From Primulina eburnea (Eukaryota; Streptophyta; Magnoliopsida; Lamiales; Gesneriaceae), in NCBI RefSeq assembly GCF_022965805.1, contig NC_133104.1, positions 22,405,308 through 22,469,307 of the forward strand: a stretch of 64,000 nucleotides of DNA. Direction: 5' to 3'. The notes below the pieces were generated by a model that saw nothing but the letters and a program-made list of their open reading frames with translations, searched no databases and was not told the origin of the DNA. A program made the position numbers and the translations under genes. Numbering within the stretch: the first letter of the stretch is position 1; each line of letters opens with the position of its first letter. Below are positions 1 through 64,000 of the stretch, piece by piece.

Positions 1-138
1 GCATATGCGCCACTACTCTCGCGCATATGCGCCAAGGCTGCTGTACATGTCGCGCATATGCGCCACTCTTTCCGCGCATATGCGCCAATGCTACGGGAAT
101 TCTCATGCATATGCGCGCATTCCTTCGCGCATATGCGC
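1..138 (-). repeat. Array of GCGCATATGCGC palindromes in LTR U3
   Basis: Six copies of the 12-bp palindrome GCGCATATGCGC (one cut by the window edge, one degenerate as ATGCATATGCGC) start at -1, 21, 52, 74, 105 and 127. The spacing alternates 22, 31, 22, 31, 22 bp. The array occupies the place where the related Gy3 LTR has its ACCGC-ACCC-GCGGT array. Probably a promoter-proximal protein-binding array; function is inferred. Confidence 0.8.
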
Positions 139-289
139 CATAGCTTCGGCCTTACTCATTCTTTTGACTATCTTTCACATCTTTATTATACATTTCCCTT
201 TCTTTTCTAGTCCAATGAAATACATCTACAATCATCTTAATTATCAACAAATCCATCTGATTATGATAACTAAATCTTCGAGCCTTACA
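1..289 (-). mobile_element. 5' part of a minus-strand gypsy-type LTR, cut by the window edge
   Basis: Read on the minus strand from 289 the sequence begins TGTAAGGCTCGAAGATT, matching the start of the Gy3 LTR (TGTAAGGCTCGAGAATT). About 130 bp in, it has GGCCGAAGC followed by a palindrome array, the same order as in the Gy3 LTR, but the palindrome is GCGCATATGCGC instead of the ACCGC type. The LTR start abuts a gypsy integrase frame at 290-293, so this element inserted into Gy1 pol. The rest of it, its partner LTR and its TSD lie left of the window. Calling it an LTR rests on the shared start and layout; the clade is inferred. Confidence 0.75.
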
Positions 290-1177
290 TAGTGAGACTG
301 CATGGAGTGCCAAAGTCGATTGTTTCAGATCGTGATCCTCGATTTACTTCGCACTTCTGGCAGAGTTTGCAGCAAGCTCTAGATACGAAGTTACATCTGA
401 GTACCGCATATCATCCACAGACTGACGGACAGTCAGAGCGTACGATTCAGACATTGGAAGATATGCTGAGAGCTATAGTGCTGGATTTGAGCACTAACTG
501 GCAAGATGCTTTACCGCTTTGTGAATTTTCGTACAACAATAGCTATCAAACGAGTATTGAGATGGCACCATTTGAGGCGTTGTACGGAAAGAAATGTCGA
601 TCCCCTCTGTATTGGGATGATATCTGTGAAGTTCCTGAGATTGGACCTGACATGATCAGAGATATGACAGAAAAAGTTAGGTTAATTCAGAAGAAAATGA
701 AGGCAGCTCAGGACAGACAAGCTAAATATGCCAACCTTAGACGACGACCGTTGGTATTTGAGGCAGGAGACAGAGTATTCTTGAAGATTTCTCCTTTCCG
801 AGGTGTTGTCAGATTTGGCAAGAAAGGCTGTCTCCACGATATGTCGGTCCATATGTTATTCTTGAAAATATAGGAGATCGTGCCTATCGACTCGCCTTGC
901 CGCCTTCATTATCTGGAATACATGATGTCTTTAATGTATCAATGCTGCGGAAATATCTCCCTGATGATTCTCAGGTGATTCAGCCAGACGAGACTGAGCT
1001 GGATGAGACATTGAGTTATGTCGAGAAACCGATCAGGATTATTGTCGTAAAGAAAAACAGCTCAGAACAAAGACGATTCCTCTTGTGAAAGTTCAATGGA
1101 CTCGTCATGGCATTGAAGAAGCCACTTGGGAGACTGAATCAGATATGAGACAGGAATTCCCAGCATTGTTCCACTGA
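290..1177 (+). pseudogene. Gy1: Ty3/gypsy pol fragment, integrase core to C-terminal chromodomain-like region
   Basis: This is the last third of a gypsy polyprotein. The frame from 292 to about 830 carries the integrase stretch around the second catalytic Asp ([12 protein letters not shown]) and the Glu region ([11 protein letters not shown]), closely like Gy2 and Gy3. Around 830 the frame is lost (a frameshift after FGKKG); homologous sequence continues from about 860 in another frame ([19 protein letters not shown]) and shifts again near 1050. The last codons end in a TGA at 1175-1177 after the ATWE-type chromodomain tail. The N-terminal two thirds are absent: a minus-strand LTR abuts at 289. 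Non-functional. Assignment to Ty3/gypsy chromoviruses is secure; Tekay/Del is the likely clade by comparison with known C-terminal motifs. Confidence 0.9.
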
Positions 1178-1234
1178 TGTAAAGTTCTATTACATTTCTG
1201 CATATGCTCCTTATTGATATGATTGAATGCTTGT

Positions 1235-1273
1235 GATTTCGAGGACGAAATCGTATCTTAGGGGGGGGAGAAA
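1235..1273 (+). promoter_or_regulatory. Gy1 pre-PPT hairpin and polypurine tract
   Basis: A 7-bp stem GATTTCG (1235-1241), loop AGGA, CGAAATC (1246-1252) is followed by the purine tract at about 1259-1273, directly before the LTR start TGTAATG at 1274. The purine tract primes plus-strand DNA synthesis in LTR retrotransposons. The same hairpin recurs before the tract in the other gypsy-type elements here. Confidence 0.8.
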
Positions 1274-3098
1274 TGTAATGCCCAAGAATTAATCACTGTA
1301 ATTAACGATGATTGAATTATCAGTTCATGTGATTATGAATGGACCAATCGGGATACCGAGAGGAGTATTTAGCATGAAATGGTGAAGGTGAGGCCGAGGG
1401 GACACCGCACCTGCGGCCTAGGAAGCACCGCACCCGCGGTTGTGCTTCGGGAAATATTGTGCATCGAGACCGTAGGGTGACCGCACCCGCGGTGCAAGAC
1501 CGCACCCGCGGTGCAGCAACGACCGCACCCGCGGTGTTGCGTGTTGTGCGGAAAATGAGCCACTTGCCATGATGCATGCGCGAGTTGTCTAGATATATAT
1601 ATAGACATGCTAGTCGGTTTTCAAAACATAAAATCAAGAGAAGGGTCTGAAGAAGAAAGGAGAAAATCCTTACGCCTTTGCTGAGAAATCCATCCGTCTG
1701 ATTTTGAATCCGACTTCGGTATTGAGTTCCTGGCAACGTAGGTTACAACTGGACGTAAGTTTTACTACGTTTTGACATGTTTTAGAATTATGATATTGTC
1801 AGAATTGAATGGAATTCATATATGATGTTCTTGACATATTAGACATCGTAGAATCGAAGTCAGATTAAGAAACAGACTAATTATGATATTGTTATGAATT
1901 TTCTGGTATATATTGATTTATACCGGACAGATTTGAATTGTGACGGGATTACGGATTGTATTGGATATGAGTTATGGATTGTAACTATTATTTGTTGAAT
2001 TGGTATTGACGGGGATATTGAAATTGTACCGTTATACCGTTGATTTGAATTAAATCCAGATTCATCAGATTGTTATTGAGTTGAACGGTATATTGACATG
2101 AGATTATTGATATTGTCATTGCCAGACAGGCTGTGAGTTCAAGACATCGACTGAGCAAGAAACCGACGAAAGAAAGGTATAAGTCAATGTGGTATTGGGA
2201 GATGGACTTGAGTCGGTTTGGACTTGGGTTTCCCTAAATCACATACTTTACTTTATTGCATTGATATTTGCATTGAATTGATGATATACTTGTTCTCTTG
2301 ATTTTAGATTACAGGTAGTAGACGATTTATCTTGTGACAGAAGTGCCGGATAGTGGTGGTATCGCCACGGCACATTGCACGATGTCTCAAGATAGGTTAT
2401 TAAATATAGAACTGCAGTCCATGACGGATAGGTCAGGACACCGGATGTTTGGTTATATCGAGTAATAGGAAATGGGAATTCGTCTATTACGGAATTCGAT
2501 ATAGGAATAGCAGGATATTGGTTATATCGAGTAATAGGAATACAGTTCCTTCTATTACGGAATTCGATATAGGAATACCACATCTGGAAACCGGGATCCC
2601 TAGACTAGGATTGAGTCTAGTCTGAACTGTAGAATTATGTCGACAGATTGCTATTGATTATGTTTCAGATTTTGATACATATATCTGTTACCTGATTACA
2701 TGCTTTATATTGTTTATATGATTGCATGTTTCGTTGATTTATACTGGGATTACATTCACACCGGAATTATCCGGCTGTTGTCTTGTCTGTATGTGTACAT
2801 GACAACAGGTGGGACAGGTTTAGGGTTGAGGAGATGAAGAAAGATCGTGATTAGAGTGGAGATTCCGGACTTTGATTTTGATGTATAGTAGGGTTTGAAC
2901 ACTTGACATTAGTTGTTAAACCTGAGTTTAGTTTGAATGCATGCAGTACAAGACTTGTATTGTATTTTATATACTGAGATGTATATATGTTTGATTTCAC
3001 TACGTTCCGCATTTTAAAAAAAAATTTAGACCCTGTTTTTAATTGATTAATTAGTCCCAATTATGATTAAGAACTTGATTAGCGTCCGGGTCCCCACA
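1274..3098 (+). mobile_element. Gy1 3' LTR
   Basis: Begins TGTAATGCCCAAG straight after a polypurine tract and ends GGGTCCCCACA, the same ends as the Gy2 LTR. It contains an ACCGC-type motif array (1404-1535), a TATA-like run (about 1594-1603), two copies of a long inverted repeat around 2451-2580 (arms TATATCGAGTAATAG and CTATTACG...CGATATA), the conserved block GGGATCCCTAGA near 2588, and a CCGG hairpin plus a GTTGTC hairpin near 2760-2815. No matching TSD could be read because the 5' end of the element is lost. Confidence 0.85.
1404..1535 (+). repeat. ACCGC-ACCC-GCGGT array, Gy1 LTR
   Basis: Five copies start at 1404 (degenerate), 1427, 1480, 1499 and 1522. The motif is a 5-bp inverted repeat ACCGC/GCGGT around a 4-base spacer ACCC. 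Two doublets keep a 23-bp start spacing (1404/1427 and 1499/1522). A TATA-like run lies about 57 bp downstream, so the array is in the expected U3 promoter position. Confidence 0.85.
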
Positions 3099-4231
3099 GA
3101 TATGGATCAGATATATATACTGATTTGAATATTGATCAGAACAGGTTTTGAATTGAGTTATATACTGATATTGTAATTATACGATTGTTATTGCCAGAGT
3201 GGGTATGGACAGATCAGAATACAAGATTTCGTCTTCGTCAGACCGGGAAGACAAAGGTATAAATAAATGTTGATTCGGTATTGCACAACTCGAGTTAGGT
3301 TTGACTTGAGTTTCCCAAAATCACATACTATATTTTATTGCATTGATATTTGCAGATTATCAGATTGACATGTTTAGTCTATTGAATGATAGCAGAGCCA
3401 GAGTTTGAGTCTAGGATAGATCAGCCTAGCTAGGGCAGAACCGCCAAGTCTTTGTCAGAACTGCTCAGACCCTAGACTTGTGGTATATCGATGAGCTTAG
3501 ATGTAGATCGACGTCTATTGTAGACACTCGATATAGCATGCCCAAGTCTAAGTCTTTGTCAGAACTGCTTAGACCCTAGACTTACGGTGTATCGATGAGC
3601 TTAGATGTAGATCGACGTCTATTGTAGACACTCGATACAGCATACCGAAGTCTAAATTAGATCGGGATCCCTAGATTAAAATGAGAGATGAGTTGAGTCT
3701 TAGATATTGAGACTAGAATTTGATTTACAGATCCGTATTAATTTATGTTTCGTAGATTACGATTCATGTTTTATTTACAGACTGGTATTGATACATGTTG
3801 TGTGATTATGCTACATGTGATAAGATATAATTCATGCTTTTATGTTAATTCAGTTAACTGCATGTACACATTATTTATACTGGGATTTATTCTCACCGGA
3901 GTATCCGACTGTTGTCTTGTTTTTATGTGTGCATGACAACAGGTGGGACAGGATCGGGGTCAAGAAGATGATGAGAGAAGACGAGTTTAGAGTGGTGATT
4001 CTGGACTTATTGTAGACTTGGTTTAATACTTGAAATTTAGTAGTTGAACCTTAGACTAGTTTGAATAATTGTTGTACATTATTGTACTTTCATACTGAGA
4101 TGTATATGAGTTAAATGCCATTACGTTCCGCACTTACATTCTAAAAAGAAAAATTTTTAGACCCTGTTATCTTAATTGATAATTAAATCCCAAAAATGAT
4201 TAAGAAGATGATTAGCGTCCGGGTCCCCACA
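3099..4231 (+). mobile_element. Second, divergent gypsy LTR 3' half joined to Gy1 LTR
   Basis: Directly after the first GGGTCCCCACA end, the sequence resumes inside a related LTR. It has the AAAGGTATAA ... TTTCCCAAAATCACATACT block (about 3254-3330), long inverted repeats with arms near ATATCGATGAGC (two copies, about 3480-3640), GGGATCCCTAGA near 3665, and the same hairpins near 3890-3945, ending GGGTCCCCACA at 4231. It lacks the U3 start and motif array. It differs enough from 1274-3098 to be a different family member and not a recent tandem copy. Confidence 0.7.
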
Positions 4232-4355
4232 GCATACAGATAAAGTATAACAAGACCATAAATAGTTAAATTATATTAAAATAAAGATTGTTTATTTTAC
4301 TTGAGTCAATAAATTTCCTAGCCAACCGTTGGCTTGCAGGGCATCTACTCTAACA
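4232..4355 (-). mobile_element. Copia LTR fragment (first ~124 bp)
   Basis: On the minus strand this begins TGTTAGAGTAGATGCCC at 4355 and runs about 124 bp, closely matching the copia LTR start at 5670-5522. It ends where the gypsy LTR half finishes at 4231, suggesting that the gypsy element inserted into a copia LTR. Confidence 0.7.
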
Positions 4356-4356
4356 A

Positions 4357-5521
4357 TGACACCATGTTCAGCCCCTTAACAACCAAAACCCGCAGCCCCT
4401 AGCACAACATACTAAGAAAAATGAGTTGGTAAAGAGAAATTCAAAGATTTGAACAAAAACGAAACCTTACCTTGCTATGTGTTGGATCGAAATATCCATG
4501 CAAATAACACATAAATCAGCAAGTATTAGCATGTATGAAGCAGAAATGAAAGTACATGGCATGCCTTTGATGTATATGAATGAAACTTTGAAGAACCGCG
4601 TAACGGAAGAGCACCGGAGAATTTTCTTGAAATGGAAATGCTATGGCCGATGGGTTGTTGAAGGGAGATGCTGAAATGAAGATAATGGAGTGGTTGGAGA
4701 GGGGTCGGCTGATTTAATGTGTAGGGTAGCTTTAGGTTTAGTTTAGGGTATTAATAAAATTGTTGATTAATAGATAATGGGCCCTAAATTGTCATTTAAG
4801 AGTTTAAAAAAATATTTAAGTCCAATAAACTTAAAAGTAGGCACATTAAATCCAACCATACTCTCGAAAAATATTTCGTGTTGGAAAGGTTCTAAAAAAT
4901 ATTAGCCGAACCCTCAAAAAATCCTCCGATTCGATAAAATTTGCGTACCGTTAAAAAATTTAAAATCCTGATGTTGCAAATACACAAAAATTTCCATTTT
5001 CGAAAAATACACTTAAAAATGCTTTAAATAAATTTATAAAAATAAATCGTGTAATAAAATAATTTTTCTGAAAATTCTCCGATCCTCGTTCGAGCGTGAA
5101 ATGCACCTAGAAACCCTAATGCGTGAACTTTTAAAATTTCATGGAATAAATTCTATTATGCCTAAAATGCATAAAAATAATTAGACATAAATTAATTAAA
5201 TAAACATGCATTTAATGCTTTAAAAAATAATTAAATAAAATACTAAAGAAGTTTAATAACTTACATGCATGCCAACTTTTTAAAATATATTTACTAACAT
5301 GCTAAATAACCACTTCTTAAACAAGTCTTTATTAACTTATCTCAATAATCCATCTCCAATCCGGCCTCACTTATTTAACTGAAAAGATAAAAATTAAACT
5401 ACTGCGTAAAATAAATAAATTTAAAGAAAAGAATTTAAATATTCATTCAATAAAAATCATTTTAATTTTAAATACTAGAATTATGCATGGTTTATACGCA
5501 GTCCAATTTACGGGTTCTACA
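4357..5521 (-). mobile_element. Probable solo LTR, minus strand, unknown gypsy-like family
   Basis: On the minus strand the stretch starts TGTAGAACCCGTAAATTGG (5521) and ends GGTGTCA (4357), giving TG...CA ends and 1165 bp, typical of a gypsy LTR. It is AT-rich and has no coding frame of note. Flanking five-base words (AACAA at 4352-4356, GTCTT at 5522-5526) do not match, so no TSD supports the ends. It lies between two fragments of the same part of a copia LTR, an arrangement I could not resolve. Confidence 0.5.
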
Positions 5522-5670
5522 GTCTTTATCTATGTTGTTCACATGGGTATATAGATAAAGAAATAACAAACCATAAAATAATGAATTATATTAAAATAAA
5601 GATTGTTTATTACAACTGAGTCAATAAAATCCCTAGCCAACAGTTGGCTTGCAGGGCATCTACTATAACA
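5522..5670 (-). mobile_element. Co1: start of copia 3' LTR
   Basis: On the minus strand the LTR begins TGTTATAGTAGATGCCC at 5670, right after the purine stretch AGTGGGAGAT and the pol stop. It resembles the Co2 LTR start (TGTTAGAGTAGGTGCCC). Only the first 149 bp are present before the solo-LTR-like block at 5521. Confidence 0.8.
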
Positions 5671-5684
5671 ATCTCCCACTTACA

Positions 5685-5774
5685 CTAGAGCAAACTACTC
5701 ATAAGCTTTAGTCCCATTGCTTCGCGATGCTTCTCAAACAATGGTCCTGGCACGAGCTTTGTAAGTGGATCAGC
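5685..5774 (-). pseudogene. Co1: C-terminal end of copia pol (RNase H tail)
   Basis: The minus strand reads a DPLTK...PGPLFEKHREAMG-type end of a Ty1/copia polyprotein, stopping with TAG at 5687-5685, just before the polypurine-like AGTGGGAGAT and the Co1 LTR. It is the direct continuation of the fragment at 57738-57948. Co2 inserted between the two within the codons for the conserved VADPLTK stretch. It matches the Co2 pol end at 13380-13489 in order and motif, so both belong to related copia lineages. Confidence 0.85.
5770..5774. repeat. TSD of Co2, left copy (TCAGC)
   Basis: TCAGC precedes the Co2 5' LTR and is repeated at 57738-57742 after its 3' LTR. The pair defines Co2 as a single insertion spanning almost 52 kb with everything nested in it. 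Confidence 0.95.
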
Positions 5775-7836
5775 TGTTAGAGTAGGTGCCCGTCGAGCCA
5801 AGTGTTGGCCGAGGGTTCATGATTAAACTCTATGTATGAACAGTCTTTATTTTAATAATATTTGAATTTATCGTTTTGGCACTTCTTTATCTGTATACCC
5901 ATTCTAGTTGCATAGATAAAGTCCTTGAATATACAAATAGTAGAAAGAATATGAGATGCTCATATGATGAGTATCATGAAACTCATATTTGGAATACTGT
6001 ATATTCTAAACAGTTCCTGTCGATTCAGCCGCCACTAAGAAGGATATATGCCGCTCGAGTTCCAGACTAGTATATGCGATGTGAGTACCATGTTTCATTG
6101 GTAGGGGACATTGTGATGTCCGAGCATGCAGATAGGTGCTCCTTGTAGAGTGCACTGAACAACCCTCCATAAAAGGACTTTCCAAGTGGTTCTCACTTAT
6201 CGAGTGGAAAAGTCCTAGTTTATGGTTGTACACCATTAATCCTTACGACCCGGGACAACATTGAGACTCTATGTGCTAGAATTAAACTTTGACTTGTTTA
6301 CCGACTCTCATGGGGTCATCAGGTGGCAAGGTTGGTGTTCTGTCGAAACATATAGGAGTCGATGCATTGTAGTCGGGGATTCACTGCTTACCTTCGGGAA
6401 AATATATATCCTATGTGTTATCATATGTATGTAGATTGAAATCTCTGATCAGAGTATGGTGGTAATTATGAAAGGGGTTTCACAGATTACACCATCGATG
6501 CAACTACGACATGACACATAGTATCGATTCATTGACAACTCTCGATAAGCCAATGGTTGTCGAATCGATCGGGATATATGAGTTGAAGGGACCGTACTGT
6601 ACGTTAATCATAATTGAATGGTTCTTGCAGGCACTATCATTTGATACCCAAGGAATCATGTAAGCGATGCTGCTAGGCGTTTAATATGATTGGTTGGGTA
6701 CTATCAGACTTGAGTTCTGACGTTCTTATTATCAAGGAGTTGATAGATAAGAATGGAGCAATTGGGGTATGCTCATATAAGGACATGTTTAGTCCGAATC
6801 ACATGGAGATGTGAACCCATGACTAGTTGTATCAATGAACCATTAAGGGCCACATAAGTGATAGCTTTCTAGATCTCGTTGAGAATTTATAATAGTTCAA
6901 TGTGTTGAACGGTTTATAAATGAGTTTATAAGCGTAAAGAAAAATAGAAGTATGACTTCTATGAGAGAAATACAACTTTTTATTTATGAATGTGTTCCTA
7001 AATTAAACGTAGGCCAAGTGAATAATGTATTTGAAAATTGTGATTTTCATAAACATTATTATGGACTAAAATAAATTTATTCAAGTGTTGAATTAATTAA
7101 ACACTAGTGGGCCTAGTAGAGTCCAAATAATTAAATTAATTCAAGTGTTGAATTAATTAAATAACATTGGGCCTTGTAGAGCCCAATTGGAAATAATTAT
7201 TTAACTAGTGGGCTTGAGTAAAATCAAGTAAAGTCTAATTGGGCTCAAATATATTTGAGACAATTAAAAAGTCCATGGGCCCTTTGTAATTGTTACAAGC
7301 CCACTAGGTTTTGCATTCTTGGGAGGTGAAGGGGTGTGGATTACTTTTGATTAAAATATTGCATGGCACGCAAGACAACTTTTCACCTTTTCCCACACCC
7401 AAGACAAGTCTTTCCCCTCTCATTTTCATGTGTTGGCCGAAATATTGATTAGTTCTTTTCTTTAATTTTATCTCATTTTTGTGTTCTTCAATTGTTGGAG
7501 AAAGAAGTCACTTCTCTATGAAAAAGCCTTACATTTTCTAGTGCACGTGTGAGGTGGATCTACAAAGTTGGTGGTGGGCCTAATTCTTAAAGGAAAAGAG
7601 GAGAGCTTGAAGATTTGTCATCCATTCAAGAGCTTTGTTGTTTGACAACAAAGTTGGAGCCATCATCAACCTCTCAAGAGGTTGATAGGTATAATCTCTA
7701 AAACACACTATGAATGATTTTTGTGTTTTTGTATATGCTAAACCTAGTACACATGGTGGCCGAATTTTCCATGTAAAAAAATTGAAATTTTTGAGCTTCC
7801 GTTGTGCATTTCGGTCACCTAATACGATCCCTTTCA
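5775..7836 (+). mobile_element. Co2 5' LTR (2062 bp)
   Basis: Starts TGTTAGAGTAGGTGCCC and ends GATCCCTTTCA, two bases before a primer-binding site. It contains no insertion, unlike the 3' LTR. Two near-copies of a ~60-bp AT-rich unit (TTCAAGTGTTGAATTAATTAA) lie around 7080-7165. The frames on either strand are short and shadow-like; I see no gene in it. Confidence 0.95.
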
Positions 7837-7838
7837 AG

Positions 7839-7850
7839 TGGTATCATGAG
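7839..7850 (+). other. Co2 primer-binding site
   Basis: TGGTATCATGAG begins two bases after the LTR end. It fits the 3' end of initiator tRNA-Met with one difference from TGGTATCAGAGC, and would prime minus-strand DNA synthesis. Confidence 0.85.
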
Positions 7851-9559
7851 CTAAGGGTACAAGTTTTTGTGTAGCATATACATAATATTATATTGAAGGC
7901 GATTTCTAACCGATTGAGATGAAAATTTGCAACAAAAATCAAGGAAATGAGAGGGATTTTTTGGGCAGCAACTTGCTGCCCGAATATCCCCTTTTAAAAA
8001 AAAAAATTTGGCATGTTGGCCGGAATCCGGCGATGGCAATGACGACTAGGGATTCCAAAAGTGTTTTGGATTATCAAAGTGTCATGGGCCTTAAGTTGTT
8101 GGGCAATTGGATGGCTAACATATTTGTGAAATTTTAAATGGGCCAAAATGTTTTTGGTGAAAAATAAGTTTTTAGGCCCTTAAGTTTAAAATTACAAAAG
8201 TTGCAAATTTTTCTCATTAAATAAATAATTGAAGTTGGACTTTAATTATTTATAGTAAATTGTGATTTATAAGAAATTCGATTATAAATAAATTAATTGG
8301 AAAGTAGACAAAGGTGTTTGTATACTTTGTTAATTTAGTTTATAATCGTGGCGGTTAGTGATTGGTTCAAGATATATAATATTGGATCAATTAATTATTG
8401 TGATAATTAATTGATGGTGTATGATATGTGATATTATGCATGAAGGATGATCAAAAGTCCAAGCCCAATTTGCTAGGAGTATGTTAGGATATTTTGTGTT
8501 GAATGATTGTAATAATCATCAATTTATAAAGTGGTCTTGGTTTATGGCCCGTTCCCACCCTCCATGAGATGTATCCCTATTTTCCATGGATATTTATTTG
8601 TAAATATTAGTATAGTGGATGATCAAGATTGGAAGATGGTGGCCATGAGGATTATGAAGATCGAATACATGTAAATATTGGAATCGAATGTAATAGTTGC
8701 ATTTTCATCCCATGCATTTCCCTAGGATTGGACCTAGGCGCGTGTTTAGCTCACACGGGCCATTAGTATTGGGGCGATTGATCATCCTTGTTTGTTTACT
8801 ATTTATAATATATGCATGATATGTTATAAATAATGAGTATGTGCTTTATTATTATGATAATAACAAAGTTGCATGAATCCGACAAACATACGATCAAACA
8901 TGACGAGCTTTTAAATAAAATTAATAATGAGACCTTTCAAAATTAAAAACCCTCATTTTGAATAATATTCAAAATTAATATCAAGCCCGAAAAGGGGAAT
9001 TTTAAAATTGTTTATAATTTCCATGTCTTCCATCGACAATGGGTGCATGATGAACGCTACCCGTACTCGGGGCTCGGCTCATATTATTGGGGGAGCCCTG
9101 AGTACCAGAAAGCTGTGACAACCATTGACATGGTGATGTGAACTACGTGGAACTCCCATGATTTCGGCTCATATTATTGGGGGAACTCATGGCGACCGTC
9201 CATTAAGGTTCAACATCGATGGGTAAGGCTTGACACGTGAAGATTAACGACGTCATATTATTGGGTCCTAATCAAACGTGAGACAAAAGTTTACGTAGAG
9301 GGTTGCATTGTGATGGAATTGGAAACTGTCTTTTAGGGATTATGATTGGCTGATATTATTCGGGATCATAATTCGCTAATTGGACTTTACGTACCTAATG
9401 AGGAAAGGAGTTTTCCGTTTTCACTAGAGGGTAGTGAAAATGTCAAAACAGTGGGAGCGAAAATTTATAAAGTAAAAGTCCATACTTTATATCTTACTAA
9501 ATATTTTAAAAATAGTCATTAACATTTATCTGTTTTACTTTTCAGTACATAATTTGACA
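7851..9559 (+). other. Co2 untranslated leader (~1.7 kb)
   Basis: Between the primer-binding site and the gag ATG there is an unusually long leader without a convincing coding frame. Its 3' third (about 9020-9400) is densely structured: four stem-loops share an ATATTATT loop, and CCATCGA (about 9030) can pair with TCGATGG (about 9215). The leader probably holds packaging or dimerisation signals; that role is inferred. Confidence 0.75.
9063..9372 (+). repeat. Four stem-loops with a shared ATATTATT loop
   Basis: Hairpin 1: 13-bp arms 9063-9075 and 9093-9105 with one G-T wobble. Hairpin 2: CCATGA (9156-9161) with TCATGG (9187-9192), extended by TTC/GAA. Hairpin 3: GATTA (9242-9246) with TAATC (9269-9273), plus an inner GAC/GTC. 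Hairpin 4: ATTATGAT (9339-9346) with ATCATAAT (9365-9372). Loops all contain ATATTATT, mostly within GGCTCATATTATTGGG, whereas arms differ completely. Conserved loops with replaced arms argue for a functional RNA or DNA fold. Confidence 0.8.
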
Positions 9560-10456
9560 ATGTCTTCAATTCGCAACTTGCTATCCGCTATACTCGAAAA
9601 ACATGTGTTAACCGGACCTAACTATCTCACTTGGCTAAGAAATCTGAAAATTGTCCTAAACTCGGAAAAGATTGCATATACACTGACTGAGTCGCCCCCT
9701 GCTGAGTCTCCGACTAGCTGCACTCCTGAGGAATTGCAGACCTACAAGGATTGTTGTGACCATGACTTGAAGGCTAGGTGTTATATGCAGGCTTCTATGA
9801 ATGATGAGCTGCAGAGGCGTTTTGAGGATGCAAAGAATGCTGCTGACATTCATATGCACCTCAAGGAGCTCTTTGGTGAGCAGACTCAACCTCTTAGGCA
9901 TGCTAACGTCAAGGAATTGATCACTATGCGCATGCGAGATGGGGCCTCGGTCCATGAGCATGGCCTGAAGATGATTGGGCTCGTGGACAAGCTCGTTGGC
10001 ATGGATCATATCTTGCCTTCAGAGTTGACCACCGACGTGTTAATCTTATCGCTGCCTAGCTCATTTGATCATTTTGTGGTGAACTTCAATATGAACAAGA
10101 TGGAGCCGACCCTTGAGGAGTTGGTTAACATGCTTGTGACCTTTGAGTCCACCATCAAGAAAGAGAAGCCGGTTCTTTTTGTGGGCTCTTCATCTGGTAC
10201 GAAGACCGGTCCACCTGGGAAGGGAGAGAAGCATTCTTTCCAACGTCCCAAGAAGAGCGTGCCCTTGAAGAGGCAGACTCCGGGTCCCGTAGTGGCAGCC
10301 ACACCAGTGAAGGCTGACAAGACTGTTGACATCTGTCATCACTGCAAGAAGCCTGGACATTGGAGGCGTAACTGCAGGGAATATCTTGCCCAGAAGAGTT
10401 CTGGAAACGGTATGTTCTATATCGAAGTAAACATTTCAATTAACTTTATTTCTTAG
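9560..10456 (+). pseudogene. Co2 gag (nucleocapsid) region
   Basis: The ATG at 9560 opens the copia gag, a UBN2-like Gag-polypeptide with the MDHILPSELTTDVLILSLP type core and one CCHC zinc knuckle, CHHCKKPGHWRRNC, near residue 258, which binds RNA in the particle. It runs 299 codons and then meets a TAG at 10454-10456 at the point where related elements read straight into protease; pol continues in the same frame right after. So the original product was a single gag-pol polyprotein and the stop is a lesion. The gag part itself is uninterrupted. Confidence 0.9.
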
Positions 10457-13400
10457 GAATTGGATACCGGCTGTGGCTCACATCTCTGTAATGATTTGCA
10501 GGTGATGGGAAAAAGTAGGAGGCTCAGGGAAGGTGAGACCTTCTTGAGGATGGGCAATGGGGCAAGAGTTGCTGCCAAAGCTGTTGGAGATGTTTCTTTA
10601 ATTTTGAACAATGATTTTAAGTTATTGTTAAGAGATGTTTTGTTTGTACCAGACTTGGTGAAAAACATTATTTCCATTTCTATGTTAGACAAAGATGGAT
10701 TCCCTTGTTTATTTAGCAAATGTGTTTGCAATATTTACAAGAATGAATATTTAATTGGTACTGGAGAACTTGAAAACGATCTCTACACCTTAAAATTGAA
10801 AGATATTCAACTTAACAATGTCCAAGCTATAACAACAACAAACAAGCGCAAACAAGATACTCTAAATTCGACACAATTATTGCATGCTCGATTAAGACAT
10901 ATTTCCCTAAGAAGGATGAACAAGTTAGTGGGAGTAGCCATGTTTGATATGTCTGATATTAATGCTCTCACGACTTGTGAATCCTGTCTGAAAGGAAAGA
11001 TGACCAAAATTCCATTTAAGGGCCATGTGGAGCGAGCCAAAGGGTTATTGGATTTGATCCCTACCAATGTGTGTGGTCCGCTTAGCATCACCACTAAGCA
11101 TGAACATGCCTACTTCATCACCTTTGCCGATGACTTTTCGAGGTATGGGTATCTGTATTTGATGAAATACAAGTCTGAAGCCTTTGAAAGGTTCAAAGAA
11201 TTCAGAAGTGAAGTAGAGAAGCAATAGGGATGAAGCATCAAGACACTTCGATCGGATCGATATGGTGAGTACTTGAATGCCGAGTTCCAAGAGTATCTTA
11301 GGGAGAATGGGATTCTCTCGCAGTGGACTCCGCCCGCTACACCACAGTTGAATGGTGTTTCGGAGCGTCGTAACCGGACTTTGATGGACATGGTTCGGTC
11401 TATGATGGGGTTCACGGAGTTGCCGCCATCTTTTTGGGGATATGCGCTTGAGACAGCGACAATGTTGTTGAAAAATGTCCATACAAAGGCAGTTGATAAG
11501 ACAACATATGAGATATGGATGGGTAAGCCACCCAAATATTCTTATCTTAGAATATGGGGGTGCCTTGCTTATGTGAAGCAGGTAGTGGGAGATAAATTGG
11601 ATAGTCGATCCATTTTATGTTACTTCGTGGGATATCCAAAGAATTCGGTTGGATACTACTTCTATTATCCCCAAGAAACAAAGGTGTTTGTTTCCAGGAA
11701 TGCAACCTTTTTAGAAAAGGAATTTCTATTAGATAGAAAAGGCGAGATGATAGAACTCGAATAGGTTTGAGAGACACCCACAATTGTGGAACCCACACCC
11801 GAAGAGCCAAGAGAGGAGATACAAGCTCCTAGAAGATCCGAGAGAGTCTCGAGACCACCTATGAGGTATGGTCTGCTTCTTGAAGAGGGCCATGATGAGC
11901 CTAACCATGGATGTGATCCAAGGACCTTCAAGGAAGCATTATCTGATGCCGATTCATCCAAGTGGCTTGAAGCGATGGAATCTGAGATGAATTCCATGCA
12001 TTCGAACCAAGTGTGAAATCTCGTGGATCCACCTGAGGGAATTGTTCCCATAGGGTGTAAATGGATTTACAAGAGGAAATTTGGGGCGGATGGGAAGGTA
12101 TTGACCTTCAAGGCGCGATTGGTAGCAAAAGGATATACTCAAAGACAAGGAGTTGACTTTGAGGAAACCTTTTCTCCAGCTGCAGTGTTCAAGTCTATAA
12201 GGATATTGCTAGCCATAGCTGCATGGTATGACTATGAGATATGGCAAATGGATGTTAAGACAGCCTTTCTTAATGGGATATTAAGGAAGAGATTTACATG
12301 TCTCAACCCGAAGGGTTTACATCTATCGGAAGTGAGCATATGGTATGCAAACTTCAAAGATCTATTTATGGTCTAAAGCAGGCATCTAGGAGTTGGAACC
12401 TCAGATTCGATAGTACAATAAAAGAGTTTGGTTTTGCTAGGAATCCTGAGGAACCCTGTGTATAAGAAGGTCAGTGGGAGTGTTGTGACATTCCTGGTGT
12501 TGTATGTTGATGACATTCTACTCATTGGGAATGATGTAGGAATGTTGCAATCAACTAAGATATGGTTAGCGAGTAAGTTCTCGATGCAGGACTTGGGTGA
12601 AGCATATTTTGTATTGGGAATACAGATCTATAGAGATAGATCAAAAAGATTGCTTGGTCTCACCCAGTCCACATACATTGATACCATCGTGAAGCGGTTC
12701 TCGATGGATGAGTCCAAGAGAGGACATCTACCAATGTTTCATGGCATGTCCCTATCCAAGTCTATGTCTCCCAAGACTGATGCAGAGATAGTGGCGATGA
12801 CAAGCATTCCTTGTGCATCTGCGATTGGTAGCATCATGTATGGGATGATATCTACACGTCCTGACGTGGCTTTTGCTCTAAGTGTAGTGAGTAGATATCA
12901 ATCCAACCCTGGTCTTCCACACAGGAAAGCTGTGAAAGACATCTTCAAGTATTTGAGAAGGACCAATAAGTTGTTCTTGGTCTATAGGGGTGGATAACTG
13001 AAATTTGAAGGCTATACCGACTCTAGCTTCCAAAGCGATATCGATGACTCGAAGTCAACCTCTGGATTCATATTCATGCTCAATGGTGCTGCTGTCTCTT
13101 GTAAGAGTTCCAAGCAAGACAGTACAGCGGATTCCACCACTGAGGCAGAATATATTGCTGCATCAGCTGCAGCAAAGGAGGATGTTTGGATAAGGAATTT
13201 CGTCCAAGAGTTGGGCGTCATTCGTAATGGAGTTGCTCCTGTCCCGGTGTTTTGTGACAACACGGGAGCCATTGCTCAAGCAAAGGAGCCGAGGTCTCAT
13301 CAGAAGTCCAAACACGTATTGAGAAAGTACCACATCCTCAGAGAGATTGTGGAAAGAGGAGATGTCACGATTGACAAAGTCGGCTCCGCAGATAATGTTG

Positions 13401-13489
13401 CTGATCCACTAACTAAGCCTTTACCGGGACCATTGTTCGAGACGCATCGCAAATCGATCGGTTTGAAGCATATGGGTAGTTGGCTCTAG
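10457..13489 (+). pseudogene. Co2 pol: protease, integrase, reverse transcriptase, RNase H
   Basis: Same frame as gag. Protease motif DTGCGSH at about 10463; integrase HHCC zinc region (HARLRH ... CESC, about 10885-10990) and core; RT with YVDD at 12503-12514; RNase H with TEAEYIA and DNTGAI; end at TAG 13487-13489. In-frame stops: 11225, 11231, 11762, 11768, 12014 and 12995 (first base). A frameshift near 12280 is undone near 12460, leaving a scrambled stretch between. The first integrase catalytic Asp, in the usual TDVCGP motif, is Asn (codon 11066-11068). Protease-integrase-RT order identifies Ty1/copia. Not functional. Confidence 0.93.
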
Positions 13490-13503
13490 TGCAAGTGGCA
13501 GAT

Positions 13504-13991
13504 TGTTAGAGTAGGTGCCCGTCGAGCCAAGTGTTGGCTGAGGGTTCATGATTAAACTCTATGTATGAACAGTCTTTATTTTAATAATATTTGAATTTAT
13601 CATTTTGGCACTTCTTTGTCTGTATACCCATGCTAGTAGCATAGATTAAGTCCTTGAATATACAAATAGTAGAAAGAATATGAGATGCTCATATGATGAG
13701 TATCATGAAACTCATATTTGGAATACTGTATATTCTAAACAGTTTCTAGTCGATTCATCCGCCACTAAGAAGGATATAGGCCGCTCGAGTTCGAGACTAG
13801 TATCTGCGATGTGAGTACCATGTTTCATTGGTAGGAGACATTGTGATGTCCGAGCATGCAGATAGGTGCTCTTTGTAGAGTGCACTGAACAACCCTCCAT
13901 AAAAGTACTTTCCAAGTGGTTCTCACTTATCGAGTGAAAAAGTCCTAGTTTATGGTTGTACACCATTAGTCCTTATGACCCGGGACAACAT
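13504..13991 (+). mobile_element. Co2 3' LTR, piece 1
   Basis: Begins TGTTAGAGTAGGTGCCC right after the short purine stretch GTGGCAGAT, 14 bases past the pol stop. Follows the 5' LTR base for base with few changes, then stops at CGGGACAACAT where Gy2 enters. Confidence 0.95.
13987..13991. repeat. TSD of Gy2, left copy (AACAT)
   Basis: AACAT lies immediately before Gy2 and is repeated at 22411-22415. The uninterrupted 5' LTR of Co2 has a single GGGACAACATTGAGAC at the matching place. Confidence 0.95.
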
Positions 13992-14087
13992 TGTAATGCC
14001 TAAGATTCTGGTAGATAGTTGAATATGAAACGCAAGAACAGACGGGGCGAAACGATGCGATAAAATATGAAATTTTAGCTGTGCAAG

Positions 14088-14272
14088 ACCGCACCCGCGG
14101 TCTGGCAAGCACCGCACCCGCGGTGCAATGGGCAGAAAATGAGTGAATTCCCGTAGCCACACCGCACCCGCGGTATTTACATGACCGCACCCGCGGTCAT
14201 CACTTGTGAAAAATTAAAAGTTCTGCCGAAGCCATGGCGCACCCGCGCTCCTAGTGTGACCGCACCCGCGGT
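14088..14272 (+). repeat. ACCGC-ACCC-GCGGT array, Gy2 5' LTR
   Basis: Six motifs start at 14088, 14111, 14161, 14184, 14236 and 14259: three doublets with 23-bp spacing separated by 50 and 52 bp. The motif at 14236 reads GCGC-ACCC-GCGC, so both arms changed together and the inverted repeat is kept. TATATATA follows 48 bp after the last motif. Confidence 0.9.
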
Positions 14273-14320
14273 GCTGCGTGTTACGAAAAGACGAAGCCAT
14301 GTGTTATAAATCATGCAAAG

Positions 14321-14328
14321 TATATATA
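14321..14328 (+). promoter_or_regulatory. TATA box of Gy2 5' LTR
   Basis: TATATATA lies downstream of the motif array, followed by a pyrimidine/purine-rich leader. Likely the Pol II core promoter for the genomic RNA; the start site itself is not visible. Confidence 0.7.
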
Positions 14329-15475
14329 GAGCTGGCTTCATTTCCTTCTTGCTCAGATGACACAGCCGAGAGAAGGAGAGAAAAGGGAAACTTAAGGAAG
14401 AAGGAGAGTTCTTGCTCTTGAATTTAGATATCTCACGATTTAGCCATTCAAATCATAATCCGAGTTAAGAATTGTGTTCCTTGCTTTGAAAGCTACAAAG
14501 TGATGTAAGTATTGCTTAATTCTAGCAAGTTTCACGATTTAGATGTTAGAGGAATTGGAATACGATAGTTATATTATGTTCTTGACGTATTGAGCATGAT
14601 ATATTTGTAAACAGATCGAAGAACAGATATCATATGCAATTATTATGAAATTCAGCATAGTAGAAGTACATTGTATCGATTCTGAATATGGTTTTGTGCA
14701 TAGGATTTGAGTATGAGTTGAGGATGATATAATGTTGATATCTGTTGAGATTTGGATTGACCGGTGTTAAGAATATACGTCGTTATGCCGTCAAATCGTA
14801 TCGAGATCACGTAGTGTGTTGATTTAGATTAGAGATCGATAGATTGTATATCAACATTTCCATTTCAGATTCAGTTTGGCGACCGTGACAGCGATTGTGC
14901 GACGAAAGGTATAGTACATGTTTTGTTTGGGGAATCACGACTCAAATGAGATTATATTTGAGTTTCCCAACCAAAATCACATACTTATTTTATTTTTTAT
15001 ATCTAGATATGATTATGATTGTTTATAGATTTGTTTATAGAACTTGTATACAAATCTTACTATGCTTTGTTTACAGATCATATAGGCATTGCATTAGAAT
15101 GATTATGCTTGTTTACAGATTTTGTATTCATGCATTAAGATAGGACAGTCTGGAGATCAGGCAGACTTCTAGATGTTCGGCGATATCTCAGCTTAGGGGT
15201 AGATCACCGCCCCTTTGTAGACGTGGATACAGATCAGGCCGAAGTCTAGGAATAAGACGTACAGCACCTCGATTGGTAGGGTAGGTGACAGCCAGTGACG
15301 TCTTATTCACAACAGGATCCCTAGAGTTCTAGTCGAGTCGCGTCTAGACATGATTAGACTCGCATTGCATGATTATATATGAATGACATTCATATTAGCA
15401 TGTTTCATGTTTTAGATTGTTTTAATGCATGTATACATGTTTATACTGGGATTTGTTCTCACCGGTTTTCCGGCT

Positions 15476-15505
15476 GTTGTTATGTCTGTATGTGTGCATA
15501 ACAAC
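15476..15505 (+). other. Conserved LTR hairpin GTTGTTATG/CATAACAAC
   Basis: A perfect 9-bp stem (15476-15484 with 15497-15505) closes the loop TCTGTATGTGTG. Gy1, its second half-LTR and Gy3 have the same loop but GTTGTC-type arms with GACAAC on the other side, so stem changes are compensated. A CCGG-TTTT-CCGG hairpin precedes it. Role unknown; near the likely R/U5 region. Confidence 0.75.
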
Positions 15506-15805
15506 AGGTGGGGCAGGATCTGGGTCGAGACAGAGATGATCGTGTTAGCGTGGAGATCACGGGCGTAGCAGATGGACCAGTAGTTGTCTTTTGTTTTTAT
15601 GTACTGTCTTTTAATACGGGTTAGTGGAGGACATGCAGATTAAGACATGTATATTATGTTTGTATGTTGTAAATTAAATAAAGGTTGATGCTTGTTTAAT
15701 TACATTTGATTAAATGTAAAAACGAAAAAAAATTGACCCCTGTTTTAGAATAATGATCCATTTAATCCCAAGAAAAAGAATTAGAGCCCGGGTCCCCACA
15801 ACAGG

Positions 15806-15817
15806 TGGTATCAGAGC
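15806..15817 (+). other. Gy2 primer-binding site
   Basis: TGGTATCAGAGC, complementary to initiator tRNA-Met, five bases after the LTR end. Confidence 0.93.
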
Positions 15818-16052
15818 CGATAGTTCCTTTAGACTAAGATAGGATTGAATGAGCGGGGTAGATCGAGTCTTCTTCCTTGCTTATGATGTGCTAGCATGAT
15901 TATTGCTTTCATTATTACATGTTGTTGTTATTTGATTTCGTTCAGCTTGTGATTGACTGAATCAGAACCGATTCTAGATCAGAGGTAACTTACTAGAGGA
16001 GGGCTGAGACGGTTGTATATTTGGTATACTAATCAGTTGAATTATTAGATAC

Positions 16053-19000
16053 ATGCCTCCTAGAAGAGCAGCCGTACCTCTACGACCCACAGCACCAGAA
16101 CAGGGGAGCACATCCGGAGATCCTATGGATGTTACGGCGACCCCTATGGAGACGTTGCTGAAGCGATTCAAATCCTTTCGACCTCCCACATTAAAAGGTA
16201 CCGAGAATGCCATCGAGTGCGAAAGTTGGCTTGAGGACATTGAAATGTTATTCGACTCTTTGGAGTACAGTGACGAGAAGAGAATAAAGCTAATTGGCCA
16301 TCAATTGCAAGATATAGCCAAGAATTGGTGGTTGAACATTAGGAGAGCTTTAGAGCAGCGGGGTACCGAGATTACTTGGAAGGTATTTAAGACGGAGTTC
16401 TATCAGCGTTTCTTTCCCATCTCCTATCGCAAGGATAAAGGTGCAGAATTTGCCATTCTAAGGCAAGGGCCACTGAACATTGAGGAGTACGTTGCCAAAT
16501 TCTCTTCTTTGCTTCGTTTTGCACCCCATGTTTCAGGTAGTGACGAGGCGGTGGCGTACCAATTTGAATCGAGCCAAGAGTGCAGAAGCAGGATTGTTGA
16601 GGCAGCGGAGTGCTCCTTATGTTGCTCCGATACCGAGACCACGAGCACCTACCATTCCACCCCCTCCAAGATTTCATAGTGGCGGTAGTAGCAGTGGCAG
16701 AAAGGAACAGCTGAAGGCGAAGGGGAAACAGTTTAAGCGACCTGGGAGCAGTTCGTCCAGCTCCAGCGGATCAAGACAGACTGGTTTTGATCAAAATTTA
16801 AGGACTTCAGGTGTCTACTGCAATTCTTGTGGAGGTAGGCATGCGACTGAACAATGCCAAGGAGTTACAGGCCGATGTAACCTTTGTAGGCAACCGGGGC
16901 ATTTTGCCAAAGTCAGTCCACAGAGAGGTGTACAGCAAGCCCAGATTGGACGAGCATCCGGGCCAGTACCTCAGTTTGAGCGGCAGGCATCATCGGTTCA
17001 CTCTTTTCAGCCTCCACCAGCACCGACTCCAACCAAAGGCCGAGGTAGTCAGACGGTGAGTCAACCTCCGAGGCAACAGGCTCAAGTGTTTGCATTGACA
17101 GAAGAGCAAGCACAAGATGCACCATATGATGTTATAGCAGGTAACTGCTTTCTTTATGGTTATCCTGCTTATATCTTGATAGATACATGTGCATCGCATA
17201 CATTCATTTCGGAGCGATTTGCATTGTTGCATTCATTTCCTGTTGAGTCTTTGTTAGAGGTTGTATCTATTAATTCTCCGTTGGGAAGTGGATTGATATC
17301 TGTAACTACGGTTAAACATTGCATTCTACAGTTTGAGGGGCATGAGATTGACCTAGATTGTATAGTGTTGGGCCTAGCTGATTTTGATTGTATAGTCGGT
17401 ATTGACATGCTAACAAAGTACAGAGCCACTGTAGATTGTTTCCATAAGATTGTCAGATTCAGACTCGAGATGACAGACGAGTGGAAATTCTACGGGAAGG
17501 GTTCCAGATCTCGGATTCCCTTGATTTCGGCTCTTACTATGAACAGATTGTTACAAAAAGAAGCAGATGGTTTCTTTATTTATGCTTTAGATATGCAGAA
17601 GTCGAGCCCGGCATTGGCAGATTTGCCAGTAGTACGGGAATTTCCAGATATTTTTCCAGATGAAATCCCAGGATTACCTCCAGTGCGAGAGGTAGATTTT
17701 AGTATTGATCTTGTACCAGGTACCGTCCCTATTTCGAGAGCTCCATATAGGATGGCACCCATCGAACTAAAAGAATTGAAAGCACAATTAGAAGATCTTC
17801 TGGCCAAGGGATATACCAGACCTAGTGTATCTCCTTGGGGCGCTCCGGTGCTGTTCGTGCGAAAGAAAGATGGGTCGATGCGTTTATGTATTGATTACAG
17901 GCAACTGAACAAGGCAACGATCAAGAATAAATATCCTTTGCCTAGAATTGATGATCTATTCGATCAGTTGCAGGGATCCTCTGTTTATTCTAAGATTGAT
18001 TTACGTTCTGGGTATCATCAGCTCAGAGTTCGAGATGTAGATATACTGAAGACAGCATTTCGAACCAGGTATGGACATTACGAATTTATTGTCATGCCTT
18101 TTGGTTTAACCAATGCTCCTGCGGTATTTATGGGCTTGATGAATCAAGTGTTTCAGAGGTATTTAGATGATTTTGTGATCGTTTTCATAGATGATATTTT
18201 GGTGTATTCGAAGAACAGAAATGAGCATGCAGAGCATCTCAGAATTGTCTTGCAGACGTTGAGAAACGAACAACTGTATGCGAAATTGTCAAAGTGTGAA
18301 TTTTGGCTGAATCGAGTTGTATTCTTGGGGCATATCATTTCTGGAGATGGTATTTCTGTTGATCCGAGTAAAGTGGAAGCTGTGATCAATTGGCCAAGAC
18401 CGACTTCGGTACCGGAAATACGCAGTTTCATGGGTCTGGCAGGATACTACCGAAGATTTATTCAAGATTTCTCCAGTATCGCAAAGCCAATCACACAATT
18501 GACACAGAAGAATATGCAATTCGTTTGGTCAGAGGAATGCGAGTCTAGCTTCCTAGAACTGAAGAAAAAGCTGACTAGTGCTCAGTGTTGACGATACCTT
18601 CAGGTACGGGTGATTTCGTTGTACATTGCGATGCTTCTCACAGAGGTTTGGGATGTGTGCTTATGCAACGAGGTCATGTGATCGCATACGCCTCAAGACA
18701 ATTGAAGCCACATGAAGTTCGATACCCCATTCATGATCTGGAATTGGCGGCTATCGTATTTGCATTAAAGATTTGGCGTCATTATCTCTACGGCGAGAAA
18801 TTTGAGATCTTTTCCGATCACAAGAGCCTAAAGTACCTATTCTCTCAATCAGAATTGAACATGAGGCAGCGTAGATGGCTTGATCTGTTAAAAGATTTTG
18901 ATTGTGAAATCAAATATTATATAGGAAAGTCAAATGCTGCAGCGGACGCTTTGAGTCGAAAGGTTTGTTCTCTATCCTTGTCGACGATAGGTGTTACAAA

Positions 19001-20513
19001 ACTCGTTGAAAATTGCTGTTTCTCTGGACTAGAATTTGATATAGATAGGAGGCCATTACGACTTGCTGCTATTCAAGTTGAGCCGGATTTGATCATGAGA
19101 ATCAAAGAAGCACAGAGAAGAGATCAGAACGTGCAAAGATCGATTCAAATGGTCAGATCAGGGCATATGTCAGAATATCAGGTACATGATCATGTGATGT
19201 ACGTGAATAACCGTCTTGTTGTACCAGATGTTGCAGAGTTGAAACAGCATATTCTGTCAGAGGCACATTGTAGTCGGTTCAGCATTCATCCTGGTGGCAG
19301 GAAGATGTATAATGACTTGAAGACACAGTTCTGGTGGAAACATATGAAATCAGATATTGCAGAATTCGTGTCTAAGTGTTTGAACTGCCAACAGGTAAAA
19401 GCTGAAAGGAAGAAGCCCGGAGGGTTACTTCAGAGTTTATCTATTCCAGAATGGAAATGGGATCACATTTCCATGGATTTTGTGACGAAGTTACCTCGAT
19501 CATCCAGAGGTTGCGATGCGATTTGGGTTATTATTGACAGATTGACCAAATCTGCTTGTTTCATTCCGTATAGAATGACGTATAGACAAGATCAAATGGC
19601 GGAGATATATATTCGAGAGGTAGTAAGGTTGCATGGAGTGCCGAAATCTATCGTATCAGATCGTGATCCACGATTCACTTCTCACTTTTGGCACAGTTTA
19701 CAGCAGGCCTTGGGTACGACATTACACCTGAGTACTGCTTACCATCCTCAGACAGACGGACAGTCAGAGCGGACTATCCAGACATTAGAAGATATGTTGA
19801 GAGCCGTCGTGCTAGATTTTGACATTAGTTGGCAAGATTCCCTACCTCTTTGCGAATTTTCTTACAATAATAGCTATCAGACGAGTATCGAGATGGCACC
19901 GTTTGAAGCTTTGTATGGCAAGAAGTGCAGATCTCCGCTATATTTGGATGATATCTCAGAAGTGCCAGAACTTGGGCCGGATATGATTCGTGACATGACA
20001 GAGAAAGTGAAAGTCATTCAGAAGAGAATGAAGACAGCACAGGATAGACAAGCGAAGTACGCCAATATCCGACGTAGACCGTTAGTATTTGAGGCAGGAG
20101 ATAGAGTATTCTTAAAGATTTCTCCTTTTAGAGGCGTTGTAAGATTTGGCAAACGCGGGAAACTATCTCCTCGATACATTGGTCCTTACGAGATTCTTGA
20201 GAAGATTGGCGATCGAGCTTATCGACTTGCACTTCCTCCTTCTCTATCCGGAATACATGATGTGTTTCATGTATCAATGTTACGAAGATATATGCCAGAT
20301 ATTTCTCATGTCATTCAACCTGATGAAGCTGAACTTGATCAGACTTTGAGCTATGTGGAACAACCGATACAGATTCTTGATCGGAAAAATAAGCAACTCA
20401 GAACGAAGACTATTCCACTTGTGAAAGTTCAGTGGAGTCGTCATGGTATCGAAGAAGCGACGTGGGAGACGGAAGCAAATATGCGCCAGAAATACCCCGA
20501 ACTATTTCAATGA
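16053..20513 (+). pseudogene. Gy2 gag-pol, broken
   Basis: ATG 16053 opens gag (MPPRRAAVPL...). Capsid-like sequence runs to about 16570, where about 71 bp present in Gy3 (25349-25419) are missing, shifting the frame; the second frame carries on to a TGA at 18589-18591. A one-base loss at about 18583 causes a second shift; the last frame runs to 20513. Domains: CCHC knuckle near 16876, protease near 17180, RT with FIDD near 18187, RNase H near 18620, HHCC and DDE integrase from about 19260 (SDRDPRF about 19655), chromodomain-like tail. Two key residues are altered: the protease triad DTG reads DTC (17182-17190), and the last Cys of the knuckle is Ser (16915-16917). Confidence 0.93.
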
Positions 20514-20576
20514 CGTAAGTATTGATTTAACTTTAATGTTATTATTGTTTATACTTGCATTGATAGAATGATGTGC

Positions 20577-20614
20577 GATTTCGAGGGCGAAATCATTTCT
20601 TAGAGGGGGAGAAA
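20577..20614 (+). promoter_or_regulatory. Gy2 pre-PPT hairpin and polypurine tract
   Basis: GATTTCG (20577-20583), loop AGGG, CGAAATC (20588-20594); then purine run GAGGGGGAGAAA (20603-20614) directly before the 3' LTR. Confidence 0.85.
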
Positions 20615-22410
20615 TGTAATGCCTAAGATTCTGGTAGATAGTTGAATATGAAACACAAGAACAGACGGGGCGAAACGATGCGATAAAATATGAAATTTTA
20701 GCTGTGCAAGACCGCACCCGCGGTCTGGCAAGCACCGCACCCGCGGTGCAATGGGCAGAAAATGAGTGAATTCCCGTAGCCACACCGCACCCGCGGTCAT
20801 CACTTGTGAAAAATTAAAAGTTCTGCCGAAGCCATGGCGCACCCGCGCTCCTAGTGTGACCGCACCCGCGGTGCTGCGTGTTACGAAAAGACGAAGCCAT
20901 GTGTTATAAATCATGCAAAGTATATATAGAGCTGGCTTCATTTCCTTCTTGCTCAGATGACACAGCCGAGAGAAGGAGAGAAAAGGGAAACTTAAGGAAG
21001 AAGGAGAGTTCTTGCTCTTGAATTTAGATATCTCACGATTTAGCCATCCAAATCATAATCCGAGTTAAGAATTGTGTTCCTTGCTTTGAAAGCTACAAAG
21101 TGATGTAAGTATTGCTTAATTCTAGCAAGTTTCACGATTTAGATTTTAGAGGAATTGGAATACGATAGTTATATTATGTTCTTGACGTATTGAGCATGAT
21201 ATATTTGTAAACAGATCGAAGAACCAATATCATATGCAATTATTATGAAATTCAGCATAGTAGAAGTACATTGTATCGATTCTGAATATGGTTTTGTGCA
21301 TAGGATTTGAGTATGAGTTGAGGATGATATACTGTTGATATCTGTTGAGATTTGGATTGACCGGTGTTAAGAATATACGTCGTTATGCCGTCAAATCGTA
21401 TCGAGATCACGTAGTGACTTGGATATGTGTTGATTTAGATTAGAGATCGATAGATTGTATATCAACATTTCCATTTCAGATTCAGTTTGGCGACCGTGAC
21501 AGCAATTGTGCGACGAAAGGTATAGTACATGTTTTGTTTGGGGAATCACGACTCAAATGAGATTATATTTGAGTTTCCCAACCAAAATCACATACTTATT
21601 TTATTGTTTATATCTAGATATGATTATGATTGTTTATAGATTTGTTTATAGAACTTGTATACAAATCTTACTATGCTTTGTTTACAGATCATGTGGCATT
21701 GCATTATAATTATTATGCTTGTTTACAGATTTTGTATTCATGCATTAAGATAGGACAGTCTGGAGATCAGGCAGACTTCTAGATGTTCGGCGATATCTCA
21801 GCTTAGGGGAAGATCACCGCCCCTTTGTAGACGTGGATACAGATCAGGCCGAAGTCTAGGAATAAGACGTACAACACCTCGATTGGTAGGGTAGGTGACA
21901 GCCAGTGACTTCTTATTCACAACGGGATCCCTAGAGTTCTATTCGGGTCGCGTCTAGACATGATTAGACTCGCATTGCATGATTATATATGAATGACATT
22001 CATATTAGCATGTTTCATGTTTTAGATTGTTTTAATGCATGTATACATGTTTATACTGGGATTTGTTCTCACCGGTTTTCCGGCTGTTGTTATGTCTGTA
22101 TGTGTGCATAACAACAGGTGGGGCAGGATCTGGGTCGAGACAGAGATGATCGTGTTAGCGTGGAGATCACGGGCGTAGCAGATGGACCAGTAGTTGTATT
22201 TTGTTTTTATGTACTGTCTTTTAATACGGGTTAGTGGAGGACATGCAGATTAAGACATGTATATTATGTTTGTATGTTGTAAATTAAATAAAGGTTGATG
22301 CTTGTTTAATTACATTTGATTAAATGTAAAAACGAAAAAAAATTGACCCCTGTTTTAGAATAATGATCCATTTAATCCCAAGAAAAAGAATTAGAGCCCG
22401 GGTCCCCACA
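20615..22410 (+). mobile_element. Gy2 3' LTR (1796 bp)
   Basis: Same ends and order of parts as the 5' LTR. Differs by a 23-bp loss within the motif array, an extra ~11 bp near 21415, and scattered base changes. Motifs start at 20711, 20734, 20784, 20836 and 20859, one fewer than in the 5' LTR. Confidence 0.95.
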
Positions 22411-22798
22411 AACATTGAGACTCTATGTGCTAGAATTACACTTTGACTTGTTTACCGACTCTCATGGGGTCATCAGGTGGCAAGGTTGGGTGTTCTGTCG
22501 AAACATATAGGAGTCGATGCATTGTAGTCGGGGATTCACTGCTTACCTTCGGGTATGGATATCCTATGTGTTATCAGGTGTATGTAAGTTGAAATCTCTG
22601 ATCAAAGTATGTTGGTAATTATGAAAGGGTTTCATAGATTACACCATCGATGCAACTACGACATGTCACATAGTATCGATTCATTGAAAACTCTCGATAA
22701 GCCAATGGTTGTCGAATCGATCGGGATATATGAGTTGAAAGGACCGTACTGTACGCTAACCATAATTGAATGGTTCTTGCAGGCACTATCATTTGATA
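22411..22798 (+). mobile_element. Co2 3' LTR, piece 2 (with TSD AACAT at 22411-22415)
   Basis: Resumes AACATTGAGACTC where piece 1 stopped, matching the 5' LTR from about 6255, and ends ATCATTTGATA at the Gy3 start. Bases 22794-22798 (TGATA) are the left TSD of Gy3. Confidence 0.95.
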
Positions 22799-22897
22799 TG
22801 TAAGGCTCGAGAATTATCAACTGGTATTGATGTTAGACTTGTAAAGGTAAGAATGCATGACAATTAAATCAGAATTGTGAAGCTGGGCCGAAGCCAC

Positions 22898-23125
22898 ACC
22901 GCACCCGCGGTAAAGGAAGGACCGCACCCGCGGTGCAGGGAGAGGAAATTAGTGGATTTGTGCGAAGCAAGACCGCACCCGTGGTGCAAGCAAGACCGCA
23001 CCCGCGGTGGTAAGACTGCACCCGCGATCATGCAGGGACCGCACCCGCGGTCGAGGTATTCTCAAAAATAAAATCCTGCCGAAACATGAGCGCACCCGCG
23101 GTGCTGGGGTGACCGCACCCGCGGT
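22898..23125 (+). repeat. ACCGC-ACCC-GCGGT array, Gy3 5' LTR
   Basis: Eight motifs start at 22898, 22921, 22972, 22995, 23015, 23038, 23089 and 23112: four doublets, each exactly 23 bp, with gaps of 51, 20 and 51 bp between doublets. Some copies are degenerate (ACCGC-ACCC-GTGGT, ACTGC-ACCC-GCGAT). Confidence 0.9.
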
Positions 23126-23174
23126 GTTGCATGCGAAATGCCACCTTTGAATTTTGTGTTGACACTTGGCATAG

Positions 23175-23184
23175 TATATATATA
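23175..23184 (+). promoter_or_regulatory. TATA box of Gy3 5' LTR
   Basis: A TATATATATA-like run about 50 bp after the last array motif, as in Gy2. The 3' LTR has a shorter version (GTATATAC) at the same place, near 37494. Confidence 0.65.
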
Positions 23185-24605
23185 CATTGCAATGACACCT
23201 CATTGTCTTCATTCAAAGAGAAACGAGGGATGCTCCATGGAAATTCCTTCAAGGTTTTAGACTAGCAACAAAGATTATACAACAACTAGCCATCCGATTT
23301 TGATTTCGAATACGGATTTGTGATCCTTGCGACAAAAGCTAACTAAGGGTGTAAGTATTATTCATTTTTAGCATGTTTCGAAATAATTATGTGGGGAAAT
23401 TCAGATATGAGTTAGAATATGTGTTCTTGATATCTTGAGCATGGTATATTCGTTAACGGATCATTTTTCAGACATTGAATGCTACTATTTCGAAATTCCA
23501 GCTTATATGGGTATGAGATTATACAGATTTCAGAATGCATATTAATGGTTGATGATATTGTGAGTTGAGTATGATGGAGTATATTATTGTTGAGTTACCG
23601 GTATCGAAGAATTAAGCCGTTATGCCGTAGAATTTGTACCGAGTATGAGTATTGAATTGTACAAGACTTGTTTGAGTTGTGTTTTGATATGGCACATTTA
23701 TGCATCATCATTTCAGATTGAATTGACAGAGTTGCCATTCGACTTCGAGATCTCGACCGATTCCTACGACAAGAATGGTATAATTCATGTGGTCACGGGA
23801 TTGCACAACTCGATTCAGATTTGATACGAGTTTCCCTAAATCACATACTAGATTGTTATTACATTTGATTTTGTAATGTATTGTTTATTGATTTATATTC
23901 GAGTCCTGAGCTAGGAGATATTGGCAGATTGGCCAAAACTAGACGTTTCGGTGTATCGACGCATATTAGTAGATTTTCTCTATGTGTAGACCCTCGATAC
24001 AGAGTTGACCGAAGTCTAGGAATAAGACGTACCGTCACCACGAGTGGTTGGGTAGGTGACAGACCGTCTTATTCACACTGGGATCCCTAGATTAGAAATG
24101 AGTCGAGTCAAGATTTAAATGTTGAATACAGATTTGTATTCTTCTACATGTTTAGATTTGCATTCATGTTACTTGATATATGCTAAGCTTTTATACATGA
24201 TTATTACATTGCATGCATCCATGTTTTATACTGGGATATGTTCTCACCGGAGTTATCCGGCTGTTGTCGTGTCTGTATGTGTGCATGACAACAGGTGGGG
24301 CAGGATCTGGGTCTCGAGCTAGATGAGAGATTGATGATAGCGTGGAGATCTCGGGCGTTGAAGATTTCTAGTGTTTCCTACTAGACTTGTATCACTTATG
24401 TTTGTAGTTGGTATTTGAACACTAGTGTATGCTTGTACGAAACAGACTTGTATGTACCTGATGTTGTTTAATTATTATAAAGATATGTCATGTTTTGATT
24501 ACACATTTGAATTAATGTTAAAAGAAAAATTTTGACCCACATTTTCGAGCAAAGATCCAATAAATCCCAAAAGAATTGAGTTAGAGCCCGGGTCCCCACA
24601 ACAGG

Positions 24606-24617
24606 TGGTATCAGAGC
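24606..24617 (+). other. Gy3 primer-binding site
   Basis: TGGTATCAGAGC, initiator tRNA-Met type, five bases after the LTR end. Confidence 0.93.
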
Positions 24618-24854
24618 AGTAGGTTCTGTAGACCGAGATAGAATAGAATGAGAGGGGTAGATCGAGTCATCTTCCTTGCTTTTGAGATGCTAGCATGATT
24701 TACTACTTTCCCTATTATATGTTGTATTGTATCTGAATTGATTTACAGCATTTCAAGCCTGAATCAGAACCGATTCTCGATCAGAGGTTATGATCAGAGG
24801 AGGGCTGAGACAGATGATATTGATTGTGTACTAATCAGTTTGAAAATCAAATTT

Positions 24855-26839
24855 ATGCCACCTAGACGTATACCACAGCCAGAGCAGGGTAGTACATCCG
24901 GTGCACAGATGGATGTTACCGCTACGCCGATGGAGACCTTATTGAAAAGATTTCAGTATTTCCATCCGCCTACCCTGAAGGGCACAGTGAGTGCAGTAGA
25001 GTGCGAGAGCTGGCTTGATGATATCGAGATGTTGTTTGAGTCTTTGGCGTATACTGATGAGCGACGTGTGAAATTGATAGGGCATCAGATGCAAGAGGTT
25101 GCCAAGAGTTGGTGGTTGACTACAAAGAGAGCCTTGGAGCACCGAGGCATTGACATCACGTGGAAAGTCTTCAAGGATGAGTTCTATCAGCGCTTCTTCC
25201 CCGTCTCCTACCGAAAAGATAAAGGAGCTGAATTTGCGAATCTGAGACAGGGACAATGGAACATCGAGGAGTATGTGGCTAAATTTTCTGCATTGCTACG
25301 ATTTGCACCGCATGTAGCAGGGAACGACGAGACAGTGGCCGATCAGTTCATCAATGGGCTGAACCCAGATGTTTTTACCTTGGTGAACACGGGGCGGCCT
25401 AATACTTTTTCAGAGGCACTGAACAGAGCTAAGGGAGCAGAGGCTAGCTTGATCAGGCAGCGAGGCGCTTCTTACAGTGTTCAGGGGCAGAGACAGCCTC
25501 AGCCTACCACTCAGTTTCCACCACCTCCTCCTCGCTTCGATAGTGGATCTAGTGGTAGTGGCAAGAAGGAATTTCTGAAGGTTAAGGGCAAGCAATTTAA
25601 GAAATCCGGGAGCAGTTCATCGAGTTCGAGTGGATCTCGACAGAGAGGTCAGGGGTCAGATTACAGTGGCGTATACTGTAGTTCGTGCGGAGGGCGACAT
25701 GCCACGGAGCAGTGTCAAGGAGTTATGGGACGTTGCAACATCTGTAGGCAACAGGGACACTTCGCCAGAGTTTGTCCCCAGAGAGGTGCACAACGATTTC
25801 AGAGCACAGGGTCATTAGCACCAGTGCCACAGATGGAGAGACAGGCATCCTTTGTACACTCCTTTCAGCCACCATCCACACAGACCCAGCAGAGACCAGG
25901 AGGTAGTCAGACAGTGAGTCAACCTCCGAGACAGCAGGCAAGGGTGTTTGCGCTGACAGAAGAGCGGGCGCAGGAGGCACCAGATGACGTCATTGCAGGT
26001 AACTGTTTCCTTTGTGATTATCCTGCATATGTGTTGATAGACACAGGTGCATCACATACATTCATCTCTGAACATTTTGCATTAAGACATTCATTGCCTG
26101 TTGAGTCGATGTTGACGGGAGTGTCTATAGCTTCTCCGTTGGGAAGTGGTTTGATATCTGTGACTACTGTTAGACACTGTATGCTTCAGTTTGAGGGGCA
26201 TGAGATCGATCTTGATTGTGTAGTACTTGGTTTAGCTGATTTTGATTGTATAGTTGGTATAGACATGTTGACCAAGTACAGGGCCACTGTAGATTGTTTC
26301 CACAAGATTGTCAGATTCAGACCCGAAATGACAGATGAGTGGAAATTCTACGGAAAGGGTTCCAGATCTCGGATTCCCTTAGTATCTGCTCTGACTATGA
26401 GTAGATTGCTTCAGAGAGGATCAGAGGGCTTTCTTGTATATTCAGTAGATTTACTGAAGTCAGGCCCAGCATTGGCAGATTTGCCAGTAGTTTGCGAGTT
26501 TGCAGATGTTTTTCCAGATGAGATTCCCGGGTTGCCTCCAGTTCGAGAGGTAGATTTTAGCATAGATCTTGTGCCAGGCAGTGTTCCTATCTCGAAAGCT
26601 TCGTATAGGATGGCGCCTATTGAACTGAAAGAATTGAAAGCACAGTTGGAAGATCTTCTGTCCAAGAGATCTATCATACCCAATGTATCTCCTTGGGGTG
26701 CTCCGGTGCTTTTCGTTAGAAAGAAAGATGGTTCGATACGATTATGTATTGATTACCGACAGTTGAACAAGGCGACAGTGAAGAATAAGTATCCTTTGCC
26801 TCGCATCGACGATTTGTTTGATCAGTTACAGGGATCTTC
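24855..26839 (+). pseudogene. Gy3 gag-pol, 5' segment (gag, protease, start of RT)
   Basis: The ATG at 24855 ([16 protein letters not shown]) is chosen because it aligns with the Gy2 start; the frame is open further upstream to 24738. This segment is intact: capsid-like gag, CCHC knuckle [14 protein letters not shown] (about 25735), protease DTGASHTF (about 26041), and the N-terminal RT ([18 protein letters not shown] about 26750). It is cut at 26839 by Gy4 within the RT and resumes at 34662. Compared with Gy2 it keeps the ~71 bp of gag that Gy2 lost and the correct DTG protease triad. Confidence 0.93.
26835..26839. repeat. TSD of Gy4, left copy (TCTTC)
   Basis: TCTTC precedes Gy4 and is repeated at 34662-34666; the Gy2 coding sequence has a single similar site at this codon position. 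Confidence 0.95.
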
Positions 26840-28453
26840 TGTGACACCCTGACCCATAACATTAAAAATACACAGCGGAAATAAAATTTTCTTTAAAATA
26901 TGGAAGGAGTTTCAAAATACATTTCATAAAAATGTTTACAAAATAAATACATGATCATTCAAATGATATACAAAATACAAAATAATCATTCTTATGATCA
27001 TGTCCCAAAATGATACAAAATAATCTTCCTTCCAACGGTGTATGCATATGACCCCCATCCACGATCACTGTCCTGGTCGATCACTCTTATCTGCATCACA
27101 TGAAAATAACTGAAATGAGAATAAATCTCAGCAAGTGGAACTCTAACATAGCAATGATACAATATACTCTGTAAAACATGACTTTGAAATCATAAATATC
27201 ATCAACTCTGAAACATGAATAATATAGCAATAACTGTAGCAATAGCAATAGCAATAGATAGCAATACGATGGTATTTCTCTTTTCTCTGGTTGGATTGAT
27301 ATCAATAGTATCTCTGACTGTGGTTGCAAATATCCCATCGATATAAATCGATAACTGTGAGGGATAAAAGCCTATGGTTGTTGATCAACTAATTGCATGC
27401 AATGCTCTGACTATGATTCAATCAATCCAATAAAACATTTGAACTCTGAATAGCATTTAAAGCCGTCGTTTCACAATCTCTTATTTTCTCTTGTATTCCC
27501 TTTTAACAATAGTGAGACATCAATGCCTCCAATAGATAATCAATGGGATCAATACATAACAATGAATCAATTGAAGGGAATATCACTTTAAAATCTTTAA
27601 AACACAATACATATAACATCATGTGAGCAAAGGGATGAAATTCCACTTACAAACCAATAGAACACCTCCAAACTATACTCTTGGTACACCACCTACAACA
27701 ATAATCCATAAATAACACCAATATCAACTCTAAATCCAAAAACTCAAGTCAAACAATCCATTAAACCAACAATAACAACACCCTATAACATCTCATAACC
27801 AAAACCATGATAGAACTCAACCAAAAACTTACCTAAGCTTCCTTATACCACGGAGAATCTCGATCTCAAGTCGGAAATCCAAACAAATCCAAGAATCAAA
27901 GGTAGGAAGCAATTGAAATGGAAGAAAACCCTTGGAAAAGGAGAGAAAACGAGTTGGAAGGGAAAAGATAAGGGAAAGTATGGCCAACCACTCCCAAAAA
28001 GTAACTAAATATCTCGCCCATACCTTCACCGCGGGTGCGCTGCCACAAGCACCGCGGGTGCGCTAAGCTCACGGCACAACAAAATAAAATCCATGCACGA
28101 TGACCGCGGATGCGGTGCTGCTAATACCGCGGGTGCGGTCTCACCGCGGGTGCGGTCCATGCACTGCCGCGGGTGCGGTGATGCCACGACCTTCCAAATC
28201 CAAAATGATGAATAGTACACCGCGGGGGCACTCCTCTAAGAGCGCGGGTGCACTCAAGCCACGGCAATGAACAGTACTCAATCAACAAAAATCGATCCGA
28301 AATGCTGAAACGAACAATCAACACCAACTAACACCTCAATAAAACAATAACCAATAATACTATGGCCCAAAACACAACTCTAAACATCTAATCACATAAC
28401 CCAAAAAACATACAAAACTTAAACCTGACCGCACACCGGGCTCGGCTATTACA
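26840..28453 (-). mobile_element. Gy4 3' LTR (1614 bp)
   Basis: Plus-strand view TGTGACACC...GGCTATTACA. No coding frame of note. Holds the ACCGC-type motif array at 28028-28254 and a microsatellite-like CAATAG run near 27235-27260. Confidence 0.95.
28028..28254 (-). repeat. ACCGC-type array, Gy4 3' LTR
   Basis: Plus-strand starts 28028, 28051, 28103, 28126, 28143, 28166, 28219 and 28241: four doublets of 22-23 bp with gaps of 52, 17 and 53 bp, nearly the same plan as Gy3 (51, 20, 51). Several copies have AGCGC on one side, so arms are imperfect. The other LTR has the matching array at about 34234-34460. Confidence 0.88.
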
Positions 28454-28471
28454 ATCTCCTCTCCTTAGAGG

Positions 28472-28489
28472 AATTTCGTCCGCGAAATT
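28472..28489 (-). promoter_or_regulatory. Gy4 pre-PPT hairpin, with polypurine tract at about 28454-28470
   Basis: AATTTCG (28472-28478), loop TCCG, CGAAATT (28483-28489) seen on the plus strand; on the element strand it is followed by the purine tract and the 3' LTR. Same place and loop size as in the other gypsy elements. Confidence 0.82.
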
Positions 28490-28493
28490 GACG

Positions 28494-31400
28494 TTACTGC
28501 ACGAACAACTCAAGATACTTCTCTCTCATCTCATCCTCTGGTTCCCACGTGGCCTCCTCGATCAAATGGTTCCTCCAAAGAACTTTAACAATGCCGATCT
28601 CTTTGTTCCTCAATACTCTAACTGTGCGATCCAAAATCTGGACCGGAATCTCTTGGTACGTCAAATTCGGCATCAAGTCCAATGGCTCGTGGTGAAGGAC
28701 ATGGGAAGGATCTGCAATATACTTCCTGAGCATCGATACGTGAAACACATTATGGACTCTGTCAAGATCGGGCGGTAGGGCTAATTTGTAAGCTCTGTCG
28801 CCAACTCTGTCCAAGATCCCGAATGGACCAATAAACCTCGGACTCAACTTGCCCTTCTTGCCAAACCTCATCACACCCTTGAGAGGTGCAATCTTAAGGA
28901 ACACATGGTCGCCAACCTCGAACTGCAAAGGTCTACTACGAACATCTGCATAGCTATTCTGTCTCGACTGCGCAGTCTTCATCCTCTCTCGGATCACAGC
29001 AACAACATCGGCAGTCTGCTGGACCAACTCTGGTCCCAACATCTTCCTCTCGCCAACCTCATCCCAAAATAAAGGCGATCTGCACTTCCTGCCATAAAGT
29101 GCCTCATACGGTGCCATCCCAATCGACGCCTGGTAGCTATTGTTGTACGTGAACTCCACAAGTGGCAATTTAGAATCCCAGCTACCAGAATAATCAATAG
29201 TACAAGCTCTGAGCAAATCCTCAAGAATCTGAATGACTCTCTCTGACTGACCATCACTCTGAGGGTGATAAGCTGTACTGAACGCTGACCGTGAACCCAT
29301 AGCTCTGTGCAGACTCTTCCAAAACTCGGAGGTAAATCTAGGATCACGATCAGACACAATCGACACAGGCACACCATGAAGTCTAACAATCTCTGCAATA
29401 TAATCCTCGGCATACTGATTCATGGAGTACGTCGTCTTGACTGGGAGAAAGTGCGCTGACTTGGTCAACCTATCGACAATGACCCAAATGGAATTATAAC
29501 CTTTCTGCACTCTGGGAAGGCCAGTCACGAAATCCATCGTAATGTGCTCCCACTTCCACTGAGGAATCGGCAAAGATAGCAATGTCCCAGCAGGTCTCTG
29601 GTGCTCAATCTTCACCTGCTGACAAGTAAGGCACTGAGAAATGAACAAAGCAATATCTTTCTTCATACCTGGCCACCAGTAGAGTCGACAAAGATCCTGA
29701 TACATCTTCGTACTTCCTGGATGAATAGAATATGATGCGGTATGAGCCTCTGTCGAATGTCTCGTCGAATATCATCGCCAATTGGAACACAAATACGACC
29801 TCTGAAGGTCACCAAACCATCACCATTCGAACCAAATTCTGAGTTACCTTTCTCCTCAGCTCTAGCTCTCAACTCTGACAACTGCAAATCAGTCGCCTGC
29901 TCTCTACGGATCCTGTCCGTCAAAGTAGTCCGAATGACCAACGCTGAAAGGCGAGCAATGGTTCCCGGAACTACCAAAGAAATATCCTCTCGCTGCAAAT
30001 CCATCAACAATGGCCTCTGAATCAAAGAACTCAAAGAAGCACTCGATTTGCGACTCAACGCATCTGCCACCACGTTCGCCTTCCCTGGGTGGTAACTGAT
30101 AGTCACATCATAATCTTTGACAAGCTCTAACCACCTCCTCTGTCGCATATTGAGCTCTTTCTGCGAAAACAGATACTTCAAACTCTTGTGGTCTGTGAAG
30201 ATCTCACACTTTTCTCCATACAAATAATGTCTCCAAATCTTCAGGGCGAAAACCACAGCTGCTAGCTCCAAATCATGCGTCGGATAATTCTTCTCATAGT
30301 CTTTCAACTGGCGAGAAGCATAGGCAATAACCTTACCTCGCTGCATCAGCACTGCACCAGGGCCTCTCTTCGACGCATCGGTATAGACAACAAAATCCTC
30401 AGAACCACTGGGTAATGAAAGAACAGGAGCTGTCGTCAATCTATCCTTCAGTTCTTGGAATGCACTCTGGCAATCAAAAGACCACTCGAACTTCACAGTC
30501 TTCCTCGTCAGATTGGACAATGGCAGGGCAATCTTGGAAAAATCTGAAATGAAACGACGATAGTAACCCGCCAAACCAAGGAAACTGCGTACCTCTGAAA
30601 CAGAAGTAGGAATAGGCCAATTCTGAATCGCCTCTATCTTCAATGGATCAACAGCAATGCCATCCCTCGAAACAACATGGCCTAGGAAAGAAATCTGATC
30701 CAGCCAAAACTCACACTTCTTCAACTTGGCAAACAGCCTCTTCTCTCGCAACAACTGAAGAACCACTCTGAGATGCTCTGCATGAAGCTCTCTGGTCTTG
30801 GAATAGATCAAGATATCGTCGATAAAGACAATGATGAAGCTATCCAGATAAGGCTTGAACACACGGTTCATCAGATCCATAAAGACTGAAGGGGCATTGG
30901 TCAGACCAAAAGACATAACCATAAACTCATAGTGACCGTACCTGGTCCGGAACGCTGTCTTAGGGATATCGGACTCCCTAACCTTCAACTGATAGTAGCC
31001 AGACCGAAGATCAATCTTCGAAAAGACAGTGGCACCATGGAGCTGGTCAAATAGGTCGTCAATCCGTGGCAACGGATACTTGTTCTTGACAGTTACTTTG
31101 TTGAGCTCTCTGTAGTCGATACACAGTCGCAAAGAACCATCCTTCTTCTTGACAAAAAGGACCGGAGCTCCCCAAGGCGAAGAACTCGGTCGAATGAAAC
31201 CCTTGTCCACTAGATCCTGCAATTGCGCCTTCAACTCCTTCATCTCGGTAGGGGCCATCCTGTACGGAGCCTTAGAAATAGGAACCGTACCTGGAGCTAG
31301 ATCAATAACGAACTCAACATCTCTGTCCGGCGGAAAACCCGGAACATCATCCTCAAACACATCAGCAAACTCCCTCACAACATCGATATCATCTAAATTC

Positions 31401-32911
31401 AACTTAACCAGTCTATCCACATCCACAATAGAAGCCAGAAACACATCACAACCTCTACACATCAACTTCTCAGCCTCAAGACAAGAAATAAAAGGAAGGA
31501 CCAGCGAAGTACCTGTGCTGGCGAGAACTCCTCCCTGGCCATCATCTGCAAAAGTCACCTTCTTAGCAACACAATCGATAACTGCACGGTAAGTCGAAAG
31601 CCAATCCATGCCAAGAATAACATCAAAGGCAACCATCGGGATGACAATCAAATCAGCAAAAACCTCCCTATCAACAATACGAACGGGGCAAGCAAACACA
31701 ACCGATGTCGGGCACAACACGTCCCCCGAAGGCAAAACAACACTAAGCTGGAGGTGAAGAACAGAAGGAACTATACCCAAAGATCTCAAAAACAATTCAG
31801 ACATAAAAGAATGAGTAGCACCAGTATCTATCAAAGTCGTAGCTACTCTGCCTGAAATCAAAATAGTACTAGAGATCAATGAAAAATCATGATTAATACC
31901 TTCCTTGGTCATCGTAAAGATACGACCCTGCACCTTCCCTTGGCTAGCTCCTCGTGGACAATCTCTGGCAACGTGGCCTGCCGTGCCACAACGATAGCAA
32001 GAATGAGTGCCATATATGCACTCTCCTCGATGATGCTTGCCACACTTAGGGCAAAGTGGCTTCTCGGGATCAACTGGAACTGGCGGTGGTTTAGGACTCG
32101 ACTCCATCTTGCCCTTGCCCTTGAAACGATCCCTGCCCCTCTGATTTGAACTCTGGCCTCTCTGAGTAATAGCTTGGTGCCTCTCCTGCCTCTCTCTGGT
32201 GATATCCTTCTCATCTTGCTCGGCCAACAAAGCCTTGGACACGATCTCCTTGAAAGTAACAGCCTTGGACATGTTGATATCACGACGAATCTCAGCTCTA
32301 AGGCCTCGAATGAAATGAGCGCCTTTATCTTTGTCATTGGAAGCAATGTAAGGAGCAAACAAGCAACCCTCCTCAAACTTGAGAATATACTGACCGACAT
32401 CCAAGATCCCCTGTCGAAGCTCCAAGAACTCCGTAACCTTCCTCGCTCGAAGTGCATCGGGAAAGTACTTGTCGTAGAACAAGTCTGTGAACTCTGACCA
32501 CTTCAATGTCGCTACAGTCACACCAACCTTGGTTGCATTCCACCAAATGCGGGCAGCCTTAACCAACATGAAAACGGCACAACTGATCCTGTCTTTGTCC
32601 TCGTACTGGAGATGATCGAAGATTGCCTCTAAAGCCTTGACCCACTCGACAGCAACTAAAGGATCGGTGCTACCTGCGAATTCCGGTGGATCCATCCTCT
32701 TGAAAGCAGAAAAGACGGCATCAGTGCCAACAACCTGAGCAACTGGAACTCTACCTTGGCCTCTACCCTGTCCAGTACTTTGCATACGAATGAGCTGCTG
32801 AATCTGCTCGCTATGCACCTTAGCCTGCTCCTTAAGCAACTTGCCGAACTCATCGACAACTCTAGAGGAAGAACTATCCTCACCCTCTACTGCTTTCCTC
32901 TTAGGTGGCAT
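28494..32911 (-). pseudogene. Gy4 gag-pol with one frameshift
   Basis: ATG at 32911 ([16 protein letters not shown]). The first frame covers about 1050 aligned codons: retrotransposon gag, CCHC knuckle [14 protein letters not shown] near residue 302, protease DTGATHSF near 360, RT with FIDD near 695, RNase H (YTDAS near 840). A one- or two-base loss at about 29748 shifts the frame just before the integrase zinc region; the true reading continues in the frame that is open from 29705 to 28494, with [31 protein letters not shown], and a chromodomain-like end EEATWEPEDEMREKY. Apart from this single lesion the polyprotein appears full length, making Gy4 the least damaged gypsy copy with a complete RT. 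Inactive as it stands. Confidence 0.93.
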
Positions 32912-33030
32912 ACTCTACAATTGCTCACAAGACACCAATCAATAGATAACAATGAATAAATAGATGCAAAGAAAACATACCCGGACAGTTGAAAGTAGAC
33001 GAAGTCATATGCATTGGTCCGAAGAACACC

Positions 33031-33042
33031 GCTCTGATACCA
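33031..33042 (-). other. Gy4 primer-binding site
   Basis: Plus strand GCTCTGATACCA, i.e. TGGTATCAGAGC on the element strand, five bases from the 5' LTR. Confidence 0.93.
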
Positions 33043-33047
33043 CTAAA

Positions 33048-34661
33048 TGTGACACCCTGACCCATAACATTAAAAAAACACAGCGGAAATAAAATTTTCT
33101 TTAAAATATGGAAGGAGTTTCAAAATACATTTCATAAAAATGTTTACAAAATAAATACATGATCATTAAAATGATATACAAAATACAAAATAATCATTCT
33201 TATGATCATGTCCCAAAATGATACAAAATAATCTTCCTTCCAACGGTGTATGCATATGACCCCCATCCACGATCACTGTCCTGGTCGGTCACTCTTATCT
33301 GCATCACATGAAAATAACTGAAATGAGAATAAATCTCAGCAAGTGGAACTCTAACATAGCAATGATACAATATACTCTGTAAAACATGACTTTGAAATCA
33401 TAAATACCATCAACTCTGAAACATGAATAATATAGCAATAACTGTAGCAATAGCAATAGCAATAGATAGCAATACGATGGTATTTCTCTTTTCTCTGGTT
33501 GGATTGATATCAATAGTATCTCTGACTGTGGTTGCAAATATCCCATCGATATAAATCGATAACTGTGAGGGATAAAAGCCTATGGTTGTTGATCAACTAA
33601 TTGCATGCAATGCTCTGACTATGATTCAATCAATCCAATAAAACATTTGAACTCTGAATAGCATTTAAAGCCGTCGTTTCACAATCTCTTATTTTCTCTT
33701 GTATTCCCTTTTAACAATAGTGAGACATCAATGCCTCCAATAGATAATCAATGGGATCAATACATAACAATGAATCAATTGAAGGGAATATCACTTTAAA
33801 ATTTTAAAACATAATACATATAACATCATGTGAGCAAAGGGATGAAATTCCACTTACAAACCAATAGAACACCTCCAAACTATACTCTTGGTACACCACC
33901 TACAACAATAATCCATAAATAACACCAATATCAACTCTAAATCCAAAAACTCAAGTCAAACAATCCATTAAACCAACAATAACAACACCCTATAACATCT
34001 CATAACCAAAACCATGATAGAACTCAACCAAAAACTTACCTAAGCTTCCTTATACCACGGAGAATCTCGATCTCAAGTCGGAAATCCAAACAAATCCAAG
34101 AATCAAAGGTAGGAAGCAATTGAAATGGAAGAAAACCCTTGGAAAAGGAGAGAAAACGAGTTGGAAGGGAAAAGATAAGGGAAAGTATGGCCAACCACTC
34201 CCAAAATGTAACTAAATATCTCGCCCATACCTTCACCGCGGGTGCGCTGCCTTAAGCACCGCGGGTGCGCTAAGCTCACGGCACAACAAAATAAAATCCA
34301 TGCACGATGACCGCGGATGCGGTGCTGCTAATACCGCAGGTGAGGTCTCACCACGGGTGCGGTCCATGCACTGCCGCGGGTGCGGTGATGCCACGACCTT
34401 ACAAATCCAAAATGATGAATACTACACCGCGGGGGCACTCCTCTAAGAGCGCGGGTGCACTCAAGCCACTGCAATGAACAGTACTCAATCAACAAAAATC
34501 GATTCGAAATGCTGAAACGAACAATCAACCCCAACTAACACCTCAATAAAACAATAACCAATAATACTATGGCCCAAAACACAACTCTAAGCATCTAATC
34601 ACATAACCCAAATAAACATACAAAACTTAAACCGTACCGCACACCGGGCTCGGCTATTACA
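33048..34661 (-). mobile_element. Gy4 5' LTR (1614 bp)
   Basis: Same length and ends as the 3' LTR. Differences are scattered substitutions, including several in the motif array (for example ACCACGGGTG for ACCGCGGGTG near 34350). Confidence 0.95.
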
Positions 34662-37017
34662 TCTTCTGTATACTCGAAGATTGATTTGAGATCAGGGTAT
34701 CATCAGCTCAGAGTTAGAGATGTTGATATTCCGAAGACTGCATTCCGAACCAGATCATCTGAGGATTGTATTGAAGACTTTGAGAAATGAGCAGTTGTAT
34801 GCTAAATTGTCCAAGTGCGAATTCTGGCTGAAACAGGTTGTCTTCTTGGGTCATATTATATCTGGAGATTGTATTGCGGTAGATCCGAGTAAAGTTGAGG
34901 CTGTGATCAGTTGGCCGAGACCGACTTCTGTGCCGAGATACGCAGTTTCATGGGTCTAGCCGGATATTATTGTCGTTTTATCCGAGATTTCTCCAGTATA
35001 GCAAAGCCTATCACCTAGTTGACACAGAAGAACATGCCATTTGTGTGGTCTGAAGATTGTGAAGCCAGTTTTGTAGAGCTGAAGAAGAGGCTGACTAGTG
35101 CGCCTGTCTTGACGATTCCTTCAGGTACAGGTGAGTTCGTTGTATATTGTGATGCATCTCACAGAGGGATAGGATGTGTTCTTATGCAGCGAGGGCACGT
35201 GATAGCGTACGCCTCTAGACAGCTGAAGCCGCACGAGACCCGTTATCCAATTCATGATCTTGAATTGGCGGCGATTGTCTTTGCACTCAAGATCTGGCGC
35301 CATTATCTGTATGGCGAGAAATTTGAGATCTATTCCGATCATAAGAGCCTGAAGTACCTCTTTTCTCAGTCAGAGTTGGACATGAGGCAGCGATGATGGC
35401 TTGATCTGCTGAAAGATTTTGATTGCGAGATCAAGTACTATCCAGGGAAGTCGAATACAGCGGCAGACGCCTTGAGTCGAAAGGTATGTGCTCTTTCCTT
35501 GTCGACAGTAGGTGTATCGAATTTGGTAGAGGATTGCTGGTTGTCTGGGTTGACATTTGATACAGGAAGTAGACCGTTGCGACTTGCTGCGATTCAGATT
35601 GAGCCAAATCTGATTTTGAGGATCAAGGAAGCGCAGAGAACCGATTCGAGTGTTCAGAGATCGATTGATATGGCCAGAGCTGGTCATATATCAGAGTATC
35701 AGGTTAGAGATTCTGTTCTGTATGTGAATAACCGTCTAGTAGTGCCAGAGGTTTCAGATTTGAGACGACAGATCATGTCAGAGGCACACTGTAGTCGGTT
35801 CAGCATTCATCCTGGTGGCAGGAAGATGTACAATGATTTGAAGACACAATTCTGGTGGAAGCAAATGAAGACCGTTATTGCAGAATTTGTGTCTAAATGT
35901 TTGAATTGCCAGCAGGTGAAGGCAGAAAGAAAGAAGCCCGGAGGTTTACTTCAGAGTTTGTCTATTCCTGAATGGAAATGGGACCACATTTCCATGGATT
36001 TCGTGACGAAGTTACTGTGACGCGATTTGGGTTGTGATAGACAGACTGACCAAATCAGCGTGCTTTATTCCGTACAGAATGACCTATCGACACGATCAGA
36101 TGGCAGAGTTGTATGTCAGAGAGGTCGTCAGATTGCACGGTGTGCCGAAGTCGATAGTATCAGATCGTGATCCACGATTTACTTCTCACTTTTGGCACAG
36201 CTTGCAGCAGGCTTTGGGTACGACTTTACACCTGAGCACTGCTTATCATCCTCAGACGGACGAACAGTCAGAGCGGACTATCCAGACTTTAGAGGACATG
36301 CTGAGAGCTGTAATACTAGACTTTGGTACTAGTTGGCAAGATTCATTGCCGTTGTGTGAGTTTTCATACAACAACAGCTATCAGACGAGCATAGAGATGG
36401 CACCGTTCGAAGCTTTATACGGAAAGAAGTGCAGATCTCCGTTGTACTGGGATGATATCTCCGAGGTACCAGAGTTGGGACCTGATATGATTCGTGAGAT
36501 GACCGAGAAAGTGAAGATCATTCAGAAACGAATGAAGACGGCACAAGATAGGCAAGCGAAGTACGCCAATGTCAGACATAGACCGTTAGTGTTTGAACAG
36601 GGAGACAGAGTATTTTTGAAGATTTCACCTTTCAGAGGTGTTGTCAGATTTGGCAAGCGAGGAAAGTTGTCTCCTAGATACGTCGGTCCGTATGAAATCC
36701 TTGAAAAGATTGGCGATCGAGCTTACAGACTTGCTCTTCCTCCTTCATTGTCTGGTATACATGACGTTTTCCATGTATCGATGTTACGCAGATATATGCC
36801 AGATGATTCTCATGTCATTCAGCCTGACGAAGCCGAGCTGGATCAAACTCTGAGTTATGTTGAAAGACCGATACAGATTCTTGATCGAAAAGAGAAACAG
36901 CTTAGAACCAAGACCATTCCGCTTGTGAAGGTTCAATGGAGTCGTCATGGCATCGAGGAAGCAACTTGGGAGACAGAATCTGAGATGAGACAGAAACATC
37001 CAGAGCTATTCATGTGA
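34662..37017 (+). pseudogene. Gy3 gag-pol, 3' segment (RT remainder, RNase H, integrase)
   Basis: Resumes at the TCTTC duplicate. At about 34754 roughly 164 bp are missing relative to Gy2 (18069-18232), removing the RT catalytic FIDD motif and shifting the frame. Further lesions: one-base loss near 34935, TAG at about 35016, TGA at 35394-35396, and a loss of about 17 bp near 36014 that separates the HHCC part of integrase from the DDE core. Frames 35019-35396 (RNase H), 35472-36020 (integrase zinc region) and 36034-37017 (SDRDPRF, DDE core, chromodomain-like tail) are otherwise clean. The conserved DGQSERT reads DEQSERT. Confidence 0.93.
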
Positions 37018-37081
37018 TGTGAGTCTTCCTTTTAATTTTGATTATACTGTGTTGTGTATACTTACATGATTACTGATTTAT

Positions 37082-37119
37082 GAGTTCGAGGAAGAACTCC
37101 TCTTTAAGAGGGGGAGAAA
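37082..37119 (+). promoter_or_regulatory. Gy3 pre-PPT hairpin and polypurine tract
   Basis: GAGTTC (37082-37087), loop GAGGAA, GAACTC (37094-37099), then GAGGGGGAGAAA (37108-37119). Both arms differ from the GATTTCG/CGAAATC form of the other elements, but in matching ways. Confidence 0.82.
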
Positions 37120-38921
37120 TGTAAGGCTCGAGAATTATCAACTGGCATTGATGTTATACTTGTAAAGGTAAGAATGCATGACAATTAAATCAGAATTGTG
37201 AAGCTGGGCCGAAGCCACACCGCACCCGCGGTACAGGAAGGACCGCACCCGCGGTGCAGGGAGAGGAAATTAGTGGATTTGTGAGAAGCAAGACCGCACC
37301 CGCGGTGCAAGCAAGACCGCACCCGCGGTGGTAAGATCGCACTCGCGGTCATGCAGGGACCGCACCCGCGGTCGAGGTATTCTCAAAAATAAAATCCTGC
37401 CGAAACATGAGCGCACCCGCGGTGCTGGGGTGACCGCACCCGCGGTGTTGCATGCGAAATGCCACCTTTGAATTTCGTGTTGACACTTGGCATAGTATAT
37501 ACTTTGCAATGACACCTCATTGTCTTAATTCAGAACAAGAGAAACGAGGGATGCTCCATGGAAATTCCTTCAAGGTTTTAGACTAGCAACAAAGATTATA
37601 CAACAACTAGCCATCCGATTTTGATTTCGAATACGGATTTGTGATCCTTGCGACAAAAGCTAACTAAGGGTGTAAGTATTATTCATTTTTAGCATGTTTC
37701 GAAATAATTATGTGGGGAAATTCAGATATGAGTTAGAATATGTGTTCTTGATATCTTGAGCATGGTATATTCGTTAACGGATCATTTTTCAGACATTGTA
37801 TGCTACTATTTCGAAATTCCAGCTTATATGGGTATGTGATTATACAGATTTCAGAATGCATATTAATGGTTGATGATATTGTGAGTTGAGTATGATGGAG
37901 TATATTATTGTTGAGTTACCGGTATCGGAGAATTAAGCCGTTATGCCGTAGAATTTGTACCGAGTATGAGTATTGAATTGTACAAGACTTGTTTGAGTTG
38001 TGTTTTGATATGGCACATTTATGCATCATCATTTCAGATTGAATTGACAGAGTTGCCATTCGACTTCGAGATCTCGACCGATTCCTACGACAAGAAAGGT
38101 ATAATTCATGTGGTCACGGGATTGCACAACTCGATTCAGATTTGATACGAGTTTCCCTAAATCACATACTAGATTGTTATTACATTTGATTTTGTAATGT
38201 ATTGTTTATTGATTTATATTCGAGTCCTGAGCTAGGAGATATTGGCAGATTGGCCAAAACTAGACGTTTCGGTGTATCGACGCATAGTAGTAGATTTTCT
38301 CTATGTGTAGACCCTCGATACAGAGTTGACCGAAGTCTAGGAATAAGACGTACCGTCACCACGAGTGGTTGGGTAGGTGACAGACCGTCTTATTCACACT
38401 GGGATCCCTAGATTAGAAATGAGTCGAGTCAAGATTTAAATGTTGAATACAGATTTGTATTCTTCTACATGTTTAGATTTGCATTCATGTTACTTGATAT
38501 ATGCTATGCTTTTATACATGATTATTACATTGCATGCATCCATGTTTTATACTGGGATATGTTCTCACCGGAGTTATCCGGCTGTTGTCGTGTCTGTATG
38601 TGTGCATGAAAACAGGTGGGGCAGGATCTGGGTCTCGAGCTAGATGAGAGATTGATGATAGCGTGGAGATCTCGGGCGTTGAAGATTTCTAGTGTTTCCT
38701 ACTAGACTTGTATCACTTATGTTTGTATTTGGTATTTGAACACTAGTGTATGCTTGTACGAAACAGACTTGTATGTACCTGATGTTGTTTAATTATTATA
38801 AAGATATGTCATGTTTTGATTACACATTTGAATTAATGTTAAAAGCAAAATTTTGACCCACATTTTCGAGCAAAGATCCAATAAATCCCAAAAGAATTGA
38901 GTTAGAGCCCGGGTCCCCACA
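37120..38921 (+). mobile_element. Gy3 3' LTR (1802 bp)
   Basis: Same ends, length and motif array (about 37219-37445) as the 5' LTR; small indels near the TATA box (37495) and near 37530, and scattered substitutions. Confidence 0.95.
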
Positions 38922-39045
38922 TGATACCTAGGGAATCATGTAAGCGATGCTGCTAGGCGTTTAAGATGATTGGTTGGGTACTATCAGACTTGAGTTCTGA
39001 CGTTCTTATTATCAAGGAGTTGATAAATAAGAATGGAGCAATTGG
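38922..39045 (+). mobile_element. Co2 3' LTR, piece 3 (with TSD TGATA at 38922-38926)
   Basis: Resumes TGATACCTAGGGAATCATG, matching 6650-6770 of the 5' LTR, and ends GGAGCAATTGG. Bases 39041-39045 (ATTGG) are the left TSD of La1. Confidence 0.95.
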
Positions 39046-40022
39046 TGTGAAGTTCCGAAAATTTTAAGTCCATATGAACTACGTGCGTGCAAGTTATTAA
39101 ATTCCTTATGTATTTTATGATTTTAATGCATACTTTCATTTAATTTATTAAATTTATTATTTTAATTTTTTATGTTTATTTAATGTACGTTAAAATGTTT
39201 TCTTGAGTTTATGTTCAGATGTTTATTCGAGGCGGAATCAAGGAAAGGAGACCGGGACGATTTTAGTAAATATTATTGTGGTATTTTATTTTAAGTTAGG
39301 CTTGAGGAATTTTTAAATAATTTATGAAGTTTAAAGCCTAATTTGAATATTAAGTTATTTTAGAATTTTAAACTTTTAAAGTTTATTAATTTAAGGATGT
39401 ATTATTTTTAGTAGAGAATCATCATTTTTATTTAGTATACTAATTGATTAATTAGTATTTTTATTATATTAATTTAAAATCCTTAAAATGATCATTTACT
39501 AAATGATTTATTTAACATGCAAGCACACACAATTTGACTCACACACACACTCACACCTTTACACATACATATACACGTATATTACATATACACACAAAAC
39601 AAAACACATGTTATTCAACCTATTTGACTAAGGAGAAAAGAAAGTTTTTAAAAACTCTTCTCTCCATTATTATTTTTGGTTCCTCTCCACTTTTCTTTAT
39701 CAAATTGTCTTTCCAAGAGCACGTCCATCTTTTTTTTTCTTTGCAATTTTCCAGCATCTTTTGGTTGAGGTTATTCAAGAAAAATTCGAGCAAAGTTAGT
39801 CCCGGATCGTCTTCCGTATCGTCTCCGCTTCGGTATCGTCGTTACGATATTTTTAAATATCAAAAGGCACGTATAATCTATTCTTGCTGCATCAATCATG
39901 TCATATTATGTATTAAGTTGTTTTTAAGCATAAAAATGTATGTATGACGTAGAAGTTTGAGCAGAAAATCTACCGAATGTATTTTGAAGTATTTTTGGAG
40001 TTGAAATTTCGTGTTATGATGG

Positions 40023-40515
40023 TCTTTCGAAAACTGAAAATTTTCGGTACATATTTTGAGAAAACTTTCAGCTACAAAAACGTAGATCTTTTAGATACGT
40101 TCGATTTGATATAAAATTCGAGTTATTTGGATTAAAAACGAGTGAGTTATGGTGTTTTTAGTATGACTGCTCAAATTAGATCCGAAAATTCCTGTTTTGA
40201 TGTTCTTTCGAAAACTGCAAATTTTCGGTACATATTTTGAGAAAACATTCAGCTACAGAAACGTAGATCTTTTTGATACGTTCGATTTGATATAAAATTC
40301 GAGTTATTTGGATTAACAACGAGTGATTTATGGTGTTTTTAGTATGACTGCTCAAATTAGATCCGAAAATTTCTGTTTTGATGTTCTTTCGAAAACTGAA
40401 AATTTTCGGTACATATTTTGAGAAAACTTTCAACTACAAAAACGTAGATATTTTCGATACGTTCGATTTGATATAAAATTCGAATTATTTGGATTAAAAA
40501 CGAGTGAGCTATGAA
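40023..40515 (+). repeat. 181-bp tandem repeat in La1 LTR1, about 2.7 copies
   Basis: The phrase TCTTTCGAAAACTG recurs at 40023, 40204 and 40385. LTR2 has the same at +6111; LTR3 has it at 52243, 52423 and 52604, with 47 more bases at the end of the third copy. Each copy ends with CTGCTCAAATTAGATCCG. Unit function unknown. Confidence 0.9.
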
Positions 40516-40879
40516 TTTTAATGTGTTCTTGAAGTTTTTATGTTGCAGGCTTTGTTGGGGATCGATGGGTGATCGTTGCTGCATATAAGAAAGTTAGTAA
40601 TGATGTTTAGAGTATTTTTGAGGTTTCGGTTCATGTCGTTAAGAGCTTGAATTATTAAGAAATGGTAAGAAATAAACTTTAATATAAATGACAGTATTTT
40701 TGGGTCGTATAAATTGTAGGGTGATTATAAAAGTTTAGTTCATTGTTATGGTGTCCTAGAATGGTCTCATAGTGTTGAATCTTGATGCATTATGTGTTAA
40801 TTGGGAGAATAGACATGTCATAAAATTTTCATCAAATAATTCGTTGGGCAGACGGACACAGACCCGGAGACGGAGGTTA

Positions 40880-41044
40880 GCACGGGGTTCGTGCCTTCTC
40901 ATTTCTTCGACACATATTTAAACGTACAGACACGGACCCCTACACGGACCTAGGGACGGGGTCCGTGCCCCTTCTTTTACATGACACATATGAGGCAGTA
41001 ACTACACGGACCCGGGGCCTGACCTGGGTACGGGGTCCGTGTAG
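40880..41044 (+). repeat. Three long inverted repeats (CACGGACCC/GGGTCCGTG) in La1 LTR1
   Basis: GCACG/CGTGC at 40880-40894; CACGGACCCC (40931-40940) with GGGGTCCGTG (40958-40967); CTACACGGACCC (41002-41013) with GGGTCCGTGTAG (41033-41044). All arms are perfect. GC-rich islands in an AT-rich LTR, possibly the La1 counterpart of the motif arrays in the gypsy LTRs. Confidence 0.85.
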
Positions 41045-41400
41045 CTTCAGTTTTTGGGATAAATATTTTATCACTTAAGGTTTGGTTTGAGGTTTTATGC
41101 TATGATTTAACATTGATGTTTTACAAGATCAAGTGGTGAGAAATTATAGAATGTTCTAAGAATTTATTTAGCTTGAGATTAAGCATGACTTTTACGTTTA
41201 AGTTGTACACGTTAAGCTTATGAATTCATGTTAGTATGTTGCAGCAACGACACGATTGACATCCAACGAATCCCTCAGCGCCAAGTAAGTATGTATGACA
41301 TGCAAAGAAAATATTTTAAGTTTTTGAGGTATGCTAAATGTCTTGTGACCAAAAGTGAATGGGTTTGGAAGTCGGTGAACGTGGCCGAGGACCTCTCCAC

Positions 41401-41554
41401 CCCGTTAAATTATGAACGGGTTTGAAGTTAGGATTGGAAAGCGTTAAATTATGAACGGGGACCAATCCGCCCATTAAATTATGAACGGGTTAGATCGTGG
41501 TTGTGAAGCGTTAAATTATGAACGTGGATCAACTGGCCTGTTAAATTATGAACA
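41401..41554 (+). repeat. Five hairpins around a constant AAATTATG loop, La1 LTR1
   Basis: CCCGTTAAATTATGAACGGG (41401-41420), GCGTTAAATTATGAACGGGG (41441-41460), CCCATTAAATTATGAACGGG (41470-41489), GCGTTAAATTATGAACGTGG (41508-41527), CTGTTAAATTATGAACAG (41538-41554). The loop is constant. The first (CCCGTT/AACGGG) and last (CTGTT/AACAG) have different but fully paired arms. Repeated in LTR2 and LTR3. Confidence 0.85.
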
Positions 41555-42323
41555 GCGATCTCATGTATGTGGCAGTGGATACGTCCCTGTCAGCCCAGTA
41601 CTGTGGTTTTTCTGATCAGATATTTATTATGTTAAGGGTAACTTGCTTTGAAACATCCTCTACGAAAATGATGAAGTTGCGTATGTTCAAGTATGTTCAA
41701 GTATGCAGTATGTTTATGAAAGTTTATGATGATGACACGTCAGAGTATGTATGTACGTATGTTCAAAGTCATTATGCAAAGTTCAAAGTTATTATGCAAA
41801 GTTCAAGCTATTATTCAAGTTCAAGTTTCAAAGTATGTATGTTCAAGTTTTAAGGTTATTATGAAAGTTTTAAATTTATTATGCAAGTTTCAAGTTTATT
41901 ATGCAAGTTCAAGTTTCAAGTTATGTATGTTCTATTTTTAAGTTGCATGCGATTTTATTATGTAGTACTCGTTATTCCAGTTTATACGTGTTGAGTCTTT
42001 AGACTCACTAGACTTGATCGATGCAGGTGAGTATATTGAGGAGGAGACAGGAGGTGACGATCAAGGGGCAGGCTTGGACTGAGCGGAAGGCTAAACCCGA
42101 GGACCACTATGTTTATGTTTTATGAAAATTTAAAATATTATGTTTTTATGTTGGATGTGAGATGATTTGAAATAAGTACTTTGTTGGAAAATATTAGTTG
42201 GGAATGTTGATTTTAATATTATTAATTTAAATGACAAGTGACGACCGTATGAAATTTTATGTTTAAGAAAATTTTTAATTTTTCCGCAAATTTTGAAGTA
42301 GTAAAAGTACGGTACGTTATAGT

Positions 42324-42335
42324 TGGTATCAGAGC
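42324..42335 (+). other. La1 primer-binding site, copy 1
   Basis: TGGTATCAGAGC two bases after the LTR1 end; copy 2 at 48435-48446. Confidence 0.92.
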
Positions 42336-44121
42336 GGTGTTCTTGTAAAGGGTTATGCCTACTGCCAGTCGCAAGAAGCTCACGAAGTCACACCTCAAGT
42401 CTGTAAGTTTTAAAGTTTTAAAGTCTTTTAAGTAATGAACATCAAGTCATGATTTCAGTATGTGTATGCTTTAAATTCTATTACCTGTATGTTTACATGA
42501 CATACGTTTCAGAGTACATGCTGACTTGTCATTATGAATTGAGATTGGATCTTTAAAATTTGTATGCATGTTATGACATGAAATGAGAAAGTAATTAATT
42601 TCTTGCATGTTGGTGTGGTGGACTTGGACATGAGTAAGAATTTTACTTTTGGGCGTTTGGAAAAGTTGAAAATGATTTGTCTATATTAATTTTAGGTTAA
42701 TAGTACTGATGTTATACTTGTGGGTCATAATTTAAACTTGATAATGATGAATGCTTTTGGGACTTGTAGATTTTATAAGAAATTTCTGATGATTCATGGT
42801 TGTTAGCTGAGTTGATTCTTTTAGAACTCCATTAAAGGATTAATGGTTCGGGACTACGACGATCTTTAGAAATATAAAGACGTAGAATTTATTTAGGATG
42901 CATGTCTTCCCAGTTGGATTTAAGGATTGAATTGCACGAATTGAAAATTTTAAAGACCTAAGTGCAAAGCAATATTCTAAGGGATTATTTTCGAATTTAC
43001 CAAATTTTGGGATTAAATTTTTAGTTCAAGAATTTTAAGGTTAATGGAGTTAAGTCGAAAAATTTATGGGTATGAAGATGCAAATTTCAAAGAGTTGTAG
43101 GGCCAAAAATATAAATTTTGGGAACTTTAAGGGCCAAATTGCAAAGTCCGAAATTTTTGAGGATTAAATACGAACTTTTGAGGAACACTTGGGATTTTAA
43201 ATATTAATAGAAATGTAAGACATGTTATGGAAATTGATTTTGGGTTTAATAAGCTTATGATTGTCGAACTTTATGTTACGAGAAACTTATAAGATGGAAT
43301 TAAGAATGCCAACAACTTATGGGTAATTGTGGAATTTTTGAAATTTAGGACAATTGGGTAATTTTTTTTAGGAAATTAAGAATTTATGCTACAATTTTAA
43401 GAAATTGGGAGAACTAGTTTAGCGGTAAATGAGAATTGAATGGTTTAAATAATAGAAATCTCGGGGATTTAAGCTCGAAGAGATCATTAGAAAATTGAAG
43501 TATTTGGGTTATAATATTATAAGAAATGGTAATCAAAGGAGTTGTAAGATGAATTGATAATTGGCTCGAAAGTTAGGCGCTAGTGAATTAATGTTGCGGC
43601 AAATTAAGAATTTAGAATGATAACGATTTGAGGTAAAAGTTGCTCAATTAACTAAGTTATAAGAGTAGACAATGAGTTAGCAAAATTTTTGGGAACTTAA
43701 GATTTATGTGTTATAAGTTTTTATCAATGATCTTAACAGCTAGGACTATACTTTTGTTGGAATGTTATTTTCTAGAAAGTTGAGTTTGATCGATGGTTAG
43801 GTTACTCGATAGATGTATGAAAAGATTTAAGTAGACATCTGGTCTTGAGAATTTTTTTATTTTTTTGTGAGTTATTAAGAAAATTTGGAATAAGTAAATA
43901 TGTGTGTTGGAATTATGTTATCTAAAACTATTTGGATTGCGCAAGTTGAATTTAAAATGTATGAAATATTTATTAGTACGGAAATTTTTGTGGGTGAAAT
44001 AAATACAAAAGGGAATTAGTGGTGTTCAACATAAGTTATCAATCAATGAATATTAAGATTTTTATTTAGTAAGAAATCTAAAAGTTTGCCATGGTGGTAC
44101 GACAAATCACGATGCATTTTA

Positions 44122-44277
44122 TTAATTAATGAATATTACAATACAAAGTAATGGATAAAAAATAATTACAAGTAATCGTAAAAATAAAGAAAAAACATGA
44201 GGAGGATATTCTCCGATAAATACAAGAATCGTAAATATAATAACTAAAATAATTGAAAATAACTTCGCAAAAGCCAT
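44122..44277 (-). CDS. Small hydrophobic ORF (51 aa) with promoter-like upstream, in La1
   Basis: On the minus strand ATG at 44277 opens 51 codons to TAA at 44124-44122. The product begins MAFAKLFSIILVIIFTILVF, a strong signal-peptide or membrane-segment pattern, then GEYPPHVFS and a second hydrophobic run. About 95 bp upstream is TATAAATA (minus strand; plus 44371-44378), followed by a CT- and CA-rich leader like those of plant Pol II genes. It opposes the direction of La1. The duplicate lies at 50233-50388. I do not recognise the family. It may be a host gene start captured by the element, a nested small transposon, or chance in AT-rich DNA. Expression unproven. Confidence 0.4.
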   Translation of the reverse strand: MAFAKLFSIILVIIFTILVFIGEYPPHVFSLFLRLLVIIFYPLLCIVIFIN

Positions 44278-44370
44278 CTTCTTTTTCTTCGGAAAAAAAA
44301 AATTTTTGATGAAGAATAAGTTTTAGAAGAGAAGAGAAAGTTGGAGTGATTGAATGTATTTGTGAGATGG

Positions 44371-44378
44371 TATTTATA
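44371..44378 (-). promoter_or_regulatory. TATA box upstream of the small La1 ORF
   Basis: Minus strand CTCTCTATAAATACC, 94 bp before the ATG of the 51-codon ORF, with a pyrimidine-rich leader between. Copy 2 at 50482-50489. Confidence 0.45.
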
Positions 44379-45156
44379 GAGAGAAAAAAAAACTAGCCGT
44401 TAGTTACCGTTTTATGACCGTTGGTATATGTATGTATTTGTATAATTTTATGGTAAAAATATGGTGTATATAATATTAGATATGTTTAAATAATTATGTA
44501 TATCATATCTCATTATTATAATGAGATGTCATAATTTATTTTGTTTAAAAATCTTATAGACTTTTATACTTGTTGTATTCCTTGCTCGAAATTAAAGGTT
44601 GACAACAATTTTATATTTGGGACGTATTTGTAAATAACTAAGTTACATACGGTGGTATTGTAAGGTAAAGAATTGATTCAAGAGTTGTAGGCCAATATTA
44701 TTATGAAGTAAGATAAGATTTAACTTTTAAGTGTATTGCCGTGGATAGAAGTTGATCAGAAAAATTTTGGTGCTAAGATTTCTTAGGCTAAACTGCATTG
44801 ATGCTAATGTATTAGTTCGATGAACATTACAAGTATAGTATAAGAAAAGTAAAATACGATAAGCTTGAACCTTCATTTCTAATACTGGGAACAACGAGAA
44901 AAGTTAGAAGTCAAGATCATAGTAAAGTAAAAGTAAGTCTCCATAAGTCATTTTAAGTTGTGAATCGCAAACGAGGTTTTTGGTAGGAAATTTAATTAGG
45001 ATTGAAGAGACGTAAGACAACATAAGACTTAAATATTTATCAGAGTAGTGCAGCGGTAGCGTGGATTTTTAGAATACTAGAATTAAGAATCTAAACTTTT
45101 GGATTATTGAGGATTAGCGAATTTCGGGGACGAAATTCAAATTAAGGGGGATAGAT

Positions 45157-48100
45157 TGTGAAGTCCCGAAAATTTTAAGTCCATATGAACCACGTGCGTG
45201 CAAGTTATTAAATTCCTTATGTATTTTATGATTTTAATGCATACTTTCATTTAATTTATGAAATTTATTATTTTAATTATTTATGTTTATTTAATGTACG
45301 TTAAAATGTTTTCTTGAGTTTATGTTCAGATGTTTATTCGAGGCGTAATCAAGGAAAGGAGACCGGGACGATTTTAGTAAATATTATTGTGGTATTTTAT
45401 TTTAAGTTAGGCTTGAGGCATTTTTAAATAATTTATGAAGTTTAAAGCCTAATTTGAATATTAAGTTATTTTAGAATTTTAAACTTTTAAAGTTTATTAA
45501 TTTAAGGATGTATTATTTTTAGTAGAGAATCATCATTTTTATTTAGTATACTAATTGATTAATTAGTATTTTTATTATATTAATTTAAAATCCTTAAAAT
45601 GATCATTTACTAAATGATTTATTTAACATGCAAGCACACACAATTTGACTCACACACACACTCACACCTTTACACATACATATACACGTATATTACATAT
45701 ACACACAAAACAAAACACATGTTATTCAACCTATTTGACTAAGGAGAAAAGAAAGTTTTTAAAAACTCTTCTCTCCATTATTATTTTTGGTTCCTCTCCA
45801 CTTTTCTTTATCAAATTGTCTTTCCAAGAGCACGTCCATCTTTTTTTTTCTTTGCAATTTTCCAGCATCTTTTGGTTGAGGTTATTCAAGAAAAATTCGA
45901 GCAAAGTTAGTCCCGGATCGTCTTCCGTATCGTCTCCGCTTCGGTATCGTCGTTACGATATTTTTAAATATCAAAAGGCACGTATAATCTATTCTTGCTG
46001 CATCAATCATGTCATATTATGTATTAAGTTGTTTTTAAGCATAAAAATGTATGTATGACGTAGAAGTTTGAGCAGAAAATCTACCGAATGTATTTTGAAG
46101 TATTTTTGGAGTTGAAATTTCGTGTTATGATGGTCTTTCGAAAACTGAAAATTTTCGGTACATATTTTGAGAAAACTTTCAGCTACAAAAACGTAGATCT
46201 TTTAGATACGTTCGATTTGATATAAAATTCGAGTTATTTGGATTAAAAACGAGTGAGTTATGGTGTTTTTAGTATGACTGCTCAAATTAGATCCGAAAAT
46301 TCCTGTTTTGATGTTCTTTCGAAAACTGCAAATTTTCGGTACATATTTTGAGAAAACATTCAGCTACAGAAACGTAGATCTTTTTGATACGTTCGATTTG
46401 ATATAAAATTCGAGTTATTTGGATTAACAACGAGTGATTTATGGTGTTTTTAGTATGACTGCTCAAATTAGATCCGAAAATTTCTGTTTTGATGTTCTTT
46501 CGAAAACTGAAAATTTTCGGTACATATTTTGAGAAAACTTTCAACTACAAAAACGTAGATCTTTTCGATACGTTCGATTTGATATAAAATTCGAATTATT
46601 TGGATTAAAAACGAGTGAGCTATGAATTTTAATGTGTTCTTGAAGTTTTTATGTTGCAGGCTTTGTTGGGGATCGATGGGTGATCGTTGCTGCATATAAG
46701 AAAGTTAGTAATGATGTTTAGAGTATTTTTGAGGTTTCGGTTCATGTCGTTAAGAGCTTGAATTATTAAGAAGTGGTAAGAAATAAACTTTAATATAAAT
46801 GACAGTATTTTTGGGTCGTATAAATTGTAGGGTGATTATAAAAGTTTAGTTCATTGTTATGGTGTCCTAGAATGGTCTCATAGTGTTGAATATTGATGCA
46901 TTATGTGTTAATTGGGAGAATAGACATGTCATAAAATTTTCATCAAATAATTCGTTGGGCAGACGGACACAGACCCGGAGACGGAGGTTAGCACGGGGTT
47001 CGTGCCTTCTCATTTCTTCGACACATATTTAAACGTACAGACACGGACCCCTACACGGACCTAGGGACGGGGTCCGTGCCCCTTCTTTTACATGACACAT
47101 ATGAGGCAGTAACTACACGGACCCGGGGCCTGACCTGGGTACGGGGTCCGTGTAGCTTCAGTTTTTGGGATAAATATTTTATCACTTAAGGTTTGGTTTG
47201 AGGTTTTATGCTATGATTTAACATTGATGTTTTACAAGATCAAGTGGTGAGAAATTATAGAATGTTCTAAGAATTTATTTAGCTTGAGATTAAGCATGAC
47301 TTTTACGTTTAAGTTGTACACGTTAAGCTTATGAATTCATGTTAGTATGTTGCAGCAACGACACGATTGACATCCAACGAATCCCTCAGCGCCAAGTAAG
47401 TATGTATGACATGCAAAGAAAATATTTTAAGTTTTTGAGGTATGCTAAATGTCTTGTGACCAAAAGTGAATGGGTTTGGAAGTCGGTGAACGTGGCCGAG
47501 GACCTCTCCACCCCGTTAAATTATGAACGGGTTTGAAGTTAGGATTGGAAAGCGTTAAATTATGAACGGGGACCAATCCGCCCATTAAATTATGAACGGG
47601 TTAGATCGTGGTTGTGAAGCGTTAAATTATGAACGTGGATCAACTGGCCTGTTAAATTATGAACAGCGATCTCATGTATGTGGCAGTGGATACGTCCCTG
47701 TCAGCCCAGTACTGTGGTTTTTCTGATCAGATATTTATTATGTTAAGGGTAACTTGCTTTGAAACATCCTCTACGAAAATGATGAAGTTGCGTATGTTCA
47801 AGTATGTTCAAGTATGCAGTATGTTTATGAAAGTTTATGATGATGACACGTCAGAGTATGTATGTACGTATGTTCAAAGTCATTATGCAAAGTTCAAAGT
47901 TATTATGCAAAGTTCAAGCTATTATTCAAGTTCAAGTTTCAAAGTATGTATGTTCAAGTTTTAAGGTTATTATGAAAGTTTTAAATTTATTATGCAAGTT
48001 TCAAGTTTATTATGCAAGTTCAAGTTTCAAGTTATGTATGTTCTATTTTTAAGTTGCATGCGATTTTATTATGTAGTACTCGTTATTCCAGTTTATACGT

Positions 48101-48432
48101 GTTGAGTCTTTAGACTCACTAGACTTGATCGATGCAGGTGAGTATATTGAGGAGGAGACAGGAGGTGACGATCAAGGGGCAGGCTTGGACTGAGCGGAAG
48201 GCTAAACCCGAGGACCACTATGTTTATGTTTTATGAAAATTTAAAATATTATGTTTTTATGTTGGATGTGAGATGATTTGAAATAAGTACTTTGTTGGAA
48301 AATATTAGTTGGGAATGTTGATTTTAATATTATTAATTTAAATGACAAGTGACGACCGTATGAAATTTTATGTTTAAGAAAATTTTTAATTTTTCCGCAA
48401 ATTTTGAAGTAGTAAAAGTACGGTACGTTATA
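45157..48432 (+). mobile_element. La1 LTR2 (3276 bp), chimeric middle LTR
   Basis: Same length as LTR1. Over the first ~260 bp it shares LTR3 variants (GAAGTCCCG, GAACCACG, TTTATGAAAT, GGCGTAATC, GAGGCATTT); from about offset 460 it shares LTR1 variants (ATTTATTTAAC, ACAAAACAAAACAC, the 47-bp loss in the third 181-bp repeat). A crossover between offset 262 and about 464 explains this. Confidence 0.88.
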
Positions 48433-51267
48433 GTTGGTATCAGAGCGGTGTTCTTGTAAAGGGTTATGCCTACTGCCAGTCGCAAGAAGCTCACGAAGTC
48501 ACACCTCAAGTCTGTAAGTTTTAAAGTTTTAAAGTCTTTTAAGTAATGAACATCAAGTCATGATTTCAGTATGTGTATGCTTTAAATTCTATTACCTGTA
48601 TGTTTACATGACATACGTTTCAGAGTACATGCTGACTTGTCATTATGAATTGAGATTGGATCTTTAAAATTTGTATGCATGTTATGACATGAAATGAGAA
48701 AGTAATTAATTTCTTGCATGTTGGTGTGGTGGACTTGGACATGAGTAAGAATTTTACTTTTGGGCGTTTGGAAAAGTTGAAAATGATTTGTCTATATTAA
48801 TTTTAGGTTAATAGTACTGATGTTATACTTGTGGGTCATAATTTAAACTTGATAATGATGAATGCTTTTGGGACTTGTAGATTTTATAAGAAATTTCTGA
48901 TGATTCATGGTTGTTAGCTGAGTTGATTCTTTTAGAACTCCATTAAAGGATTAATGGTTCGGGACTACGACGATCTTTAGAAATATAAAGACGTAGAATT
49001 TATTTAGGATGCATGTCTTCCCAGTTGGATTTAAGGATTGAATTGCACGAATTGAAAATTTTAAAGACCTAAGTGCAAAGCAATATTCTAAGGGATTATT
49101 TTCGAATTTACCAAATTTTGGGATTAAATTTTTAGTTCAAGAATTTTAAGGTTAATGGAGTTAAGTCGAAAAATTTATGGGTATGAAGATGCAAATTTCA
49201 AAGAGTTGTAGGGCCAAAAATATAAATTTTGGGAACTTTAAGGGCCAAATTGCAAAGTCCGAAATTTTTGAGGATTAAATACGAACTTTTGAGGAACACT
49301 TGGGATTTTAAATATTAATAGAAATGTAAGACATGTTATGGAAATTGATTTTGGGTTTAATAAGCTTATGATTGTCGAACTTTATGTTACGAGAAACTTA
49401 TAAGATGGAATTAAGAATGCCAACAACTTATGGGTAATTGTGGAATTTTTGAAATTTAGGACAATTGGGTAATTTTTTTTAGGAAATTAAGAATTTATGC
49501 TACAATTTTAAGAAATTGGGAGAACTAGTTTAGCGGTAAATGAGAATTGAATGGTTTAAATAATAGAAATCTCGGGGATTTAAGCTCGAAGAGATCATTA
49601 GAAAATTGAAGTATTTGGGTTATAATATTATAAGAAATGGTAATCAAAGGAGTTGTAAGATGAATTGATAATTGGCTCGAAAGTTAGGCGCTAGTGAATT
49701 AATGTTGCGGCAAATTAAGAATTTAGAATGATAACGATTTGAGGTAAAAGTTGCTCAATTAACTAAGTTATAAGAGTAGACAATGAGTTAGCAAAATTTT
49801 TGGGAACTTAAGATTTATGTGTTATAAGTTTTTATCAATGATCTTAACAGCTAGGACTATACTTTTGTTGGAATGTTATTTTCTAGAAAGTTGAGTTTGA
49901 TCGATGGTTAGGTTACTCGATAGATGTATGAAAAGATTTAAGTAGACATCTGGTCTTGAGAATTTTTTTATTTTTTTGTGAGTTATTAAGAAAATTTGGA
50001 ATAAGTAAATATGTGTGTTGGAATTATGTTATCTAAAACTATTTGGATTGCGCAAGTTGAATTTAAAATGTATGAAATATTTATTAGTACGGAAATTTTT
50101 GTGGGTGAAATAAATACAAAAGGGAATTAGTGGTGTTCAACATAAGTTATCAATCAATGAATATTAAGATTTTTATTTAGTAAGAAATCTAAAAGTTTGC
50201 CATGGTGGTACGACAAATCACGATGCATTTTATTAATTAATGAATATTACAATACAAAGTAATGGATAAAAAATAATTACAAGTAATCGTAAAAATAAAG
50301 AAAAAACATGAGGAGGATATTCTCCGATAAATACAAGAATCGTAAATATAATAACTAAAATAATTGAAAATAACTTCGCAAAAGCCATCTTCTTTTTCTT
50401 CGGAAAAAAAAAATTTTTGATGAAGAATAAGTTTTAGAAGAGAAGAGAAAGTTGGAGTGATTGAATGTATTTGTGAGATGGTATTTATAGAGAGAAAAAA
50501 AAACTAGCCGTTAGTTACCGTTTTATGACCGTTGGTATATGTATGTATTTGTATAATTTTATGGTAAAAATATGGTGTATATAATATTAGATATGTTTAA
50601 ATAATTATGTATATCATATCTCATTATTATAATGAGATGTCATAATTTATTTTGTTTAAAAATCTTATAGACTTTTATACTTGTTGTATTCCTTGCTCGA
50701 AATTAAAGGTTGACAACAATTTTATATTTGGGACGTATTTGTAAATAACTAAGTTACATACGGTGGTATTGTAAGGTAAAGAATTGATTCAAGAGTTGTA
50801 GGCCAATATTATTATGAAGTAAGATAAGATTTAACTTTTAAGTGTATTGCCGTGGATAGAAGTTGATCAGAAAAATTTTGGTGCTAAGATTTCTTAGGCT
50901 AAACTGCATTGATGCTAATGTATTAGTTCGATGAACATTACAAGTATAGTATAAGAAAAGTAAAATACGATAAGCTTGAACCTTCATTTCTAATACTGGG
51001 AACAACGAGAAAAGTTAGAAGTCAAGATCATAGTAAAGTAAAAGTAAGTCTCCATAAGTCATTTTAAGTTGTGAATCGCAAACGAGGTTTTTGGTAGGAA
51101 ATTTAATTAGGATTGAAGAGACGTAAGACAACATAAGACTTAAATATTTATCAGAGTAGTGCAGCGGTAGCGTGGATTTTTAGAATACTAGAATTAAGAA
51201 TCTAAACTTTTGGATTATTGAGGATTAGCGAATTTCGGGGACGAAATTCAAATTAAGGGGGATAGAT
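48433..51267 (+). mobile_element. La1 internal region 2 (2835 bp)
   Basis: Same length and, wherever I compared, the same sequence as internal region 1. Contains primer-binding site copy 2 (48435-48446), the second copy of the 51-codon minus ORF (50233-50388), hairpin 51231-51248 and purine tract. Confidence 0.9.
50233..50388 (-). CDS. Second copy of the small hydrophobic ORF (51 aa) in La1
   Basis: Exact +6111 counterpart of 44122-44277 with the same start, stop and TATA box (50482-50489). It arose with the tandem duplication of La1, so it is not independent evidence of selection. Confidence 0.38.
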   Translation of the reverse strand: MAFAKLFSIILVIIFTILVFIGEYPPHVFSLFLRLLVIIFYPLLCIVIFIN

Positions 51268-54200
51268 TGTGAAGTCCCGAAAATTTTAAGTCCATATGAA
51301 CCACGTGCGTGCAAGTTATTAAATTCCTTATGTATTTTATGATTTTAATTCATACTTTCATTTAATTTATGAAATTTATTATTTTAATTATTTATGTTTA
51401 TTTAATGTACGTTAAAATGTTTTCTTGAGTTTATGTTCAGATGTTTATTCGAGGCGTAATCAAGGAAAGGAGACCGGGACGATTTTAGTAAATATTATTG
51501 TGGTATTTTATTTTAAGTTAGGCTTGAGGCATTTTTAAATAATTTATGAAGTTTAAAGCCTAATTTGAATATTAAGTTATTTTAGAATTTTAAACTTTTA
51601 AAGTTTATTAATTTAAGGATGTATTATTTTTAGTAGAGAATCATCATTTTTATTTAGTATACTAATTGATTAATTAGTATTTTTATTATATTAATTTAAA
51701 ATCCTTAAAATGATCATTTACTAAATGATTTATAACATGCAAGCACACACAATTTGACTCACACACACACTCACACCTTTACACATACATATACACGTAT
51801 ATTACATATACACACAAAACCAAACACATGTTATTCAACCTATTTGACTAAGGAGAAAAGAAAGTTTTTAAAAACTCTTCTCTCCATTATTATTTTTGGT
51901 TCCTCTCCACTTTTATTCATCAAATTGTCTTTCCAAGAGCACGTCCATCTTTTTTTTTCTTTGCAATATTCCAGCATCTTTTGGTTGAGGTTATTCAAGA
52001 AAAATTCGAGCAAAGTTAGTCCCGGATCGTCTTCCGTATCGTCTCCGCTTCGGTATCGTCGTTACGGTATTTTTAAATATCAAAAGGCACGTATAATCTG
52101 TTCTTGCTGCATCGATCATGTCATATTATGTATTAAGTTGTTTTTAAGCAAAAAAATGTATGTATGACGTAGAAGTTTGAGCAGAAAATCTACCGAATGT
52201 ATTTGGAAGTATTTTTGGAGTTGAAATTTCGTGTTATGATGGTCTTTCGAAAACCGCAAATTTTCGGTACATATTTTGAGAAAACTTTCAACTACAAAAA
52301 CGTATATCTTTTCGATACGTTCGATTTGATATAAAATTCAGTTATTTGGATTAAAAACGAGTGAGTTATGATGTTTTTAGTATGACTGCTCAAATTAGAT
52401 CCGAAAATTCCTGTTTTGATGTTCTTTCGAAAACTGCAAATTTTCGATACATATTTTGAGAAAACATTCAGCTACAAAAACGTAGATCTTTTCGATACGT
52501 TCGATTTGATATAAAATTCGAGTTATTTGGATTAAAAACGATTGAGTTATGGTGTTTTTAGTATGACTGCTCAAATTAGATCCGAAAATTTCTGTTTTGA
52601 TGTTCTTTCGAAAACTGAAAATTTTCGGTATATATTTTGAGAAAACTTTCAACTACAAAAACGTAGATATTTTTGATATGTTCGATTTGATATAAAATTC
52701 GAATTATTTGGATTAAAATCGAGTGAGTTATGGTATTTTTCGTAAGACTGCTCAAATCGTATTTCAAGAAAGTTATGAATTTTAATGTGTTCTTGAAGTT
52801 TTTATGTTGCAGGCTTTGTTGGGGATCGATGGGTGATCGTTGCTGCATATTAGAAAGTTAGTAATGATGTTTAGAGTATTTTTGAGGTTTCGATTCATGT
52901 CGTTAAGAGCTTGAATTATTAAGAAGTCGTAAGAAATAAACTTTAATATAAATGACAATATTTTTGGGTCGTATAAATTGTAGGGTGATTATAAAAGTTT
53001 AGTTCATTGTTATGGTGTCCTAGAATGGTCTCATAGTGTTGAATCTTGATGCATCATGTGTTAATTGGGGGAATAGACATGTCATAAAATTTTCATCAAA
53101 TAATTCGTTGGGCAGACGGACACGGACCCGGAGACGGAGGTTAGCACGGGGTTCGTGCCTTCTCATTTCTTCGACACATATTTAAACGCACAGACACGGA
53201 CCCCTACACTGACCTAGGGATGGGGTCCGTGCCCCTTCTTTTACATGACACATATGAGGCAGTAACTACACGGACCCGGGGCCTGACCTGGGTACGGGGT
53301 CCGTGTAGCTTCAGTTTTTCGGATAAATATTTTATCACTTAAGGTTTGGTTTGAGGTTTTATGCTATGATTTAACATTGATGTTTTACAAGGTCAAGTGG
53401 TGAGAAATTATAGAATGTTCTAAGAATTTATTTAGCTTGAGATTAAGCATGACTTTTACGTTTAAGTTGTACACGTTAGGCTTATGAATTAATGTTAGTA
53501 TGTTGCAGCAACGACACGATTGACATCCAACGAATCCCTCAGCGCCAAGTAAGTATGTATGACGTGCAAAGAAAATATTTGAAGTTTTTGAGGTATGCTA
53601 AATGTCTTGTGACCAAAAGTGAATGGGTTTGGAAGTCGGTGAACGTGGCCGAGGACCTCTCCGCCCCGTTAAATTATGAACGGGTTTGAAGTTAGGATTG
53701 GAAAGCGTTAAATTATGAACGGGGACCAATCCGCCCGTTAAATTATGAATGGGTTAGATCGTGGTTGTGAAGCGTTAAATTATGAACGTGGATCAACTGG
53801 CCTGTTAAATTATGAACAGCGATCTCATGTATGTGGCAGTGGATACGTCCCTGTCAGCCCAGTACTGTGGTTTGTCTGATCAGATATTTATTATGTTAAG
53901 GGTCACTTGCTTTGAAACATCCTCTACGAAAATGATGAAGTTACGTATGTTCAAGTATGTTCAAGTATGCAGTATGTTTATGAAAGTTTATGATGATGGC
54001 ACGTCAGAGTATGTATGTACGTATGTTCAAAGTCATTATGCAAAGTTCAAAGTTATTATGCAAAGTTCAAGCTATTATTCAAGTTCAAGTTTCAAAGTAT
54101 GTATGTTCAAGTTTTAAGGTTATTATGAAAGTTTTAAATTTATTATGCAAGTTTCAAATTTATTATGCAAGTTCAAGTTTCAAGTTATGTATGTTCTATT

Positions 54201-54590
54201 TTTAAGTTGCATGCGATTTTATTATGTAGTACTCGTTATTCCAGTTTATACGTGTTGAGTCTTTAGACTCACTAGACTTGATCGATGCAGGTGAGTATGT
54301 TGAGGAGGAGACAGGAGGTGGCGATCAAGGGGCAGGCTTGGACTGAGCGGAAGGCTAAACCCGAGGACCACTATGTTTATGTTTTATGAAAATTTAAAAT
54401 ATTATGTTTTTATGTTGGATGTGAGATGATTTGAAATAAGTACTTTGTTGGAAAATATTAGTTGGGAATGTTGATTTTAATATTATTAAGTTAAATGACA
54501 AGTGACGACCGTATGAAATTTTATGTTTAAGAAAATTTTTAATTTTTCCGCAAATTTTGAAGTAGTAAAATTAAAGTACGGTACGTTACA
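51268..54590 (+). mobile_element. La1 LTR3 (3323 bp), the original 3' LTR
   Basis: TGTGAAGTCCCG...GGTACGTTACA. Longer than LTR1/LTR2 by 47 bp in the third 181-bp repeat (about 52727-52775) and carries scattered substitutions relative to both. Unlike LTR1 and LTR2, which end TTATA, it ends in the canonical TTACA. Confidence 0.9.
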
Positions 54591-55517
54591 ATTGGGGTAT
54601 GCTCATATAAGGACATGTTTAGTCCGAATCACATGGAGATGTGAACCCACGGCTAGTTGTATCAATGAACCATTGAGGGTCACACAAGTGCTAGCTTTGT
54701 AGATCCTGTTGAGAAGTTATAATGGTTCAATGTGTTCAACGGCTTATAAATGAGTTTATAAGCGTAAAGAAAAATAGAAGTATGACTTTTATGAGAGAAA
54801 TACAACTTTTAATTTATGAATGTGTTCCTAAATTAAATGTAGGCCAAGTGAATAATGTATTTGAAAATTGTGGTTTTCATAAACAATATAATGGATTAAA
54901 TTAAATCAATTCAAGTGTTGAATTAATTCAGCACTAGTGGGCCTAGTAGAGTCCAAATAATTAAATTAATTCAAGTGTTTAATTAATTAAATAACATTGG
55001 GCCTTGTAGAGCCCAATTAAAAATAATTATTTAACTAGTGGGCTTGAGTAAAATCAAGTAAAGTCTAATTGGGCTCAAATAAGTTTGAGACAATTAAAAA
55101 GTCCATGGGCCCTTTGTAATTGTTACAAGCCCACTAGGTTTTGCATGCTTGGGAGGTGAAGGGGTGTGGATTACTTTTGATTAAAATATTGCATGGCATG
55201 CAAGACAACTTTCCACCTTTTCCCACACCCAAGACAAGTCTTCCCCCTCTCATTTTCATGTGTTGGACGAAATATTGAGTAGTTCTTTTCTTTAATTTTC
55301 TCTCATTTTTGTGTTCTTCAAATGTTGGAGAAACAAGTCACTTCTCTTTGAAAAAGCCTTACATTTTCTAGTGCAAGTGTGAGGTGGATCTAAAAAGTTG
55401 GTGGTGGGCCTAATTCTTGAAGGAAAGGAGGAGAGCTTGAAGATTTGTCATCCATTCAAGAGCTTTGTTGTTTGACATAAAGTTGGAGCCATCATCAACC
55501 TCAAGAGGTTGATAGGT
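54591..55517 (+). mobile_element. Co2 3' LTR, piece 4 (with TSD ATTGG at 54591-54595)
   Basis: Resumes ATTGGGGTATGCTCATATAAGG and follows the 5' LTR to AAGAGGTTGATAGGT. Bases 55513-55517 (TAGGT) are the left TSD of Co3. No gene. Confidence 0.95.
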
Positions 55518-57586
55518 TGTTAGAGTAGGTGCACGTCGAGCCAAGTGTTGGCCGAGTGTTCACAATGAAACTCTATGTATAAACGATCTTTATTTTAATA
55601 ATATTTGAATTTATTAATTTGGCGCATCTTTATCTTTATACCCATGCTAGTTGCATAGATAAAGTCCTTGAATATACAAATAGTAGAAAGAATATGAGAT
55701 GCTCATAAGATGAGTATCATGAAACTCATATTTGGAATACTGTATATTCTAAACGGTTCCTAGTCGATTCAGCCGCCATTAAGAAGGATATAGGCCGCTC
55801 GAGTTAGAGACTAGTATCTGCGATGTGAGTACCATGTTTCATTGGTAGGGGACATTGTGATGTCCGAACATGCAGATAGGTGCTCCTTGTAGAGTGCACT
55901 GAACAACCCTCTATAAAGGACTTTCCAAGTGGTTCTCACTTATCGAGTGGAAACGTCCTAGTTTATGGTTGTACACCATTAGTCCTTATGACCCGGGACA
56001 ACATTGAGACTCTATGTGCTAGCGTTTCACTTTGACTTGTTTACCGACTCCTATGGGGTCATCAGGTGGCAAGGTTGGGTGTTACGACGAAACGTATAGG
56101 AGTCGATGCATTGTAGTCGGGGATTCACCGCTTACCTACGGGTATGGATATCCTATGTGTTTTTCATGTATGTGTGGATTGAAATCTCTGATCAGAGTAT
56201 GGTGGTAATTATGAAAGGGGTTTCATAGATTACACCATCGATGCAACCACGACATGACACATAGTATCGATTCATTGACAACTCTCGATAGACCAATAGT
56301 TGTCGAATCGGTCGGGATATATGAGTTGAAGGGACCGTACTGTACGCTAACCATAATTGAATGGTTCTTGCAGGCACTATCATGTGATACCTAGGGAATC
56401 ACGTAAGCGATGCTGCTAGGCGTTTAACGTGATTGGTTGGGTACTATCAGACTTGAGTTCTGACGTTCTTACTATCAAGGAGTTGATAAGTAAGAATGGA
56501 GCAATTGGGGTATGCTCGAATAAGGACATGTTTAGTCCGAATCACATAGAGATGTGAACCCACGGCTAGTTGTATCAATGAACCATTGAGGGCCACACAA
56601 GTACTGGCTTTGTAAATCCCGATGAGAAATAAAATAGTTCAATGTGTTGAACGGCTTATAAATGTGTTTATAAGCGTTAAGAAAAATAGAAGTATGACTT
56701 CTAAGAGAGAAATATAAATTTTAATTTATGGAAGTGTTCCTAAGATTAAAATTTGGCCAAGTAAATAATGTAGTTGAAAATTGTGATTTTCATAAACATT
56801 GTTGTGGACTAAATTAAATTAATTCAAGTGTTGAATTAATTAAACACTAGTGGACCTAGTAGAGTCTAAATAATTAAATTAATTCAAGTGTTGAATTAAT
56901 TATATAATATTGAGTCTTGTAGAGCTCAATTAAAATAATTATTTAACTAGTGGGACTTGAATAAATTCAAGTAGTATTTAATTAATCTCAAAAATGTTTG
57001 AGATAATTAAAATTTAGTCTATGGTTTTTAATGTGTTAAAAACCATAATATATATGAGAGACATGCTAGGGTTTGCATGCTTGGGAGATCAAGAGTCTTG
57101 AATACTTTTTAATAAAATAATGCATGGCATGTGGATTACTTTTTGGACTACCAAGACTCATCTTCCCTCCTAATTTTCAACTTGACTTGGCCGAAAATTC
57201 CTTGAGTTTTTCTCTCTCATTTTTCAAGTTTTGTTCTTCAATTTTTGGAGAGCAAAAATCATTCTCATTGAAAAATCCTTGAGTTTTTCTAGTGCAAAAC
57301 TTGAGGGGATTTACCTTGTTAAGTGGTGGGCCTTATTTCTTGAAGGAAAGGAGTTGGAGGCTTGTAGATCTTCAACCAAGAAGAGCTAAAGTATTTATAC
57401 TTTAGTTGGTGCCATTACATCAACCTCAAGAGGTTGATAGGTAAATCTTTCTTAAACATCCTATGCATGTTTTTGTAGTTTTTGTAAATATTACACAAAT
57501 CTTTTATGGGGGCCGAAATATTTGCTCAAAAATTTATAATTTTTGCTTCCGTTGCGCTTCCGGCCTCCGTAACCGGTCCGCTTTCA
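55518..57586 (+). mobile_element. Co3: copia solo LTR (2069 bp)
   Basis: TGTTAGAGTAGGTGCACGTC...GGTCCGCTTTCA with TSD TAGGT at 55513-55517 and 57587-57591. It is related to the Co2 LTR along its length but clearly more diverged, and has no internal region, so it is a solo LTR left by LTR-LTR recombination. No coding frame of note. Confidence 0.93.
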
Positions 57587-57737
57587 TAGGTATAATCTCT
57601 AAAACACACTGTGAATGATTTTTGTGTTTTTTTATATGCTAAACCTAGTACAAATGGTGGCCGAATTTTCCATGTAAAAAAATTGAAATTTTTGAGCTTC
57701 CGTGGTGCATTTCGATCACCTAATACGATCCCTTTCA
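57587..57737 (+). mobile_element. Co2 3' LTR, piece 5 (end, with TSD TAGGT)
   Basis: Resumes TAGGTATAATCTCTAAAACAC and ends GATCCCTTTCA, followed by TCAGC, the right TSD of Co2 at 57738-57742. Confidence 0.95.
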
Positions 57738-57948
57738 TCAGCAACATTATATGCAGAGGGGACCCTTTCGACTGATATGTCTTCCCTTCACACAATCTCC
57801 CGTATGATGTGGAACTTCCTCAGTACATGTTAAGATCACTGCTGAGACCTTGGTTCCTTTGCGTGCGCAACGACACCAGTGTTGTCGCAGTACACCGGGA
57901 CTGGATCAACTCCATTAGGAATAACGCCCAACTCTTGGACAAAATTTC
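57738..57948 (-). pseudogene. Co1: copia pol fragment (RNase H C-terminal part)
   Basis: On the minus strand this reads [20 protein letters not shown], then DNTGVVAHAKEPRSQQ, then stops, then KFHIIREIV and VPSAYNVAD, joining 5774-5685 once Co2 is removed. At least three in-frame stops, so it was already decayed. The plus-strand side is cut at 57948 by Gy5. Confidence 0.88.
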
Positions 57949-58053
57949 TGTAGTAGCCCGAATTCCAAATTGGGTAATTAACGGAGTAATGGTGATTAAG
58001 AAGGTTTAAGGTGTAATTTTGGCTATGGTCATGATTGGACGGACCGAAGAGGG

Positions 58054-58256
58054 TTCGGAAGCACCGAAGAGTTCGGACGATCCGAAGTGTAGTTCGGTGA
58101 ATCCGATCATAGGTGTCAAGTGTTGATCGACACGTCATTTTCCATGCATGTTCGGACGGTCCGAAGTGTATGATCGGAGGATCCGATCATGAGCTGTCAA
58201 GAGCCAATGGACACGTAGCGTTCGGACGTTCCGGAGTGTTGTTCGGAGGATCCGAA
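58054..58256 (+). repeat. TTCGGA-NNN-TCCGAA array, Gy5 5' LTR
   Basis: Motifs start at 58054, 58072, 58093, 58151, 58173, 58221 and 58242, with a weaker one near 58034. Doublets are 21-22 bp apart (58072/58093, 58151/58173, 58221/58242). ATCGGA-GGA-TCCGAT at 58173 has both arms changed together. The 3' LTR repeats the array from about 63577. Confidence 0.9.
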
Positions 58257-58263
58257 CATGGCC

Positions 58264-58271
58264 TATAAATA
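58264..58271 (+). promoter_or_regulatory. TATA box of Gy5 5' LTR
   Basis: TATAAATA eight bases after the last motif, followed by a leader with CT-rich stretches. The best TATA box in the window; the 3' LTR copy is at 63807-63814. Confidence 0.8.
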
Positions 58272-59311
58272 GTGCTCGGATTTCCTCATTTTGACTTGCC
58301 AATTTCTTGAGTTTTCTCTCATTTTGGAGAGTTTGGAAGGTTTCTAGGGTTAGTTGTTGGTCGAGCGATAGCTAAGAACTGCCAGGAGTAGTAGCGTAGC
58401 GGCGCCTGAGTTTCAAGGCAATCGACATCAAAGGGCTGTCGACGGACGAAGGCTTGTGCTAGACCTGATTAGCGGTGTTGCGTAAGGCTAGGCTTGCTGT
58501 GATAGAGGTACGAAAGTACTATCCGAGATATCCTGGTTGAGTATACATTCATATATGTGTTGCATGAGTATTTGCTGCATTGTTATATGTCATATGATGC
58601 ATGCTATTATGTCACGAGTTATGATGCATATTGCATATCATGTTGAGCCGTATCTCCTTCGAGATAGCCTTTACTGTTGAGCTGTATCTCTTTCGAGATA
58701 AGCTATATCTTGGGGCCGCTCAGCCCTGTCTTGTGGACGCATGGACACCGAGAGTACACAGTGGCCGACGGGTCGGGAGGGCTTCGGTGGTCCGGGACAT
58801 TTTAGGTCCACGTCTGTCTTGTAGTGGATGCAGTGACCCAGAGGTTGGACCGCGCGGCACTATCCACTTGGCGCCTCTAGACTGAGCATTTTGAGATCCT
58901 TTGTGATTCCTGTTTCTTGACTACCCTGGTATCATATCATAGCATGTGCATTTCATATAGGTTTGTATACTCATACTTTAGTACTGGGCGTTCTTATCGC
59001 TCACGTCCTCGGTTTTGTTTATTCTTGGACACCCCATTCCCACGGGGCAGGCCTCAGGTTGGATGGCTCAGGAGGAGCAGGAGGAGGACGTTGAGTAGCT
59101 GGTTGGTTTAGTTTTCAGTGTTTTCCATTTGATTCGATATGGTTGTACTGGATATTTCATTTTGAGTTAGTCTAGACTTCGATTTCGATTGGGTTGTATA
59201 ACTATTGTTGTTGGCCATATTTCCGCTGTTATCTCTGATTATAATTAATTAGGTTAATTGCATGCTTAGTTTTTGATTAGTAGGTGATTCTGGAACGGGT
59301 CACTACATTTA

Positions 59312-59323
59312 TGGTATCAGAGC
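59312..59323 (+). other. Gy5 primer-binding site
   Basis: TGGTATCAGAGC four bases after the LTR end. Confidence 0.93.
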
Positions 59324-59405
59324 ATGCGTATGATTTTGGGATATAGATTCTGTTTTGGGATTTCCGTTGACCATTTTACCATTTTCCCTATTCTATCTTG
59401 TAGCG

Positions 59406-62400
59406 ATGGCTGACCATTTTGATGACGGGAGTAGTCAGGGGAGTGTAGGTCGATGGGGTGATCAGGACGATCGTAGGCGTTACCGTGAACATCGTCATCG
59501 TCGGGACGGTCCTAGGCGTTTTGATTTGCATCGTTTTATTCAGATGGGGCCTAAGCCTTTAGTTGGTGGTGAGACTCCCGATGATGCTGAGGACTGGTTA
59601 GAGCGCATGGAGAGTTGTTTCCGTGCATTTCAGTGCACCGAGGAGCAGAAGATAGAGACCCTTAGCTTTCTTCTCGAGGGCCGTGCGCGCAAGTGGTGGC
59701 GATCGACTTCTGCGCCGATAGTCCAGTCCCAAGGTAGGGTGACTTGGGTCGATTTCCGTGCAGCTTTCATGCAGCTGTACTTTCCTCCAGCCCTTCGCCA
59801 AGCCAAGACTATTGAGCTCCTGAACCTTAAGCAGGGGAGTATGTCTGTTGATGAGTATCAGCAGAAATTCTTTGAGTTGTTACCCTTCGCTCCTCATATC
59901 AGTGGCAGTTCTGAGGCCAAGTATGATCATTTCCTTCAGGGCCTTAATCAGGAGATCTTTGATCGAGTCACTGTCTGTGATAATCCTACTTCTTATGATG
60001 GGTTAGTGAACCGGTGTCGCCAGGCAGAGATCAGTCTCCAGCGTGGTAGGGCTATTCTATCTTCTTCTAGACCTCCGAGTACTTTGAGGCCTCGATCTCA
60101 GTCATTCAAGAAATCTGGTTCATCTTCTTCTGGATCTGGATCTCGATCTAGTGGTGTTTTCCGCTTTGGTAAGAAGAAGGAGTCTTGTGCGCATTGTGGG
60201 AAGAACCATCCATCGGAGCAATGCCGAGTAGCCGCAGGAGCTTGTTATCAGTGCGGAGAGATGGGGCATATTAAGAAGAATTGTCCTCAGTTGCGAGGTG
60301 GAGCAGGATCCAGTTCTGGATCTCAGACGACTGTTCAGCAGAGGAGGCAGGGTCAGGCAGTGGGTAGTTCGAATCTTCGACCTCGTGCCCAGGGTCAAGT
60401 TTTTGCGCTGAACCAGGATCAGGCTGCAGATGAGACGGAGAGAGTCATAGCAGGTACTTTTCATTTATGCGGTATTCCTGCTTTTGTTCTTATTGATACA
60501 GGAGCCTCTCATTCCTTCATTTCTGCACGATTTGTTAAGCGTCATAGGTTACCCTATGTTTCTCTAGACGTCATTCTTTCTGTTTCTACCCCGATGGGTC
60601 ATTCGGTGTTAGCGAAGCGTCTAGTGATGGGTTGTCCCTTAGATTTTGAGGGTAACGAGTTGACTGCGAATCTTATGATCCTAGAGATGGAAGATTTTGA
60701 TTGTATCTTGGGTATAGACTTATTGACTACCTACCGAGCTACCGTGGATTGTTACCAGAAGCTTGTTCAGTTTCGTACGACTGAAAGCTCTAGTTGGTTT
60801 TTCTATGGTGAGGGAGCGCGACCTCCGATGCCAGTGGTATCTGCTCTGAAAGCCTGTCGTGCTTTAGAGTCGGGCGGGGAAGGTTACCTCATCTATGCGA
60901 TTGATTCATCCACAGGTAGTGTTGGTCTAGAGGATATTCCAGTAGTTTGTGAATTTCCTGATGTTTTCCCAGATGAGATTCCTGGTTTTCCTCCGGTTAG
61001 AGAGGTGGAATTTGGCATAGATTTAATGCCAGGGACTGCACCGATTTCTCGTGCCCCCTATCGTCTTGCTCCGTCAGAGATGAGAGAGCTGAAGAAGCAA
61101 TTGTATGCTAAGCTGAGTAAGTGCGAGTTCTGGATTGATCGTGTGGTATTCCTTGGTCATGTGATTTCCAAGGAAGGAGTTTCTGTGGATCCCAGCAAGA
61201 TTGAAGCAGTGCTGAATTGGTCACGTCCGACGACGGTGGCTGAGATCCGTAGTTTTCTAGGTCTGGCAGGGTATTATCGTCGCTTCATCGTGAATTTCTC
61301 TCAGATAGCCAGACCATTGACGCAACTTACTCGGAGGGATGTTCCATTTGAGTGGTCATCCGAGTGCGAAGATAGTTTCAGAGAGCTTCGTCGACTTCTG
61401 ACTTCCGCACCTGTTTTGGCGTTACCGTCAGGATCTGATGGTTTCAGTGTTTACACCGATGCCTCCACTCAAGGCTTAGGGTGTGTGTTGACGCAAAACG
61501 GTCATGTGATTGCTTATGCTTCCAGACAGCTGAAATCTCACGAGGAGAAGTATCCCACTCATGATCTGGAATTGGCAGCTATTGTGTTTGCGCTGAAGAT
61601 TTGGCGTCATTATTTGTACGGTGTTCAGTTTGAAATCTTTACTGATCTTAAGAGTCTGAAATATCTGTTCACTCAGGCTGAGTTGAACATGAGGCAACGT
61701 CGTTGGATGGATTTGCTGAAGGATTATGATTGCGAGATCAAGTACCATCCAGGTTCTGCGAATCTCACAGCTGATGCGCTTAGTCGCAAGGTGAGAGCCT
61801 CTGCACTTCAGATTTGTGCTATGACTAGTGCCATCCAGGATAGTTGCTCGTTGGGGTTTAACTTCAAGCATCGGAAAGGTAAGGAGAGCATTCGTGTTGC
61901 TACCATTTTATCTGAGCCCAATTTGTTCACTCGGATTCGAGAAGCTCAGATGTCTGATCTCAAGACTCAGAGATTAGCTCGGTTAGTTGGTGGTGATAGC
62001 AATTTCCATTATCAGTCCAATGGTCTTCTGTGCTTATCTAATCGGGTTGTAGTACCAGAGGATGACACTTTGAGGGACGAGATATTGTCTCAGGCGCATC
62101 GAAGCAAGTTAAGTGTTCATCCAGGAAGCAACAAGATGTATAGAGACTTGAGGATGCGGTTTTGGTGGAAAGGGATGAAGCGCAGCGTGTATCAGTTTGT
62201 CTCCAAGTGTCTAGTTTGCCAGCAGGTTAAGGCAGAGCACCGTCGACCGGGAGGATTGTTGTTGAACTTACCTATTCCAGAATGGAAGTGGGAGCATATT
62301 ACGATGGATTTCATTACTCACTTGCCATTATCTTCGAGGAACAGCGATGCTATCTGGGTAGTGGTGGATCGACTCACCAAGTCTGCTCATTTTCTGCGGT

Positions 62401-63341
62401 ATAATCGTGACTTCACTTTCGATCGTATGGCTCGATTGTACATTCAGGAGATTGTACGTTTGCATGGAGTGCCTGTCAGTATTGTTAGTGACAGAGATCC
62501 TCGTTTTACCTCACGGTTTTGGGGTAGTTTCCAGTCAGCTTTGGGTACTACACTGAGTCTGAGTACTGCTTATCATCCGGAGACTGACGGTCAATCAGAG
62601 AGGACTATCCGTACGCTTGAGGATATGTTGCGAGCCTGTGTTATGGATTTCGGACCCGCTTGGCAGGATCATTTGCCTTTGATTGAGTTCGCGTACAACA
62701 ACAGCTATCATCGTAGTATTGGTATGGCACCATTTGAGGCGTTGTACGGGCGACGTTGTCGTACTCCATTATTCTGGGATGAAGTCGGGGAACGACAGGT
62801 AGAGGGACCGGAGTTAGTCCAGCAGGCTATAGATAAGGTTGCAGTAATCAAGAAGCGGATTAAGACTGCTCAGGATCGACAGGCTAGTTATGCGAACACA
62901 AAGCGTCGACCTCTTCATTTTCAGCCAGGTGAGAAGGTGTTTCTCCGAGTTTCGCCTTTTCGCAGGATTTTGAGATTTGGTCTCAAGGGTAAGCTGTCTC
63001 CGAGATTTATTGGTCCATTCGAGATACTGGAATGTGTGGGAGATTTAGCTTACAGACTTGCGTTGCCGCCGTACCTATCAAGTATTCATGATGTGTTCCA
63101 CGTATCCTTGTTGAGACGTTATGTAGCAGATGAGTCGCACATCTTACATCCATCTGAAGTTCAACTTGATACGGATTTGTCTTACGTGGAGCGACCAGTT
63201 CAGATTCTAGATCGCAAAGATAAGGTGTTGCGGAATAAGATCATTCCTCTTGTCTTAGTGCAGTGGCAGCGTCGAGGCACTGAAGAAGCCACTTGGGAGT
63301 TAGAGAGTCGTATGCGTTCGGAGCATCCAGAGCTCTTTTGA
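59406..63341 (+). CDS. Gy5 gag-pol polyprotein, open but lacking the RT core
   Basis: ATG 59406 ([13 protein letters not shown]) is preferred to an upstream in-frame start at 59355, whose first residues are hydrophobic and unlike gag. About 1311 codons, no stop. Domains: gag capsid; CCHC-like [13 protein letters not shown] and [14 protein letters not shown] near residues 260-295; protease DTGASHSF near 361; RT N-terminal lead-in ([19 protein letters not shown]) to about 565; then a direct jump to the RT thumb region ([11 protein letters not shown]). The palm and fingers, about 180 residues including FIDD, are missing in frame. RNase H (YTDAST near 681), HHCC integrase (near 896), DDE core (MDFITH near 966, SDRDPRF near 1026), chromodomain-like tail. 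It could supply gag, protease and integrase but not reverse transcribe. Confidence 0.93.
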
Positions 63342-63456
63342 GTTGTGCTTTGTATAAGTTTGTGTTTTCAGTTGTAATCATAGTATCAGTTGTATTCAAC
63401 AACAATTGAGATGTATTAATGATGTTGTTATTTCGTTTTGTTCATTCTCTAAGCCT

Positions 63457-63491
63457 GATTTCGAGGACGAAATCTTTTAAGGGGGGGAGAA
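63457..63491 (+). promoter_or_regulatory. Gy5 pre-PPT hairpin and polypurine tract
   Basis: GATTTCG (63457-63463), loop AGGA, CGAAATC (63468-63474), then AAGGGGGGGAGAA (about 63479-63491) before the 3' LTR. Confidence 0.85.
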
Positions 63492-64000
63492 TGTAGTAGC
63501 CCGAATTCCAAATTGGGTAATTAACGGAGTAATGGTGATTAAGAAGGTTTAAGGTGTAATTTTGGCTATGGTCATGATCGGACGGACCGAAGAGGGTTCG
63601 GAAGCACCGAAGAGTTCGGACGATCCGAAGTGTAGTTCGGTGAATCCGATCATAGGTGTCAAGTGTTGATCGACACGTCATTTTCCATGCATGTTCGGAC
63701 GGTCCGAAGTGTATGATCGGAGGATCCGATCATGAGCTGTCAAGAGCCAATGGACACGTAGCGTTCGGACGTTCCGGAGTGTTGTTCGGAGGATCCGAAC
63801 ATGGCCTATAAATAGTGCTCGGATTTCCTCATTTTGACTTGCCAATTTCTTGAGTTTTCTCTCATTTTGGAGAGTTTGGAAGGTTTCTAGGGTTAGTTGT
63901 TGGTCGAGCGATAGCTAAGAACTGCCAGGAGTAGTAGCGTAGCGGCGCCTGAGTTTCAAGGCAATCGACATCAAAGGGCTGTCGACGGACGAAGGCTTGT
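63492..64000 (+). mobile_element. Gy5 3' LTR, first 509 bp
   Basis: TGTAGTAGCCCGAATTCC, matching the 5' LTR nearly base for base; includes the motif array (to about 63799) and TATA box (63807-63814). Cut by the window end. Confidence 0.93.

What the first reader, a model, noticed from the sequence alone, without database searches (positions are those of the whole stretch)
1404..63799. Unrelated inverted-repeat motifs arranged by the same doublet rule in LTR promoters
Upstream of the TATA box, LTRs of different families carry arrays of short inverted repeats: ACCGC-ACCC-GCGGT in Gy1, Gy2, Gy3 and Gy4, GCGC-ATAT-GCGC in the LTR at 1-289, and TTCGGA-NNN-TCCGAA in Gy5. Motif sequences differ, but starts come in doublets: exactly 23 bp in Gy2 and Gy3, 22-23 in Gy4, 22 in the ATAT array, 21-22 in Gy5. 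That is about two helical turns, which would put both sites on one DNA face. Arm changes are compensated (GCGC-ACCC-GCGC in Gy2; ATCGGA-GGA-TCCGAT in Gy5). Inference: arrays for a dimeric DNA-binding protein (activator or silencing factor) that change motif while keeping geometry. I know of no described name for this.
Basis: partly seen in the sequence, partly recalled or inferred. Interest (0 to 1): 0.9.

Follow-up and report, generated by a model that had tools for sequence, protein, structure and literature searches.

The report
Paired palindrome code in retrotransposon promoters
Many jumping genes of this plant carry, just before the likely start point of their RNA, rows of short mirror-image DNA words set in pairs about 22 letters apart, and the word can change while the spacing stays, which points to a paired DNA-binding protein still to be identified.

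Summary
In the window's 812 Mb plant genome GCGCATATGCGC has 46,571 matches (control 8), with 14,186 exact pairs at 22-23 bp (control 0); TTCGGA-N3-TCCGAA has 30,046 (control 11). In 230 kb taken at fixed positions, 70 SCGC-N4-GCGS sites stand against 0.65 expected, none isolated, 26 of 57 adjacent spacings 22-23 bp and none 24-30.

Corrections: three of the four motifs share one frame, SCGC-N4-GCGS, differing in the centre; TTCGGA is separate. Arm covariation is weak. 22-23 bp is two turns plus 1-2 bp.

New: LTRs of different motif class can be 84-94% identical on both sides of an unalignable array, so arrays look like exchanged cassettes. The TTCGGA array occurs in a Ty3/gypsy LTR, a Ty1/copia LTR and an internal copia promoter; TATA lies 7 bp after the last palindrome in 10 of 12 such arrays, 9 of them of one gypsy family. 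Arms are five to six times better conserved than linkers.

Best reading: exchangeable promoter cassettes for a host-encoded dimeric activator, unidentified.

The parts
1..289 (-). Partial LTR (by eye its U3 end is at about 289, so it reads on the minus strand) beside the integrase region of Gy1; ATAT-class array with sites at 21, 52, 74, 105 (degenerate) and 127
   Evidence: spacings 31,22,31,22
1274..1600 (+). Gy1 3' LTR, first part: ACCC-class array 1404-1535, TATA-like box at 1594
   Evidence: spacings 23,53,19,23
13992..15801 (+). Gy2 5' LTR; ACCC-class array 14088-14272, TATA-like box at 14305
   Evidence: spacings 23,50,23,52,23
20615..22411 (+). Gy2 3' LTR; ACCC-class array 20711-20872
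22795..24600 (+). Gy3 5' LTR; ACCC-class array 22898-23125, TATA-like box at 23175
   Evidence: spacings 23,51,23,20,23,51,23
37116..38921 (+). Gy3 3' LTR; ACCC-class array 37219-37446
   Evidence: same spacings as the 5' LTR
26840..28453 (-). Gy4 LTR (element lies inside Gy3, minus strand); ACCC-class array 28028-28254
   Evidence: spacings 23,52,23,17,23,53,22
33048..34661 (-). Gy4 other LTR; ACCC-class array 34235-34461
57949..58457 (+). Gy5 5' LTR, first part (Ty3/gypsy element); TTCGGA-class array 58034-58256, TATA-like box at 58264, 7 bp after the last palindrome
63492..64000 (+). Gy5 3' LTR (cut by the window end); TTCGGA-class array 63577-63799
   Evidence: 99.8% identical to the 5' LTR over 509 bp
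16480..20513 (+). Gy2 pol reading frames (protease, RT, RNase H, integrase, weak Chromo match); no other ORF of 300 aa or more between the Gy2 LTRs

Best explanation
The arrays are promoter cassettes. Shown: each palindrome is a two-fold site (SCGC-N4-GCGS, or TTCGGA-N3-TCCGAA); sites come as doublets 22-23 bp (19-22 bp in the TTCGGA class) apart; in class A the other distances cluster near 3, 4 and 5 helical turns; arrays lie before a TATA-like box, often at one of two distances; arms are conserved better than linkers; arrays differ between LTRs that are alike on both sides. Inferred: each palindrome is bound by a protein dimer, two dimers on a doublet form a side-by-side complex, and stacked complexes recruit the transcription machinery or keep the LTR open. 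The factor is most likely encoded by host genes and used by several element families, with related factors reading different centres.
For: Doublet spacing far above permutation and in fixed-position sequence; 14,186 exact ATAT pairs at 22-23 bp genome-wide, control 0. Arm mismatch 0.059 against linker 0.359 (305 of 306 ordered pairs) for class A; 0.055 against 0.272 (88 of 88) for class T. Linkers between sites differ in sequence (identity 0.41 against 0.33 when shuffled) while their length is kept. TATA 7 bp after the last palindrome in 10 of 12 class T arrays, among them an internal copia promoter; 47-61 bp in 11 of 19 class A arrays. Non-doublet distances in class A peak at 31, 42-43 and 50-53 bp (best periods 9.8-10.4, R=0.63, n=51). 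The TTCGGA class occurs in Ty3/gypsy Gy5 and in a Ty1/copia element, which points to a factor not tied to one element family; the Gy2 frames of 300 aa or more show only pol-type domains.
Against: No binding protein, expression or chromatin data. 10 of 20 chromovirus 3' ends show no such array within the 851 bases read, so not all elements need it. The centre tetranucleotide keeps one orientation in the ACCC and most YCGA sites, which a symmetric dimer would not require. Related arrays are not independent. The class A distance to TATA varies (7 to 189 bp; none found in 2 of 19). With degenerate sites admitted, a few spacings of 24-30 bp appear (8 of 136).
Confidence: 0.66

Rival explanations
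1. The factor is encoded by a retrotransposon. For example the accessory protein of the copia element (423 aa, Pfam PF20167, behind the internal TTCGGA promoter) binds the palindromes, as VANC proteins do for VANDAL elements, and other elements have captured its binding cassette.
For: The accessory gene has its own TTCGGA array and TATA-like box, found in 40 of 40 scored places at 97-100% identity (529 candidates); the frame is open in L047 and L048; PF20167 matches at 1.1e-16. The proximal Gy5 promoter and this internal promoter share 83 bp at 77%, palindromes included.
Against: Pfam shows no known DNA-binding domain in it; the structure model of its only found relative was useless (pLDDT 35); tblastn found relatives only in L023 and L046-L049 of the held loci, none beside class A arrays; a genome search for PF20167 did not complete.
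Confidence: 0.13
2. RNA hairpins. U3 is also the 3' end of the element RNA, and the inverted repeats act there as stem-loops (packaging, stability, 3' end formation).
For: The centre of the ACCC class has one strand orientation; YCGA doublets form one longer inverted repeat; G.U-type mismatches outnumber A.C over all class A sites (29 to 16; class T 5 to 5).
Against: With one array per cluster and sites of at most one mismatch the difference is 12 to 7 (p=0.36; class T 1 to 2). Outer pairs are G.G or C.C in 56 class A sites. Neither fixed 22-23 bp spacing nor placement before TATA, also at an internal promoter, is needed for RNA hairpins.
Confidence: 0.07
3. Targets of a host silencing factor (sequence-specific repressor or methyl-CpG reader) that recognises CpG-rich palindromes.
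For: Every half-site of both frames holds a CpG; arrays sit in very abundant repeats.
Against: Elements would be expected to lose such sites; instead CpG-containing arms are conserved while linkers drift and arrays are found in several LTR backbones. One class is also used at an internal promoter. No methylation or expression data were at hand.
Confidence: 0.1
4. Passive tandem duplication (minisatellite growth) of a short unit, without function of the spacing.
For: Repeated motifs at regular spacing; true 50-51 bp minisatellites exist in the sampled loci (L009:6175, L019:2206); some linkers are alike (L058: GTTTTT three times).
Against: Linkers within an array are only slightly more alike than shuffled ones (0.41 against 0.33 within doublets, 0.435 against 0.305 between doublets); the same doublet spacing recurs in arrays of different motif that do not align.
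Confidence: 0.04

Closest known systems
Modular U3 evolution of the Tnt1 retrotransposon superfamily (PMC1838419; abstract and found passages seen)
   Same: Subfamilies alike outside U3 differ in the U3 regulatory region, and the region evolves as a module.
   Different: There Ty1/copia in Solanaceae, and the passages seen report no palindrome doublet rule; here one doublet geometry persists across motif classes and in both superfamilies.
VANC proteins and VANDAL target motif arrays of Arabidopsis (PMC5735166; found passages seen)
   Same: Short motifs accumulate in elements and change between related elements, with the factor changing too.
   Different: Motif YAGTATTAY is not a spaced palindrome; targets form by tandem repeats; the factor is element-encoded and known. 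That VANDALs are DNA transposons is recalled.
Repeated enhancer boxes in plant LTRs (Tnt1 BII box, Tto1 13-bp repeat, ONSEN heat-shock elements; recalled, nothing read)
   Same: Repeated transcription-factor sites upstream of TATA in U3.
   Different: Recalled as single-family cases; no shared two-fold doublet grammar across families is known to me.
HTLV-1 21-bp repeats in U3 (recalled, nothing read)
   Same: Repeated dimer sites in U3 driving transcription.
   Different: Animal retrovirus with its own transactivator; no motif-class exchange known to me.

Membership tests
LTR U3 enhancer array (general kind) | repeated candidate binding sites between LTR start and TATA box | tested here: met
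   a TATA-like box follows the array within 61 bp in 13 of 19 class A and 12 of 12 class T arrays examined (one of the class T arrays is internal, not LTR)
LTR U3 enhancer array (general kind) | a protein binds the sites and raises transcription | not testable with these tools
   no binding or expression data
Modular U3 evolution (Tnt1 type) | U3 module differs between elements that are alike on both sides | tested here: met
   e.g. L019a (ATAT) against L058 (YCGA): 5' flank 94% over 86 bp, R-U5 88% over 279 bp, array match only 14 bp
Modular U3 evolution (Tnt1 type) | member of the Tnt1 superfamily (Ty1/copia) | tested here: not met
   window elements Gy2-Gy5 are Ty3/gypsy by Pfam; the copia family of L023 was not compared with Tnt1
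VANC/VANDAL anti-silencing system | element encodes a VANC-type protein | tested here: inconclusive
   frames of 300 aa or more in Gy2-Gy5 show only gag-pol-type Pfam domains; shorter frames, and whether Pfam has a VANC model, not checked
VANC/VANDAL anti-silencing system | targets arise by tandem repeats of a unit | tested here: not met
   linkers within arrays hardly alike
Minisatellite | whole unit including linker repeated | tested here: not met

The most novel reading that the evidence does not exclude
A genome-wide regulatory code of retrotransposons: a two-fold doublet grammar with a fixed frame (SCGC-N4-GCGS) whose central tetranucleotide works as an address for different members of one family of dimeric regulators, carried on cassettes that pass between LTR lineages and, for the TTCGGA version, between Ty3/gypsy and Ty1/copia, and used also to give an accessory gene its own promoter.
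Probability: 0.3. Interest if true: 0.87.

Novelty: new variant of a known kind. Interest (0 to 1): 0.68.

Why it matters
How retrotransposons keep being transcribed in a host that silences them is an open question. A conserved geometry with changing motif gives a ready-made bait: a doublet oligonucleotide may pull out the factor. Exchange of such arrays between LTR lineages, and perhaps between superfamilies, would show that promoters of retrotransposons travel by themselves, and motif-class switching may record a contest between elements and host regulators.

Tried and rejected
Arm covariation: for class T the outer pair is T-A 52, T-T 12, A-A 7, A-T 6, C-A 2, T-G 1, with repeated copies of one site; no convincing covariation. 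RNA reading: the G.T/A.C bias is not significant with one array per cluster. L009:6175 and L025:4441 (about 50 bp units) and L019:2206 (51 bp) also came out of the inverted-repeat scans but look like ordinary minisatellites and were dropped. L021:7107 and L023:1077 are GC-rich inverted-repeat clusters of another kind. A motif-free scan gave 15 inverted-repeat pairs at 19-24 bp in the 23 stretches (0.15 shuffled) but also 11 at 25-29 bp, so only the motif-based test is specific to 22-23 bp. Accessory protein structure: the single-sequence model of database relative P0122 had pLDDT 35 and was not used for a fold search; the profile search found no further relative. LBD-type factors were considered because of CGG-like half-sites (recalled); the listings gave no usable test. 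Six exact motif strings are in no paper of the held library; six spaced forms gave two CRISPR papers only. Other literature searches, listings only: 20, 23, 51, 75, 93, 103. Counts of ATAT pairs at other spacings, the ACCC genome count and a genome search for PF20167 did not complete. A sample of copia 3' ends was planned and could not be fetched, so how common arrays are among copia elements is unknown.
Full report
1. What the window is. The window (64 kb) lies at C4:22.4 Mb of an unnamed 812 Mb genome. Frames belonging to Gy2, Gy3 and Gy4 give between them Ty3-type gag, protease, RT, RNase H and integrase domains, with Chromo matches below the cut-off for Gy2 and Gy3 (seven of the eight frames of 300 aa or more were scanned there, the first being a copia-type gag). 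Gy5, scanned in three pieces, gives Ty3-type gag, protease, RNase H, integrase and SH3_Tf2-1. Those of the 120 listed relatives of the Gy2 integrase that carry an organism name are flowering plants (120 listed of 7,977). LTR pairs were placed by self-comparison. I read the elements as chromoviruses of the Tekay kind; that name is recalled.

2. The motifs are there. Allowing a few mismatches, the arrays resolve into doublets: 23,50,23,52,23 (Gy2), 23,51,23,20,23,51,23 (Gy3), 23,52,23,17,23,53,22 (Gy4), 31,22,31,22 (LTR at 1-289), 20,18,21,58,22,48,21 (Gy5), 23,53,19,23 (Gy1).

3. Chance. Genome-wide GCGCATATGCGC has 46,571 exact matches against 8 for the reversed pattern, TTCGGANNNTCCGAA 30,046 against 11, and the ATAT pair at 22 or 23 bp 14,186 against 0; counts at other spacings were asked for and never answered. 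In 23 stretches of 10 kb taken at fixed round coordinates, 10 of 23 hold exact sites of either frame; there are 70 SCGC-N4-GCGS sites against 0.65 in shuffles and 2 for the arm-swapped control, 0 of 70 stand alone, and 26 of 57 adjacent spacings are 22 or 23, with none from 24 to 30 or from 32 to 40. A motif-free scan of the same stretches found 15 inverted-repeat pairs at 19-24 bp against 0.15 shuffled, but 11 at 25-29 bp too, from GC-rich clusters of another kind and from secondary repeats inside arrays. Permutation of site positions on one array per sequence cluster gave 66 of 136 adjacent spacings at 22-23 against 8.9 expected, and 15 of 23 at 19-22 for the TTCGGA class against 4.5 (43 arrays, 24 clusters; sites with up to 2 or 3 mismatches near strong ones are included). 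Arrays of one class remain partly related, so clusters are not fully independent; and L028-L045 were chosen because they hold the motif.

4. One frame, several centres. Gy1-Gy4, the 1-289 LTR and many other loci fit SCGC-N4-GCGS with centre ACCC, ATAT (or ACAT, ATGT), or YCGA/CTGG/CTGA. So three of the motifs are variants of one frame. TTCGGA-N3-TCCGAA is separate, with a free centre (mismatch 0.55).

5. Sampling without looking for the motif. From 150 listed places of the integrase SH3 domain (23,300 candidates), 20 were taken, about every seventh, and 851 bases downstream read. Arrays are in 10 of 20 (L052, L055, L057, L058, L060, L061, L062, L064, L065, L068) and were not seen in 10 of 20. 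In L060 only one site is exact and the rest was judged by eye; an array beyond the 851 bases would have been missed.

6. Conservation. Between related arrays the arms differ at 0.059 per base and the linkers at 0.359 (305 of 306 ordered pairs with arm below linker); for the TTCGGA class 0.055 against 0.272 (88 of 88) (pairs with at least 110 aligned bases and 60-93% identity; both LTRs of an element and a few pairs of different centre are included; the printed list was cut). Alignment on shared motifs favours the arms somewhat. Linkers inside one array are hardly alike (0.41 against 0.33 shuffled within doublets, 94 pairs; 0.435 against 0.305 between doublets, 39 pairs), which speaks against simple tandem duplication. 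Linkers between doublets share a second word, CAGAA (14 of 45 against 2.3 expected) or GGCAGA (7 of 45 against 0.5).

7. Cassettes. LTRs of different class can be nearly the same on both sides of the array: L019a (ATAT) and L058 (YCGA) 94% over 86 bp before and 88% over 279 bp after; L013b (ACCC) and L068 (YCGA) 86% over 105 bp and 87% over 223 bp; L019a and L013b (ATAT, ACCC) 85% over 95 bp and 86% over 315 bp; while these arrays match over 8-14 bp only. Of the 14 same-class pairs among the 45 pairs printed, 12 align over more than 100 bp of array (171 pairs compared, the 45 nearest in R-U5 printed; others of different class have flanks of 70-83%). Conversely YCGA arrays of L062 and L052 match those of L058, L068 and L013a at 73-79% over 112-118 bp although the 5' flanks match over only 19-25 bp; the 3' flanks read there are too short (31-32 bp) to compare. 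The simplest reading is exchange of a module by recombination between elements (inferred; template switching during reverse transcription is a likely route). Replacement of all sites in place would give the same picture for the first set of pairs but not for the second.

8. Across superfamilies. L023 holds a Ty1/copia element (Pfam Retrotran_gag_2, RVT_2) whose LTR carries a TTCGGA array, and a second TTCGGA array with its own TATA-like box inside the element, after pol and before an accessory frame. The internal module is found, in full or all but one base, in 40 of 40 scored places (529 candidates), 97-100% identical, so it is part of that family and not a chance insertion. The accessory frame is open in L047 and L048 (423 aa from the ATG), broken in L046 and without a long frame in the strand read for L049 (its copy is on the other strand), and matches PF20167. 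Gy5 (Ty3/gypsy) and this internal promoter share 83 bp at 77%, palindromes and TATA box included: shared descent of a module or convergence cannot be told apart from this stretch alone. The TATA-like box begins 7 bp after the last palindrome in 10 of 12 TTCGGA arrays examined: nine of the Gy5 kind and the internal promoter; exceptions are the L023 LTR (39 bp) and L034 (27 bp). In class A the distance is 47-61 bp in 11 of 19 arrays; others 7, 33, 73, 108, 137 and 189 bp, and none found in 2.

9. Geometry. Apart from the doublet, class A distances pile up at 31, 42-43 and 50-53 bp: best periods 9.8-10.4 bp, R = 0.63, n = 51 (periods from 8 to 13.8 tried). The doublet itself, 22-23 bp, is 1-2 bp more than two turns of 10.5 bp, so 'same face' holds only roughly. 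For the TTCGGA class (19-22 bp) it fits better, but there are only 7 non-doublet distances.

10. What was not upheld. Compensation: GCGC-ACCC-GCGC in Gy2 is compensated, but GCGC-ACCC-GCGG in Gy3, Gy4, L019b, L064 and L065 is not, and 56 class A sites have G.G or C.C as outer pair. RNA hairpins: the excess of G.T over A.C mismatches (29 to 16) falls to 12 to 7 (p = 0.36) with one array per cluster.

11. Mechanism. A two-fold site at a fixed two-turn-plus spacing in front of TATA is what a dimeric DNA-binding protein that assembles as a dimer of dimers would select. For the TTCGGA class the factor must serve Ty3/gypsy and Ty1/copia elements, so a host factor is the simplest source; an element-encoded one (PF20167) remains possible. 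Activation or anti-silencing is more likely than silencing because sites are conserved and shared. All of this paragraph is inference.

12. Known or new. U3 modules that differ between otherwise similar elements are known from Tnt1 (PMC1838419, abstract and passages seen), and motif arrays that change with their factor from VANDAL/VANC (PMC5735166, passages seen). PMC6911290 (passages) concerns palindromes at insertion sites, another matter. In the listings seen (capped at 6 to 20 papers each) I noticed no paper with this doublet grammar; subscription papers are mostly not held. I file it as a new variant of a known kind.

Noticed in passing
L050-L069, about 70-150 bases into the reads (just before the 3' LTR); window 1235-1252: An inverted repeat of about 16-20 bp (GATTTCGAGGACGAAATC type in 14 of 20, AAATCTGGGGACCAGATTT in 3 of 20) stands beside the polypurine tract of most chromovirus 3' ends read. 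Possibly an RNA structure for plus-strand priming.
   Followed up: no
L023:7395-9219; L047:2054-3322: Ty1/copia family with its own internal promoter before an accessory gene (PF20167, 423 aa; C-terminal part looks coiled-coil by eye); several polypurine tracts before the 3' LTR.
   Followed up: partly
window 39046-54595: A 6.1 kb unit repeated head to tail about two and a half times at 96-99% identity, with 181 bp direct repeats inside: tandem LTR-element array or unequal crossing-over product.
   Followed up: no
linkers between doublets, e.g. L058, L013, L026:9645: A second conserved word, CAGAA or GGCAGA (CAGAA in 14 of 45 linkers against 2.3 expected), and by eye TGCCGAAG before some doublets: a likely second factor site.
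   Followed up: partly
L009:6175, L025:4441: Minisatellites of about 50 bp with CGGTT...AACCG inverted repeats, in L009 near sequence that looks like a DNA transposon with subterminal inverted repeats.
   Followed up: no
L021:7107-7180: Tight cluster of GGGCAGCCC and CGGGCAG inverted repeats, different from the arrays studied.
   Followed up: no
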